This document shows positions 1 through 64,000 of a stretch of 64,000 nucleotides of DNA, piece by piece. Source of the DNA: Leptobrachium leishanense (Eukaryota > Chordata > Amphibia > Anura > Megophryidae); NCBI GenBank assembly GCA_009667805.1, contig CM019075.1, forward strand, positions 19,775,615 to 19,839,614, read 5' to 3'. The position numbers and the translations under genes are program-made. The notes beneath the pieces were generated by a model. It was given only the letters and a program-made list of their open reading frames with translations, had not been told where the DNA came from and did not search any database. Each line of letters begins with the position of its first letter. The stretch's first letter is position 1.

Positions 1-12
1 GTGCAACGTTAC

Positions 13-123
13 CTGCCGACAATGCTTGTTATTGTCGATACATGGCATCGGCTCATCTGGGTATCCGTCAATATCCGTGTCCCGTCCACATGTGTACCCA
101 TTTCCTGCCCACCCAACGTTGCA
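13..123 (-). CDS. THBS3: THBS3 exon 12: last EGF residues and first type 3 repeat
   Basis: Acceptor CTTCTTACAG, then [28 protein letters not shown] and DNNKHCRQ, donor GTAACG. The length is 111 bp, phase 0. [10 protein letters not shown] is the first calcium-coordinating DxDxDG-type segment of the thrombospondin type 3 repeats. The downstream exons are outside the window. Confidence 0.95.
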
Positions 124-3100
124 CTGTAAGAAGAAACATTGATGAGAGGTAGCCGCAGGGAGACCATAGCCAAACCTTTTATTAAGACAAAAAAGCATGG
201 ATCTCGAACTCCAGCCCCCTCCATGTTTCTGAGATACAACTCCCATGATCCTCTGGCCATCTATTGCATTAAACAAATTCTGGGACTTGTAGGCCATCAA
301 CATCTGAGGAGCCCAGAATTTGAGACTCCTGCCATAAAGTCTATCATGTAACAGAGACCTAGGCCAATGCCTAGTGTTTTACTGTACGTAGACAGGTAAT
401 CGATGTCCACGTGTTTGTGTACAGTGGAATTAAGCAATGCTACTCCATATATACATACGGCACACTTGACGTCCCCATTCCTCTCAAACACGCAGTGCCC
501 GTTCATATGGCAAGGGTTGACGCCTGGACCCATACAGGATTTTTTGGGTGAGCAGCCCGTAGTTTGATTGCCTATGAATCCTGGCTTGCACTGGCCGCAT
601 TTGAAGGAGCCCTAGAGGAGGCCAAATAAAGGAACGTTAGATTTGAAGTGGGGGCTAGCATAGTGAAGGAGGCAGAGCTGGTGGCAAAGCTATGGTTTGC
701 CGAAAAATATGCCAGTTCCACCATGGTAATGAAGGTAAGGAGCAAGAGACATTACCTAGTGAAGGAGACGTTTCCCCAGTTCGTGGTGGGAAGATAAGAA
801 GGCATTTCCTTGATACCAGCAGTACCAAGGCTAGAAAGGAAGGAAAGGGGATGGGACCATGTGTTCATGGAAAGGACACTTACCACCGTGTTGGTGCAGA
901 TGGAGTTGGCAGCACAGCCTCCATTGTTTCCATCATTGCATTCATCAATGTCTATGCAAACCTTTAAAGAACAATAGCATTATACCTACAACATCCAGGT
1001 CTACTGAGCACCACACCATTTATTATTCATCCTCTATATTACATTGCCACCAGGAACCCAGCCATAGTTTCCACCAAATACCTCCCCAGTTCAGCCGCCG
1101 CCCTCATCCCGGTGACGCAGGAAAGATGGTCCTCACCACTCACTGCAATCACTACTAATAAATGACATTACATGTCCCAAAGAAAGTAGGATCCAGTCCC
1201 AGGGCTACCACTTTGGTTGGATTTATTGCTCCCGACCCACTCAACTCTTCCTCACAGTGTGCCTTTAACTACTTCAATCATACCACCCTATTGTCACCAT
1301 TTCGACTCTCGCCACCATAAGTCCAAGGAGCACCCCATCCCACTTACTGTGGTTTCTCTAGCTTACCTGTTTACTGGCTTTGGCGTAATCCACTCCAACT
1401 CCAGATACTACGTTGCCCTTGTAACCACGGGGACAGACATCGCAGCGGAATCCAGGTGACGTGTTGATGCATTTTGATCCGGCAAAGCAAGGTTTGGCAT
1501 AAGCGCACTGTGTACGGGACATGGAGAGGGTACTTGTGAGCTTCATGAGCATCAATGGTATATCCAGACTCATCATCTCCTGCTACTCAATGAGCTTTAT
1601 CAACCTTTATAACAATCATCAATTAACAATGCAACCCTAATGGCTTCCACAGACAATCCATAACACTGCAACCTTCCCGAAACTGCTATACGGCATATTC
1701 TACAACAAGGCATCCTGCTATCCACCCACTCCCATAACGCATAGATAAACACTACAAAGGCTATTGCCCTGTGCAGGGTCGGATTTACCTTTAGGCAATG
1801 TAGGCATGTGCCTACAGGCACCTACCACTTGGGGGGGGGTGCCTTGCTCTGTAAAAATTAATATATTTTTTATTTATAATTATTTTACCACAGGAAAGTG
1901 CCGCCCCCCCCCCCCGAGGCGGACATCTTTCTTTGTCACAGTAACAAAATTAAATGTTAAAAGAAATGGTAAAAATTTTTATTAAATTAGATTTTTTTTT
2001 TCTTTATCGTTTTACAAAGCAAGGCATCCCCCGTGGTGGACACATTCTACGCAAAATGATAAACTGTAAAAAAAAAAGTAATAATAATTTTTTTTTACAA
2101 AAAAACATTATATACAGGGTTATTCAAAGAGCTCCGAATTGTGGCCGAAAGGTAACCGAACAGTGAAATTCAGCGTACGGTTACCTTTCCTGGCCATTCG
2201 GCTATCCAGAGAGCAGGCAGTTTGCCAAATGTTGGCGAATTGCCTGCACATACGGATACGGTGCCTGTTCGAGGGCAGTGAATCCCCATAGAGAAGCAAT
2301 GCTTCATCTATTCAGAGAACAAAAAACAGCAGAGAAAAGTTGCCGAATTGCCCTGCTGTTCGGTGGTTTCATTCGACAGGTTTATTCTTGGAGAATCCCA
2401 TAGGCTTCAATGTTAAAAATATTCCCGTTTTAATTCAATATCTAATAAACCGTTCATTATAAAATTCTGCAGTAAAGAGTCTCTTTATTTATAGATTTTT
2501 TAGGATCTTTTAGGCATTTTTCGGGATTTTTTTTCCGAAAATTTTTATTGGTTTTCTTTTAAATCGTTTTTTCTATAACAGCCCTTTTTATTATCATTCC
2601 CTGGACCTCATATGTAAATTTCAGACATTTTCGTTCTGTAGTTTCTTTGAAAACAGCGGTTCACTTTCAAACATTCAAGCAAACTGGGTTTTTTTTCCCA
2701 CTCCATTCGTCTGCGGTGTCGGGTTTTTCCGGCGGCTGCTCTGTGCTATGATCGGCGGCTGCTCGGGTTTCTCCGGCGTGTTCGGCAGGATTAATCCAGA
2801 TGTGTTTCGGTGTGCGTTCGCCGGTTTTTGCGGGGAGTGTTCGTCGGGTTTGCGGCTACTATTCCCTGCACTACAACGGCCCTGTGGTGCTTGCTGAATA
2901 CACCGCAGGGTCGCCGAAATGGGATCACCAAATCGCGCCGACTTGAAGAGAACAAAAAGTCACCAAATGTGCGGTGGCTTTTCGATTCTCTTTGAATAAC
3001 CCTGCATATTTTTTTTTCGCATCCTATCCCCACTCCTGGAGAATCGGTTTCTTTTAAGGCTAGGGTCAGATGAGCGCATTTTGTACGGACTGTACGTCCG

Positions 3101-6100
3101 TGCAGTACGGACATCGTCAGTACGGATGACGCAGTAGTGGTCACACAGTCCGTTTTTTCACTGAAGTTATTTTTTGACGGATGTAGGAGGGGAAAATAAA
3201 TTACAATGAAAAAACATTCTGTCCGTCAAAAATGCTGGACGTATAAATGCAGTCCGTCTGACCATGCTCCATCACTCACACACAAAGCTATGCGGACGTT
3301 GTGGACGTGGCGCACTCTGCACGTCCGTTCTAGCAGTATTACGTTCTTGCCTAACCTGCGTCCGTTTGCAGCGTCCGTCAGCCCCCGCACTTCTGTGCGG
3401 ACGTACTTCGTGTGTGGGGCTCCATTTAACACAATTGTATGCTATCACGGACGTACTTATGTGCAGCAACACGGACGTTAACACTGCGCTCGTCTGACCC
3501 TAGCCTAAAATGTGTAATGTGTCCATATTGTAGAGGTCGGCAGGGCTGGGTCCTGGATGGACAATATGTTTCACCCCTATTTGGGTTGTGGACCCTTTAA
3601 GGGCAACCACAGGGTTAATGTTCCTGTCCAGGAAGAGTTTTAAAGCCAGCAACTCCCAGATAGGATTGTGGGAGTTTTTAGGAAAAAGGAAAGTAATCAG
3701 TGGAAGCTGTGTGTTGGTGTTCCAAAAGCAGGAGACGTGCTGTGCCGGAGATGGTGGAGATGCTTCTACATACTGGGGAAAGGATTCCCCAGGTTTGGGA
3801 CGGTTTAAAGCGTTGGTGAGCCATCATTATTTTTTCTGTTTATTTGTGCTGAAGATCAGGACTTTGCTTTAATTTCGCTGAACCAAAGCGTGTACTTATT
3901 ATGTTGCCTTTTTGACTGCCCTGAAAGGGTGAATAAAGCTGTTTTGTTTGTGAAAGACATTGTGCACGTGCTCTGTGGGCCCCCAAACGTCACAATATTT
4001 TTTAATTTTTTTGAGGGGAGGTGTTCTAGTTTTCTGTGCCTACAGCCTCCTGAGATGTAAATTTGCCCCTGCATGCTGCCACCCCCATAAGCTTAATGCA
4101 TTCTGCACAATAATGCTATTTGACATCAACTATGGCAGAACTTGGCAACCACATGTTTTGAAACTACATCTCCCATGATACTCAGGCACTTATTAGATTG
4201 GCTGAGCCTCATGGGAAAAGTAGTTCCAAAACATAAGGAGGACCAAGGATTCCGACTCCTCCTTTATTGCATTAACCATTCTACGGAATATTCCCGTTCT
4301 GCTCATCCCAGACACTGTTTCTTATGTTTACATTCCATATACTGTTTCTCTTTCCCATCTCATAATTCCTGCTGGATAATGACATATTCCTTGTCAATCC
4401 TATTCACTACGAGCTAGACATGTGCATTTCGATTCGTTCCGAATGTAAAATCGTTATCGTTATTTTTTTTTAGTTTCCAAAAAACAAAATCTGTCGTCCG
4501 AATGAAGAAATCGTCCGAAAACACAAATTGCAGTAGCATAGCGAAAACAACGAAACGAAATATCGGAACGAAAAAGATCTGTAACGAAAAAAAGGAACAA
4601 AATGATTCAAAACCAATAAAAATGGGGATTTTTTTTTACATTGAGACCAATAAGATTCGTCTGTTTAAACGAACCACTGAAAATCAGGGTTGGACGCTAG
4701 GGTTAGAAATAATATGGGGGATATTTTTACATTGACACCTATGGGAAAAAAAATCTCTATGCTTTAAAATAAATTAGGAAACCTAAAATTTCGCCCAAAA
4801 AAAACATAAAATAGACTTTTTGCTGCAAGTGGAAAAAAATTAAATGGTTTAATAAATATTTGATAAAACGGGGAATATTTTTTACATTGAAACCTATGGG
4901 ATTATTTTGTACGTCTGATATTTCATTTTGTTGTCGTAATAGTAGCAATCTATTTCACATTCCGAAAATAACTAATAAAAAACGAAATAACTCATTAAAA
5001 CGAAAAAACGAAGTGCTGCAAAATTCCGGCCGTCCAAAAATACAAAATAAGAAAAACGAAAAAACTAACAGGGTTATTCAAAGAGCTCCGAATTGCTTGA
5101 GAAAGTTAACCGAACGCTGAAAATCAGCGTTCGGTTACCTTTCTTGGCCATTCGGCTATCCAGAGAACAGGCAATTCGCCAAATCCTGGCGAATTGCCTG
5201 AACATACGGTGCCTGTTCGGTGCCTGTTCGAGGGCAGTGAAATCCCCATAAAAAAGCACTGCTTCGGCTATTCAGAGAACACAAACCAGCAGTGAAAGGT
5301 TCCCCTAATGCCCTGCCATTCGGTGGTTTAATTCGACAGGTTTATTCAGGAGAATCCCATAGACTTCAATGATAAAAATATTACCGTTTTAATTCAATAT
5401 CTAATAAACCGTTCATTATAAAATTCTGCAGTAAAGAGTCTCTTTATTTATAGATTTTTTAGGATATTTTAAGCATTTTTCTGATTTTTTTAAATTTTTA
5501 TTTAAAAGTCAGATTTTTTTTTTTTTTAACCCTTTCGCTGCTGAGGCTTTTCCTGCCTCTGTGCTGAGGTCATTTTTACCGGTTTTGCTCATCATGTTTA
5601 AACGTGTTTTGAAGGCTTATTTTAGTATATGACCCAGACATATTATATATCGTTCTTTCCGTCAGACTCGGTAGATTCATAATATGTCATTATTATATGT
5701 ATACGTTATGTCATGTCTGTATATTATAACAAAAAATGCAATAAAATATTTATTTTCAATAATTTACAACGTGTAAAGTGTTTTTTTTCACATTTTAACA
5801 TGCGAGCAATTGCGATTATATTTTGTATGGGGTGCGCTTGTTAAAAAAATTAGAGATGGGGTCTCGTTACATTTTTTTTTGGGGAAAATAACGCGATTTT
5901 TAACAAACGCACCGCATACAAAAATCTAGGGATGCACCGATACCACTTTTTTAAGACCGAGTACGAGTACCGATACTTTTTAAAAGTACTCACCGATACC
6001 AAGTACCGATACTTTTATTTAATGTCATGTGACCGCTTTCCAATAAGAAACAGACCATATAAAAATGCCCCCCGCTCACATGTATATCCCCCCGATATAT

Positions 6101-9100
6101 ATATATATCATACTGCCCCAGCTCATGGATTTGCCCCAGCTCACTCATGGATTTGCCCCAGCTCACTCATGGATTTGCCCCAGCACATGGATAATGCCCC
6201 AGCACACACATGGGTTATTATGCCCCCACAGCTCACACATGAGTATGCCCCCCCAGCTCATGGATATGCCCCCACATGGATATTGCCTCCAGCTCATGGA
6301 TATGCCCCCTCATGGATATTGCCTCCAGCTCATGGATATGCCCCATCATGGATATTGCCTCCAGGTCATGGATATGCCCCCTCATGGATATGCCCCCTCA
6401 TGGATATTGCCTCCAGCTCATGGATATGCCCCCTCATGGATATGCCCCCTCATGGATATTGCCTCCAGCTCATGGATATGCCCCCTCATGGATATGCCCC
6501 CTCATGGATATTGCCTCCAGCTCATGGATATGCCCCCTCATGGATATGCCCCTCATGGATATGCCCCCTCATGGATATTGCCTCCAGCTCATGGATATGC
6601 CCCCTCATGGATATTGCCTCCAGCTCATGGATATGCCCCCTCATGGATATGCCCCCTCATGGATATGCCCCCTCATGGATATTGCCTCCAGGTCATGGAT
6701 ATGCCCGCTCATGGATATTGCCTCCAGCTCATGGATATGCCCCCTCATGGATATGCCCCTCATGGATATTGCCTCCAGCTCATGGATATGCCCCCTCATG
6801 GATATGCCCCCTCATGGATATTGCCTCCAGCTCATGGATATGCCCCCTCATGGATATTGCCTCCAGGTCATGGATATGCCCCCTCATGGATATTGCCTCC
6901 AGCTCATGGATATGCCCCCTCATGATATATGCCCCCTCATGGATATTGCCTCCAGCTCATGGATATGCCCCCTCATGGATATGCCCCCTCATGGATATTG
7001 CCTCCAGCTCATGGATATGCCCCCTCATGGATATGCCCCCTCATGGATATTGCCTCCAGGTCATGGATATGCCCCCTCATGGATATGCCCCCCAGCTCAT
7101 GGACCGCCCCCCCCCCGACGATACTTACCTTCCTGGGCGCCGCCGAGAATGTCTCCGCGCGCGCGCTCGTTGGAAGGACCCCAGCCGCGACCACGTGATC
7201 CCGGCTGGGGTCCTTCCAACGAGCGCGCACGGGGAAACTTTCCCGGCGGCGCCCAGGAAGGTAAGTATCGTCGCGGAGAGCAGCTGCAGGGCCTGTCTGA
7301 ATGCTCTATCAGCATTCAGACAGGCCCTGCAGCTGCTCAGTGTGTTTAATACTTACCTTCCTGGGCGCCGCCGCGGAATGTCTCCGCGCGCGCGCTCGTT
7401 GGAAGGACCCCAGCCGGGATCACGTGGTCGCGGCTGGGGTCCTTCCAACGAGCGCGCGCGTGGAGACATTCCCCGGCGGCGCCCAGGAAGGTAAGTATTG
7501 CGGAGAGTGCGGGGCCGGCTGTCCGAATGCCGATAGAGCATTCAGACAGCCGCTGCAGCCCCTCGGATGCCGGAAGCCGGCTCAATGCCGGCTTCCGGTA
7601 TCGGAAAAAATATCGGGGGTACTGCACGAGTACCAAGTACTCCTGCAGTACCCAGTATCGGCCCCGATACCGATACTAGTATCGGTATCGGTGCAACCCT
7701 ACAAAAATCGTTAGTGCAGCATCATTGTTCACATTATAATTGAAATGGAACAATATTGCTACACTAACAAACCAAAAAAAAGAAAAAAAAATGTTTATTT
7801 TTTTTTTATAATTTTTTTTTAAATATATTTTTATTTTTAATTTAAATTTTTTTTAAAAACTTTTTCACATTCGTGTTTGTATCGTTGGAACGGCCATGCT
7901 CTGGCCGATCAACGATACCAACTTTAACCCCTAGCTGCCACGGATCGGGAGATAGGGAGTTCATTGGAACTCCCTATCTCCACCGTTGGTGGCAGTTAGG
8001 GGTTAACTCTAGGACTGGCGTCATCGTGCTACGCACGATGACGCCAGTCCTCAGGGGGAGTTCCCGGAGGCTTGGCCGACATCCAAGATGTCGGCCAGCT
8101 CCGGGAAAGGATCGCGAACCGGCGCTTTTCAGCGCCGATTCGCGATCCAGCTCCCCAGGGGTTAATGCCAGGCACCATTTGGAAGGGCAGGCTGTGCCCT
8201 TCCAAATGGTGCCTGGGTTAACCCCCGCAACGCAGCCGATCGGGAGGGAGAGCGGTCCGAAGGACCTCCCCCCCTCCCTTTCAGGCGCCTCCTCCGCACA
8301 TGCGGGGGGGGCGCCTGAATTAGGTGTCATCGCGCTGCCGCGATGACACCTAACTCCAGCGGCTGTGGTTCCGGATGCCGGGCTGACATCGAGGATGTCA
8401 GCCCGCACCGGAGGGGCCAGCGATCGGCCGGAACCCGGCCGAACGCTGACCCCAATGGGAGGACGCGCTCAGCGCGTCCTCCGCACAGCAGCGGTAATGC
8501 GGAGGACGCGCTGAGCGCGTCCTCCCCATTGAAGTGGTTAAAGTTTACTTATTTTTTCTGTAACAGGCCTCTTTATTATCATTCCCTGGACCTCATATGC
8601 AAATTTCAGACATTTTCGCTAAGTAGTTTCTTTGCAAACAGCGTTTCACTTTTCAATCATTCATGCAAACTGTTTTGCTAATTTATTCACTTCACTCTGT
8701 CTGCGGTCTCGGCTTTTTCCGGCAGCTTCGCTGCGGATGATCGGCTCCTGCTCGGGTTTTTCCGTGGTTTTCGGCAGGTTAATCCTCAGGTTTTTGAGGG
8801 TTTTCGGCGTGCATTCGCCAGGTTTTGCGGTTAGTTTTCGTCGGGTTTGCGGTAGCTTTTCCCTGCAATTCGGTGACCCTGTGGTGCTTGCTGAATACAC
8901 CGCAGGGTCGCCAAAATGGGATCAGCAAAAGGAACCGAATTGAAGTGAACGAAAAGTCACCGAACATGCGGTGACTTTTCAAATCTCTTTGAATAACCCT
9001 GTAAGTGATCCTAAAACCGACCGTCCGAAATTTCAGAACGGTCTGAAAATACAAATTGGTCTGAAAATACGAATCGCGGTAGCATAATGAAAACAAAGAA

Positions 9101-12100
9101 ACGAAATATCGGAACGAAAAAACGATCCAAAACTAAAAAAAAAAAAAAACGGATAAAAAAAAATCTGAAACGAAAAAAACAGCCACGCACAAGTCTACTA
9201 TGAGTGGTCCAGCTGGCCTCAATCATTCCTGGTGAAGTCCTAAAAAAATAAGTGTGGGAACTCCCCAAGACTTCTGTCCTCCAATTAACATTTATCATTT
9301 TGCATGTAACACAGATGAAAAATCATACATAAATGTATTAAAATCGTATATTTATAGTGATTTAACTGGGAAAGCTATGATCGAACACCTGAATACAAGC
9401 TTTCTAGTGTGCGGGACCAAAGGGAACTCGGTTCCCTCTGCAAAAATAGTGGAGGAACTGCGTTGCCCCTCGACTTGACCCCTGCCTTTCACACATTTGT
9501 TGCGTAGTATTTCCCTCTACGCACTGCAAGTCACCTCATCGATATCCGCGCAGTGGCTGCCGTTCCCGTGGGATCCAGCTGGGCACGGTCCACAGCGATA
9601 TCCTGGGTACTCGTAGGTTTCCATGCAGTCTACTCCCTGGAAGCAGGGGTTGGGGTTGCAGCGGGATCGATGCTCATGGAATCCTGAGGAGATACGACAA
9701 GGATACATGTGACTGTTACTTGTGTAGACTATACAATTAATAGAGGAAATTACCATGTAAGTACAAAGCATAAGCAGGGGTAACGTGTGTTATAGATTTA
9801 ATTAAATATCTTATTTAATTAGTTTTAATTAATTAATTTTTTTTATTTTTGTCTTCATTGTTAGGTAAGCATGCACTAGGGATGTGCATGGCTGAAAAAT
9901 TTGATTTGTTTAGTTTCGTTTCGTTACGTTTTTAAATCCTTTCGTTTCGGAATTTCGGAACTAATTTCATTTCGGATTTCGTTTCTGATCGATTTGAAAT
10001 TTCAAATCGATTCGAATTTCATATATCAATTCGATAGTTGATATCAATTCGAATTTTGGATCACTAAATAAAACCCCAATTAATCAAATTTTGCTGTTAG
10101 AAGAAAAGCTAGGGTTAAATTTTAAGCTGTGTCACAAATTTAGTATTTGAGTCAAATTAAACAGTGAAACAAATTAATTTGTTTCATAAAGTCCTTTGCT
10201 GACTATTACTTGTAAGTTAAGATCAATTCGATAGTTGATATTGATTCGATAGTTCATTTCAAATTCAATAGTTGATATTGTCATGGAGCTGATGTAACGC
10301 TCCATGCTTCAAACCCCAAGAGACTTTATGTTCAATTTATATAGTGTGTTTTTAAATATAGTTTACATCGTTTGGTTTTAGTTTAAATTAGTTTAGTGTA
10401 AAATGGCGTAACTTTAGTTTTAAATATACTTATATTCCTGTAGGTAAATGTGTGTCTGTATAGCCAGTAAACAAGCTTTACTACTGTGTAATTTATGCAA
10501 CAGGGCTTTCCCCTTTATCTGGCTGCATGTTTAATTCAGGAAGTCTGTGATAGTGTTTGTCTTTTAATCTGATGTGTTAGAACAATAGGTTATGCAAATG
10601 TTGTGTGAGCTAAAGGCTAAAGAATGTAAAGAGGAATGTTTATTGTAAATATCTAACTGACATAATGTAATTAGCATATTGGTAGGACGAGGTGCGTCAT
10701 TTATGCAAATTATGACTGTTGGATTTCAGCATAAATGGTGGCGTTTTTGTTCATTAAAGGTCAGAACTCTCAGAGCTCAGAGAGAGAGAAAGAATCCTGT
10801 TTTAAAACATACAGCCGCGCCTGGTGTTTTATTCCAAACTACGCTACACTCCACACTCAACCTCAGAAGGCAGAGAGCGGCCTTCTGGAAATTCCTAACG
10901 GCTCCAGGGCAGAGGAACAGAAGCAGGTGGGTCAAGCTGCTCGAGGCGCTGAGGACAACGCTCCCAGTAGCCGGGCTGACCGCACCGAAGGGGTGTCTGG
11001 AGAGTCAGGACAGGCGGAAGAGAACGGTTCCGTCACAGATATTAGTTATTGATATTTTTTTTTTCTTATGGCACAGTGTAAAACAAAATAAATTTGTTAC
11101 AGTCAGGTCCAGAAATATTGGGACGTCGACACAATTCTAACCTCTTTGGCTCTATACACCACCACAATGGAGTTGGAATGAAACAAACACAATGTGCTTT
11201 AACTGCAGACTGTCAGCTTTAATTTGAAGGTATGTACATCCAACTCAGGTGAACGGTGTAGGATTTACAGCAGTTTGCAGATGTGTCTCCCACTTGTTAA
11301 GGGACCAAAAGTAATGGGACAGAATAATAATCATAAATCAAACTTTCCCTTCTTAATACTTGGTTGCAAATCCTTTGCAGTCAATCACAGCCTGAAGTCT
11401 GGAACGCATAGACATCACCAGGTGCTGGGTTTCATCCCTGGTGATGCTCTGCCAGGCCTCTACTGCAACTGTCTTCAGTTCCTGCTTGTTCTTGGGGCAT
11501 TTTCCCTTCAGTTTTGTCTTCAGCAAGTGAAATGCATGCTCAATGGGATTCAGGTCAGGTGATTGACTTGGCCATTGCATAACATTCCACTTCTGTGCCT
11601 TCAAAAACTCTTTAGTTGCTTTTGCAGTATGCTTTGGGTCATTGTCCATCTGCACTGTGAAGCACCGTCCAATGAGTTCTGCAGCATTTGGCTGAATGTG
11701 AGCAGATAATATTGCCCGAAACACTTCAGAATTCATCCTGCTGCTTTTGTCAGCAGTCACATCATCAATAAATACAAGAGAACCAGTTCCATTGGAAGCC
11801 ATACATGCCCACGCCATGACATTACCACCATCATGCTTCACTGATGAGGTGGTATGCTTAGGATCATGAGCAGTTCCTTTCATTCTCCATACTCTTCTCT
11901 TCCCATCACTCTGGTACAAGTTGATCTTGGTCTCATCTGTCCATAGAATCTTGTTCCAGAACTGTGAAGGCTTTGTTAGGTGTTGTTTGGAAAACTCTAA
12001 TCTGGCCTTCCTGTTTTTGAGGCTCACCAATGGTTTACATCTTTTGGTGAACCTTCTGTATTCACTCTGGTGAAGTCTTCTCTTGATTGTTGACTTTGAC

Positions 12101-15100
12101 ACACATACGCCTACCTCCTGGAGAGTGTTCTTGATCTGGCCAACTGTTGTGAAGGGTATTTTCTTCACCACGGAAAGAATTCTTTGGTCATCCACCACAG
12201 TTGTTTTCGTGGTCTCCCGGGTCTTTTGGTGTTGCTGAGCTCACTGGTGCGTTCCTTCTTTTTGAGAATGTTCCAAACAGTTGTTTTGGCCACGCCTAAT
12301 GTTCTTGCTATCTCTCTGATGGGTTTGTTTTGTTTCTTCAGCCTAATGATGGCTTACTTCACTGATAGTGACAGCTCTTTGGATCTCATCTTGAGAGCTG
12401 ACAGCAACAGATTCCAAATGCAAATAGCACACTTGGAATGAACTCTGGGCCTTTTATCTGCACATTGTAATTGAGGGAATATCACACACCTGGCCATGGA
12501 ACTGCTGAGAAGCCAATTGTCCCATTACTTTTGGTCCCTTAACAAGTGGGAGGCACATCTGCAAACTGCTGTAAGTCCTACACCGTTCACCTGAGTTGGA
12601 TGTACATACCCTCAAATTAAAGCTGACAGTCTGCAGTTAAAGCACATTGTGTTTGTTTCATTCCAACTCCATTGTGGTGGTGTATAGAGCCAAAGATGTT
12701 AGAATTGTGTCGATGTCCCAATATTTCTGGACCTGACTGTATATGCCGTTTCGAATTCGTATTGTATCGTATTGATTCGTTATTCGAAAGTACTTCCGAA
12801 TACGAATTATCAAATTTCGTTCCAAATTCCACATTTTTCCGAAACAAATGCATATCTCTAGCATGTACGGAGACTGTAATGAGTAGGAGAATAACACATT
12901 GAGGAACTACTGTTGGGAATGTTGTAACCTGAACAGAATATAATTTGCATTATTTCCTGCAGGGCTGCCATAGAATTCACAAGGCTTATGAATAAAAAGA
13001 AAATTGGTCGCTGCAACTTGTAACATGTGTCCACTGCAGGTATTCCTCTTAAGGACGGGGTCGGACGAGCGCACTATGTGCACCCATACTGACGTGCCTC
13101 CCGGCATCCGTCGCAGCATTGTGACGCTTCGACGGGGGCGGCCACACAACAGCGGCCGTGCTGCAGGTCTCCCTGTTGAAGCGCTACGACGATTATTTGT
13201 AATATCTTTGGGGGGGGAGGTAAGGAAGAGGAGACTACCCGACTGGCAGCCACAACTGATATGTATTTTTTACACTTTTGTTCATATTTTTGTGGTGTGT
13301 TTTTATATTAGGGCTCGTAATGATTAAAATTTTCATGTTTGATTAATCGATTTTTTTTTTTGATTTTTTTTTTTAAATCGATTAATTATAACGCACATAC
13401 AGATCCAACTAATTTTAGGTGATCTGCATGCATTGCAACTCTGCATTAGTCAGTGGTAAATGTGGTATACCCTATATACAATCACCCAACACTGGATAAT
13501 TGCAACAATCCATGACTTTCCTTCACAGTTCACACTAATACGTCTTAAATTCAAACTGTAGCACTGACGTTAAGTTATTATATTGCCCCCAGCTCACACA
13601 TGGATATATTGCCCCCAGCTCACACATGGATATATTGCCCCCAGTTCACACAAGGATATATTTTCCCCAGCTCATAGATTGGATATATTGCCCAAGCTCT
13701 CACCTCCTGCCGCCACGTGCTTTGCACCGCGTGTTTGGCTCCCTATGAGCGTCTGAAGAAATGGAGCTTGGCCGCTCGCCTGGGATAACCACGTGACCAG
13801 CCGCGTTCTAGCAAGAACCCGGAATTCACGTGAACTCCGCGATCTCGCGAGAACACGGCTGGTCACGTGGTACCCCCAGGCGAGTGGCCAAACTCCATGC
13901 CTTCGGACGCTCATAGGGAGCCAAACACGTGGCGCAAAGCACGCGGTGGTGGTCGATTAAAATATATTTAATCGACCAAAGAAATTAACAATCGATGGAT
14001 TAATCGTTAATTTCCGCTGCCCTATTTTATGTATCTATTTTAAATATGTTAAATGTTTTGGTGTTACTCAATAATTTTGCTGGTTGTTAAGAATTGATGG
14101 GGTCTCTTCCCTTAGCTGCCCATTGCAGTAAACTAATTAAAAATAAACCATTTCACCTCTTCTTCGTCTCCAGCAAAGGGATAAAAAGTGTTCCCTGGTG
14201 GAAGAGCGTTCGCTGTGCACCTCTGTTTGGCGCAGTCCATACTAAACGCTCCCTCTGTGATGGGTCCGAGTGCTCTTACCAGCCTCAGATGCAACGGCCC
14301 ACCGGGAAATTTGTTGGTATCTTAGGGCCCTATTGGGTTCCCCTCGCTAAAACCTGGACGCTAATTTCCACTTTGCGTCTCGGTTTCACCAGCGGATTTC
14401 GGGGCAGGTGCTGAGTCCAGCATCTAGTTCTGTAGCGGCCGCTAGGCTAGCGGATTCTTTCGTGAGATCCTGCTGGTCGGCAGAGTGATCGTGGAGGAAG
14501 ACTGGGGACTTTTTCCCCCTCAGACTCACTCTGCTCCCGGCGGCCAGAAGCGGCGGATCAGGCCGCCTTTCTCGTCGCGGGGTGAGCGGTGAGAATCAGA
14601 TTTTTTTTCATAAGGGGCTTTTCAGCTGCAGCTAACTGATTCCGCAGCAGCTCAGAGCTGGTGTTAACTTTTTTTGATTTAGCGCCAACTCTTAGGATCG
14701 CAAGGTCCTAACGCTAGTTAATCTCTGCCTTCCAATTTGCGTTCCCTATGTTAAGTATAGGGAGAGCAAAGTACAGTAAGCAAGCGCTAATACCGATTCG
14801 CTAACAGTTTTTTTAACCCAGTAGCGCTCCGCACAGATCATCTCCGATTCGCTATCACCTCTTTTAAGCTAGTGCTAACTAGCGTTGGCTTGAAGGAGGT
14901 GATGGGGCCCTTAGTGGGCCTGTCCTGGGTGGCTGTCATGAACATATCATGGGCTGTCACCCCCTGATTGCCGGCAAAGTGATCAGTAAAGGAAATATGA
15001 GAAACCGTCAGGTTATCCCAGCCTAGAAGTGATTCTAGAATTAGCCAGACCTTATGTTACCCAAAGAAATGCAGAAATTGATATGACCCGTTTTAATTAA

Positions 15101-18100
15101 TAAGGTAAAACAGCTTTTTTGGTAGACAGGAGTATGTGAATGTAGGAGTGTATTTGAGAGGAATGTCTGTGTGCATACAATGACATTCTACACATATTCC
15201 AAAATGCAAGGCCCCTGCATGAATGAGGCCTTTGATTGGGGCCTATTTCAACAAATTCTAAAGCTACTTCCTGATCCTGATCTCCCCTACTTCATGCAAG
15301 TGTTAGTTTGCCGCAAGGGGTAACCCTGTGTCCCCATACAGGAACCTGTGTGTGAGTCACCTTGCCAGGGATTGACAGAATAATAAGATAATTTACGATA
15401 TAATTATTTTGTGCCCCATTTTCCGTGTTCCTTAGACTTATACTCTGTGTTCCTTGGAACCCTTTTGTCTTGATTATCCTTTAAATCGCAGAGGGGTCCC
15501 CTGTGTCCCTTTGCTCCTCTTTTAATATGTTAAATAGGAGGGGGTGAGCTCAGTGAAGTGCCGATGTGTCTCTTACCGCAAACCTGACACTCCATGATTG
15601 TGTTCCTGATGAGGGACATCTCCTTCACCTGCCGTAAAAAAACAAAGTCACAAATTAAATTAGGAAATTCACAAAAGTTCTCGAATTCTATAATCCTGTT
15701 TATTAAAATATCTTCTGATCGACCTGTGCCCCAAAGCAATCTGTAATCCTCTCCCATGTATTACCCTCAACGTTCCTCCTTCGAAAAATAAACTAGAACA
15801 AACCTATAAAAAAGTAGCCTGTGCCGTAAAGCAGGGATCTCAAACTCTATTGCCTACAATTCCCAGAATTCTTTGAATGCAATAGAGGGGCAGAGAATCA
15901 TGGGAGGTGTAGTTCAAAATCATTGAGTGGGGGCAGAGTTTGAGATCCCTGCTATAAAGATATGGGACTTGTGGTGACGACCGCTTTACCTGCTCTCGTA
16001 TGTCTTCTCTAAGCTCTGCCAGAACTTTGTTGAAGAGAGTCATCTGAGTTATCAGGGCCTTGGTGTGCTCACCTGGATGACACAAAGTGAAAAAACATCA
16101 CAATTTCATAATATAATGGAACAATGCATGACACGGACTGTTTAAGCCCAGGTACATTGTGTCAACCCATAGCGAATTATAATATTACATACTTACCGAG
16201 AATTGAGTTGACCACTCCATTCACTAAAGGAAGAGAAAACAAAAAGGTCAATATTCTAGTGAATGTTCCTTGTAGAGGTGTTCATACGTCACCCCATTTT
16301 TCCAGTTTTTTTCTGTCATTTTGAAGCCACCTTATGGTCACAGACCATATTTTCTAAAGGCTGTCCATTATTCCCAGCAATGTGTCCTGTATGTTGTCAC
16401 AAGTTTCTCTATGATGTTCTTAAGACAATGAGTCCACCATGTTTTTTGGAAGGTGTGCTTTATGGCACCAATGTCCCCACGTCATACATTCAGTAAGCTC
16501 TCCCCAAAAATACCAAGCCATGCTAGTAAAACGTTTCCATTCTTGAGGTTGTGTGTGCGGTAAATATTCCTGCGTTCCTAGCCTTGAGCGTGTTCTTCCC
16601 AGGTTCCTTGACTGTGTTTGCAGGAAGCCCATGTTGTGCAAAAGATCAGGCTTCTTCATGTAATAGTGGACTGGGTGACTTATTATTTTTTTGGAATTGA
16701 CCTCATACCTGTATTGTGAATAGATTCATCCTCTTGGAAAGGGCATTCGCTCAAAGCTCCCACCCGACTCATAGTCCCACCAAGTATCAGCTTCATGGAC
16801 TCTACGGATCCCTGTAGGAAAAGCGAAAATTGGCATTGCAGCAGCAAACCATGGGCTCGATTTAGTTCCGTCCGATGGCTGAAAACACAACCTTTTTCTG
16901 CTGTTTTTCAGCCATTTTTTGGTTCAGAAGATGGAAATGCGGGTTTACCGCCATTTCCGTTCTCGATAAAATTCCGGATCGAACATCGGCTCATGTGACT
17001 ATACTTTTCAATGGAAATATCGACTTTATCGAGTCAATTCAAATTTATTGGTACGTTGTTATTCAAAAAAATTACAAGTGCTGAAAGGTGTTGATGAATG
17101 AAAAAAAAAACAGAACATAGAATAAAATCTAGCCCCATAAGAGGGTAGATAACCAAAGAGGTCAACCTTCCACTTCTTTTGAACCCATTTTTATATGTCA
17201 TTTTGTGAGATGCATTTCAGTCTAAATCCTTAATCCATAATAAAAGGCAGGTGCTAGGACAAGAATCATGATGACTCCTCGTGACAACTTCAAGGCCTTT
17301 ACACCCTGCTCTTCATTCAGTCTTGTGCCCTCCTCTTATATGTATATATAGGGCCATACCTGCATCCTCACGTATGCTTTGTGCCCAGAACGGATCTCTC
17401 CTGACTCCACTTCAAATTGGGGGATGATCATCATCTCGGGAAGACCCAGGCTGGTGTCAACTTGCTTGCAGTCCACATATAGCTCCAACGTGATAGTATC
17501 CCCACGGAGGCCACTAATACGTAGGATTACGGTGTGAGTGTTTCCATCGGACAGGTTGGCATTCTGTAGGCTGACTGAGTGGAGTTTGGAGTCTTCCCGC
17601 ATGTAACGCACCAAAACTGGAAAAACAAAGAAAAGGCTGTCAACCTATACACCATCGACATCTAGGTGATACATGTATGTGTGCCTGGGCGATGTAGAAC
17701 ATCTCAAGCACCTAGTCTACTGGATGACATTCATCCTGATACATTCAACCTCTTCAACTTTGTTTTGAAGAAATCAATCTAGACCCATTGGGAAACGGGC
17801 CGTAAGAACCAATGTTTTTTCTTCCATCTTTGAAATACCAGTATCCTTCTCTGTGGATCACTCACCTTTGTTGATTTTCCCCACAATCGATGCCTCCAGC
17901 CACTTGGTGTTGTCCTTCTTCGAATAGAAACCAAACAGGACACCCCCCGCCTTGGCCGGCAGCCGTAATGTTGACATGAAATAGACGTCGTTGACTGTTA
18001 GCATCTCAGAACGGATCTTCTCCACCACCGTGGACATGTGCCGTGACTCGCTCACCGTCAGGAGATCAATCACTGTGATTGTAATAAAGATCACAAAATA

Positions 18101-21100
18101 ATGGAGGGGAGGATAGGCTACTGCAGTTTGTTCAATCATACAATGGGCAGAGGTTAATTCAGAGGTACATGTCTTCTAATAAAACCAACGAAAACCCTAT
18201 ACAAAGTGTAATAATACACTTAGTAACCGTCCCAGAGCTCATTCCAAATTCCTGACACCTAATAGAGGGAGGTTAAAGGTCCTGTAGAGAAATGATGGAT
18301 CGCAAATAGTGTGAATCACTGTTTCATGCAACTTGAGATCCTTTATTTCTAGACTGGACCTTTAAACCCCCTATAGTGTAATATCTCGTGTCTTTTGGAC
18401 CCCAGAAGATGGCTGAATTTGCTTTCTGATCTACATATTTTTTTATATTGATTTTAACATTATTAAAGCGCTGAATATATGCTGTCCTGCTGTCACCGAA
18501 TTTTCCTGGAGAGGGTTTTTTGTGTAATTGTCTACTTAAAAATGCCAAAGGTGTTGAAATAGGAGCCATGGGGGCTCCCTGGAAACGTAAGTGGGCAATT
18601 GTCACTCTTGCATTCATACAATATTTATCCTACTGAATTACGCTAGGGACGTGCCCTGGTTTCCCCTTTCTGTATATCTTTCAAGGAATTTATATAGAAG
18701 ATGGAATGAAGGTATAGTTGGATGGGCACCTGAGAAGGGAAGAAAATAATCCACATGCGATTACACCAGAGCCAGTTGTGGGCTCATGAAATTGTGAGGT
18801 CAACCATATATTCCTTGGAATTACTATATTACTAGACATACTGCACTATTTAGATTTTCTTTTTTATCTTATAGTTCATAATTTTCAGTCTGGTTTTTGA
18901 AGAAATCTGACATTCAAGGACTGTTCAATCTTTCTGTGACCAAAAGCTAATGTGGATGATTAGCGCTGTACCTACATATATATATATATATATATATATC
19001 TCAAATCATGGCTTGACAGATCCTGGGAAAAGATAACCGCAGACTCTTACTGTTTTGCCTTTGACTCCTACACGTCCAAATCAAATCAACTAAAAAAAAC
19101 ACTATATAACCAAAGTGTAATCGCAGTCCATCTAAAGAATTTGTTCCAGGCATTTTTTCAGAATTTCTACTTGTGTTCAGGGGATTCCAGACACAATCCC
19201 GACAACCAGGTTCCAGAATGCCAATGTCCTGACGGCCAACTTCCAGACAGAACAAGTGCCCAACATACCAAGTTCCCGACATCCAATATCCCGACAGTCT
19301 AAATGCCCTACAACCAACTTCCCGACACCCAAAATCCCAGACGGTTAGGGTTAACCCTCTATTTTTGGATGTTCAGGAGTTGGCTGTCGGGCACTTGGTC
19401 CGTCAGGATATTGGATGTCGGGATGTCGGGGAGTTGTCTGTGTCGGGAACTTGGTATGTTGGCCACTTGTTCTGTTGGGAAGTTAGCCATCGGGATGTTG
19501 GCATTCGGGGACCTGGTTGTTGGGATTTTGACCCAAAACCCTTGTTTTAATATACTATACAGAAAACTACTTATAGCTTTGAGGCCTCAAGAGACCACCA
19601 CTGACTCTGCGTGGCCATTTCTTTACTGTGCCGTGACCACAGCAGGGAGAATATTAGGACGCAGAGCAGCACATATGTCGCAATGAGCGGGCCTCTGCAT
19701 GTGCCTGGTGTGCCTGATGACTGGTCATGGCCTGAACACGGGTTTGGGTCGAAAATCCCGACAACTAGGTCCCCGAGTGCCAACATCCCGATGGCCAACT
19801 TCCCAACATACCAAGTTCCAGACACAGATAACTCCCCGACGGCCAATATCCCGACTGACCAAGTTCCCGATGGCCAACTTCCCAACATCCAAAATCGAGG
19901 GTTAACCCTAACCGTCTGGGATTTTGGATGTCGGGAAGTTGGCTGTCGGGCATTTGGTCCGTCGGGATATTGGATGTTAGGAATTGGTTTGTGGGGCACA
20001 TGTTCTGTCGAAGTTGGCCGTCGTGATGTTGGCATTCGGGGACCGGGTTGTCGGGATTTCGACCCAAACCCATCGGGCACACCAGGCACATGCAGAGGCC
20101 CACCCCATGCAACATATGTGCTGCTCCGCATCCTAATTTTCTCCCTACTGGGGTCGCCGCACAGTAAAGAAACGGCCATGCAGAGAAGTAGTTTACTGTA
20201 TAGTATTTTTAAACAAGTTATTCATTTAGTTATGATAAATTTAGATTCTCATAGGTAGTTACAAATAAATGTGTAAGCAGATTCTGAATTTTCAGATATT
20301 CTCAGTAAAACCGCCATTCTAGTCCATTTTGGTGCCATGGATATGTCAGAAACTTCCTCTGACGACAGTAGCTGACACAGGCTAAGTATACAAACATGGA
20401 GTGTAAAATATCCATCTTCCTCGGAATGATTTTACTTGGCAAAGGAGTCTGGAAAAGAGTCGAGGGAGACGACCTTAACGGCAACATTAAATCTGGGAAA
20501 GCTGCCTCGAACCCAAGCCACATTGACAGTCGTAAAATGTTAAGAAATAAAAAAATAAATTAAAAGCATTTGAACGAGTTGAGTGATCCAGCGAACCCCT
20601 CAAAAATACGATTTTCTGCCTAGATACATATAGTGCTGACTGGAATGTAGAATAAAAAGAAGGGAATTCCAAAAACGCTGTTGGCCGTGAGGGAGGAATT
20701 TTGGGTGGAAAAAAATCCAGTAAGAGGAAAAACTGAAAATTTATTGTCTCGGAGGAGCACGGCAAGGAATGAACTAGGAGCAGAACGTCCTGAACCTTGT
20801 ATACCAAGAGATGCTCCTGAGGCTCATCTCTTGACCCAAACTTGATGTATGGAATGAAGGAAAGGCTTGGACAGGTTGTTAATAAAAGTGACATAAAGAA
20901 AATACTGTGAATACTAGTTTTTTGGCCAAGACAAATCACTTAATTAGGCATTTACCACTGACGACACCAACAATATGACTTGAAGGTTGGATACAACAAG
21001 GAATGCAACTCCCCACTCTTACCACCAGGAGTGAAATTATTAGTCATATAGTGTCATGACTCCGATTTTGGCTACTGAGCCAACTCCATCCAATAGAGCA

Positions 21101-24100
21101 TGGGTCAGCAACCTCGGCCCTCCAGATGTTTTCCAACTTCATTAATCATGAGGCTCAGTCAACCTAATGAGTGGCTGACCATCATGGGAGATACATCTGG
21201 AGAGCCAAGGTTGCTGACCCCTGCACTAAAGGATTATTGTTGCAAGTTTTGTCATCAGTGTTCAAAATCCTATACTTTAGTAACCCTACAAAAGGTGCAA
21301 TAATACTACATCAGTTTCGGCGTGGTGGGACAGGAATACGCCTATTTCATGTCGGGCAAATTAAAGCATATACAGTTTCATTCAATAGATGTGTTTTTAT
21401 ATCTATAATAGAGGGAGAACCTCTGTAGACGAAGATTCTTCTTCCCATAGATCAGAGCCGGATTAACATATGGGCCGTTGGAGCTGGAGCTAGAGCTCCA
21501 GGAGCGCACCCCAATTTATAAGTGAAACAATTGCAACCCAATTCCACACTAACCAACAGCCAGTAGAAATCCCTGCTCCTACAGTTACAGTTAAAAGATT
21601 TTATAGAGCGCTAACAAGTTCTTTAGTGCTGTAGAATGGGAGGCAGAATAACACATATACATACATACAGGTGTACATACAGGTTCAACACACAGTACAG
21701 TAGGAGAGAGGACCCTGCTCAAGAGCTTACAATCGAAGAGGATAGGGGTGACGCACTAGGTGAGGGTTAATAGAGAATATGAAGTGGTGGGGTACATGTG
21801 GGCTATGTGGGAAGATTCAGTAAGAAATGAACAGAGGGGGATTAGGGAGTGAGCCAATAGGCTTCTCGAAAGTAATGTGTTTTCAGAGACTTCTTGAAGG
21901 ACTGGAGAGACACGGAGAGTCTGATGTTGTGGGGGAGGGAGTTCCATAGAAAGGGGGCAGCTCGGGAGAAGTCTTGAAGGTGGGAGTTGGGTATGGGTAC
22001 TCGAAGCTGATAGCATCAGATCGTTGGCAGAACAAAGTGGTCAGGATGGAATGTACCTGTTCGTAAAGGAGGAGATGTAGGCAGCGGCGCGGTTATGGAG
22101 AGCTTTGTATGTGAGCACCAGGTTAGTGAATTGGATTCTAAAGGAGACAGGAAGCCAGTGTAGAGATTGACAGAGGAGTGAGGTGCGGGAGGTGAGGTGG
22201 ATGAGCCTGGCACAGGCATTCATAACAGACTGCAGAGGAAGAATGTGGGATCTCTTAAGGCCAGAGAGAAGGAGGTTACAGTAGTCAAGGCGGGAGATAA
22301 TAAGAGCTTGGACGTACATTTTAGCAGAGTCCTGATTAAGACCGGGGCAGATGCGTGCAATGTTTTTTAGGTGGAATTAGCAGGATTTGGTTAGTGATCA
22401 AATGTGAGGAGTGAAGGAGGGATCAGAGTCTAGGAGGACACAGAGGCACCGAGCCTGTAAATGTAGAAGTAATGGTGGTACCATTCACCTGAAGGGAAAT
22501 AGCTGCAGGAATGTTAGTTTTAGAGGGAGGGAAGACCAGGAGTTCAGTTTTAGAGAGGTTGAGCTTTAGGAAACGGGAAGTCATCCAGTCGGAAACAGCT
22601 GACAGGCAGACTGTAACATGGTCCAACACAGGGTGGGAGAGAGATCGGGAGTAGAAAGGTAGATTTGGGTGTCGTCAGCATAGAGCTGATATTGAAGTCC
22701 ATGGGAAGAGATGAGGTTGCCAAGAGTTGGTATAGACTGAGAAGAGTAGGGGGACCCATAACAGAGCCTTGAGGTACCCCAACTGAGCGAGGAGTTGGGG
22801 GGAAGAGACAACGATGAAGGAGACACTGAACGAGCGCAGAGAACCAGGAGAGAGCGGTGTCATTGAGGCCAAGTTGATGCAGTGTGAGGAGCAGGAGTGG
22901 ATGGTCAACCGTGTCAAATGCAGAGGAAAGATCGAGAAGAATAAGGAGGGAGAGGTCCCAGACCTCGTACAACAAATCCAATGAACTGAAATACCTTTCA
23001 GTATTAAAATAGACAATGTGCATTTATTGCACCAGTACAAGAATCAATGTTTTTACTTTGTGGTCAAGACAAAGACCATGAGGGCGAAACGTCTATTCTT
23101 GCACTGGAGGACTAAATCCATATTTGGACTATTTTAATACTGGCTGGTATTTTCCCTTTACTGGAATTGCCCTCAATTTACAGGCCCAAAGAATAGATGG
23201 CTAAATCAGCACCAACGGCTACCAGAACAATGAGATTAAGAGGGATGGGTTTGGGGGAAAATGTGAGGTGAGAAAAATCAGGCCGAGCAATAGCAGAAGG
23301 TGAGAAGAATGGGAAAGATGAACAATAAGAGGTGATATGAATGGAACTAGGCAAGGTGAATTAGTAGAATTAGGCAGAGGAACAGTGGAAGGTAAGAAGA
23401 ATATGGCAGATGGACAATGTAGCTGAGCGGGATGTGGCAAAGGCCAAAAGGCCATAATGGACAAACACATTCCGGATCACCTTCAGATAAGTGTACCGTT
23501 TAGGTTTCTCCACTTTGGGTTATCGAGAGAAACATAACATGGTAGCCCAGCACAGACTTTTTAAAACCGTTATTAGACAACTGGATACTTAACGCAATTA
23601 AATGTAGGCTACTGATAGGAAATGTATTGTCCCCCAATCCAGATAATAATTCCATTTTAGGTGACTTGAGCAAAGGGCAATTGAAAATGTCGGTAGATAA
23701 AGAAGCGCCCGATCTTCAGAAGAAGTGACTGGACATTGGCCAAACTGACAAACAGGCCACAATGTCCATGGAACGGAGAGATCAAAGGGCTGATTCAGGG
23801 GCCCAGTTCGGTCCTGATTCAACTATACAGGTGGCAGTAATCTTTTCCAAGGTTCCTAAGTGTCAGCTGCCCTTTAAAGAACGTTGCCCCTTTACAACCC
23901 TTAAAATTATGGTTTAAGAGAGCTTGTTTAAGACAGGAGTCGGCAACCTTGGACCTCCCAGATGTTTCGGAACAACATCTCCTAAGATGCTCAGCTACTT
24001 TTTACGCAGGTAAAGCCTCATGGGAAATGCAGATCCAAAACATCTGAAGGGCCAAGGTTGATGATTTCAGATGTAAAAGATCTTCCTTTCCAGTCAGACG

Positions 24101-27100
24101 TATTATGCAAGGTTTTCTTTCGACAATAACAAATTATTAGTTCCGTTCTCTTCTACCCAGTCATTTTATTTCACATAATGGTGATGTTTTAGCAGAGGGC
24201 TCTTGGTTCATGCTTCACACTTCAGTGGAGACTCTTCAGCCACCACTTTTGGTCCACGATAAGTCACTTACAATGACGAAAAAAACTCATTATAACGTGT
24301 TAGATCCCACGGTAACCTTTATTCAACTTCTAGTGCACCTGGCCGTACTTTCAACCAAACCTGGTTGTCCTCCTCATGTCTCTTGAGAATAGGTTCTCAC
24401 GTTCTACCTATCAGCAAATTACACATGAAATGGGCGATTTAAGAAATGGGAACTTTAAGAAGTCCTTTTTTTTTGTTTGCCAGAAGGCAAAAGAGAAGTA
24501 TATTTAGAAACAGAAAAAAATAACATTATGTAATGGAGTGCCGATAGTACGTCCGTTCCTGGCGATAATGGAGCATTTTATTGCGACCATTACAGTACAG
24601 AACCTTTCAATAACTCCAGGCTGAGTTCTTGATTGTGTCATTCTATTATTCAGACCAACTCGTCCTTTGGAGATCTGAGACATGTATAAAAAAAACTCAC
24701 AACAAACAAAAACCAAACGCAAGCTTGAAATAAGCAAATTGGACGTAATGGTAGATTCTGAGAAGTCTTTTACGACGGGAATGTTCTTTCCAGAAGTGAA
24801 ACGGAGCAAAGGCCAAAAAAGCAATTCTTTTGGCTTTCTCAGAGTTCGAAAAGGACAAAGTGAACTTTACAAAACTTTTTTTGAAGCTTGAAAATGTATC
24901 CGCAGCAGTGAGACACGTCAATCGGTCAGTGGAACGAGCTGAAAGTCTCCTGGCCAGTAGGACGTTAATATTTTGACTTTTTTTTTTCTCTGGATGAACC
25001 AAAAGGTCGCAAAATTTGGAATATTTTCCGTGGTTATTTGACGAACCTGCAGGAGGGAAAGCTGACTGATAAAACCCAGCTGGGTAGACGGCTGCAAAAA
25101 GTCTACCTACCCTTATGAAATTGCAGGTTTTTGGAATGCAAAGAGAGAAATGGCGGCTATGTAAATGCCAGACCTTTTCTGTAAGTGCGATATTCCAATG
25201 AACAAAAACACTGAGAAAATAAACCTATTTAATCAGGTAAGAACCATTTATTTATATAAAAAAATAACTAGTACATTCTGCAAAGTCCTGCAGAAAAGAC
25301 ATCGAGACCTGACTCTTTTCAGAAGCCTCGTCAAAAATTCCCAATGGCTGAAGGACTCCATAGAATTCCATGGACGCAAATGCAACCCTGTTGGCTCTGT
25401 AAGAGTATAGTTCCGGAGGAAACCCAGAAAGACACCTGGAACTTTTGTTCCCAGTCTTCCAATGGGTACGCCTAGAGAAAGTGACAGATCATGCCACCTT
25501 GATCCCCTTGGGATCAGGGGTTAGTTTGGGTAAAATTTGGCGGTAAAGAGTAATGTAAAAGACCTCTTAACACCAGGTTCTGAGAGTGGATGCTCCTTTC
25601 AGAAATACTGGTTCTAGAAGCGAAGAACGAGTGAGGTTGGAATAGCTCGTTCTTCTCATTCTGGACACAAATCAATGGCTCGTATGCACAGTATAAGGAC
25701 CCAGTAATATGCAGTAACCTGCCGCAACGACAGAGCCATAAGCAAAAGCTTGCGTTAAGGTCGGAATAGGAAGTCCAGCCACTCTAGAGTTGGCGAGGTC
25801 TTAGGCAAAGCTCAATGAGATGCCTTTTATGCACAAAATGCAGAAGTGTTACAGTGGCACCCAGCGTGCGCCAAGGTGGGGCACATATTCAGGATTGGTA
25901 GCCCAGAAGGCAGGAGGGCTGCTGGCTGCATAGCAAGCAGACTGGACATGAAACATCACACAGGTGCACAAGGAAAATATCAGAAAGATAAACCACTGAA
26001 CAGCAGGAAGGGCGAGGGTTAAGGGGAGAACCAAATACACAGGCACACAGCCGTATACAAGGAAAACCCTAATCTGAACACCGGTCCTTAGATGGCCGCC
26101 TCTAAACTAAGGGTGGTTACTACTACTGCTGGATGAAGCACATAGAATAAAACAGAACAACAGGGAAAATCCAGAGACATAGAGAAAGAACAAGATCCAA
26201 AGTTAGGAACCAGAATGGATAGTCAGACAAAACCAGGAATCAGAACCAGAACGGATAATCAGACAAAGCCAGGAGTCGGTACACAAGTAGAGTAAGGGTT
26301 AACACCAGAGAGTAGTCAGGCACGAAGCAATGCGAGGCAATGAACAAGCAACAGGAAAAAGGCCAAAATTACAGGCAGCAGGAGTGACCCTTATGTCACC
26401 ACACTGGTGAATGGGAGCGACTGGCTTCTAAAGGGAGTAGGCCAGTACTATGGGTCAGGTTGTCAAGGACCTAGCAGGCTGCAGGGAAATACTGGAGCGG
26501 GGTAGACTACACAGGGGTACGAGCTGGCCCGGATCAGCTCTCCTGTAGGGCTCAGGTTTGGAACCGTGACAAGAAGTTAACCTGATAAACTTTAATTGAA
26601 AGGCTCCGTCCTTGATTTGTAAGTTCTTATTCTTTTTCATTGTTTGTTGGTATGCATTTCTCCATTGCTTTTTTGTATTCCCTCTTGGCGAGTAGGAGTG
26701 TTTGAAAGTACGTGTTTGTGTGAAGGCCTGAAAGATGGCAGAATGTCACCGGAAGTGAATGATGGTAAAAGCTTGAAAGGGAAAATTCAAAATTGTGTTA
26801 TATATGCGATAGCCAATAAACACCAACACATGCATAGGGAGCAATTCCCTGTCAAATGATCCCAATTTATGTTTGCTATGTTGCACTTTTTTATGGCTCG
26901 CTTGCAAATGATAGCTAATGGCTGCAGTGGAATGGAGTTGCATTGACAAGGGCATTGGAATTTTCCTATTTGGCCACGTTGATCTACCATCTGAGACCCT
27001 CTTGTGCAATATTCTGTCATTCCGGCCTAGTGAAACCCCAAGAGACAAGAGGCTTTTCATCCAAAACCCCGGAACGTTTAAATATTCCTGTGCGCATCAT

Positions 27101-30100
27101 GGTTCTGGTTTATTAGCCTGTATTGGTTAAGTATGACGCCAGGCTTCGACTTCTATTAACCACTCCAGATGGAATCGTCTTAAAGTGAATATAGTCCTTT
27201 TTACAAGCTAGTATTTTTCCGACAGGATTAGAGTAACTTCCTGTGACGGAGCATTTAAAACAGACAAACCTTGTTTGCATACTTAAAACTGAAAATATGG
27301 CCGGATTGCTGCATTGATCTGCCTTGCCGGACATACTGCTGCACTGTATACATTAAATAAGTATGTTTTGACGTGGATCTTAAAACCTCATCACAGTTTC
27401 GGTATATTTTTGCAGAAATCTTCCACAGTATGACTCTCTATACTGGAATGTTGATCAATGCTGTATTTATACGTACATGCTCATATACAGAAAATGCCAT
27501 TTAGAATCCGACTTACAGCAAAGGCTGTCTGTACAACCAGACAACTGTACACTAACACTCACATGCAGCAGCAACAAAACGCATCCAGCCTGCCAGATGT
27601 ACCCATTCCCTGCACATACAACCGTCCAACCAACCATACCTTGACACCTACAACCAACCATACCTTGACACATACAACCAACCAACCATAGCTTGACACA
27701 TACAACCGGCCAGCCATCCATATCCTGACACAACCAGCCAGCCAGCTATACCTTGACTAATACCACCAGCCAGCCAGACCCTGAAAAATAAAACAGGCCA
27801 GTCATACCCCGACACCTACAACTGGCCGGTCATACCCTGACACCTACAACTGGCCAGCCATACCCTGACACCTACAACTGGCCAGCCATACCCTGACACC
27901 TACAACTGGCCAGCCATACCCTGACAAATACAACCAGCTAGCAAGACCTTGACACATACAACCGACCAGCCATACCCTGACCGAGACAACCAGCTAGCCA
28001 TACCACCAGCTAGCAATAACTTGACACATACAACTGGCCAGCCATACCCTAACAAATACAGCCAGTCAGCCATACCTTGATAAGTTCGACTGGCCCGCCA
28101 TGCCTAAACATACTTGGCAGGCCAGTCATACCTTAACACATGTGACCGGCCGGCCATACCTTGACACGTGCGTCCAGCCGGCCATACCTTGACATGTGCA
28201 TCCGGCCGGCCATACCTTGACACGTGCCTCCGGCCGGCCATACCTTGACACGTGCGTCCGGCCGGCCATAGCTTGACACGTGCGTCCGGCCGTACCTTAA
28301 TGTGCATGTCCAGCCGGCCGTACCTTAACACGTGCTTCTGGCTGGCTTTACCTTAACACGTGCGTCAGGCCGTACCTTAACACGTGTGTCAGGCCGTACC
28401 TTAACACGTGCGTCCGGCCGGCCGTACATTAACAAGTGCGTCAGGCCGTACCTTAACACGTCTGGCCGGCCGTACCTTAACACGTGCGTCTGGCCGGCCG
28501 TACCTTAACACGTGCGTCCGGCCAGCCGTACCTTAACACGTGCGTCCGGCGGCCGTACCTTAACACGTGCGTCCGGCCGGCCGTCCCGTAACACGTGCAT
28601 CCGTCCGTCCCGTAACACGTGCTCCCGTCCGTCCCGTGACACGTGCGCCTGGCCGGCAGTACCTTAAAACGTGCGTCCGGCCAGCCGTACCTTAACAAGT
28701 GCGTCAGGCCGTACCTTAACACGTGCGTCTGGCCGGCCGTACCTTAACACGTGCGTCAGGCCGTACCTTAACACGTGCGTCAGGTCGTACCTTAACACGT
28801 GCGTTAACACGTGCGTCCGGCCAGCCGTACCTTAACACGTGCGTCCGGCCGTACCTTAACACGTGAGTCCGGCTGGTCGTACCTTAACACGTGCGTCCGG
28901 CCGGCCGTACCTTAACACGTGCGTCCGGCCGGCCGTACCTTAATGTGCATGTCCAGCCGACCGTATCTTAACACGTGCACCTGGCCGGCCATCCCGTAAC
29001 ACGTGCGTCCGTCCGTCCCGTAACACGTGCGCCCGTCTGTCCCGTGACACGTGCGCCTGGCCGGCCGTACCTTAAAACGTGCGTCCGGCCAGCCGTACCT
29101 TAACAAGTGCGTCAGGCCGTACTTTAACACGTGCGTCTGGCTGGCCGTACCTTAACAAGTGCGTCAGGCCGTACCTTAACACGTGTGTCCGGCCGTACAT
29201 TAACAAGTGCGTCAGGCCGTACCTTAACACGTGCGTCCGGCCGGCCGTACCTTAACACGTGCGCCTGGGCGGCCGTCCCGTAACACGTGCGTCCGTCCCG
29301 TAACACGTGCGCCCGTCCGTCCCATGACACGTGCGCCTGGCCGGCCGTACCTTAAAACGTGCGTCCGGCCAGCCGTACCTTAACAAGTGCGTCAGGCCGT
29401 ACTTTAACACGTGCGTCTGGCCGGCCGTACCTTAACAAGTGCGTCAGGCCGTACCTTAACACGTGCGTCCGGCTGTACATTAACAAGTGCGTCAGGCCAT
29501 ACCTTAACACGTGCGTCCGGCCGGCCGTACCTTAACACGTGCGTCCGGCCGGCCATACCTTAACACAGGCGTCTGGCCGGCCGTACCTTAACACAGGCGT
29601 TTGGCCGTACCTTAACACGTGTCTCCAGCCGGCCGTACCTTAACACGTACATCCGGCCGGATTTACCGTAACACGTACAGATGCCCAGCCATATCGTAAC
29701 ACCGGTCACCGGCCAGCTGTACCATAACACGTGCATCTGGCCAGTCGTATCTTAACGCCTGCGTCCAACCAGATATACACGTACGTACGTACGACCGACC
29801 AGCCATACCTTAACATGTGTGTCCGTCTAGATATACCTTAACACTTCCTACCGGCCAGCCATATACCATAACGTGTGTTCAACCAGATATACCGTAACAC
29901 TTCCTACTGGCCGGCCAGCCATTCCTTAACTTTTACAACCAGTCACACCATGAACATTTGGTGATACATACATGTATAGAAGGAGGCCATTTACATTGTC
30001 ATGCAAACACAAACCAATAAACCCCAAAATATCCAATGATACAGCAAGCCATATAAATATAAGGGCAAAAAAGCAAGAAAGAACTGTACATACATCACCG

Positions 30101-31675
30101 TATGTTCATTAAACAGTTATTCACCCTTACTCTAATATCAGACACTGCAATACATCCAGCTGTGAATACACTGACAATAGCATTAGTCATACATTCTATC
30201 ACATAATAGTAAAAGCCAGACCCATACACAAAACCACCAGCCAAATATTTCAGTACCGTGAAGGCACCGCAGCTGGACTTGGCCATCATTTTTCTTTAAA
30301 GCTTCAGTTTCCCTTCTGGGTTTATCCATATTTTGAAAAATGCCTCTTTGCACCATATGGTAAAAGTTACTCTGGTGCTTGATACAACCACGTAACCATT
30401 ATTTACCTGTGGTCCTTGGATGCAGAATGGAACCAAGGACCTGTAATGACAAACCAGAGTGAGAATGGCACCGCTTTATGGGATAAGGGCTTGGTCATTT
30501 TGATCATTACAAAATAAAACCTGGAGCTGAGATCCCATTTACATTCACCAAGCAGTAAGAAAACATCTACCTTTGCATAGGTTAAAAAAATGGAACCAAG
30601 ATATGGTGGGGCATGAGTGAGTGGGCGAAGGGAGTCCCTAGTGGCTTTGTACCCCGTCTGTCTCCATCTCTGTGTCTAATCTTCTCCTTTTTACCTCGCT
30701 GCCCCTTCACAGCCATTGGACATTCAGTTTGAGTGGGAGTGAAGCAAAGGTTGCATGTTATGGTTGTTTAAGAAGAGTGAGCAATGAATATTATTCATAG
30801 AGCTGTAGGTCCTGTCAGCACATGGGCACCAAGAAGTACCTCATCCCTTTCAGCATGCCAAGGTTAATTAGATGACCGTATGCAAACCTGGAGGCCTGTT
30901 TCTAGAACTCGAGGTTAAGCTTGAGCCAACTGACACTCCTCAAATGGGATGGCCATGATACCACCATGCAAGCATGGCATTGCGTGCCAGAGGCTTCAGA
31001 AGGCCAGCCTTGATTACCAACTGCATCTCTCAATGCCAAGTAAGAGGTTTCGAGGAGCCCGAAGATGCTAGTAATGCGAGTGGTCCAGCTGTCTTTCCAG
31101 TGCTCATCAACTGACGTTCCGCTCCTACCACCATGAAAGTTCTCCTGGGCTCTTCGTGGAAAGATACTTGCAGTGGGCAGAGATCTACCGGAACCTCTGC
31201 AGGAATGTCGACTGATCAAAAGCTTTTGTGTACCAATGTTGACTTATTCTACACCATATAGCATTCTGAAAGTTTCCACCAAATTCCTAAAGCCATTCTA
31301 GAAAAAAATTAAGGTTCCTCTCCTGCTCCTGGGGCAAGAAGGGGCTGGACACATATAGGTGACCTACTAGAATACAGAGTGGCCAGGATGCATAGTACCA
31401 AAAGACATTGTTTGGAGAGGTTCTAGTTTTCTGACCCCCATTCCTTGGACCGAGCTGTCCAAGACCCACAGTGAGCGTGATGACACACATGTAGATGTTG
31501 ATGGGCAGTTGGGAAGGGGAACCAGTAATGACTAGTTGACAGTTGCATAAAAATTGAGACAGTAGGAAAGTCCAAGGGGAGCCTTACCTTGTAGCTCGTT
31601 CTTGGCAGCCTTTCCAAAGTACGGGAAACACAAATAAAGCATGAGGACTATCCTTGTGAGTGGTAATTTCTCCAT
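13..31675 (-). CDS. THBS3: thrombospondin-3, 5' half of gene (exons 1-12, partial)
   Basis: Thrombospondin-3 is a secreted, calcium-binding, pentameric matricellular glycoprotein (subgroup B, with THBS4 and COMP). Twelve exons read on the minus strand join in phase with GT/AG junctions throughout: 31588-31675, 17866-18072, 17360-17616, 16709-16811, 16197-16223, 15990-16072, 15577-15628, 9535-9683, 1367-1507, 884-961, 459-611 and 13-123. They give 483 codons (1449 nt) with no stop. Domains by residue: signal peptide ~1-24, TSPN ~30-218, coiled coil ~228-272, EGF-like modules ~273-458, start of type 3 repeats ~460-483. Assignment to THBS3 rather than THBS4 or COMP rests on motifs such as [29 protein letters not shown] and NDGNNGG, and on the MTX1 neighbour. 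Human THBS3 is about 956 aa, so about half is present; the remaining type 3 repeats and the L-lectin-like C-terminal domain lie off the left edge. Confidence 0.96.
193..336. repeat. MITE with CAGGGATCTCAAACTC-type ends, THBS3 intron 11
   Basis: The left end ATGGATCTCGAACTCC and right end GAGACTCCTGCC are imperfect inverted repeats around a core containing AACTCCCATGATCCTCTG. The same family lies at 15834-15953 in intron 6, where the ends are nearly perfect. Confidence 0.55.
459..611 (-). CDS. THBS3: THBS3 exon 11: EGF-like module 3 end and module 4 start
   Basis: Acceptor CCTCTAG, then [37 protein letters not shown] and [10 protein letters not shown], donor GTATGT. The length is 153 bp, phase 0. 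NQT is a potential glycosylation sequon. The residue after the last Cys is Ala at the donor, where mammals have Gln. Confidence 0.95.
884..961 (-). CDS. THBS3: THBS3 exon 10: EGF-like module 3, first half
   Basis: Acceptor TTCTTTAAAG, then [20 protein letters not shown] and ICTNTV, donor GTAAGT. The length is 78 bp, phase 0. DIDEC is the calcium-binding N-terminus. Cysteine spacing continues into exon 11 (GSFKCGQC). Confidence 0.95.
962..1366. other. THBS3 intron 9, no feature seen
   Basis: Apart from splice sites I see no repeat, RNA gene or coding potential. Intron 10 (612-883) is likewise unremarkable. Confidence 0.6.
1367..1507 (-). CDS. THBS3: THBS3 exon 9: EGF-like module 2 (calcium-binding type)
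   Basis: Acceptor CGTACACAG, then [31 protein letters not shown] and [12 protein letters not shown], then donor GTAAGC. The length is 141 bp, phase 0 at both ends. The [12 protein letters not shown] tail is a subgroup B feature: module 2 is longer than a standard EGF domain. Confidence 0.96.
1508..2114. other. start of THBS3 intron 8, degenerate repeat
   Basis: Around 1778-1850 the run GGTCGGATTTACCTTTAGGC and a G9 tract resemble the end of a frog repeat seen again near 21445 and 37855. There are homopolymer C and T runs at 1905-2000. No coding potential. Confidence 0.35.
2115..3004. mobile_element. non-autonomous DNA transposon, CAGGGTTATTC family, copy 1
   Basis: Terminal inverted repeats CAGGGTTATTCAAAGAG (2115) and CTCTTTGAATAACCCTG (ending 3004), ~890 bp, no transposase. 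The interior aligns with copy 2 at 5069-9001, including TTATCATTCCCTGGACCTCA. Copy 2 has a TAA 3-bp duplication, which suggests a PIF/Harbinger-like element. The flanks of copy 1 do not give a clean duplication, so the superfamily stays open. Confidence 0.75.
3058..3505. mobile_element. Harbinger-like MITE, GGCTAGGGTCAGA family, copy 1
   Basis: Ends GGCTAGGGTCAGATGAGCGC and GCGCTCGTCTGACCCTAGCC form 20-bp inverted repeats. The target duplication is TAA (3055-3057 and 3506-3508). The interior is a dense set of GTACGGAC/GTCCGTAC palindromes. No ORF of interest. A TWA duplication is typical of PIF/Harbinger. Confidence 0.8.
3529..3994 (+). mobile_element. solo LTR, 466 bp, ATAT target duplication
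   Basis: Begins TGTAGAGGTCGG and ends CCAAACGTCACA, flanked by ATAT on both sides (3525-3528, 3995-3998). An AATAAA polyadenylation signal at 3932-3937, about 60 bp from the 3' end, fixes the plus orientation. No internal region remains, so this is a recombined solo LTR. Four-bp duplications occur in several retrovirus-like and gypsy-like families; the family is not assigned. Confidence 0.75.
4139..4250. repeat. hAT-type MITE of the AACTACATCTCCCATGAT family
   Basis: AACTTGGCAACCACATGTTTTG and the inverted partner CAAAACATAAGGAGGACCAAGG enclose ACTACATCTCCCATGATACTC. Relatives are at 21099-21223, 23934-24069, 33590-33690 and 61445-61775. Confidence 0.55.
6117..7105. repeat. two-unit minisatellite inside the hAT element
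   Basis: Two interleaved units: TCATGGATATGCCCCC (16 bp) and TCATGGATATTGCCTCCAGC (20 bp), in irregular order for about 1 kb. Early copies (6117-6260) read CAGCTCACTCATGGATTTGC and CAGCTCACACATG, like the arrays at 13584-13700 and 63900-64000. All three plus frames are open for long stretches because the units lack stops; I do not read this as a gene. Confidence 0.92.
7121..7498. repeat. two long palindromes with inward and outward splice-donor consensus
   Basis: Hairpin 1 (7121-7268) and hairpin 3 (7349-7498) both begin ATACTTACCTTCCTGGGCGC and end in its complement GCCCAGGAAGGTAAGTAT. The arms contain CGTTGGAAGGACCCCAGCC. Between them, hairpin 2 (~7276-7338) pairs CAGCTGCAGGGCCTGTCTGA with its complement. 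Each long palindrome places an AAG-GTAAGTAT 5' splice-site consensus on both strands. Confidence 0.85.
7873..8526. repeat. hairpin train at right end of piggyBac-like element
   Basis: At least ten adjacent, mutually unrelated inverted repeats with short loops, for example 7925-8005, 8011-8051 (AGGACTGGCGTCATCGTG and partner), 8071-8098, 8109-8148, 8169-8217, 8280-8319, 8320-8353, 8374-8409, 8459-8483 and 8501-8525. The last two are two versions of GGAGGACGCGCTSAGCGCG. The same architecture recurs at 45262-45765. Confidence 0.88.
9535..9683 (-). CDS. THBS3: THBS3 exon 8: EGF-like module 1
   Basis: Starts [20 protein letters not shown] after CTCCTCAG and ends HCADIDE before GTGACT (phase 0). 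Six cysteines with the NPCF...YRCGPCPAG pattern form an EGF-like module. The terminal DIDE opens the calcium-binding motif of the next module. The sequon NGS is a possible N-glycosylation site. Confidence 0.96.
10279..11037 (+). mobile_element. solo LTR of the coiled-coil-gag retrotransposon family
   Basis: Starts TGTCATGGAGC and ends GGTTCCGTCACA, flanked by the perfect 5-bp duplication GATAT (10274-10278 and 11038-11042). It matches, in opposite orientation, the LTRs at 49320-50094 and 59973-60775 over its length, including ATGCAACAGGGCTTTCCCCT and the AGCAGGTGGGTCAAGCTGCTC region. Internal sequence was lost by LTR-LTR recombination. Confidence 0.9.
11100..12739 (-). mobile_element. Tc1-like DNA transposon, near full length
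   Basis: TA target duplication (11098-11099, 12740-12741). The ends CAGTCAGGTCCAGAAATATT and inverted partner begin ~165-bp inverted repeats that also contain the internal GTGAACGGTGTAGGA motif. The length of 1.64 kb is normal for a vertebrate Tc1 element. It sits inside the hAT element at 9877-12860. A detached right end of the same family is at 38205-38369. Confidence 0.93.
11353..12394 (-). pseudogene. Tc1-family DD34E transposase, broken
   Basis: Cut-and-paste transposase of the Tc1/mariner superfamily. The coding region starts [11 protein letters not shown] near 12394. It is interrupted by an in-frame TAA right after SVK (~12360) and by a frameshift within the ~7-codon stretch after the GRPR AT-hook-like motif near 12212. 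From 12198 it is open for 281 codons. The catalytic triad is visible as WTDETK (D1), [10 protein letters not shown] (D2) and [11 protein letters not shown] (E), with the expected 34-residue spacing class. N-terminal helix-turn-helix segments ([16 protein letters not shown]) are present in the upstream frame. It probably makes no active protein. Confidence 0.92.
12869..13318. other. part of THBS3 intron 7 with a truncated Harbinger-like end
   Basis: At 13052-13160, GGACGGGGTCGGACGAGCGC and an inner GTCCGT-like palindromic stretch resemble one end of the GGCTAGGGTCAGACGAGCGC family. No matching partner end was found, so this is at most a truncated copy. Confidence 0.4.
13319..14024. mobile_element. 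second minisatellite-bearing hAT-like element
   Basis: Ends TAGGGCTCGTAATGATTAA and, inverted, TAGGGCAGCGGAAATTAACG. Flanks TTTTATAT (13311-13318) and TTTTATGT (14025-14032) match 7 of 8. The interior has four ~26-bp units ATTGCCCCCAGCTCACACAT (13584-13690) and a ~250-bp palindrome (13706-13953; GCGTGTTTGGCTCCCTATGA and partner). Minisatellite followed by GC-rich palindrome repeats the plan of the hAT element at 5927-7701. Confidence 0.82.
14033..15576. other. remainder of THBS3 intron 7
   Basis: About 14090-14920 has compositional features of an old repeat (GC-rich GGCCGCTAGGCTAGCGG, short inverted AGCGCTAA/TTAGCGCT words) but no recognisable protein. From 14920 to 15576 I see nothing specific. 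Confidence 0.4.
15577..15628 (-). CDS. THBS3: THBS3 exon 7: coiled-coil end with Cys pair
   Basis: Encodes [18 protein letters not shown] between acceptor ACGGCAG and donor GTAAGA. The two cysteines in ECQVC correspond to the pair that forms the inter-chain disulfides locking the pentamer in COMP-type thrombospondins. The [16 protein letters not shown] string is close to diagnostic for THBS3. Confidence 0.96.
15834..15953. repeat. MITE with GCAGGGATCTCAAACTC ends, THBS3 intron 6
   Basis: GCAGGGATCTCAAACTCT and GAGTTTGAGATCCCTGC are near-perfect inverted ends around a core with ATTCCCAGAATTCTTTG and ATCATGGGAGGTGTAGTT. Same family as 193-336. Confidence 0.7.
15990..16072 (-). CDS. THBS3: THBS3 exon 6: coiled-coil oligomerisation segment
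   Basis: Encodes [20 protein letters not shown] then LREDIREQ, a heptad pattern with Leu, Ile, Val and Phe at core positions. This is the parallel pentameric coiled coil of subgroup B thrombospondins. The acceptor is TCATCCAG and the donor GTAAAG (phase 0). Confidence 0.95.
16197..16223 (-). CDS. THBS3: THBS3 exon 5: 27-bp micro-exon
   Basis: Acceptor TTCCTTTAG is followed by codons for [10 protein letters not shown], then donor GTAAGT. The 27 bp enter and leave in phase 1 and bridge exons 4 and 6 exactly. The residues match the linker just before the coiled coil of vertebrate THBS3 (…NSILGEQTKAL in mammals). Confidence 0.88.
16709..16811 (-). CDS. THBS3: THBS3 exon 4: end of TSPN domain
   Basis: Residues ~185-218, reading [20 protein letters not shown] then [15 protein letters not shown]. 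The Cys in SECPF is the conserved disulfide cysteine at the end of the TSPN domain. The acceptor is CTACAG and the donor GTATGAGG (phase 1). The exon is too short to stand out as an ORF and was placed by splice sites, phase and homology. Confidence 0.93.
17360..17616 (-). CDS. THBS3: THBS3 exon 3: second part of TSPN domain
   Basis: Residues ~99-184. It starts [19 protein letters not shown] after a TTTTTCCAG acceptor and ends KAYVRMQ at donor GTATGG (phase 0). It contains the LELYVDCK strand conserved in subgroup B TSPN domains and a potential N-glycosylation site (NLS). Confidence 0.95.
17866..18072 (-). CDS. THBS3: THBS3 exon 2: first part of TSPN domain
   Basis: Residues ~30-98. It begins after acceptor ACAATCACAG with [13 protein letters not shown] and ends [11 protein letters not shown] before donor GTGAGT (phase 1). 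The segment [18 protein letters not shown] is the thrombospondin N-terminal laminin-G-like fold. The 207-bp length and both phases fit the flanking exons exactly. Confidence 0.95.
18073..19184. other. 3' part of THBS3 intron 1
   Basis: No recognised element apart from a (TA)n microsatellite at 18975-18999. The region is AT-rich and unique-looking. Confidence 0.5.
18975..18999. repeat. (TA)n microsatellite
   Basis: About 12 uninterrupted TA units. Confidence 0.95.
19185..20210. repeat. two consecutive foldback palindromes built from a CCCGACAACC minisatellite
   Basis: Palindrome 1 is centred on GGGTTAACCC at 19348-19357, palindrome 2 on GGGTTAACCC at 19899-19908. The arms consist of 20-25-bp units such as CCAACTTCCCGACATCC and CAACCAGGTCCCCGAATGCC. 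Palindrome 2 extends beyond the minisatellite into unique-looking arms (19553-19745 against 20045-20205, CACATGCAGAGGC and partner), which makes similar open frames on both strands. This is foldback-like; no transposase or clear duplication was identified. Confidence 0.82.
20211..21098. other. THBS3 intron 1, no feature seen
   Basis: No repeat end, RNA gene or protein match recognised. Minus-strand open frames here lack domain signatures. Confidence 0.45.
21099..21223. mobile_element. hAT MITE, CAGGGGTCAGCAACC family
   Basis: Ends CATGGGTCAGCAACCTCGG and, inverted, CAGGGGTCAGCAACCTTGG. Flanks CAATAGAG and CACTAAAG match at 6 of 8 bases. The core contains ATCATGGGAGATACATCTGG. Confidence 0.75.
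21590..22985 (-). pseudogene. L2-like LINE, 5'-truncated reverse transcriptase with C-terminal region
   Basis: Non-LTR retrotransposon remnant read on the minus strand. It starts in the RT palm ([19 protein letters not shown], 22900-22965), passes PQGSV and a degraded YADDTQI (near 22670), and runs to the L2-type C-terminus ([30 protein letters not shown] near 22120-22300). Several frameshifts split it over frames 22550-23023, 22423-22629 and 22041-22319. The 3' side has TTAGCGCTCTATAAAATC, like L2 tails. Not functional. Confidence 0.85.
23035..23933. other. THBS3 intron 1, unassigned
   Basis: Only purine-rich stretches (GAAGAATGGG-type, 23270-23420) that look like decayed simple sequence. 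No coding potential. Confidence 0.4.
23934..24069. repeat. hAT MITE, CAGGRGTCGGCAACC family
   Basis: CAGGAGTCGGCAACCTTGG at the left and CCAAGGTTGATGATTTC at the right enclose ACATCTCCTAAGATGCTCAGC and its inverse CCTCATGGGAAATGCAGATCC. Related to 21099-21223. Confidence 0.6.
24070..25846. other. THBS3 intron 1, no feature seen
   Basis: About 1.8 kb of moderately AT-rich sequence. I find no repeat termini, ORF with a domain, or RNA gene. Confidence 0.45.
25847..26571. mobile_element. solo LTR, 725 bp, AGAAG target duplication
   Basis: Starts TGTTACAGTGGC and ends GGAACCGTGACA, flanked by the perfect 5-bp duplication AGAAG (25842-25846, 26572-26576). TG...CA termini with a 5-bp duplication define an LTR insertion. 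The interior has repeated AACCAGAA-type words. The family and orientation are not clear. Confidence 0.75.
26577..27594. other. THBS3 intron 1, no feature seen
   Basis: Nothing recognisable between the solo LTR and the minisatellite. Confidence 0.45.
27595..29950. repeat. 2.3-kb minisatellite with CACGTG in nearly every central unit
   Basis: Unit CGTACCTTAACACGTGCGTC + CGGCCGGC (28 bp), with 20-24-bp variants lacking one GGCC block. The left edge (27595-28130) carries older units such as CCATACCCTGACACCTACAA, grading into the CpG-rich central type. A higher-order block with CGTCCCGTAACACGTGCG, a TTAAAACG unit and a TTAACAAG unit recurs near 28580, 28990 and 29270. The right edge (29640-29950) is degenerate. 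It lies in THBS3 intron 1. Confidence 0.95.
29951..31587. other. THBS3 intron 1 near exon 1, no feature seen
   Basis: No repeat ends or coding potential recognised in this 1.6 kb next to exon 1. It is a plausible place for intronic regulatory sequence, but no motif stands out. Confidence 0.4.
31588..31675 (-). CDS. THBS3: THBS3 exon 1: start codon and signal peptide
   Basis: The ATG is at 31675-31673. The exon encodes [20 protein letters not shown], then GKAAKNELQ: a basic N-terminus, the hydrophobic core [12 protein letters not shown] and a small-residue GKAA cleavage zone, a typical secretory signal peptide. It ends CAA-G followed by donor GTAAGG (phase 1), and the split codon completes as Val in exon 2. 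The ATG is the only in-frame start next to the signal sequence. Mammalian THBS3 exon 1 also ends in ...LQ just before VIDLLTV. Confidence 0.93.
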
Positions 31676-31960
31676 CTTTAAGCCAGACGGTGCCCAGGGA
31701 GTCACAGGGGGAACTGGTGCTGAAGACAGGACAGAAGTGACACCAAGGTGTCAGTTGGTCAGAGGCATCTCTTACACAGCCCTTTGTGCACGGTGCAAGG
31801 TTTGAATGACAGAGTTAGCTCTCTCTCAGTCTGAGTAAGTGTGAGTAACTCAGTCTCCCCCCTCCTACCCTCACCCTCCTCTCCTCCTGCACACACACAG
31901 CACTGCCTGGGACACAGACTCCAACCAGGGATCCCTGCTTAGTGTTTACACTCTACATTC
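31676..31960 (-). promoter_or_regulatory. probable THBS3 5' UTR / proximal promoter
   Basis: This is sequence directly upstream of the THBS3 ATG on the minus strand. I see no TATA box. It has a purine-rich run on the minus strand (complement of 31857-31890, CCCCCCTCCTACCCTCACCC and following) and an AP-1-like TGAGTAA near 31843. No transcription start can be fixed from sequence alone. Confidence 0.4.
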
Positions 31961-32405
31961 TTTGTGTGAATGGAGGTTTAACCCTACGTCCGCCATGAGG
32001 CTGCCAAGACGGGCTCTGGATGCCAAGTGACGTCGCGAACACACGGATCTTGGCACTGTGCTACCGTGGGACCGGTCCCAAGTGAGGCCACGGTATCATA
32101 ATATCGGAATTTTTAACTGGATACATTTACGGATACATTTTCTTTCACTGGTTTTTAAGGACATCTTGAGGTATCGATGACAATGTTGGGGCAAGCATGG
32201 GGCTTGTCGCTCCCTCGTAGGGTCCACCGTCAGCAACTTCTAGAGGTTCACGTAGGGGTCAGTCTGTCTGGAACGAATACCCTGGAACTCCTCTGGCATC
32301 AGGTTTAACATGGGAAATCATGCCACCCAGCAGGGTATCTGTGCCACTGCACACAAGCTGTCAGCTGGACTATAGTCCAAAACAGAACCGTTTTATCATC
32401 TAGAC
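31961..32405. other. THBS3 upstream region, no feature seen
   Basis: No repeat end or ORF. Two AP-1/ETS-like words are not clustered enough to call. Confidence 0.4.
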
Positions 32406-32589
32406 CAGTGGTTCCCAACCGCGGTCCTCAAGTACCCCCAACAGGTCAGGTTTGCAGGATATGTGAAGCACAGCACAGGTGATATGATTTGCTGCTCAGT
32501 GATTGCAGGATTCAGTCTGTATTTCCCCAAGGTGATCCTTAAATCCTGGCCTGTTGGGGGTACTTGAGGACCACGGTTGGGAACGACTG
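32406..32589. mobile_element. hAT MITE with CAGTGGTTCCCAACC ends
   Basis: CAGTGGTTCCCAACCGCGGTCC and inverted partner GGACCACGGTTGGGAACGACTG. Flanks ATCTAGAC (32398-32405) and ATCTAGAT (32590-32597) match 7 of 8. These termini are widespread among vertebrate hAT families. Confidence 0.88.
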
Positions 32590-32640
32590 ATCTAGATCAA
32601 GGAAGAACATCCAAAACTACACATGAATATGAGAACCTCA

Positions 32641-32888
32641 TAGGGTTGCCTGATCGGCCATGTTTTTCTGGACACTTAGAGGGAAACTGGGGGAAAAAGT
32701 GCTGCCCTGCAATGCGTATAATTCATATACCGCAGGAGGGAAATCAAGGCAGGACACCTGGGATTCCTTGGGGTTTCTTACCTGCAGCGTATGGATTCTA
32801 CATGCCATGGGGTGGCATTTGATGCGATGCCCACCAGCATGAATATATTATTGGTGTCCAGGAAACCATGGCCGATCAGGCAGCTCTA
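32641..32888. repeat. hAT-like MITE with TAGGGTTGCC ends, copy 1
   Basis: TAGGGTTGCCTGATCGGCCATG and, inverted, TAGAGCTGCCTGATCGGCCATG. Flanks GAACCTCA and GACCATCA match 6 of 8. The interior matches copy 2 at 34809-35071 along its length (CATGAATA, GGGATTCCTT, TACCTG.AGCGTATGGATT). Confidence 0.75.
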
Positions 32889-33589
32889 GACCATCAGCAC
32901 ATTCCTACTTCATCGTATCGAGTCAATAACGAGGCACTACAGGTTGACACAATTTTTTTTTATTTCATTGATATTTCAGTTGGTTAATGCACCAATTGTT
33001 GAATCGGTTAAGCCTTCAGAGTTCTAGGTTCCATCCGCACTTTTGTAAACTAACTCTGTATTGTGAGTCTGACACAGGTGAACGGGGTGATGGGAAGGTT
33101 TAGATCACAGGATATTTTGGTAAACGCTCATTAAATTATCCTGATTTATGAATTCGCACCGAAGTAACATCAGGTTTCGTAAGCGTCGGACTCACAAAAA
33201 AAGGAGTATTTTTTCAATGACTTTTCTGGAGGTTGTTGGACCAGAGCAGGAATGTTGGATCGTGCGCCCCGGAGGGGTAAGAGACCTCTCTGTCTCCGTT
33301 TATTAGAAAGAAGATTGGATTTCCTTGGAGAAGAGGCGCAGTTGAGTGATAATTGCTGCGTGGGTTCAGCGGGGTCAGAGCTCGCCGTTTTATTAAATCT
33401 CACACCTGAGCTGCTCAGTACTTTAGTGGTCTGTTTCTTCTCGTGTGTACCAGATCCGGGAATTCCCCCTCCCCGGCATTTTATAAAAGGTGAATAAAAA
33501 CCATTTAAAAAAAAAAAAGACACATTCGATTCCACTTCAACTCCCCACCCCATACCTGAATGGGCCGGGGATATGCCGAATATCCTTAG
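32889..33589. other. unassigned; possible retroposed 3' end near 33519
   Basis: At 33483-33519 an AATAAA is followed 10-15 bp later by a run of twelve A, as at the end of a retroposed transcript. The upstream 300 bp (33180-33480) matches no gene I recognise. Otherwise empty. Confidence 0.3.
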
Positions 33590-33690
33590 CACTCCAGATA
33601 TTTTGGATCTGACGCTTAGAGTGCCTGAGTATCATGGGTAATGTAGTTCCAAAACATCTAGTGATGTCGAGGTTGCTGACACCTGGACAA
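33590..33690. repeat. fragment of AACTACATTACCCATGAT hAT MITE family
   Basis: CTCCAGATATTTTGGATCTG, ATCATGGGTAATGTAGTTCC and GAGGTTGCTGACACCTGG correspond to parts of the 21099-21223 family. The left end is degraded. Confidence 0.5.
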
Positions 33691-33942
33691 AACAATGGCG
33701 TTGGCCCAGAAGCTCACACAGATGTGTATGACTCGCCGTATGTCTTCAGAGACCATTTTTTTGGGATGTACAATACCCTCCCCCCCCCCCACCAAACTAG
33801 AAAAGAAACGAAACACAGGGGTTATTCTTTGAATCTAGGGGGGGAACTAATGTGGGAATCTCAGATTTTTCATGTAAAGAAACAGAGCTGGAAAAATAAA
33901 TGTGCAAAAACAAAATGCAAAAATTCCTTCGTTCACGGTTTA

Positions 33943-34332
33943 GGCTAGGATCAGACGAACGCAGTGCGAACGCGCGTGCAGCCGCACTTTATCACGGCCA
34001 TAGTAGCAGCAAATGACGGCCAATAGACGCGCAACGCAAGCGGCAAACGAACGCATTTTTTCGAGAACGTGATACCGCTACTACTGACGTACAGAGTGCG
34101 CTGCGTCGGCATAGCGGCGTGTTTGCGTGATTGGGAGACGTCAGACGCTGCTAATGTCCGGCCAACATAACGTCCAGACGCAAAAAGTGTTTTATTGATG
34201 ATCCGTACAAAATCACGGATGAAAATGCGCATCGTATGACCGCTATCGCGTATTCCGTGAAAAAATACGTCCATTCATTCGAACGCACTTTTTCACGGAC
34301 AACGCAAAAAATGCGTTCGTCTGACCCTAGCC
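33943..34332. mobile_element. Harbinger-like MITE, GGCTAGGGTCAGA family, copy 2
   Basis: Ends GGCTAGGATCAGACGAACGC and GCGTTCGTCTGACCCTAGCC with TTA duplication (33940-33942, 34333-34335). The interior is the reverse complement of copy 3 at 62812-63223 (AACATAACGTCCAGACGC against GTCTGGACGTTATGTT). Confidence 0.88.
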
Positions 34333-34335
34333 TTA

Positions 34336-34808
34336 GGGATGAAACCCCTGATCCTAGTGTAGACTAACAAAAACCAGCCCTGTCCAAATCATCTTCAGGG
34401 GTTTTGGAGGTGATAAATATCGACCTGCATCTAGAACCCACTTGCACGAGCCTTATACAAGGATAATTTTCGATATAAAGGTCTGGTAGGATTCCTCTCC
34501 AGCCGTGATTAGAGGGAATAATGTTCTACAGAAGCCAAGCGGCTTATCCACACAAGCCTGGACGTCTCCCAAACCAGCGCTTGATCGCTATAGTAACGCA
34601 GAGCATCAAACATAAACAGGGAGTCGGTCCAGGCCTTCCCCACTTAACGCGGAGCCCGGTGCCAGCTCCTGCAACCGACGAACCAGACACAACATACTGC
34701 GTGTATTCTGTGCCGGCCACGTGGGTCTCGACCCGCCAGTAGCACCAAACTTACTCCACAAAAACACGGCAAAGGAGGAGCATCACCCTTTTGTACGTGT
34801 GCTGGGAA
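34336..34808. other. no feature seen
   Basis: Short intergenic stretch between two MITEs, with no recognisable content. Confidence 0.45.
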
Positions 34809-35071
34809 TAGGGTTGCCAGGTCGGCCATGTCTTCCTGGACGCATATTGCTATTACATGCATAGGGGAGCACAGGGAAAAGTCCTGCCCCGCAACATGTA
34901 TAATTCATATGCCGCGGGAAGGAAATCCAGGCAAGTCACCTGGGATTCCTTTATGATTTCTTACCTGTAGCGTATGGATTGTACATGCTGTGTGGAGGCA
35001 TTTTTCATGCACTACCCATCAGCATGAATAAGTTATGTGTCCAGGAAAACATGGCCGATCTGGCAAGCCTA
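34809..35071. repeat. hAT-like MITE with TAGGGTTGCC ends, copy 2
   Basis: TAGGGTTGCCAGGTCGGCCATG and inverted TAGGCTTGCCAGATCGGCCATG. Diverged copy of 32641-32888. Confidence 0.75.
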
Positions 35072-35535
35072 GATGAGAGGAGTGGAAACAGCCCCACGGC
35101 CCTCCCCGCACACAAGCCGTTTATTTAGAAAGAGACAAGGTGGGCTCTTGATACATGGTTTGGAAGTGTTCTCAGAGAGAGGAAATTCCTTCTCCCTCCA
35201 GGAAGGTTTACATACCTTCCAGGTGAGGTCACGGCACGACGACTTGTAGGAACACAACCAAGCTCCAGGCCTATTTGATGGAGTAGATTTCCAGTGACTT
35301 TGCTGCTTTTATTCATGAGATAATATATCAAGAAGCAGTCACGAACACTGAGAAAAGGTTCCTAGCCAAAAAAAAACCAACCCAAGAATGGAAAGTGAGC
35401 GCCTGACACCTGGTGAGTCCCAGCGCCATCCCTCCTATTTATTATGTCCTGGGATAAGCGCATTGAATCTTTAATTTGGCCCAGAGATTACAGGTGATTG
35501 TGCTGCACTGCTGCCCACGATGTCTTTATTTCTAA
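35072..35535. other. no feature seen
   Basis: No repeat end, gene or RNA recognised. Confidence 0.45.
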
Positions 35536-35860
35536 GGCCGCGGTCACACAAGCGCATTGAGTGGGTACGTGTGACCGTTCTCCCTGCGTCCATCGCAGCT
35601 TTATGACGGATCGACGGGGAGGACCACACGGTGTAACGTGCATAATAGTATCGCAAGTTACACCGGATGTGCTGGAACCCTCTCCATCAAAAAAGCTACG
35701 ATGGTTGTTCAACGGAACTACGAAGCGGGATCCTCCATAGGGGGCTCTTGCTTTGTAGCGCTGAGACCAGCGAGGTGGCCACACGGGCGTGTGAGCGGAG
35801 AGAATGCCCATTCTCATGGACGTTCTGTATGCGCTCGTGTGCGCTTGTGTGACCGTGGCC
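35536..35860. mobile_element. MITE with GGCCGCGGTCACACAAGCGCA ends
   Basis: GGCCGCGGTCACACAAGCGC and inverted GGCCACGGTCACACAAGCGC, a diverged version of the GGCTAGGGTCAGACGAACGC ends. Flanks TAA and AAT suggest a decayed TWA duplication. The interior is palindromic (GCGTCCATCGCAGC, GTTCCGTTGAACAACC). Confidence 0.7.
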
Positions 35861-35879
35861 AATTGTGATCCCGCAGGAA

Positions 35880-36975
35880 ATCGTAAATGTTAAATTATGA
35901 ATTCCCAGGATATCTTTACTACTAAATCATGACACCCCACAATTGCTTTACTTCGAAATCATGATCCCACTGTATACTTTTAAATCATGTCCCCCAACAT
36001 ATCTTTACTTCTATTCTTGATCCCCCAGGATATCTTCTAAATCATGATCCCCAAGATAATCTTTGCATCACAATCATAATCCCCCAGGATATCTTCCTTT
36101 CTAAATCCTAATCCCCCAGGATATCTTCCTTTCTAAATCCTAATCCCCCAGGATATCTTCCTTTCTAAATCCTAATCCCCCAGGATATCTTCCTTTCTAA
36201 ATCCCAATCCCCCAGGATATCTTCCTTTCTAAATCCTAATCCCCCAGGATATCTTCCTTTCTAAATCCTAATCCCCCAGGATATCTTCCTTTCTAAATAC
36301 TAATCCCCCAGGATATCTTCCTTTCTAAATCCTAATCCCCCAGGATATCTTCCTTTCTAAATCATAATCCCCCAGGATATCTTCCTTTCTAAATCCTAAT
36401 CCCCCAGGATATCTTCCTTTCTAAATACTAATCCCCCAGGATATCTTCCTTTCTAAATACTAATCCCCCAGGATATCTTCCTTTCTAAATCCTAATCCCC
36501 CAGGATATCTTCCTTTCTAAATCCTAATCCCCCAGGATATCTTCCTTTCTAAATCCTAATCCCCCAGGATATCTTCCTTTCTAAATCATAATCCCCCGGG
36601 ATATCTTTCTTGCTAAATCATGATCTTCCAGGATATCTTTAGTTTGAAATCATGACACCCCAGGATATCTTTACTTCTAAGTAATTGATCTCCCAACAAT
36701 ATTGTTACTTCTAAATCATGATCCCACAGGATTTTATTACTTCTAAATCATGATCCCACAGGATTTCTTTACTTTGAAATCGTGATCTGTCAGGATATCT
36801 TTACTTCTAAATCATGATCCCCCTAGAATACTTTTTTACTTCATAATCATACAGGATATCTTTATTTCTAAATCTTGTGGGATGTCTTTATTTCTAAATC
36901 ACGATCCTGTGGGTTGTCTTTTATGTCTAAATCATGATCCACCAGGATGTCTTTACTTCCAAATCATGACCTCAG
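35880..36975. repeat. 32-bp minisatellite with homogeneous core
   Basis: The core 36075-36600 has about 16 near-identical 32-bp units (CCCCCAGGATATCTTCCTTT + CTAAATCCTAAT). Variation is almost limited to the base before TAATCCCCC (C, A or T). The flanks 35880-36075 and 36600-36975 are degenerate units (AGGATATCTTTACTTCTAAA, TCATGATC). Units abut with no unique spacers. Confidence 0.95.
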
Positions 36976-38204
36976 AGAGATCCTGTTCTCCATGTCACGT
37001 TCTTTGAGGCATGGTTTTAATACTGATCCCAAGGAAAAATCCTTCCTACTGCAACCATAATTCCCAGGGATACTATTTCTTGTGATCCTCTGTGATTTAT
37101 AGGTTTACTTCTAACTCGTTACTAGGGATGAGCCGAACACCCCTGAGTTCGGTTCGCATTCGAACTCGAATTCGATACAAGTCAATTGGGCTGAAAATTC
37201 AATTTTTAGAGTGCCCTCCAAGAGGGCATATATGCTAGATATTTGCCATAAAAGGTGTATGGGGGTCCGGGTAGTGCCCTGGGGGACAGGAAACAAGGAC
37301 AAAAAGTTTTAAAAAAACGTTTTTAAAGGGACAGTGAGTTTTCCATGAAATAAGGGTTAAAAATAAAAACGAAAAATTCCTTCAAATATCGTGCCTAGGA
37401 GGTCCCCATAACCTGCCTGTGAAGTGGCGGATTTTATAGGATGTATAGAAATATGTAAAAACCAAAAAATGACATTTCAAATGACGGTAAATGCTTTTCC
37501 TTTAATCTATCCATAAACAACTGCTTGGGGCGGCAGTCTGTATGAAAAGAGGAGACATTTTTGGACACGCAGAAAAAGTTTAGTGATTTTTTTGGCTAAA
37601 TTATTGTGAAACTTATGCAGGCTTTGGATGAAAGTAACAATAGGTGCATTAAAATTGGGCCTTTAGCGTCGGCAACAGTGCCGTCACACCGTAACCCCTC
37701 TGAGGATATGAATCTGATACAGGCGTCAGTGGCAGTACAGCCAAATATTGTGCCTTTGGTGCCAGGCCTGCAAGTACTATCATACAGTAACCCCTCTGTG
37801 GTATTGTGGAACAGTGCAGGGGTGGACCATGCGGTCAGGGTCGGTGCTAGACTATTTTGCGCCCTAGGCAAGACCAGCTACTTGCACCCCCCCCCCCAAA
37901 AAAAACAACACAACATGAAACTGCTAAATTTCTTTTTATTTAAGAATAAAATTTGAAAAGCACCAATAGTAAAGGTAAAATAAATATAAATAAACTGTAT
38001 TAAACCATTTTAAATTAACTCTATTAATCAAATTAAAATTAACTGTATTATAAATTAACGGAAAAAAAAAATAAGAGTTGTCACGTAAGTTTCAATTGCA
38101 GACACATCAAAATTTCACTTTGAGTGCCTTATCCTTTGCAAATTTTCATCATGCGTATATATATATATATTTCCCAGGCCAGCTCACATCATGCGTATAT
38201 ATAC
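36976..38204. other. intergenic; partial repeat ends
   Basis: CTAGGGATGAGCCGAACACC (37122) looks like a hAT-type left end, and GGTCGGTGCTAGACTATTTTGC at 37839 like another frog repeat end followed by a C10 run. Partners are not identified. The rest is AT-rich. Confidence 0.35.
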
Positions 38205-38369
38205 GTCCTACACCGTTCACCTGAGTTGGATGTACATACCCTCAAATTAAAGCTGACAGTCTGCAGTTAAAGCACATTGTGTTTGTTTCATTCCAACTCC
38301 ATTGTGGTGGTGTATAGAGCCAAAGATGTTAGAATTGTGTCGATGTCCCAATATTTCTGGACCTGACTG
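38205..38369. mobile_element. detached right end of the Tc1-like family
   Basis: 165 bp from TCCTACACCGTTCACCTGAG to GGACCTGACTG, almost identical to 12577-12739 of the near-complete element and followed by TA. No left end or transposase: a solo inverted-repeat fragment. Confidence 0.9.
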
Positions 38370-38682
38370 TATATTCGAGCATACGTCCAGGAATGTTTGT
38401 AACTAATAGAATGATTTCAAGAATATTTTTAGGTATAAATAATGGACCCAGTGATGTTTTTATTTACAAATATCCTTGGGTTCATGATTTATAACTTTTT
38501 AGAGGTTATTCACTAACCTCCAGATTGGCCCTGAATTGCACCAAACAGTAGAGTGTGCGTTTCGTTTCGATTCGCGATTCGTCTGAAATTCTGTTAATTT
38601 CAGAAGTACTTCCAAATACGAATTATTTCAGACGTATTGCGGTAGAAACGAAACAAATTCATACATACAAGATACCGCGAAG

Positions 38683-39515
38683 GTGCTGGTTCGTGCTCTT
38701 GTCATTTCACGACATGATTACTGCAACTCGCTCCTTATTGGCCTCCCCAACTCCCATATTGTCCCTTTGCAATCTGTAACGAATGTAGGCGCCAGGCTTA
38801 TCTTTCTCACCAAAAGCACCTCGTGTACCTCCCCACTCAGCCAGTCTCTGCATTGGCTTCCTGTTCTTTCCAGGATACAGTTTAAAATACTGATGCTCAC
38901 GTTCAAATCGCTCAATAACTCAACCCATCCCTACATGTCTTCATTACTCCGCAAGCACGTCCCATCTAGACAACTCCGGTCGGCAGGTGATCTCCACCTG
39001 TCATCTGTCTACACCCACACGGCCAACTCTGGCCTCTTCTCACGGGCAGCTCCAGTCCTGTGGAATGACTTGCCTCGTCCTATTAAACTTTACCCTGATC
39101 TTCAGGCCTTCAAGAAATCCCTCAAAACCCATCTCTTCAGATTAGCGTACCACATCACTGATGCAACTCATTCCTCTGCTCACCTACTCACAAAGGATTG
39201 AAGTGGCTTCTATGACCCCACCTTTCCTGAACCACTGGCACGAATGCTCCTGCTGTCCAGTAAAATTCCCCTGGTCTTCCTCAACCCCAATGTCACGTTT
39301 CCCCGTTCCAGCCCTGTCCCCCTGCCCTCTGTATTCTTTATGCCTATGTTTCCTATATGGTTCTGTATGTTGCTTTCCCTGGGTTGCAGCTCAAGGGTTA
39401 AGTGGCTTCTTTATTAGCTCTCCTGTTGGTGATGTGGGCTGATCACCTCCCTTTATATTGCAATGGGCAGCGCTGCGGAATATGCTGGCGCTTTATAAAT
39501 AAAGAATAATAATAA
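38683..39515 (+). pseudogene. L2-like LINE, 3' end of ORF2 with tail
   Basis: The 172-codon frame from 38683 reads LVRALVISRHDYCNSLLIGL, SLHWLPVLSRIQFKILMLTF, SRAAPVLWNDLPRPIKLYPD and [14 protein letters not shown], the C-terminal region of L2 ORF2 after the RT. 3' sequence with GCTGCGGAATATGCTGGCGC and TTTATAAATAAAG, then AATAATAATAAT, is the L2-type tail. 5'-truncated. Confidence 0.88.
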
Positions 39516-40185
39516 TGGGCCCTTATCCCATTGCTCTTACATTTTGGTTCACTTTTACTTCCTGATTCTTGCTGCGGGTTTGTACCTGAGAGCTCCCTGC
39601 TGTTTATTCTGTTCTAGTTTGTGTTTTTTTGTTCAGCTTATTTCTTAGGTTTTGTCCTCCCTGTCTGTCTGCTGTTCCCATAGTCTTTCCTGCTCTATTT
39701 AGTTCTAGTTATTTCTTTTGTGAATTTAGTTCTAGTGTTTCTCCTTTACTTTTGTTTTTCCTGTTTGTTATATATCTGACTGATTTCCTGGTTCTGACCC
39801 TTTTGCCTGGCTGACTATTCTCCCAGTTCTGGATCCCTGGCTTCTGCATAAGGTATACGTTCTGGTTTTTGACTCCTGGCTTTTCTTGACATTTCTATTG
39901 GATGCTCCTTGTCTGTACCGTTGATATTACTTATGCATATTCCTGTCTTATCTGTATGTCCTTAGACTCTGCACGGCGCTGCTGTATTATTTTCCTTAGA
40001 ACAGATCCGGCTACCTCTAAAGACCGGTCTTTCAGAGTAGGGCTGATGTTTACCGTGCAGGGTCTCTGGCCTAGACTGTATACTCAGTGTTGTCTGCATA
40101 TTGGGGCTTTCCTATGTACGGGGGCCTCACCTTGGCGAGTGCAAGGTGCCCTCTTTGTGACTGATTGTGACACCCAATCCCTCTA
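39516..40185. other. unassigned stretch between two L2 tails
   Basis: T- and C-rich, with no protein or repeat ends that I can define. Probably decayed repeat. Confidence 0.3.
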
Positions 40186-40320
40186 GATTGTAAGCTCCTA
40201 TGAGCAGGGCCCTCTACACCTCTTGTTTCCATCCCATGTCTGTTTATCTGTATCTCGTTCCCTTTGGTTATTGTAAAGCACTGCGGAAACTGTTGGCGCT
40301 ATATAAATGACGACAATAAT
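40186..40320 (+). repeat. second L2-type 3' tail
   Basis: AGATTGTAAGCTCCTATGAG, then GCAGGGCCCTCT, GTAAAGCACTGCGGAAACTG and TTGGCGCTATATAAATG, the characteristic 3' region of L2-like elements. A third, similar tail (GCGCTGCGGAATATGTTGGC, 40559-40600) follows. Confidence 0.75.
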
Positions 40321-41719
40321 ACATAACACATCGATTACGAATAGATTAGTTGAAACGAATAGATCGTTATAATGTTTCACACAGCACCACGTCCCTGTCA
40401 ATTGGCCGCGTTGCTGAATCAGCACCACAGGCCAATAGACAGCGAAATACGGTGCCATTTGGTGCAGTTCAACGGCCTTTGGCATCAGCGGAATTGCCCC
40501 ATAGAGATCCATTGAATGATTCTATGGGACAAATCGCTGAACTGCACCAAATATGTTTCAGCGCTGCGGAATATGTTGGCGCTATATAAAGTATAATAAA
40601 ATAAATAATAACTGCAATGTATTCCCTGTCAATTGGTCTCCTGTGTTGTTGAAATCGATTCCGCAGCACCACAGGAGGCCAATTGACAGGGATTTATTAT
40701 TATTCTTTATTTATTTTTTTTGTAAATCCCTTTTTATTGAATTTCAATAAAAGAATATATAACATTTTAGCAGTGTTCAAGAATAATACTGGTCTGTCAG
40801 ATCGCGCAGGATCTGTCGTGCTAGACAATGCATATAGAGCATAAAAGTAATAAAATAAAGTCAATGTATGAAACTGAAGTTTTGTCTATCGTTCCTATTA
40901 TAGAAAAGGAGGGGACATAAAAAGACACAATTCAACTAGGGAGAAGAGATAGGGTAGGAAGTGGGGGAGTGGGAAATCGGTCATGTATCATATGTGGGGT
41001 CGGCTGCTAAGGTGTCCGTGTGTGTAGTGTCGTATAACCATTAACCCCTTAGTGACCGGGCGGTTTTACACGAATCCGTCCGTTCGTGACCGCTGCTGTT
41101 TTTACGTTTCTGCGCTCTTAGTGTTTACGTCAAATTTTCCTCTTACTCGTTTATGTAACCCACACATATTTTACACTGTTTTTCTCGTCACTAAATGGAC
41201 TTTATAAAGATACCATTTTTTTCATCATTTCATATAATTTACTATAAAAAATATTGTGAAATATGACACAAAAATTGAAAAAACACCACTTTTTCGAACT
41301 TTGACCCCCAAAATTTCTTATGTATCAACAACCGTCAAAAAAAATTAATTCCTTAGTAGTTTCTAAATTTAGTACTGAGTTTAGCAATACCCAATGTTTA
41401 CATATTCCTCGCTTTTTTCCTTATTTTATGCAACAATAAGTGCAAGTAGCACTTTGCCATTTCCAAAGAGTTTATTTTCAAAACTAGTGATAGTGACATT
41501 GTAACACTGATATCTGTCACTAATTCCTGAATAACCCTCCACATATACATATTTTTTTAAAGTACACAAATCAAGGTATTAAACTTGGGGTATTTTGACT
41601 CTTTCCATGCAAACCATTTTACCACAAATCTATGCCAAAGTTTGAGAAAAAAAAAAAATTTGGTGATTTTTTTTTTTTTGAACGCAATTTAAGAATACAT
41701 GTACTGTGAACTTTAAGGT

Positions 41720-42950
41720 TTACTGCCAAAAAGCACCCCAAAATATGTTCAGCAACATCTTATGAGTAAATTGATACCACCCATGTATAGGTATGTCGGG
41801 TCATTTGGGGGCTAAAAGGCCTTATTTGGGGGGTGCGCATTTCAGTTTTCCAACTTCGAATTTTCACATTTCGTCATCATGCACCCATGTCCTATTTGGG
41901 ACATTTTTGAAGCCGGCCAAAGTAATTTACCCCCATCAAACCATATATTTTTAGAAAGGGCACACCCTAGGGTGCTTCAAAGAGTTGTATTTTAACACTT
42001 TCCATGCACTAGCTCTATGTCAAACTTTCAGGTAGTCACTTTTTGGGTTATTTTTTCACACACATTGTACTTTAGGCATGAATTGTCAAATCCAGTTATG
42101 GGTTACTGCCAAAAAACACCCCAAAATATGTTCAGCAACATCTTCTGAGTAAATTGATACCACCCATGTATAGGTATGTCGGGTCATTTGGGGGCTAATA
42201 GGCCTTATTTGGGGGGTGCGCATTTCAGTTTTCCAACTTGGAATTTTCACATTTCGTCATCATGCACCCATGTCCTATTTGGGACATTTTTGAAGCCGGC
42301 CAAAGTAATTTCCCCCATCAAACCATATATTTTTAGAAAGGGCACACCCTAGGGTGCTTCAAAGAGTTGTATTTTAACACTTTCCATGCACTAGCTCTAT
42401 GTCAAACTTTCAGGTAGTCACTTTTTGGGTTATTTTTTCACACACATTGTACTTTAGGCATGAATTGTCAAATCCAGTTATGGGTTACTGCCAAAAAACA
42501 CCCCAAAATATGTTCAGCAACATCTTCTGAGTAAATTGATACCACCCATGTATAGGTATGTGGGGTCATTTGGGGGCTAATAGGCCTTATTTGGGGGGTG
42601 CGCATTTCAGTTTTCCAACTTGGAATTTTCACATTTCGTCATCATGCACCCATGTCCTATTTGGGACATTTTTGAAGCCGGCCAAAGTAATTTACCCCCA
42701 TCAAACCATATATTTTTAGAAAGGGCACAGCCTAGGGTGCTTCAAAGAGTTGTATTTTACACTTTCCATGCACTAGCTCTATGTCAAACTTTCAGGTAGT
42801 CACTTTTTGGGTTATTTTTTCACACACATTGTACTTTAGGCATGAATTGTCAAATCCAGTTATGGGTTACTGCCAAAAAACACCCCAAAATATGTTCAGC
42901 AACATCTTCTGAGTAAATTGATACCACCCATATATAGATTTGTTCTGTTG
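41720..42950. repeat. ~380-bp tandem repeat, about 3.2 copies
   Basis: TTACTGCCAAAAAACACCCC starts units at about 41725, 42104, 42485 and 42868; each runs through CATGTATAGGTATGTCGGGT and GGACATTTTTGAAGCCGGCC. Copies are ~97% alike by eye, so expansion was recent. A more diverged ~387-bp repeat (GACTGTGATTTAGGAGACAC at 43209 and 43596) follows. Confidence 0.93.
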
Positions 42951-43603
42951 TTTTTGGGGTGCTACGCCAATCTTTGACATGTGCTTGTCAATTTTCTAAT
43001 TTGACATACAGTATCTTCTTTGCTGATCTTCTTTTTAGGGGCCTTTTTACATACCCCAGTTTTATGAACGTGCATATATTTGGTAAGCTAACACCCCAAA
43101 GTATTGTAAATGGAGTGTTTTTATGCTATGGATGCATCCGTTTGCTCCAAACAAATTGGATACAGTTTGGTGGTCATTTTTCATTTTCACACCCACATCA
43201 GTTTTGGACTGTGATTTAGGAGACACTGTTGTTTGTTACTGCATGAAAACTCTCCAGGTTGTTTTCTGCAAGATCTCCTGAGTACACCCATGCCCCCCAT
43301 GCATAGGTTTGCCAGGATTTTGGGAAGGTTCAAATACAATTTTTATGACTTTGTCATTGGAGTTGAAATTGAGATTATTTCTTCAGCTAGGCCTATCTTT
43401 GGTTTTGGGTCTACCGCATACCCCAGTTTGAATTATTGCCAGAAAATTGTTTATGTTTGTTATGTTGACACCCCAAGGTATTGCATATGGAGTGCTTTGA
43501 TGCCATGGATGCAACGGTTTTAGCCCAAAACATTTGAGAAGGTGTGTGGCGGTAATTTTTCAATTTTCAGATTTTTACGCCCACATTAGATTTGGACTGT
43601 GAT

Positions 43604-44424
43604 TTAGGAGACACTGTTGTTTGTTACTGCATGAAAACTCTCCAGGTTGTTTTCTGCAAGATCTCCTGAGTACACCCATGCCCCCCATGCATAGGTGTGC
43701 AAAGATTTTGGCAAAATACAGCACCAATTGTAGAACATAAAAATGTACGAATAAAATGTAAAAGTCTGGTGCCTGTCAAACTGGGGATGCTCTCTAGGGG
43801 GGCACAGGCTGTTGTCACTGAAGTGCATGAAACGCAAAATGTTTTCATACCTTCTACGTGACATTGATTGGGGGTAAATGGGGGTAGAGCAGATGGGGCT
43901 ACTGCTCCAGTAGGAGCGAATTGAGGGCTTCTTTATGATGCCCTCAGCATAGTAAGTGCCCAGAATTTCAGAAATTCTGGCACATCTAGCGGGGTCCATT
44001 GCTGCCTTGCCAAGTAGGAGTCTGGCTTCGCAGCACAATGCTGATGGGCATACAGATTTGATTGGGCCACGATGTGGCCCAACAAATCATCCCCCATAAA
44101 CACCTGCAAAAACTGTGTGGCGGTAAATCCTGCAACATCAATATTGATGCCAGGATTTGCCGTGAAAGGAGGGATATCTGGCCTCTGGCGATGAGGCACT
44201 ACCCACTCCTCAGCTGGAGCTGTGCGTCTCCTGCTGGCAGGTGGTGACCCAGGATCTGCATCAGAAACATCACTAGATACATCAGCCAGCGTAGATAATG
44301 TATCTAGCGACGTCTCTGAGCAGTTAGCGGGGTCGAAATGAGGGTCTGAGTCTGACGCAGATGCCTCAGATTCTGACGCCAGGATGGCATATGCCTCCTC
44401 GGCGCTGTACACCCTCTCAGACAT
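43604..44424 (-). pseudogene. piggyBac-family transposase (PGBD4-like), N-terminal fragment
   Basis: Starts MSERVYSAEEAYAILASESE at 44424. An acidic N-terminus is followed by the DDE_Tnp_1_7 entry (FMGDDLLGHIVAQSN, EFLKFWALTML). A frameshift near 43960 moves the frame to IIKKPSIRSYWSSSPICSTP and SMSRRRYENILRFMHFSDN, a signature piggyBac segment. Homology ends near 43700, where tandem-repeat DNA takes over. The catalytic Asp residues and C-terminal Cys-rich domain are absent, so it cannot be active. Confidence 0.9.
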
Positions 44425-44867
44425 TATATATAATAGATTATAAAATTTTATAATTATTATATATATATAAGCGGATTGTTGGTTCTTAGAAGAACCGTTG
44501 GGTTTCACAAGAAAATACAAATAAACACCTAAATCTCTCTAAATCCCTCTAAACCTGCCTCAATTCTTCTAAATCTCCCTAAAATCTCTCTAAATCTGCC
44601 TCAATTTTTCTAATCTCACTAAATCTCACTAAAATCTCTAACCTGTCAAATCTGATCTCTCTCTCTCGCTCACCAAAACACAAGTGAGGAGAGGGAGGGA
44701 GAATCACAGAGGTCAGAGCCAATATTTACAAAATATTGACCTGACCTGACAAATTAGAAATTTTATTTAGATTTTTTCTAACTTCTGATTGGATGTTGCT
44801 AGCCTGCCTCTCTGATGAGGCAGGCTAGGAACATCCCACTCAGCCCCAAGATGACCCTGCCCTTAGA

Positions 44868-45184
44868 ACCCTAACCCTACCCCTAACCCTACCCCTACCC
44901 CTAACCCTAACCCTACCCCTAACCCTACCCCTACCCCTAACCCTACCCCTAACCCTAACCCTAACCCTACCCCTAACCTAACCCTAACCCTAACCCTACC
45001 CCTACCCCTAACCCTACCCCTACCCCTAACCCTACCCCTACCCCTAACCCTACCCCTACCCCTAACCTAACCCTAACCCTACCCCAACCCTAACCCTAAC
45101 CCTACCCCTAACCCTAACCCTACCCCTAACCCTACCCCTAACCCTAACCCTACCCCTAACCCTAACCCTAACCCTACCCCTAAA
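44868..45184. repeat. interstitial telomere-like array (CCCTAA / CCCCTA mixed)
   Basis: About 317 bp of CCCTAA and CCCTAC-C units in irregular order, the complement of vertebrate TTAGGG with a TAGGGG variant. It is inside a piggyBac-like element flanked by intact LINE sequence, so it is not a chromosome end. Confidence 0.93.
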
Positions 45185-45261
45185 CGTCAGTTTATTTTTA
45201 TTTATTTTTTTTTTATTTTACTTTTTTTTTCACTTTTTTTTACACTTTTTTTACACTTTTT

Positions 45262-45765
45262 TTTACTCTGCTGGGTGCCTTGATCCCTCGAGGCACCCAG
45301 CAGAGCACCTGATCACTGATGTGATCGTTTTTGTACTGAGTGCCACGATACCTCGTGGCACTCAGTACTTCCTGCCGCTACCGGAAGTGATCGCTCGGGG
45401 GGAGCGATCACGGACGGACCGGCGAAGGTAAGCATATTGCAAGGATGCCTCGATGTCGAGGCATCCTTGTAATATACTCAGAGCAGCTGGAAGCGATCTG
45501 ATCGCTTCCAGCGCTCTCTAGAAGTGCCGGCACCTCTCCGGTGAAACCGGATGTTGATCGCTCCCGGGGAGCGATCACATGGTGCCCCGGCACTTCTAAA
45601 CGCCATTGCACGGCTGCCTGGACTCCCAGGCAGCCTGCAATGGCGTTTGAGCTGCTGGAAGCGATCCGATCGCTTCCAGCGCTCAAAAAACGGCAGGACG
45701 TACCATGTACGTCAGCGGGTCTAAGAGAGACCCGCTGCAATGACGTACATGGTACGTCCTCGGTC
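45262..45765. repeat. hairpin train at right end of the piggyBac-like element
   Basis: At least eight adjacent inverted repeats: CTGCTGGGTGCCTTGATCCC and partner, GTACTGAGTGCCACGATACC, GTGATCGCTC..GAGCGATCAC, AAGGATGCCTCGATGTCGAG, GAAGCGATCTGATCGCTTCC, GAAGTGCCGGCACC..., CGCCATTGCACGGCTGCCTG and GGACGTACCATGTACGTC with partners. Same plan as 7873-8526, different sequences. Confidence 0.88.
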
Positions 45766-45778
45766 CTTAAGGATTTAA

Positions 45779-47792
45779 TCTCGATGTGCAGTCATTATGG
45801 CCTTGAAAGAGGAGGAAGATGTGATCAGAGACCACCTGGACCAGATTGTAGAGTACATCTCTGCCTGATCCTTTGAGGTAAGAATCAACTGTTCTAGGGA
45901 GTGGAGGTCTTCCATCCTAGACCGCCAAACTGACAAGGGCGGGCAGATAATTTGTCTCCAAAATAAAGGGATGATACTCTTGTCCACATTGAGAATCCGA
46001 ACCAGTACGGATCTTTTGTATGTGCGAGTGGATATTGTGGTGTGGTGGAGGAGCATTGACGCAGGGCAGAAGGGTATTGGGGGGTCAACAAATTCAGAGG
46101 TTATCGCATGAATGGTCTTCCAAAAGGGTATGAGAATTGGACAACCCCACCATATGTGTAGCATCGTACCTTCATCCCCGTTACACCTCCAACATGTTGG
46201 GGGTATGGCAGGGAACATCTGGCTAATTTGTGTGGGTACTCTATACCATAACGTCAAGACCTTGTATGCCGTTTCCTGAACCTTGCTTGCTACGGAGCAA
46301 TGATGTGTGAGATCTAGAATCTTATGCCATTGGGTGTCAGAGAGGGGTATTTCTAGCATCATTTCCCAGCGTCCCATGAAAGGTGCCGGTGTGTCTGCAG
46401 CCGCAGTTTGGAGTAGGGTGTAGATGTATGAAATACCGTGGGCCAAGGGGTTAGGCATCATGCATTGTTGCTCAAATCCGGTAAGTTGTCTAGTGAGTTT
46501 GTGCTATTGTGGGATTGTTCGTAGGTAATGACATAGTTGGCTATATTTAAAGCTAAGCAAAAAGGGTGGTGGTCCGGTTGTAAACAGTTCCCTTAACGGT
46601 ATATACCCGCTGGTGCACAGTAGGTAAATGTGCCCTCGGGATCTCTGTCGAGAATAAGGTGCGGAAGGTCTGTGATTGCAACCCCAAGGTGAAATCTCGA
46701 TAATGAACAATTGGTAATAGTGGGGATGGAGATGTGGATAGGGAGAAGGTCTTGGAGGCGAGACGCCAAATGGCCATGGTGGCCAGTGTATACGGGGATG
46801 TGATGGCATGGAATTTATCTTGGGATGGTGGAAGCCATGGTAAGGTGGCCAGGGGTGCCCTCAATGAGCCTTGTTCCGCGTCTTTCCATTTCTTCCTAAC
46901 CCCCGGTTTTGACCAGTCTAAAATACGTAATAGGTGACTTGCTATATGGTAGCATCGGAAGCCTCCCCCTGACCTTTGTATGGTGAGTATGTCAAAACGG
47001 AGTCTGGGGGTCCTGCCTCTCCAGATGTATTTAATTAAAGCAGATTTAAGGGTTCCAAAAAACATTTTGGGCAAACGGATGGGTATTGTTTGAAAGAGGT
47101 ATAATAATCGTGGTAGGAGATTCATTTTAATGATGGCCACTCTTCCCAACAGTGATATGTGTGCATAGTTCCAGGTGGATAGGTCCCTTTGTAATGTGGC
47201 CAAAAGTGGGGCAAAGTTGTCTCCGTAATTCTCCGCGGGATCTGCGTTTAACCAAATCCCTAAGTACTTGATTTTCGTGAGTGAGATTGAAAACGGGAAG
47301 TGTTGGAGATGTAGCGGGTATCGTGTGTCTGCCGTTAGTACACTCAGGATATGTGATTTGCCAAAATTAATTTTTAAGTTGGATAGGGCCCCGTATTCCT
47401 TGAAAGTGGATAGGATGCATGGTAAGGACACTCTTGGGTTTGTCACAAAGAAGAGCAAATCGTCAGCGTATGCTGCTATTTTGTGTTGTGTCGCGTCAGT
47501 AATGGGTCCCTTGATGTCTGGGTGTTGTCTAACGGCTGAGAGAAAGGGCTCCAGGGATAAAATAAAAAGTAATGGGGATAGGGGGAAACCCTGTCTCGTG
47601 CCGTTACGTATTTTGAAAGACTCTGAGTAAACCCCATTCACGCAAATCCGGGCCGAGGGATCTGTGTACAGGGCCTGTACCCAGGATTGCATGTTCGGAC
47701 CCAGCCCTATGTGTGCTAGTGATGCAAACAGAAAGTCCCAATTGACCCTATCGAAGGCCTTCTCCGAAGTCAGTGGATAGGAGAAGGAAATC
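45779..47792 (-). pseudogene. L1/Tx1-type ORF2: reverse transcriptase and C-terminal Cys motif
   Basis: Minus strand. It starts at SEKAFDRVNWDFLF (RT motif A), then NGTRQGFPLSPLLF, AAYADDLLFF (catalytic YADD), NLKINFGKS and YLGIWLN, in a frame open to 46553. A frameshift between about 46460 and 46560 leads to the next frame, with the C-terminal zinc-knuckle-like CWRCNGDEGTMLHIWWGCP near 46140-46200 and the end IMTAHRD. The stop codon TAA is the TTAA where the piggyBac-like element inserted. Endonuclease and ORF1 are missing through 5' truncation. Confidence 0.9.
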
Positions 47793-47809
47793 TTATTATT
47801 ATTCTTTAT

Positions 47810-48413
47810 ATAGCGCCAACATATCCTGCAGCGCTGAAGTGCAGTTGGGCGGCAGTGAAATTGTCCCATAAAGAAACATTGAAGGATTCCTCTGTTGAAC
47901 TGCACCGAAATGGTAATTTAACCCTAGCTTGTAACCCTCATTTTTAACCCTATTCTTACAGTAATTGAGCAGGATTTATTGTTGTTTTTTAGTGATACAA
48001 ATGGATCTAAAATAACGAATCCAAAATAGTGAAAACAAATCAGCAGTCAAACGAATTCTGTTTCGGACTACATTTTTTTTAGATGCAACAAATTTTTCAT
48101 CTGTGCACACCTCTACCGCACAGTGAATTTCACCGTTCGGTGCAGTTTTGGGCCAATTCATCCATTCACTAAGCTGTCAATTCACCAAATACTGGCAAAC
48201 GGACAGCAAAATCAAGTGCAATTCGCCAGCACCGAAATTGTCCCATAGAAGACTATTGTGTCTTCTATTCACAGAACGCCAAATTGCACCAAAATTTCGG
48301 CAAGATTCCCTGATTTTCGGTGTTTCAGTTTGACTGGTTTAAACAGGCGAATCCCATAGAATTCAATGAAAAGAAAAAAACGGATGCTCTTTACATTTCT
48401 TTCCAAAGACCAT
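47810..48413. repeat. L2-tail remnant and unassigned MITE-like sequence
   Basis: 47810-47845 (ATAGCGCCAACATATCCTGC) is the inverted L2-type tail interrupted by the L1/Tx1 LINE. Beyond it, repeated GTGCAGTT and AATTCACC words (47845-48360) suggest a decayed MITE, with no defined ends. Confidence 0.45.
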
Positions 48414-48937
48414 TGTCACGTCCTGCACCATCATGATAGCCTGGCGGCCGGCAGCACCTTCAACGCTGCTCGCTGGCCGGCCGCAGTATCGGACGGACGC
48501 AATCACATGGGGAAGTCGCGTGTGGGGCGTGATGATGCGGCACCCGCCGGGTTTAAAATCAGAAGCCTGAGATTTGTTCCTTGCCCTGATATATCTGATT
48601 GATTATTTATGTACCGACTTGGCTTGTCTATCATAATTTCCTGGCTGTTAGCCCCTTGGCTCCTGTTCTGACTACCCTCTCTGGCATAATGACCCTCTGG
48701 CACTTGGCTGATGACAGTCTCTGGCGTACAATCCTGTGACACTTGGCTGACGACCTTCTCTGGTGTAACGACCCCTGGCACTCCTCTGAACACCCGACTG
48801 GTATTTATCCCTTGTTTGACTCACAAGCAATCCTGTTATGCTCCTCACGAGCATCCCTAGCATTAACCCCTGGTGTCTCTGTTCTGTTCACGTATACCTC
48901 TAGTTCTGTTTGTTTCTGGACATAGGTAGTGTTACCG
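48414..48937. mobile_element. solo LTR, 524 bp, ACCAT target duplication
   Basis: Starts TGTCACGTCCTGCACC and ends GGTAGTGTTACCG, between perfect ACCAT duplications (48409-48413, 48938-48942). The terminal CA appears mutated to CG. The interior has GTGACACTTGGCTGAYGAC repeats of ~35 bp (48690-48790). Confidence 0.65.
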
Positions 48938-48942
48938 ACCAT

Positions 48943-49319
48943 TTGAAGGAACCTTTTTTATATTTTTAGACATTTTTGTTTTTCATATTTTTTTAAAAAG
49001 ACTTTTGTTTTATTTTGTAACAGACCTTTTAATTATTATTCAGAGATATTTTTTACTGATTTATACTCCCATTCGGATGCTTTTTTCTTTTGCAGTTCGG
49101 TGGAATTTGCCGATGCCAATTTGGCGCAAATCGGCAGTTATTGATGACGCTAATAACTGCTTCTGTGACTCCAATTTTAGCAAAATATGGCGACCGATCA
49201 CTAAATAGAGAATTCACTGCATTTTCAGAAAAATGGAATCGCCGATGTCGGACGAAATGGTCCAAAACGCAAAGCACCAAAATTGCATGCAATTTCGGTG
49301 CTTTGTGAAAATACCTCAT
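48943..49319. other. unassigned AT-rich sequence with short inverted repeats
   Basis: GCACCAAAATTGCATGCAATTTCGGTGC (split 49274-49301) is a perfect short hairpin. No element ends defined. Confidence 0.4.
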
Positions 49320-50094
49320 TGTGACGGAACCGTTCTCTTCCGCCTGTCCTGACTCTCCAGATACCCCTTTTCCAAGATCAGCCCGGCCTCTGAGTTGCTT
49401 GGAGCTCAGTGCCTCGAGCAGCCTGATCTGCAGCTCCAAACCTGCTGGGTCTGAACCTCTGCCATGGAACCTCTTTGCATTTCCAGAAGGCCGCTCTGTG
49501 CCTTCTAAGGTTGAGTGTAGTGTAGCGTAGCTGAAGGAGACACCAGACGAGTTGTATGTTCCAACAGGATTCTCTCTCTTTATGGAAGATTTCACCAGAT
49601 ATTTATACAAAATACAGCAATGCACATTGAAACTTCCCGCCCACCCCAACAGTTCTGATTGGTTGGTTCCAAGACCACTGCAGGCTTCCTTCAGGTCCTC
49701 TTCAGTTATAATTTGCATACCAAATGGTGAACATGTACCTAAAGTCTCTATTTACATTATGTCAGTTAGATAGTTACAATAAACATTCTTTATCCTTTAG
49801 CTCACACAACATCTATATAATCTATTGTTCGAACACAACAGATTAAAGACCAACACTATCCCAGACTTCTTGAATCAAACATGCAGCCAGATAAGGGGAA
49901 AAGCCCTGTTGCATAAATTACACAGTAGTAAAGCTTGTTTACTGGCTACACAAAAACAGCTTTACCTACAGGAATATAAGTATATTTAAAACTAAAGCTA
50001 CACAATTTACACTACATTTAAACTAAAACCAAGCAATGTAAAATATATTTAAAATCACATGATATAAATGGAGCGCTACATCCGTTCCATGACA
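49320..50094 (-). repeat. 3' LTR of the coiled-coil-gag element
   Basis: 775 bp. About 29 bp shorter than the 5' LTR: it lacks the ACATAAAGTCTCTTGGGGTT segment near its outer end. The LINE 3' end abuts it directly, so the polypurine tract that should precede it is not visible. Confidence 0.9.
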
Positions 50095-53016
50095 TTTATT
50101 TAGTTATTTATTTATAAAGGATTTTACCAGGAAGGATACATTGAGATTTCTCTCGTTTTCAAGTATGTCCTGGGTTCAAGAACATTGAGTGGTTACAGAA
50201 ATAAAAAATGGTAAAATGCAAGATATTAACACAAGACCAAATATACAGATTAAAAGAAAAATTAATATGTAGGAAATAAAGTCATTATGTTACATGTTTA
50301 CAGGTGTATTTTGTATTGAGGTATGTTAATAGGGAAGTCTTAAGGGACTTTAGACTGGGGGAAGATTTGATGGTGTCTGGGAGGTTATTCCATATTTGTG
50401 GTGCTCTGTAGGAAAATGAGGATTGAGCCACTTTCTTTTTGTATTGCGGTATTGCAAGTAAGGTACTGTTCCTGGATCTGAGGTTATAGGATGAGGGAAC
50501 TGCCGAGGGAAGCAGCATATTTAGGTAGGGTGGTAGCTTCCCAGAAAAGCTCTTAAACACCAGGTTGGAAAGGTGAAGGGTGCATCTAGATTCCAGCGAT
50601 GGGCAGTTTAGTTCTTTTAACATGTCACAATGGTGGGTCATGTAGTTACATTGTAGCACAAAGCGACAGAATGAGTTATAAAATATAGTAAGTTTCTGGA
50701 GGTGTGTTTGCGGGGCGGCTGCATACACTACATCTCCGTATTCAATGGCTGGCACAAGCATTTGTTGTACAATCTGCTTTCTTACTGCGGGGCTCAGGCA
50801 GGATTTGTTTCTGTACAGGGCACCTAGTTTGGGGTAGAGTTTAGATGAGAGTTTTTCGATGTAGGGGCCAAAAGATAGATTTGGGTCTAACCACATACCT
50901 AGATATTTGAGAGAAGTGACTGTAGTCAGTGTGTCATTTGATCTTGTCCCCACACATAGATGGGGTGTTTGCAATTTGTGTAGTTTAGGTGCGGTTCCAA
51001 AGAGCATTGTAACAGTTTTGTCAGTATTTAGAAAAAGTTTATCTGCGATCCACTTTTCTACCCCTGTGAATTGTTCTTGCAGCACTGCCTCCAGCTGTGG
51101 GAGATCTGATTTGCTGGTATAGATTACAGTGTCGTCTGCGTACATGTGTACAGTTGAGGCTTTGCAGACATTGGGCAGATCGTTTATGAATATTGTGAAT
51201 AGCAGGGGGCCGAGTATCGAGCCTTGGGGTACACTGCACGTGACTGGGAGGGGAAGGGAAGTGCTGTCAGATATGGACACAAATTGTGACCTATCAGACA
51301 CATATGATTGGAACCAGGTTAACGTGCTATCACCAATACCAGAGTTTTTAAGTTTTTGTAATAGGATGCCATGGTCTACTGGGTCAAAAGCCTTGGCAAA
51401 ATCAAGGAAGATGGCTCCAGTTCGGTTTCCTTGTTCCATGCCTGCTTGGATATCATTATAAACTTTTAAAAGGGCAGTTGTAGTTGAATGGTTTGGACAA
51501 AAGCCTGATTGATCTGGGGTTAAATAGTTCTGATACTGATAATAATCACGTAATTGAGTGTAGACACATTTTTCCAGAATTTTTGACATTACAGGGAGCA
51601 GTGATATCGGGCGGTAGTTGGATACCAAAGTATTGTCTCCACTTTTATGGATAGGTACCACCCTTGCAGTTTTCCAGAGTTTGGGTATGTATCCAGTCAC
51701 CAGTGATTCATTGATTAGGGTTGCGACAGGTTTTGCAATTGCTGGCGCAATGATTTTCAGAAGCATTGCTGGGATTTCACCAGGTCCAGGTGATGGCACT
51801 GACAGGCACTGGTCTAAAACTGAATTTCTCTGCGTTACAGGGTCTTTGCACTGTTGGTGGGGCCTGACCTGTGTGCGGCCTTTCTGATTGCGTGTCATTT
51901 CCTAGCTTAGCAATCAGGGTGGTGGCGCATCCAACAAAATAATTATTAAAAGCATTTGCTACATCTAGGGGGTGTTGTACAGTTTGGTTGTTTACTTTTA
52001 CAGCAGCCGGTTGGGAGTGGACGGGGGGTGCTTGTATGTTACTTATGATTTTCCAAAAAATTTTGGGGTTTGATATGTTATTGTTTAAATTTTCATTGAA
52101 GTATTGGGTTTTAGCCATTTTTGTTTGTTTTGTGCATGCATTCCGGCATTTCCGGTATTCACAATGATCGTTCATGGATCCAGTACTCTTGAAATTTGAC
52201 CACAGGGAGTCTCTAAACTGGTACATATGCGTGAGGTCAGCTGTAACCCAGGGGAGGTGGGCCCCTTTTACTCGCACTTTGCGCAGTGGGGTATGGGTGT
52301 TCCAGACTTTCAGGAGCTCGGCTTGAAAGTATTCAATTGCACAGTCCAGGTCTGGGATTAGGTTTAGTCTGTACCATGGGAGCTGTTTGAGATCATTTAG
52401 GAAGGATTCAAGATTAAATTTCTTGAAAGACCTGGTGATTATTACCTTTGGTGGACATTTTGTGGCCCTTATTTTGCACACACAGTACACTAGGCAGTGA
52501 TCACCGAAACTGTTAGCGAGAACGCCTGCCTCCTGTATTCGATCAGGACATGAGGAGAGAATCCAATCCAGCAAGGTGTGGTTAGGGCTTTTCATATTAA
52601 TGCGAGTGGGGGAGGAGATTAATTGTTAGCTGCAAAGCCTTAAACAGTGAGCAGTGTTTATTGTTTTTAGGATTCAGCCAATCAACATTAAAATCGCCGA
52701 AGACCAGCAGTTCACTTTTTTGGTTTTGAGCGACTAATTTACTAAGAATTTGGGTTATATCAGAAAGGGAGTGCACTGGGGAACTCGGTGGGCGGTAGAA
52801 TCCAGCAACAATAATTGTTTTACTGAACGGGATCTCACTAATATGAGAAAGGAAATCAAATGTGGCCGGGGAGCTAGGATTCTGCAACGGGGTGAACTTT
52901 ATGGAGTTGTCAACATAGATAACAATTCCCCCTCCTCTCTTTGCTCTGTCCTTTCTATAACATGAATACCCTTGTATTGCTATGGCAGAGTCTGGCACTT
53001 TAGAACAGCAGGGCAA
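50095..53016 (-). pseudogene. CR1/L2-group LINE (endonuclease and reverse transcriptase), 5'-truncated
   Basis: Minus strand. It begins near 53010 in the apurinic-like endonuclease (VPDSAIAIQGYSCYRKDRAK, RGGGIVIYVD, LLVFGDFNVDW), continues PNHTLLDWILSS and FGDHCLVYC (52595-52500), then the linker and RT: FLDFAKAFDPVDHGILLQKL, PQGSILGPLLFTIFINDLP, MYADDTVIY, LKYLGMWLD, and the C-terminal region ending RAPQIWNNLPDTIKSSPSLK. Frames 52597-53016, 51777-52595 and 50285-51898 are long but shifted relative to each other. The 3' end, with TTATTTATTTATAAAGGATT on the plus strand, abuts the LTR. One of the least decayed ORFs in the window. Confidence 0.88.
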
Positions 53017-53677
53017 GCTTAGATCCCAAACGGATCACTTGCCACTGACAAGACCTCTCACTGTGTCCCTTTTCTGCGCCATCTTCAAAGTTCCAGGGTG
53101 CGGGCACATAAGCAAAGTCAGCGGGGTCTGACGGTCGCCACAGGGTATCCCTGAGTGTGGTTCCATAGTCCCGGGGTAAGAGGCAAGCCAACCCTCTTGT
53201 CCAATGCTCCCAAGGACTCACCGCAGTAGTGTCTGCTAGGCAACAGGCCACCACAGTCCACAGACACAAAACGTTTGCTAGCGGGCACACTGGAATTCCC
53301 CCCCACATCTTTCTGTCTCCAGGGCCCCTCTGCGGACCCAGGACCAGAACACAGCAGTCCAAGTCCCCAGTCTCCCCTTCTGCTGCTGCCCCCCTCCTGA
53401 ACATTTAAAAAGGGCCCAGCCCACGGCAATCCCCACAATCCCAAAAGAGCGCAATTCTTCCTGGGACCAGGAACTTGATTGCCTCTGAGGGTAGTCACCA
53501 ATTCTGCTGGTCTTCTAGGCAGGTAAGAAGAGGTCCCCTCTCTGGCGGCACCTTTGTTCATAGGGGTGGAGTACTGGGGGGGTCTCCATCTTTGTCTGGG
53601 ACAAGGCACACTCTGATGCGAGCACAGCATCCACCTCCAGCAACACTGGGTACAATCGCTCCTCTGCCAAATATAAC
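53017..53677 (-). other. internal region of the coiled-coil-gag element, left of gypsy insertion
   Basis: Continues the outer element's internal sequence; the duplicated ATAAC at 53673-53677 rejoins it to 58348. Frames are open in patches (53118-53735), with repeated Gly, Arg and Pro but no domain that I recognise. Confidence 0.5.
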
Positions 53678-53883
53678 TGTAGTGTTCTGGATAATACGGT
53701 ACGTCTTGGGTTTTCATTAATAGGTTTATTAACAACTAAGCATACAGGTTTCCTATAACAGCAACTGGCTGCGTCACTAGTCAGCCTCAACTGGCAGACA
53801 AAATGGATGACCAACTGTCAACAGCCAACCGCCAAAAGAAACACCCACTTCACCTCATTGGCAGCCAGCACAACTACACCACA
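53678..53883 (-). repeat. 3' LTR of the gypsy-like element
   Basis: 206 bp, TGTAGTGTTCTGG...ACTACACCACA. It is directly preceded, in element orientation, by the purine run AAGAAAAGGGAGGAGG. Confidence 0.93.
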
Positions 53884-54123
53884 CCTCCTCCCTTTTCTTG
53901 AAAGAAAAAACAAAAAAAACACGAAACAAAACAAAACAAAGCAAAAATGTCCAGTACAAGTCTATGTATCTTCCAGACCCTCCTGACTTCCATTCTGTAA
54001 TCTGTGCTTTCGGTTCACATAGTATCTGTGGTTGGAAAAAGCTTTTACTCCTCCGGTGGAAATCCCTCAACGGGTCTGGAGCTTGCCAGCGTTCTGGAGG
54101 ATGCCGGACTCTTTGATTCCGAG

Positions 54124-57100
54124 CTAAACTGACATTTCCAGCCAGATCATGTGAAGTGGAATCTGCTTCACTGAGACGACCACATCTATTTCTTCCCTAG
54201 GAAGGGCACAATCCTCTTCTTCTTGTGAAAATACTTCTCCATTATCATGCCAGACCCCCATCCATATATCCGTGTCTTTTGACTCTGCAGCCTGGTCATT
54301 CAGTTGTTTGTCAGAAACAGATCTGGGCCGTAACTGGGCTGAATGTCTCTTGGTGTGCAGACCATTGGACGTGCTAACCTCATAGGTGAGGAATCCAAAA
54401 ACCTTGGAAATAACCGCCAGAGACCAACGGTTTGGCCCTCTATACATCCGTATCCAGACTGGATCCCCTATATTGTACGTGCGTGAACTTTTTCCATGCT
54501 TCATCTTTTCCTGCTGTTTCTGTACATGACGTTGTTCCAGTGAGATGTCCATTTGACCCTCCGTGTCCGGTTGCAATAAGTCTAACTTTGTCCTGAGTGG
54601 TCTGCCAAACATCAGAACTGCTGGTAGCTGGCCGGTGGTTGGGTGAGTTGTGTTCCTGTACTGCATCAAGAATTGTTGGAGTAGTTAAGGTAAGCTTTTG
54701 CGGTCTGTCACAGTACTCCTTAAAAATCCTTTCAGAGTCTGGACAAATCTTTCAGCTAGACCATTGGTAGCTGGATGATACGGAGCTGTACGGAGATGTT
54801 GAATACCATGATCCTTAATAAAACTTTGAAATTTCTGAGCTAATAACTATGGCCCGTTATCAGATACTAGTATCTTAGGCAATCCGAATGACGCAAACAG
54901 CTTCTCCAGGGCATCAATGGTGGCATCAGTTGTAGTCTGAGGCAGTAATATCACTTCAGGCCACTTGGAATGTGCATCCACCACTACTAAGAACATCTGT
55001 CCATTCACTGGCCCTGCAAAGTCAATACGAATTCTCTCCCATGGGTTAAGAGGCCAAAGCCATGGCTGAACTGCACCTCTAGAATAGCATCTCTGAGCCT
55101 GGGCACATCCTGAACAAGCTGCAACGTAGTTGCTTATATCCTCATCCAAAGTTGGCCACCATACATGACCCCTGGCTTTTTGTTTCATCCGGACTATTCC
55201 TGGATGCCCTTCATGCAAAATTTGTAACGTGGGTTTCTGCAAGGCTGGAGGAACAATTACCCGCTCTCCCCATAGCAAGCATCCCTCTCTAACGGACAGC
55301 TCAAGATTCCTGGAGTAAAAAGGTCGGAGACGTGGAGAGGTTTGAAATGGCCAACCATGTTGTACATGTAGCGCTCACTCCCGGAGGAGCCGCTGAATAA
55401 ACCTCGGGTTAGTCTCTCCGCACTAGGGAATAAATATACACCAGCACTGTTGTGGATTTTATAAATTATATACTTTACTGATCCCAATAAAGTGACACAT
55501 CTAATACAATTTCGGTATAGGAACGACATGATTTTCGTAATGCGGGAAAAAGGAAAGAATTAACCCCCTCAGTTCTGGAGTGTAAGTCCTGTGAGTGTAA
55601 GGTCTCAAAAAGGTGTACGTGTATTGATTTGGGTACCCGGGTACTGTATTCAACTGACCAGTGAATGTGATAAGCAAATCTTCGACTAGTCAAGTTGGGG
55701 CCCTGTAGAATTGAAACAATAATGCAGCGTGCTGGATTTTACTTGGACTTTCGGCCTGCAAGGCCTCTGACCCATCTGTTATACAGTCTGTCCCTCTGTC
55801 TGGTTGAGGATGTCTCTCCGCTGGTCCTCCGGAACCCTGTGCCACCGGATCCGCTCTCTGGACCGTCCGATCTCCGAGTCAAGAACCACGGCCTACCGCC
55901 TGCACTCCCTATGGTTCGTCGCGGTCTCCTTACAGGGGGTCCAACTGGAACGGAAGTTCTTGTGTACACCTCCTGGTGATGATGGGTATGCCTCTGCAAG
56001 TTACTGTCCCGATCTCCAGCACCCAAAAGGTAGCGTCTGCGCTCCGGCCTGGTCTCGATCCCGAGCAGTCTCACTTGCGTCCTCTCTCTTTCGTCGCTCC
56101 GCTCACTCTGGCGCTCCTCCACACGAGGCTGCTTACGTCCTTCCTCCCTGTCCCACCCACTTCCTGTCTCCGCCGCAAAGCCTGATGGATATTGTAGTTC
56201 GTTTAAGTCCCGCATTGTCCATATGGCCTTTGTCTCCCTCTGGTGGCTAGAACCCAGCAATACAGTTTTAAACAGCGGTAAAGACATAAGACAAAACTTC
56301 TTGAAGATCAGCATCCTAACTGGTCTCTTGGGCTATTTCAACAGCAGTAAGTGTTTTGCTAAAGTAAATGGAAGGTGGTGAATCTCGAACATAATTGGTG
56401 GAGAGTGGAAGAGGAAGGCGTGAAAAAGCATCTGCATTTGTATGTTTATCATGAGGCCTGTATCGGATTTCATACTGATAAGCCCCCAGCAGTAAAGCAT
56501 ACCTTTGAAGACGAGCGGCGGTGGTCTGAGAAATACTCTTTGTAGGATTGAATATTGCCAATAGCAGCTTATGATCGGTCAACAGCGTAAAAGAACGGCC
56601 ATAAATCAGTGCCCAGATTATCGCTAAAGCCTCCTTGTCAATTTGTGAATAATTGGGCTCAGCTGGGGTGCGAGAGCGGGAAGCAAAACCTACAGATCGA
56701 TCTGTACCATCAGGCATGGAATGGAACAGCACAGCCCCCAGCCCATAAGGAGAAGCATCACAGGTGATACTCAGTGGTTTAGACAAATCATAGTGAACCA
56801 AGACTCTGGAGCTGCGTATTAGTTCCTTTGAAGCTTTAAAAGCAGCCGAGCAGGACTCTGTCCATTTCCATTTTTGTTGTCTTTCCAAAAGCCTATGCAG
56901 CGGAAACAAGTTATGGGCTAAATTGGGCAAAAATTTATTGTAATAGCTCAGCAGCCCTAAATATGAGCGTAGCTGAGTTACATTCCTTGGTATGGGCGCC
57001 TCTATCAATGCTTTCACTTTCTCATCAGTGGTGTGAAGTCCAGTTTTATCAATAACGTGACCACAAAATTCCAGGTGATCTTTCAAGAACTCACATTTGT

Positions 57101-58101
57101 TTATATTAACATTGAGTCCATTATCCATTAGTATCTGGAGCACATCTTATACATTCTGCCGGTGCTCCCTCTCCGTTCGGCCAGTGATCAGCATGTCATC
57201 CAGCAGAGATTGTGTCCCCGGCACTCCAGCAAGCAATTCATCCATTGTACGCTGCCAAATTGCTGGTGCTATCCCAAATACCATTCTGTTATACTGGAAC
57301 AGCCCCTTATGAGTATTGATGGTGAGGTAAGGCCTGGATTCTGGACGCACTGGTAACTGCAGGTATGCATGTTTGAGATCCAGCTTGGTGAACTGCTGTC
57401 CCCCGGCCAAAGTCGCAAAAATGTCCTCAATCTTTGGAAGTGGATATTTATCCACAGCAAGTTGAGAATTAACGGCCATACGGAAATCCCCACATATCCC
57501 AATGTCTCCATTCTTTTTACGCACAGGCACAATCGGGGAGGCCCATTCACTGCAGCGCACTCTGGAAATGATCCCAAGGTTCTCTAGACGCATCAATTCC
57601 GCTTCAACACCAGCTTTAAGTGCAAAAGGTACAGTCCGTGCCTTAAAAAATTTTGGAACCACATTTTCTCTCATATTTAGGGAATATTTGCTGTCCCTTA
57701 ACAGTCCCCAAAGTATCATCAAAAACCGGGGCAAACGTCCTCTGCAAGTCCTGTATCCAAGCTGAAACCGCAGGTAATGTCTGTAAGGCGTGGCAAGCAT
57801 TATACTTTATGTCTGGCATTCCCAATTTATGAATCCATTCTCTTCCAAATAGTGGAGGACCCCCAGACTTCATAATATATAACATTAGGTTCTCCGAGCG
57901 TCCATTTAACTGCACTCTTACATGTACACTGCCCAGAGGGGTTAATACTTCCTTTGAATAAGTCTGTAGACGAACAGCTGTCTTTATCACTGGAACATTT
58001 ACTTTTAATCTCTGCAAGTCTTGCTCAGTAATCACAGAAACGGCAGCTCCCGTGTCCGTCCAGGTCCATAGTGTCTGCATTAAAATCATGCAGAGTGCCA
58101 A
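54124..58101 (-). pseudogene. gypsy-like pol: protease, RT, RNase H, integrase (interrupted)
   Basis: Protease at ~58070-57850 with active-site DTGAAVSVI. RT at 57640-57147: VPFALKAGVEAELMRLENLG, SEWASPIVPVRKKNGDI, YPLPKIEDIFATLAGG, FTKLDLKHAYLQLPV, QYNRMVFGIA and LLDDMLI, where the catalytic motif is LDDM rather than YxDD. RNase H at ~56900-56550 (YDLSKPLSITCDASPYGLGA, YSQIDKEALAIIWAL). Integrase with HHCC-like HEGHPGIVRMKQKARGHVWW and CSGCAQAQ (55240-55090), DFAGPVNGQMFLVVVDAHSK (D) and FASFGLPKILVSDNGP (D) at 54847. Past a TAA just downstream, 54669-54124 contains the C-terminal GDPVWIRMYRG. Frameshifts, stops and a 916-bp insertion between RNase H and integrase make it inactive. Confidence 0.92.
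55368..56283. mobile_element. 916-bp insertion within gypsy pol, LTR-like
   Basis: Removing it rejoins the pol frame between RNase H and integrase. ACAT is present at both edges (55364-55367, 56284-56287). The sequence starts GTAGCGCTCACTCCC and ends CAGCGGTAAAG; with neighbours included, the termini can also be read TGTAGCG...GACA. It contains AATAAACCTC and AATAAATATAC polyadenylation-like words near 55395 and 55430. A solo LTR is the best guess; the class is not certain. Confidence 0.6.
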
Positions 58102-58139
58102 TCAGCGCCATCATGCAGATCCAACATCCCCGTCGCCAC

Positions 58140-58342
58140 TGTAGTGTTCTGGATAATACGAGAAGTCTTGGGTTTTCATTAATAGGTTTATTAATAACTA
58201 AGCATACAGGTTTCCTATAACAGCAACTGACTGCGTCACTAGTCAGCCTCAACTGGCAGACAAAATGGACGACCAACTGTCAACAGCCAACCGCCAAAAA
58301 ACACCCACTTCCCCCATTGGCAGCCAGCACAACTACACCACA
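58140..58342 (-). repeat. 5' LTR of the gypsy-like element
   Basis: 203 bp, nearly identical to 53678-53883 apart from a few substitutions and small indels, indicating a fairly recent insertion. Confidence 0.93.
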
Positions 58343-58347
58343 ATAAC

Positions 58348-59661
58348 AGGGGCAATGCCTTGTCTCCCTGTTGTGCTGCTCTCCTCCGTGGTGGGCACAT
58401 GGGTGCTGGCAGCTTGTGCCAGGGACAACTCATGTTGGAGCTGTCGGCACTGTGCTCGTGTCCCTTCGAGCTCAGCCTGCAGGTGGCTGACAGTGCCCTG
58501 GTGCTCCTGCTCCAATACACCTAGTTGGTGTGTCAGACGGCTCACCTCCATCTCGCTTGCCTTGGTTTGAGCAAGGCTCTCCTTCCGAGCTGCGTCTGCT
58601 TCTAGTAGCTGGTGTTGGCACAGCTGGAGTTGGTTCTGGAGCAGCTGTATTTCCTCCTCCTGCTCCCAGTCCCATGCCTGAATAGTATCCCGGGAGAGCT
58701 GTGTCCGCTCTAATTCCTGCTCCCAGTTCTCCAGGCAAATTTTAAAAGCTGTCATTTCTATGTGTAGAGCAGCTCCAGTTCGCCGTTCAGCCTCCAGCTG
58801 CTTGATCATTACACGGGAGCTGCGCTCCAGCTCCGCTATCTGCGCCTGAGCAACACTGAGCTCCGTGTGTAGGTTGAGGGTAGAGTCCTCACAGGCCTGC
58901 AGCTGGGCCGACAACTGTTATATGGTGGCTGCTTGTTCTTGCACTTTAATGCAGCGACCATCTCTCTCCACCGTGACAGCTCGCAGCTCATTTTGATGGT
59001 TCTGTAAAGTCTCTGTCAGGTCCATTATCTGTGCCCGAGCAGTAAGCAATTCAGCCTGTAACAAGCTGACCAGATCGTCCATGGTCTGTGTTGGCCCATC
59101 TCTCATGAGAGCAACAGCCTGGGTGTCAGTCTCTCTGGTGACCTGATACTGCCCGCTGGAAGATGGCTTACTGTTGTAATCCCCGGGCTGTGACGGAGTT
59201 TTGCTTTGGTCTGCTTTGGCTCGGCCACCTCTCTTTTTATTCCGCTTCCTGCTGGCTGGTGTGGGGAGGCTTCCTCCAGGGGCTTCAGCGACTTGTAGCT
59301 GGGCTGCAGTCTGCAACCTTTTTAAGTCTATTTCGGTGCCCATTCCTCAGCAGCGAGTCCCTTCAGCACGGGCCAAAAGGCAGAGTCCTCATACACATCC
59401 AGGTAGTGCCCCTGGATGCTGCACAATTCTGCATGTCTGGCAGCCTGTGGACTGCCATAATTGTCTCCCCCCCTTAAAGTGGATCCATGCTGGGCCAGGA
59501 CCGCGGAACACATAGCCTGGGGCAAGCTTTTTGTCAGTTTCCCAATCCTCCTCACTCACACATTGCAGCAAGTCCTCGTATTTGCACTCTAGATCGAGTG
59601 CGGCACGCAGCCAGCGCACCAACTGGTCTCCATGGCTCGCAGTGGGCTGAGGCCCCAACAC
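58348..59661 (-). pseudogene. gag-like coiled-coil protein of the non-autonomous LTR element, broken
   Basis: Minus strand, three pieces. 59661-59389 reads QLVRWLRAALDLECKYEDLL; after a frameshift near 59460 a second frame reads YLDVYEDSAFWPVLKGLAAE. From 59343 there is a basic stretch (SRKRNKKRGGRAKAD), then long heptads. A TAA at ~58917 interrupts, and 58914-58348 continues as coiled coil (LQACEDSTLNLHTELSVAQA, LQAELEGTRAQCRQLQHELS). No CCHC zinc knuckle, protease or RT. The reading is cut at 58347 by the gypsy insertion and resumes, in poorer condition, at 53677. Position after the primer-binding site suggests a gag role, but homology to known gag is not evident to me. Confidence 0.65.
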
Positions 59662-59972
59662 TCAGAGTCTCCACAGCTGAAGGTCCTCTGTGATCCTCTG
59701 CTCATAACGAATAAATGAGCTCACCTGCTCCATAGTCCTCTGTAGACTGTTTTCCTTCACCGCAGGCAAAACCACTGCGGTCTCTCTCAGCGGGGACGCA
59801 TCTCCACTCGCTCAGGGTTGCACCACACTTGTGCCTATGACCCTTACTTCATTATCCGTTCCATCCACGGCTCTCCAGCAGGTCCTTCAGAGTGTCCTGC
59901 TTGCAGGCTGCATAGTTGGCCATCTCGGGTGTCTTAGTGTTGGAGAGCCTCTATCCCACCGCTGCCAACCAG

Positions 59973-60775
59973 TGTGACGGAACCGTTCTCTTCTGCCTGT
60001 CCTGACTCTCCAGATACCCCCTTTCCAAGATCAACCCGGTCTCTGAGGTGCTTGGAGCTCAGTGCTTCGAGCAGCCTGATCTGCAGCTACAAACCTGCTG
60101 GGTCTGAACCTCTGCCTTGGAGCCTCTTTGCATTTCCAGAAGGCCGCTCTGTGCCTTCTAAGGTTGAGTGTAGTGTAGCGTAGCTAAAGGAGACACCAGA
60201 CGAGCTGTATATTCCAACAGGATTCTCTCTTTATGGAAGATTTCACCGGATATTTATACAAAATACAGCAATGCACATTGAAACTTCCCACCCACCCCAA
60301 CAGTTCTGATTGGTTGGTTCCAAGACCACTGCAGGTTTCCTTCAGGTCCTCTTCAGTTATAATTTGCATACCAAATAGTGAACATGTACCTAAAGTCTCT
60401 AATTACATTATGTCAGTTAGATATTTACAAATAACATTCTTTAGCCTTTAGCTCACACAACATTTACATAATCTATTGTTCTAACACATCAGATTAAAGA
60501 CAAAAACTATCCCAGATTTCTTGAATCAAACATGCAGCAAGATAAGGGGAAAAGCCTTGTTGCATAAATTACACAGTAGTAAAGCTTGTTTACTGGTGAC
60601 ACAAAAACACCTTTGCCTACAGAAATATAAGTATATTTAAAACTAAAGCTACGCAATTTACACTACTTTTAAACTAAAACCAAGCAATGTAAAATATATT
60701 TAAAATCACACGATATAAATGAACATAAAGTCTCTTGGGGTTTGAAGCATGAAACGCCACGTCTGTTCCTTGACA
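59973..60775 (-). repeat. 5' LTR of the coiled-coil-gag element
   Basis: 803 bp. Ends TGTGACGGAACC and CCTTGACA on the plus strand. Clearly alignable with 49320-50094 and 10279-11037, with scattered substitutions. Confidence 0.92.
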
Positions 60776-62603
60776 CTCATGACGTGCGTCACTTTGGATT
60801 TGGGATGCAGGGTGTTGGTATAATCTGTGTTATGTAAAATGTCATTGTCTGTATCTGCTGTATATTTGAGTAGTTAATTAATATTCTTTGAACAGGCAAA
60901 CAATGCCGCACTGTAATCCTGTTTACCATTACGATTGCCATTGTCCTGTCTGTAAAGGAATGTTACGCCATGTTTATTCCTTCATTTGTCCTAGTTAATT
61001 ATGTCTATCAACTGTTTCTTGGGGAAGTTTTGTGAATGTAAATAACCCAGGTTGACGGTATAAATACGGTTGTGTGAAAAAGTGTTGGCCCCCTTCCTGA
61101 TTTTTTTTAAGTTTTTTTTCACGCTTGACTGATATTTCAATTTGTTTGCTCTGAAACATGAAAGTATGACAAAGATGACACAAGTAAACACAACTTGCAG
61201 TTTTTAAATGAAGGTTTTTATCATCAGATTCTTGATGAAGTTAGCTATAAGTGATATCAGTTTTACAAATCATGATCCCCATAGATAATTTTACCCGATC
61301 GAATCATGATTTCCAGAATTATTATTTTTTATTCTCAAATTTTTACAATCTACAGGGATCATTATGCTCCTTTTAATCCTACTTGCCTCACGCCTTCACC
61401 AACTCAAAAAATGCACACTATACAGGGAAAACCTCTGCAGTATCCTGTAGGCCAGGGATGAGCAACTTTGACCCTCCAGATGTTTTGAAACTTTGTTACC
61501 TAATGAAGTTCAGCTGATATAATGAGTACTAGAGCAGGCCTCAAAATTTCCACTCGCCTGCTCGCATTTGGCGAGTGAAAATTACATGAGGGCGAGTGGG
61601 AATGCAGAGGCATGGCTGGATAGGGGTTAGGTGGGGCAACTAGTGGCGAGTAACTCTTAAGGCCTGGCTAGTAGCTTGGGACTTGAAATTTTGAGGCCTG
61701 TACTAAAGCATTAGGGGAGATCTAGTTCCAAAACATGGGGGGGGGGGGGAAACGCCGATGTTTCTGACCCCCTGCTCTGGGTAGTTGAAGAAATAGGATT
61801 AACACGTTGTAGGTACAAAATAACATATAAAGAATGTAGCGTTACCAAGAGTAAGGGCCAAATCCACACACTTGCATGTTCCCGAGCCTACTCAACACGT
61901 GAGTGTGCTGATTTGGCCCTTATGTTGCTTGGTTGTCTATGGATTTACAATGTGATGTTCTTTTTCTACTCAAAGGTCCATTACTAGAAGAACGCCTGCT
62001 ATTGAAGAGGGCCAGTGAGGGCCTTTATAATCACCCAAAGGCGATCTGAATCCGAGCCGATTGACAGGCTCTATAGAGTGTGAGTATTTTTTCATCTCCT
62101 CCACGTTTATAATATAAATGTACTATTACGTCATGTCCTGCCTTTCTCTTTTTTTTCTTTGAGGATCGATTCAGTTGGATTGAATAGATCTTAGAAAGGT
62201 ATATTTTCATTACACATCTTTTACACTTGTTATCACTACACACTATCTTTTATATGCACTATAATGTGGGTGTGGAAGATGGGGACGACACATGTGGGTG
62301 TTCAAGCAATCGTGTTTGTTTAATCACTTTGTATCCATATATATTTGCGCATGTTCCGTATCTCTTTTTTCTATTGTAGGTACAAAATAAGTTGATGGTT
62401 TCTAGGCGCTAAATTACAGATTTTACCAGAAAGGTTTACTTTACAAGCTACACGGAGGACCTGTTAATTACCTGGGTAGCCGAAAGCATATGCACATGGT
62501 GACCCATGTGAAAATTAGAATTATAAAAGATCTGATGAGAACAGGCAGGAAAGAAAGGTGCAAACACATACTGTACATCCTCAAGCGTAGAAGCTCTAGA
62601 CGT
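60776..62603. other. intergenic, mostly unassigned, with a MITE at 61445-61775
   Basis: 61445-61775 has GATGAGCAACTTTGACCCTC, CAGATGTTTTGAAAC and AGATCTAGTTCCAAAACATGG, a long diverged member of the CAGGGGTCAGCAACC hAT MITE family, with an internal segment GGCGAGTGAAAATTACATG. A G12 run is at 61739-61750. No genes recognised. Confidence 0.45.
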
Positions 62604-63412
62604 CATTAGAGTTGCACTGGTCAGTATGGGTGTTACATTGTGTTATACAGGGTGAGCATACCATGCCAGGGTTTGTATAAGGGATCTTTATAATACAGAG
62701 CTAGTATTAGAGTTGCACTGGTCAGTATGGCTGTTACATGGTGTTATACAGAGGGAGAATTGCATGCCAGGGGTTTGTATAAGTGATCTTTATAATACAA
62801 AGCTACTATTAGGCTAGGGTCAGACTAACACATTTTTCGCATTGTCCGCAAAAAAGTGCGTTCGAACGAATGGACGTATTTTTTCACGGAATATACGATA
62901 GCGGTCAAACGATGCGCATTTTCGTCTGTGATTTTAAACAGATCATCAATAAAACACTTTTTGTGTCTGGACGTTATGTTGGCCGGACATTAGCAGCGTC
63001 TGACATTTCCTAATCACGCACACATCCAGCTAGCAGACGCAGCGCACTCTGTACGTCAGTACAAGTGGTATCACGTTCTCGAAAAAATGCGTTTGTCGCT
63101 TGCGTTCCGAGGCCGCACTTTTGTGCGGCCGAACTCCGTATATTGCCCGTCATTGGCTGCTACTACGGCGGTGATAAAGTGCGGCTACACGCGCGTTCGC
63201 ACTGCATTAGTCTGACCCTAGCCTTAGAGTTGCACTGGTCAGTATGTCTGTTACATGGTGTTATACAGAGGGAGCATGCCATGCCGGGGTTTGTATGTAG
63301 GATCTTTATAATACAGAGCTAGTATTAGAGTTGCACTAGGCAGTATGGCTGGTGTATATGGTGTTATACAGAGGGAGCATGCCATGCCGGGGGTGTAAGT
63401 GATCTTTATGCT
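62604..63412. repeat. ~103-bp tandem repeat upstream of MTX1, split by a MITE
   Basis: Four units begin ATTAGAGTTGCACTGGTCAG at about 62604, 62706, 63225 and 63325; each contains GGTGTTATACAGAGGGAGCA and GATCTTTATAATACAGAGCT. A Harbinger-like MITE (62812-63223) sits at the start of the third unit. The array ends ~75 bp before the GC-rich MTX1 promoter. Confidence 0.88.
62812..63223. mobile_element. Harbinger-like MITE, GGCTAGGGTCAGA family, copy 3
   Basis: GGCTAGGGTCAGACTAACAC and GTCTGACCCTAGCC ends with TTA duplication (62809-62811, 63224-63226). Inverted relative to copy 2 (33943-34332) and clearly the same subfamily. Confidence 0.9.
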
Positions 63413-63484
63413 CATGCTCCGTTCCCATGTGCCCGGGTGATTATAGGATAACATTGACAGTTCTACATGCTGTTGGTTTGTAGG

Positions 63485-63561
63485 GACACGCTGTGACCCG
63501 GAAGTCGTTTGGCGAGGGCGCATCGCGCTTCCGGGTTGACATCTGGGAAAGATGGCGGCGC
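63485..63561 (+). promoter_or_regulatory. MTX1 core promoter with ETS pair and YY1 motif
   Basis: GC- and CpG-rich and TATA-less. CCGGAAGT (63498-63505) and its inverse CTTCCGGG (63528-63535) are ETS/GABPA-type sites about 22 bp apart. AAGATGGCGGC (63549-63559) is a YY1 motif overlapping the start codon. This set is typical of housekeeping and mitochondrial-protein gene promoters. Confidence 0.75.
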
Positions 63562-63632
63562 CCATGGAGCTGTATTGCTGGAAGGGAGACTGGGGGCTTC
63601 CGTCGGTGGACTTGGACTGCCTGACTGTGCTG
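63552..63632 (+). CDS. MTX1: metaxin-1, exon 1 (partial gene)
   Basis: Metaxin-1 is a mitochondrial outer-membrane protein that works with the SAM/TOB and MICOS machinery in beta-barrel protein import. Exon 1 encodes MAAPMELYCWKGDWGLPSVD then LDCLTVL, 27 codons, and ends at donor GTAGGA in phase 0. Vertebrate MTX1 starts the same way (MAAPMEL.CW..GWGLPSVDLDSL.VL) and is also 27 residues up to this point. The paralogue MTX3 differs in the DLD stretch and neighbours THBS4, so MTX1 fits better here. The ATG lies inside an AAGATGGCGGC (YY1-type) motif. The remaining exons are beyond the right edge, and intron 1 contains a 100-N gap. Confidence 0.93.
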
Positions 63633-63799
63633 GTAGGAGAAGCCGGGGTATGGGCTCTAAGCTAGGGAGGGGAGGGGAGCCCTGCGAGGAGCTTTACCTG
63701 TGACCTCTGACACATCAAAGGATCCCGATGACCCCAGAGTCACCTGTACTGTGATCATGACGTGGTGACAGGGCGTGAGTGAGGACATGTGAGTGACAA

Positions 63800-63899
63800 N
63801 NNNNNNNNNNNNNNNNNNNNNNNNNNNNNNNNNNNNNNNNNNNNNNNNNNNNNNNNNNNNNNNNNNNNNNNNNNNNNNNNNNNNNNNNNNNNNNNNNNN
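63800..63899. other. assembly gap (100 N)
   Basis: Exactly 100 ambiguous bases in MTX1 intron 1, the usual placeholder for a gap of unknown size. It directly precedes a minisatellite, which probably caused the break. Confidence 0.98.
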
Positions 63900-64000
63900 G
63901 TATCCATGTGTGAGCTGGGGGCAGTATCCATGTGTGAGCTGGGGCAAGTATCCACGTGTGAGCTGGGGGCAGTATACATGTGTGAGCTGGGGGCAGTATC
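63900..64000. repeat. 24-bp minisatellite in MTX1 intron 1
   Basis: Units GTATCCATGTGTGAGCTGGG + GGCA, four visible, running off the window. The complement, TGCCCCCAGCTCACACATGG, is the same monomer as in the hAT elements at 13319-14024 and 5927-7701. Confidence 0.92.

What the first reader, a model, noticed from the sequence alone, without database searches (positions are those of the whole stretch)
31676..63551. THBS3-MTX1 divergent promoter interval expanded to about 32 kb
The start codons of THBS3 (minus) and MTX1 (plus) face away from each other 31.9 kb apart. In mouse and human the two genes are transcribed divergently from a shared region of about 1-1.5 kb. Here gene order and orientation are kept but the gap is filled by LINEs, LTR elements, a piggyBac-like element, MITEs and tandem arrays. 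Either co-regulation was lost, or it works over distance, or MTX1 alone kept the compact core (ETS pair plus YY1).
Basis: partly seen in the sequence, partly recalled or inferred. Interest (0 to 1): 0.75.

Follow-up and report, generated by a model that had tools for sequence, protein, structure and literature searches.

The report
Transposon-stretched gap between THBS3 and MTX1
Two neighbouring genes that sit back to back with little DNA between them in mammals lie 32 kb apart in this genome because mobile elements have piled up between them; the spacing is real, but nothing here shows a change in how the genes are controlled.

Summary
The THBS3 start codon (31675, minus) and MTX1 start codon (63552, plus) are 31,876 bp apart with no Ns between. 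Both genes continue on the same 92-Mb contig: THBS3 to residue 955 of 956, MTX1 to its stop codon, so a mis-join is unlikely.

About 72% of the gap (hand-set boundaries) is assignable repeat: an 11.5-kb Gypsy-type block (LTR K2P 0.054), a 7.1-kb L1-type block holding a piggyBac-like element, MITEs and tandem arrays. By a blastn proxy its repeat share (0.195) is within the range of the gene bodies and flanks (0.147-0.246; THBS3 intron 1 alone 0.057).

MTX1 keeps 142 non-repeat bases with two ETS sites and YY1; THBS3 keeps about 700 bp. Lost co-regulation or control over distance is untested, and start sites are unmapped. A weak acceptor-like site at 31719 leaves a far non-coding THBS3 first exon possible. 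Control gene pairs could not be measured, apart from one (TCP1-MRPL18, on separate contigs), because the search machine was busy.

The parts
31588..31675 (-). THBS3 first coding exon (signal peptide, phase-1 donor)
   Evidence: MEKLPLTRIVLMLYLCFPYFGKAAKNELQ|V, donor score 11.3; joins exon 2 in frame
13..18072 (-). ten further THBS3 coding exons in the window (gene continues to contig position 19759156)
   Evidence: tblastn; splice sites
63552..63632 (+). MTX1 exon 1 (27 codons), donor GT at 63633; gene continues on the contig to a stop codon at C13:19863044
31676..32379 (-). THBS3-proximal stretch without detected repeats; CpG o/e up to 0.95 at 31.9-32.3 kb, one CRE-like and one YY1-like match; acceptor-like site at 31719 and donor-like site at 31875
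   Evidence: promoter role inferred
63410..63551 (+). MTX1-proximal non-repeat stretch with ETS sites (63498 and 63527-63534); the YY1 match begins at 63549 and runs over the start codon
   Evidence: promoter role inferred
49320..60775 (-). Gypsy-type LTR element block with nested insertions; LTRs 49320-50094 and 59973-60775, K2P 0.054; TSD CTCAT at 49315-49319 and 60776-60780; pol pieces on minus, interrupted
50095..53700 (-). LINE nested in the Gypsy block (RT, weak endonuclease piece); 3' end abuts the LTR; upper boundary approximate and inferred
   Evidence: RVT_1 3.2e-34; Exo_endo_phos_2 0.0017, below cut-off
55364..56280 (.). dispersed repeat lying between the RNase H and integrase pieces of the Gypsy block
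40711..47792 (-). L1-type LINE block (RT in frame 46553-47917) containing the piggyBac-like element; 17-bp TSD TTATTATTATTCTTTAT at 40694-40710 and 47793-47809
41045..45774 (-). piggyBac-like element, TTAA at 41041-41044 and 45775-45778, related ends; transposase pieces 43604-44538
   Evidence: Pfam DDE_Tnp_1_7; ends
41713..42937 (+). 382-bp satellite array, 3.2 copies, inside the piggyBac-like element
44867..45183 (+). telomere-like (AACCCT)n array, inside the piggyBac-like element
33942..34333 (+). MITE, flanked by TTA on both sides
62811..63224 (-). second copy of the same MITE, inverted, about 330 bp upstream of MTX1; K2P 0.11 to the first; flanked by TTA; splits a tandem array
62605..63409 (+). 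tandem array of about 100-bp units upstream of MTX1, interrupted by the MITE
35863..36970 (+). 32-bp tandem array
32398..32597 (.). palindromic MITE
38587..39515 (+). L2/CR1-type LINE tail (label recalled; no Pfam hit)
38202..38374 (+). Tc1-type terminal fragment, 99.4% identical to an end of the Tc1-type element in a THBS3 intron (label recalled)

Best explanation
This is the conserved divergent THBS3-MTX1 gene pair whose spacer has grown by ordinary accumulation of transposable elements and tandem repeats, as have the bodies of both genes. Shown: gene identities, order on one contig, distance, nested insertions with target-site duplications, and a repeat share within the range of the surroundings. 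Inferred: each gene is now driven from its own short proximal promoter (an ETS/YY1 housekeeping-type core at MTX1, a separate promoter within about 700 bp of the THBS3 start codon), with no need for shared core promoter DNA. Whether co-regulation existed in the ancestor, or survives through distant enhancers, is not shown.
For: Both genes lie in order on one 92.5-Mb contig, with one 100-N gap in the 164 kb examined; MTX1 reaches a stop codon. The Gypsy block has TSD CTCAT and LTR K2P 0.054; the L1 block has a 17-bp TSD; the piggyBac-like element has TTAA on both sides. 23,089 of 31,876 bp are assigned to repeats by hand-set boundaries. The share of bases matching an unrelated 100 kb of another contig is 0.195 for the gap, 0.171 for the THBS3 body, 0.202 for the MTX1 body, 0.147 and 0.246 for the flanks. 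A solo LTR of the same Gypsy family with TSD ATATC sits in a THBS3 intron. The non-random ETS/ETS/YY1 cluster is confined to the non-repeat DNA next to MTX1. Comparable repeat-driven spreading of conserved neighbours is published for the hoxd cluster in lungfish and axolotl (PMC7875771 passages) and newt (PMC12506533, abstract start in the listing).
Against: The gene bodies are only about 3.6 times (THBS3) and 4.7 times (MTX1) their human length, while the gap is about 24 times the mammalian one (human and mouse figures recalled), and the genome (3.54 Gb) is not giant. So the gap has grown more than the genes, or the mammalian gap is unusually tight. THBS3 intron 1 has a lower repeat share (0.057) than the gap. 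Control divergent pairs in this genome could not be measured; the one answered, TCP1-MRPL18, is split between two contigs and so gives no distance. CpG o/e at the THBS3 side (0.95) is matched by many repeat windows, and the CRE-like and YY1-like patterns there occur 2 and 5 times in the window.
Confidence: 0.82

Rival explanations
1. THBS3 has a non-coding first exon beside MTX1, so the compact shared promoter is intact and the 31.7 kb is a 5' UTR intron.
For: An acceptor-like site lies at 31719, 44 bp upstream of the start codon, score 8.3 against 3.4-12.3 for ten THBS3 acceptors in the window; 66 of 3917 minus-strand AGs score as high. Minus-strand donors exist near MTX1 at 62472 (8.6) and 62662 (6.2).
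Against: An acceptor this good occurs in 6% of 60-bp stretches (128 of 2132). A donor-like site at 31875 (8.8) would give a small local 5' UTR intron instead. No minus-strand donor scoring 5 or more lies in the 142 non-repeat bases next to MTX1; the two candidates are in or beyond the tandem array.
Confidence: 0.08
2. The distance is an assembly mis-join.
For: A 100-N join lies 167 bp after MTX1 exon 1, so exon 1 and exon 2 of MTX1 come from different sequence contigs.
Against: The gap itself has no N. The joined order reproduces the mammalian neighbours in the right orientation, with the MTX1 exons in order beyond the join apart from one short exon not seen separately. Target-site duplications tie together both sides of two blocks that make up 18.5 kb of the 31.9 kb.
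Confidence: 0.04
3. The expansion was selected: it uncouples a tissue-specific matrix gene from a housekeeping promoter.
For: A housekeeping-type core was found at MTX1 only.
Against: The repeat share is within the range of the surroundings; nothing here shows selection. Neutral insertion suffices.
Confidence: 0.05

Closest known systems
Mammalian THBS3-MTX1 divergent pair (human, mouse)
   Same: Same genes, adjacent, head to head (PMC1464143 passages)
hoxd cluster expansion in lungfish, axolotl and newt
   Same: Conserved neighbours driven apart by repeat accumulation (PMC7875771 passages; PMC12506533 abstract start)
   Different: Those genomes are giant, and for lungfish and axolotl an apparent loss of co-regulation is reported; here the genome is 3.54 Gb and no expression data exist
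THBS4-MTX3, the paralogous pair
   Same: Thrombospondin next to metaxin (PMC1464143 passages)
Vertebrate divergently paired genes (TSS distance under 1 kb, PMC12672016 passages)
   Same: Head-to-head orientation kept
   Different: Start-codon distance is 32 times that limit; THBS3 and MTX1 are not named in that paper's main text

Membership tests
Divergently paired genes with a shared promoter | opposite, head-to-head transcription | tested here: met
Divergently paired genes with a shared promoter | inter-start-site distance under 1 kb (PMC12672016) | tested here: inconclusive
   start codons are 31,876 bp apart; start sites not mapped
Divergently paired genes with a shared promoter | co-expression or shared regulatory DNA | not testable with these tools
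   no expression data
THBS3 orthologue | better match to THBS3 than to THBS4 across N-terminal and EGF exons | tested here: met
MTX1 orthologue | better match to MTX1 than to MTX3 in exon 1; gene open to its stop codon | tested here: met
   one short exon (about residues 59-76) not separately found
Gypsy-type LTR retrotransposon | paired LTRs, target duplication, protease-RT-RNase H-integrase order | tested here: met
   element interrupted and nested
piggyBac element | TTAA target site on both sides | tested here: met
piggyBac element | DDE_Tnp_1_7 transposase | tested here: met
   one piece above the Pfam cut-off (1.4e-8), the overlapping piece just below it (2.3e-4); pieces only
piggyBac element | intact catalytic residues | not tested
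   only amino-terminal pieces of the transposase were seen
L1-type LINE | reverse transcriptase plus target-site duplication at a truncated end | tested here: met
   RVT_1 6.5e-24, 17-bp TSD; membership of the L1 clade itself was not tested

The most novel reading that the evidence does not exclude
THBS3 still starts beside MTX1 from one shared promoter and reaches its coding exon through a 31.7-kb 5' UTR intron full of mobile elements, so that a bidirectional promoter survives although its coding exons have been pulled 32 kb apart.
Probability: 0.08. Interest if true: 0.5.

Novelty: new member of a known kind. Interest (0 to 1): 0.24.

Why it matters
If start sites confirm that both genes keep separate promoters, the pair is a natural test of whether the mammalian shared THBS3-MTX1 promoter region is needed, or whether the two genes are neighbours only by history. 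It also shows that a deeply conserved head-to-head pair can tolerate about 30 kb of insertions in a genome of near-human size.

Tried and rejected
Alternative THBS3 coding first exon near MTX1: one poor candidate of 53 within 2 kb. Curated RNA families in the whole window at gathering threshold: 0 matches. A simple LTR reading of the 754-bp repeat failed at first because the left copy is internally shortened; reading both ends to TG...CA gave matching TSDs. Literature on the mouse shared promoter and Thbs3 enhancer: the original papers were not found in the held library with the searches; my statements on them are recalled. Within-genome control pairs: only TCP1-MRPL18 was answered (TCP1-part matches on C4, MRPL18-part matches on C3, so not adjacent here); PPAT-PAICS, HSPD1-HSPE1, DHFR-MSH3, HADHA-HADHB and THBS4 did not complete (DHFR-MSH3 and HADHA-HADHB were asked once each). 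Interstitial telomere with piggyBac and amphibian literature: 1 listing, on snake sex chromosomes, not opened.
Full report
What was checked. The window has MTX1 exon 1 on the plus strand at 63552-63632 and THBS3 exon 1 on the minus strand at 31675-31588. THBS3 exon 1 was tested by enumeration: of 53 minus-strand candidates between 18130 and 63600 (ATG to phase-1 donor, 48-159 nt, donor score 4 or more by a recalled weight matrix), this one combines a hydrophobic core, a donor of score 11.3 and a coding end that continues LQ|VIDLL across the splice, as human THBS3 does. Three candidates have a more hydrophobic core and one an equal one, with donors of 5.3-7.3 and no LQ end. One of the 53 starts within 2 kb of MTX1 (62095, donor 4.5, not signal-like). 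Ten further THBS3 exons follow with splice sites; 8 of the 10 also match the THBS4 piece at E up to 1e-3, each more weakly.

Beyond the window. The window lies in an unnamed 3.54-Gb genome at C13:19775615-19839614. I did not test which vertebrate it is. In 164 kb of C13 read around it, THBS3 runs to residue 955 of 956 at 19759156 and MTX1 to a stop codon at 19863044. One short MTX1 exon (about residues 59-76) was not separately seen. The only N run is the 100 N in MTX1 intron 1. From first to last coding base found, THBS3 is 48 kb and MTX1 24 kb, about 3.6 and 4.7 times the human lengths as I recall them. THBS3 intron 1 alone is 13.5 kb.

What fills the gap. (a) 49320-60775 is a Gypsy-type block: LTRs 49320-50094 and 59973-60775, TSD CTCAT on both sides, LTR K2P 0.054 over 752 sites, with protease, RT, RNase H and integrase pieces on the minus strand. 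A LINE with RT lies from 50095 to about 53.7 kb (upper end inferred), and another dispersed repeat at 55364-56280 lies between the RNase H and integrase pieces. At an assumed 1-3e-9 substitutions per site per year the LTR divergence means roughly 9-27 million years. (b) 40711-47792 is an L1-type block with a 17-bp TSD; a piggyBac-like element with TTAA at both ends sits in it (41045-45774) and itself carries a 382-bp satellite and a telomere-like AACCCT array. (c) Two copies of one MITE, at 33942-34333 and inverted at 62811-63224, differ by K2P 0.11, and both are flanked by TTA. (d) Tandem arrays and smaller repeats follow. By hand-set boundaries 23,089 of 31,876 bp (72%) are assigned; much of the remainder is unassigned rather than shown to be unique.

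Is the gap special? I compared C13 with an unrelated 100 kb of C1 by blastn, as a proxy for dispersed repeats. The share of bases with a match was 0.195 in the gap, 0.171 in the THBS3 body (0.057 in its intron 1), 0.202 in the MTX1 body, 0.147 below THBS3 and 0.246 between MTX1 and the TRIM46 fragment. The gap is therefore within the range of its surroundings. Against this, the gap has grown more than the gene bodies relative to mammals (about 24-fold against 4-5-fold, mammalian figures recalled). I could not measure control divergent pairs: of the control requests only TCP1-MRPL18 was answered, and those genes are on different contigs here, which gives no distance.

Promoters. MTX1 has ETS sites at 63498 (+) and 63527-63534 (-) and a YY1 site at 63549; this is the only strict YY1 match in the window, and no such cluster arose in 2 Mb of simulated sequence. 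The non-repeat DNA upstream of the MTX1 start codon is only 142 bp (63410-63551), bounded by a tandem array that a MITE has entered. On the THBS3 side about 700 bp lack detected repeats (first repeat match at 32398-32406). They hold a CRE-like and a YY1-like match, patterns found 2 and 5 times in the window, and CpG o/e up to 0.95, which many repeat windows equal. A promoter there is inference.

Open possibility. An acceptor-like site at 31719, 44 bp upstream of the THBS3 start codon, scores within the range of real THBS3 acceptors. Sites this good occur in 128 of 2132 60-bp stretches, so it is a weak lead. It could mark a small local 5' UTR intron (donor-like site at 31875) or a far first exon near MTX1. 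Only RNA data can decide.

Literature. [quoted passage not shown] PMC12672016 (passages) defines divergent pairs by under 1 kb between start sites and reports less synchronised expression for its distant group (median 976 bp). PMC7875771 (passages) and PMC12506533 (abstract start only) give precedents for repeat-driven spreading of hoxd neighbours in giant genomes. PMC2812507 (passages) reports that head-to-head order is preferentially retained. PMC6755253 (passages) describes a 13-chromosome toad genome of about 3.5 Gb and 69% repeats, similar in size to this one; I did not test whether the window is from it or a relative. PMC2777200 (passages) gave nothing on repeat depletion at bidirectional promoters. 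The mouse promoter papers are recalled, not read.

Verdict. The distance is real and the cause is ordinary: mobile elements and tandem repeats in a repeat-rich region. The regulatory claims are possibilities without data.

Noticed in passing
window 41045-45774: A TTAA-flanked piggyBac-like element carries both a 382-bp satellite (98% matches between copies) and a 317-bp telomere-like AACCCT array; such an element could spread interstitial telomere repeats. Copy number in the genome not measured.
   Followed up: partly
L008, C13:19881849-19884330 (minus): TRIM46 exons lie beyond the MTX1 end here, whereas human has TRIM46-MUC1-THBS3-MTX1 (region name in PMC8509060 passages); a local rearrangement is suggested.
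   Followed up: partly
C1:71571775 (L014) and the stretches upstream (L015-L023): An MTX3-type exon 1 has no recognisable THBS4 amino-terminal exon on the divergent strand within 90 kb upstream, so the paralogous pair may be even further apart or broken.
   Followed up: partly
window 11098-12741 and 38202-38374: Tc1-type element (label recalled, not tested with Pfam) in a THBS3 intron with a long open frame (11353-12240), and a 99.4% identical end fragment in the gap; recent activity likely.
   Followed up: no
window 10279-11037: Solo LTR of the same Gypsy family in a THBS3 intron, TSD ATATC.
   Followed up: yes
window 33942-34333 and 62811-63224: Two copies of one MITE in opposite orientation near both ends of the gap; they could mediate an inversion of the DNA between them.
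   Followed up: no
C4:204.38 Mb and C3:53.58 Mb (L024-L026, L029, L030): TCP1 and MRPL18 matches, a head-to-head pair in mammals by my recollection, lie on different contigs in this genome.
   Followed up: no
window 63800-63899: A fixed-size 100-N join in MTX1 intron 1, next to a 24-bp tandem array related to those near 6.1 kb and 13.6 kb.
   Followed up: no
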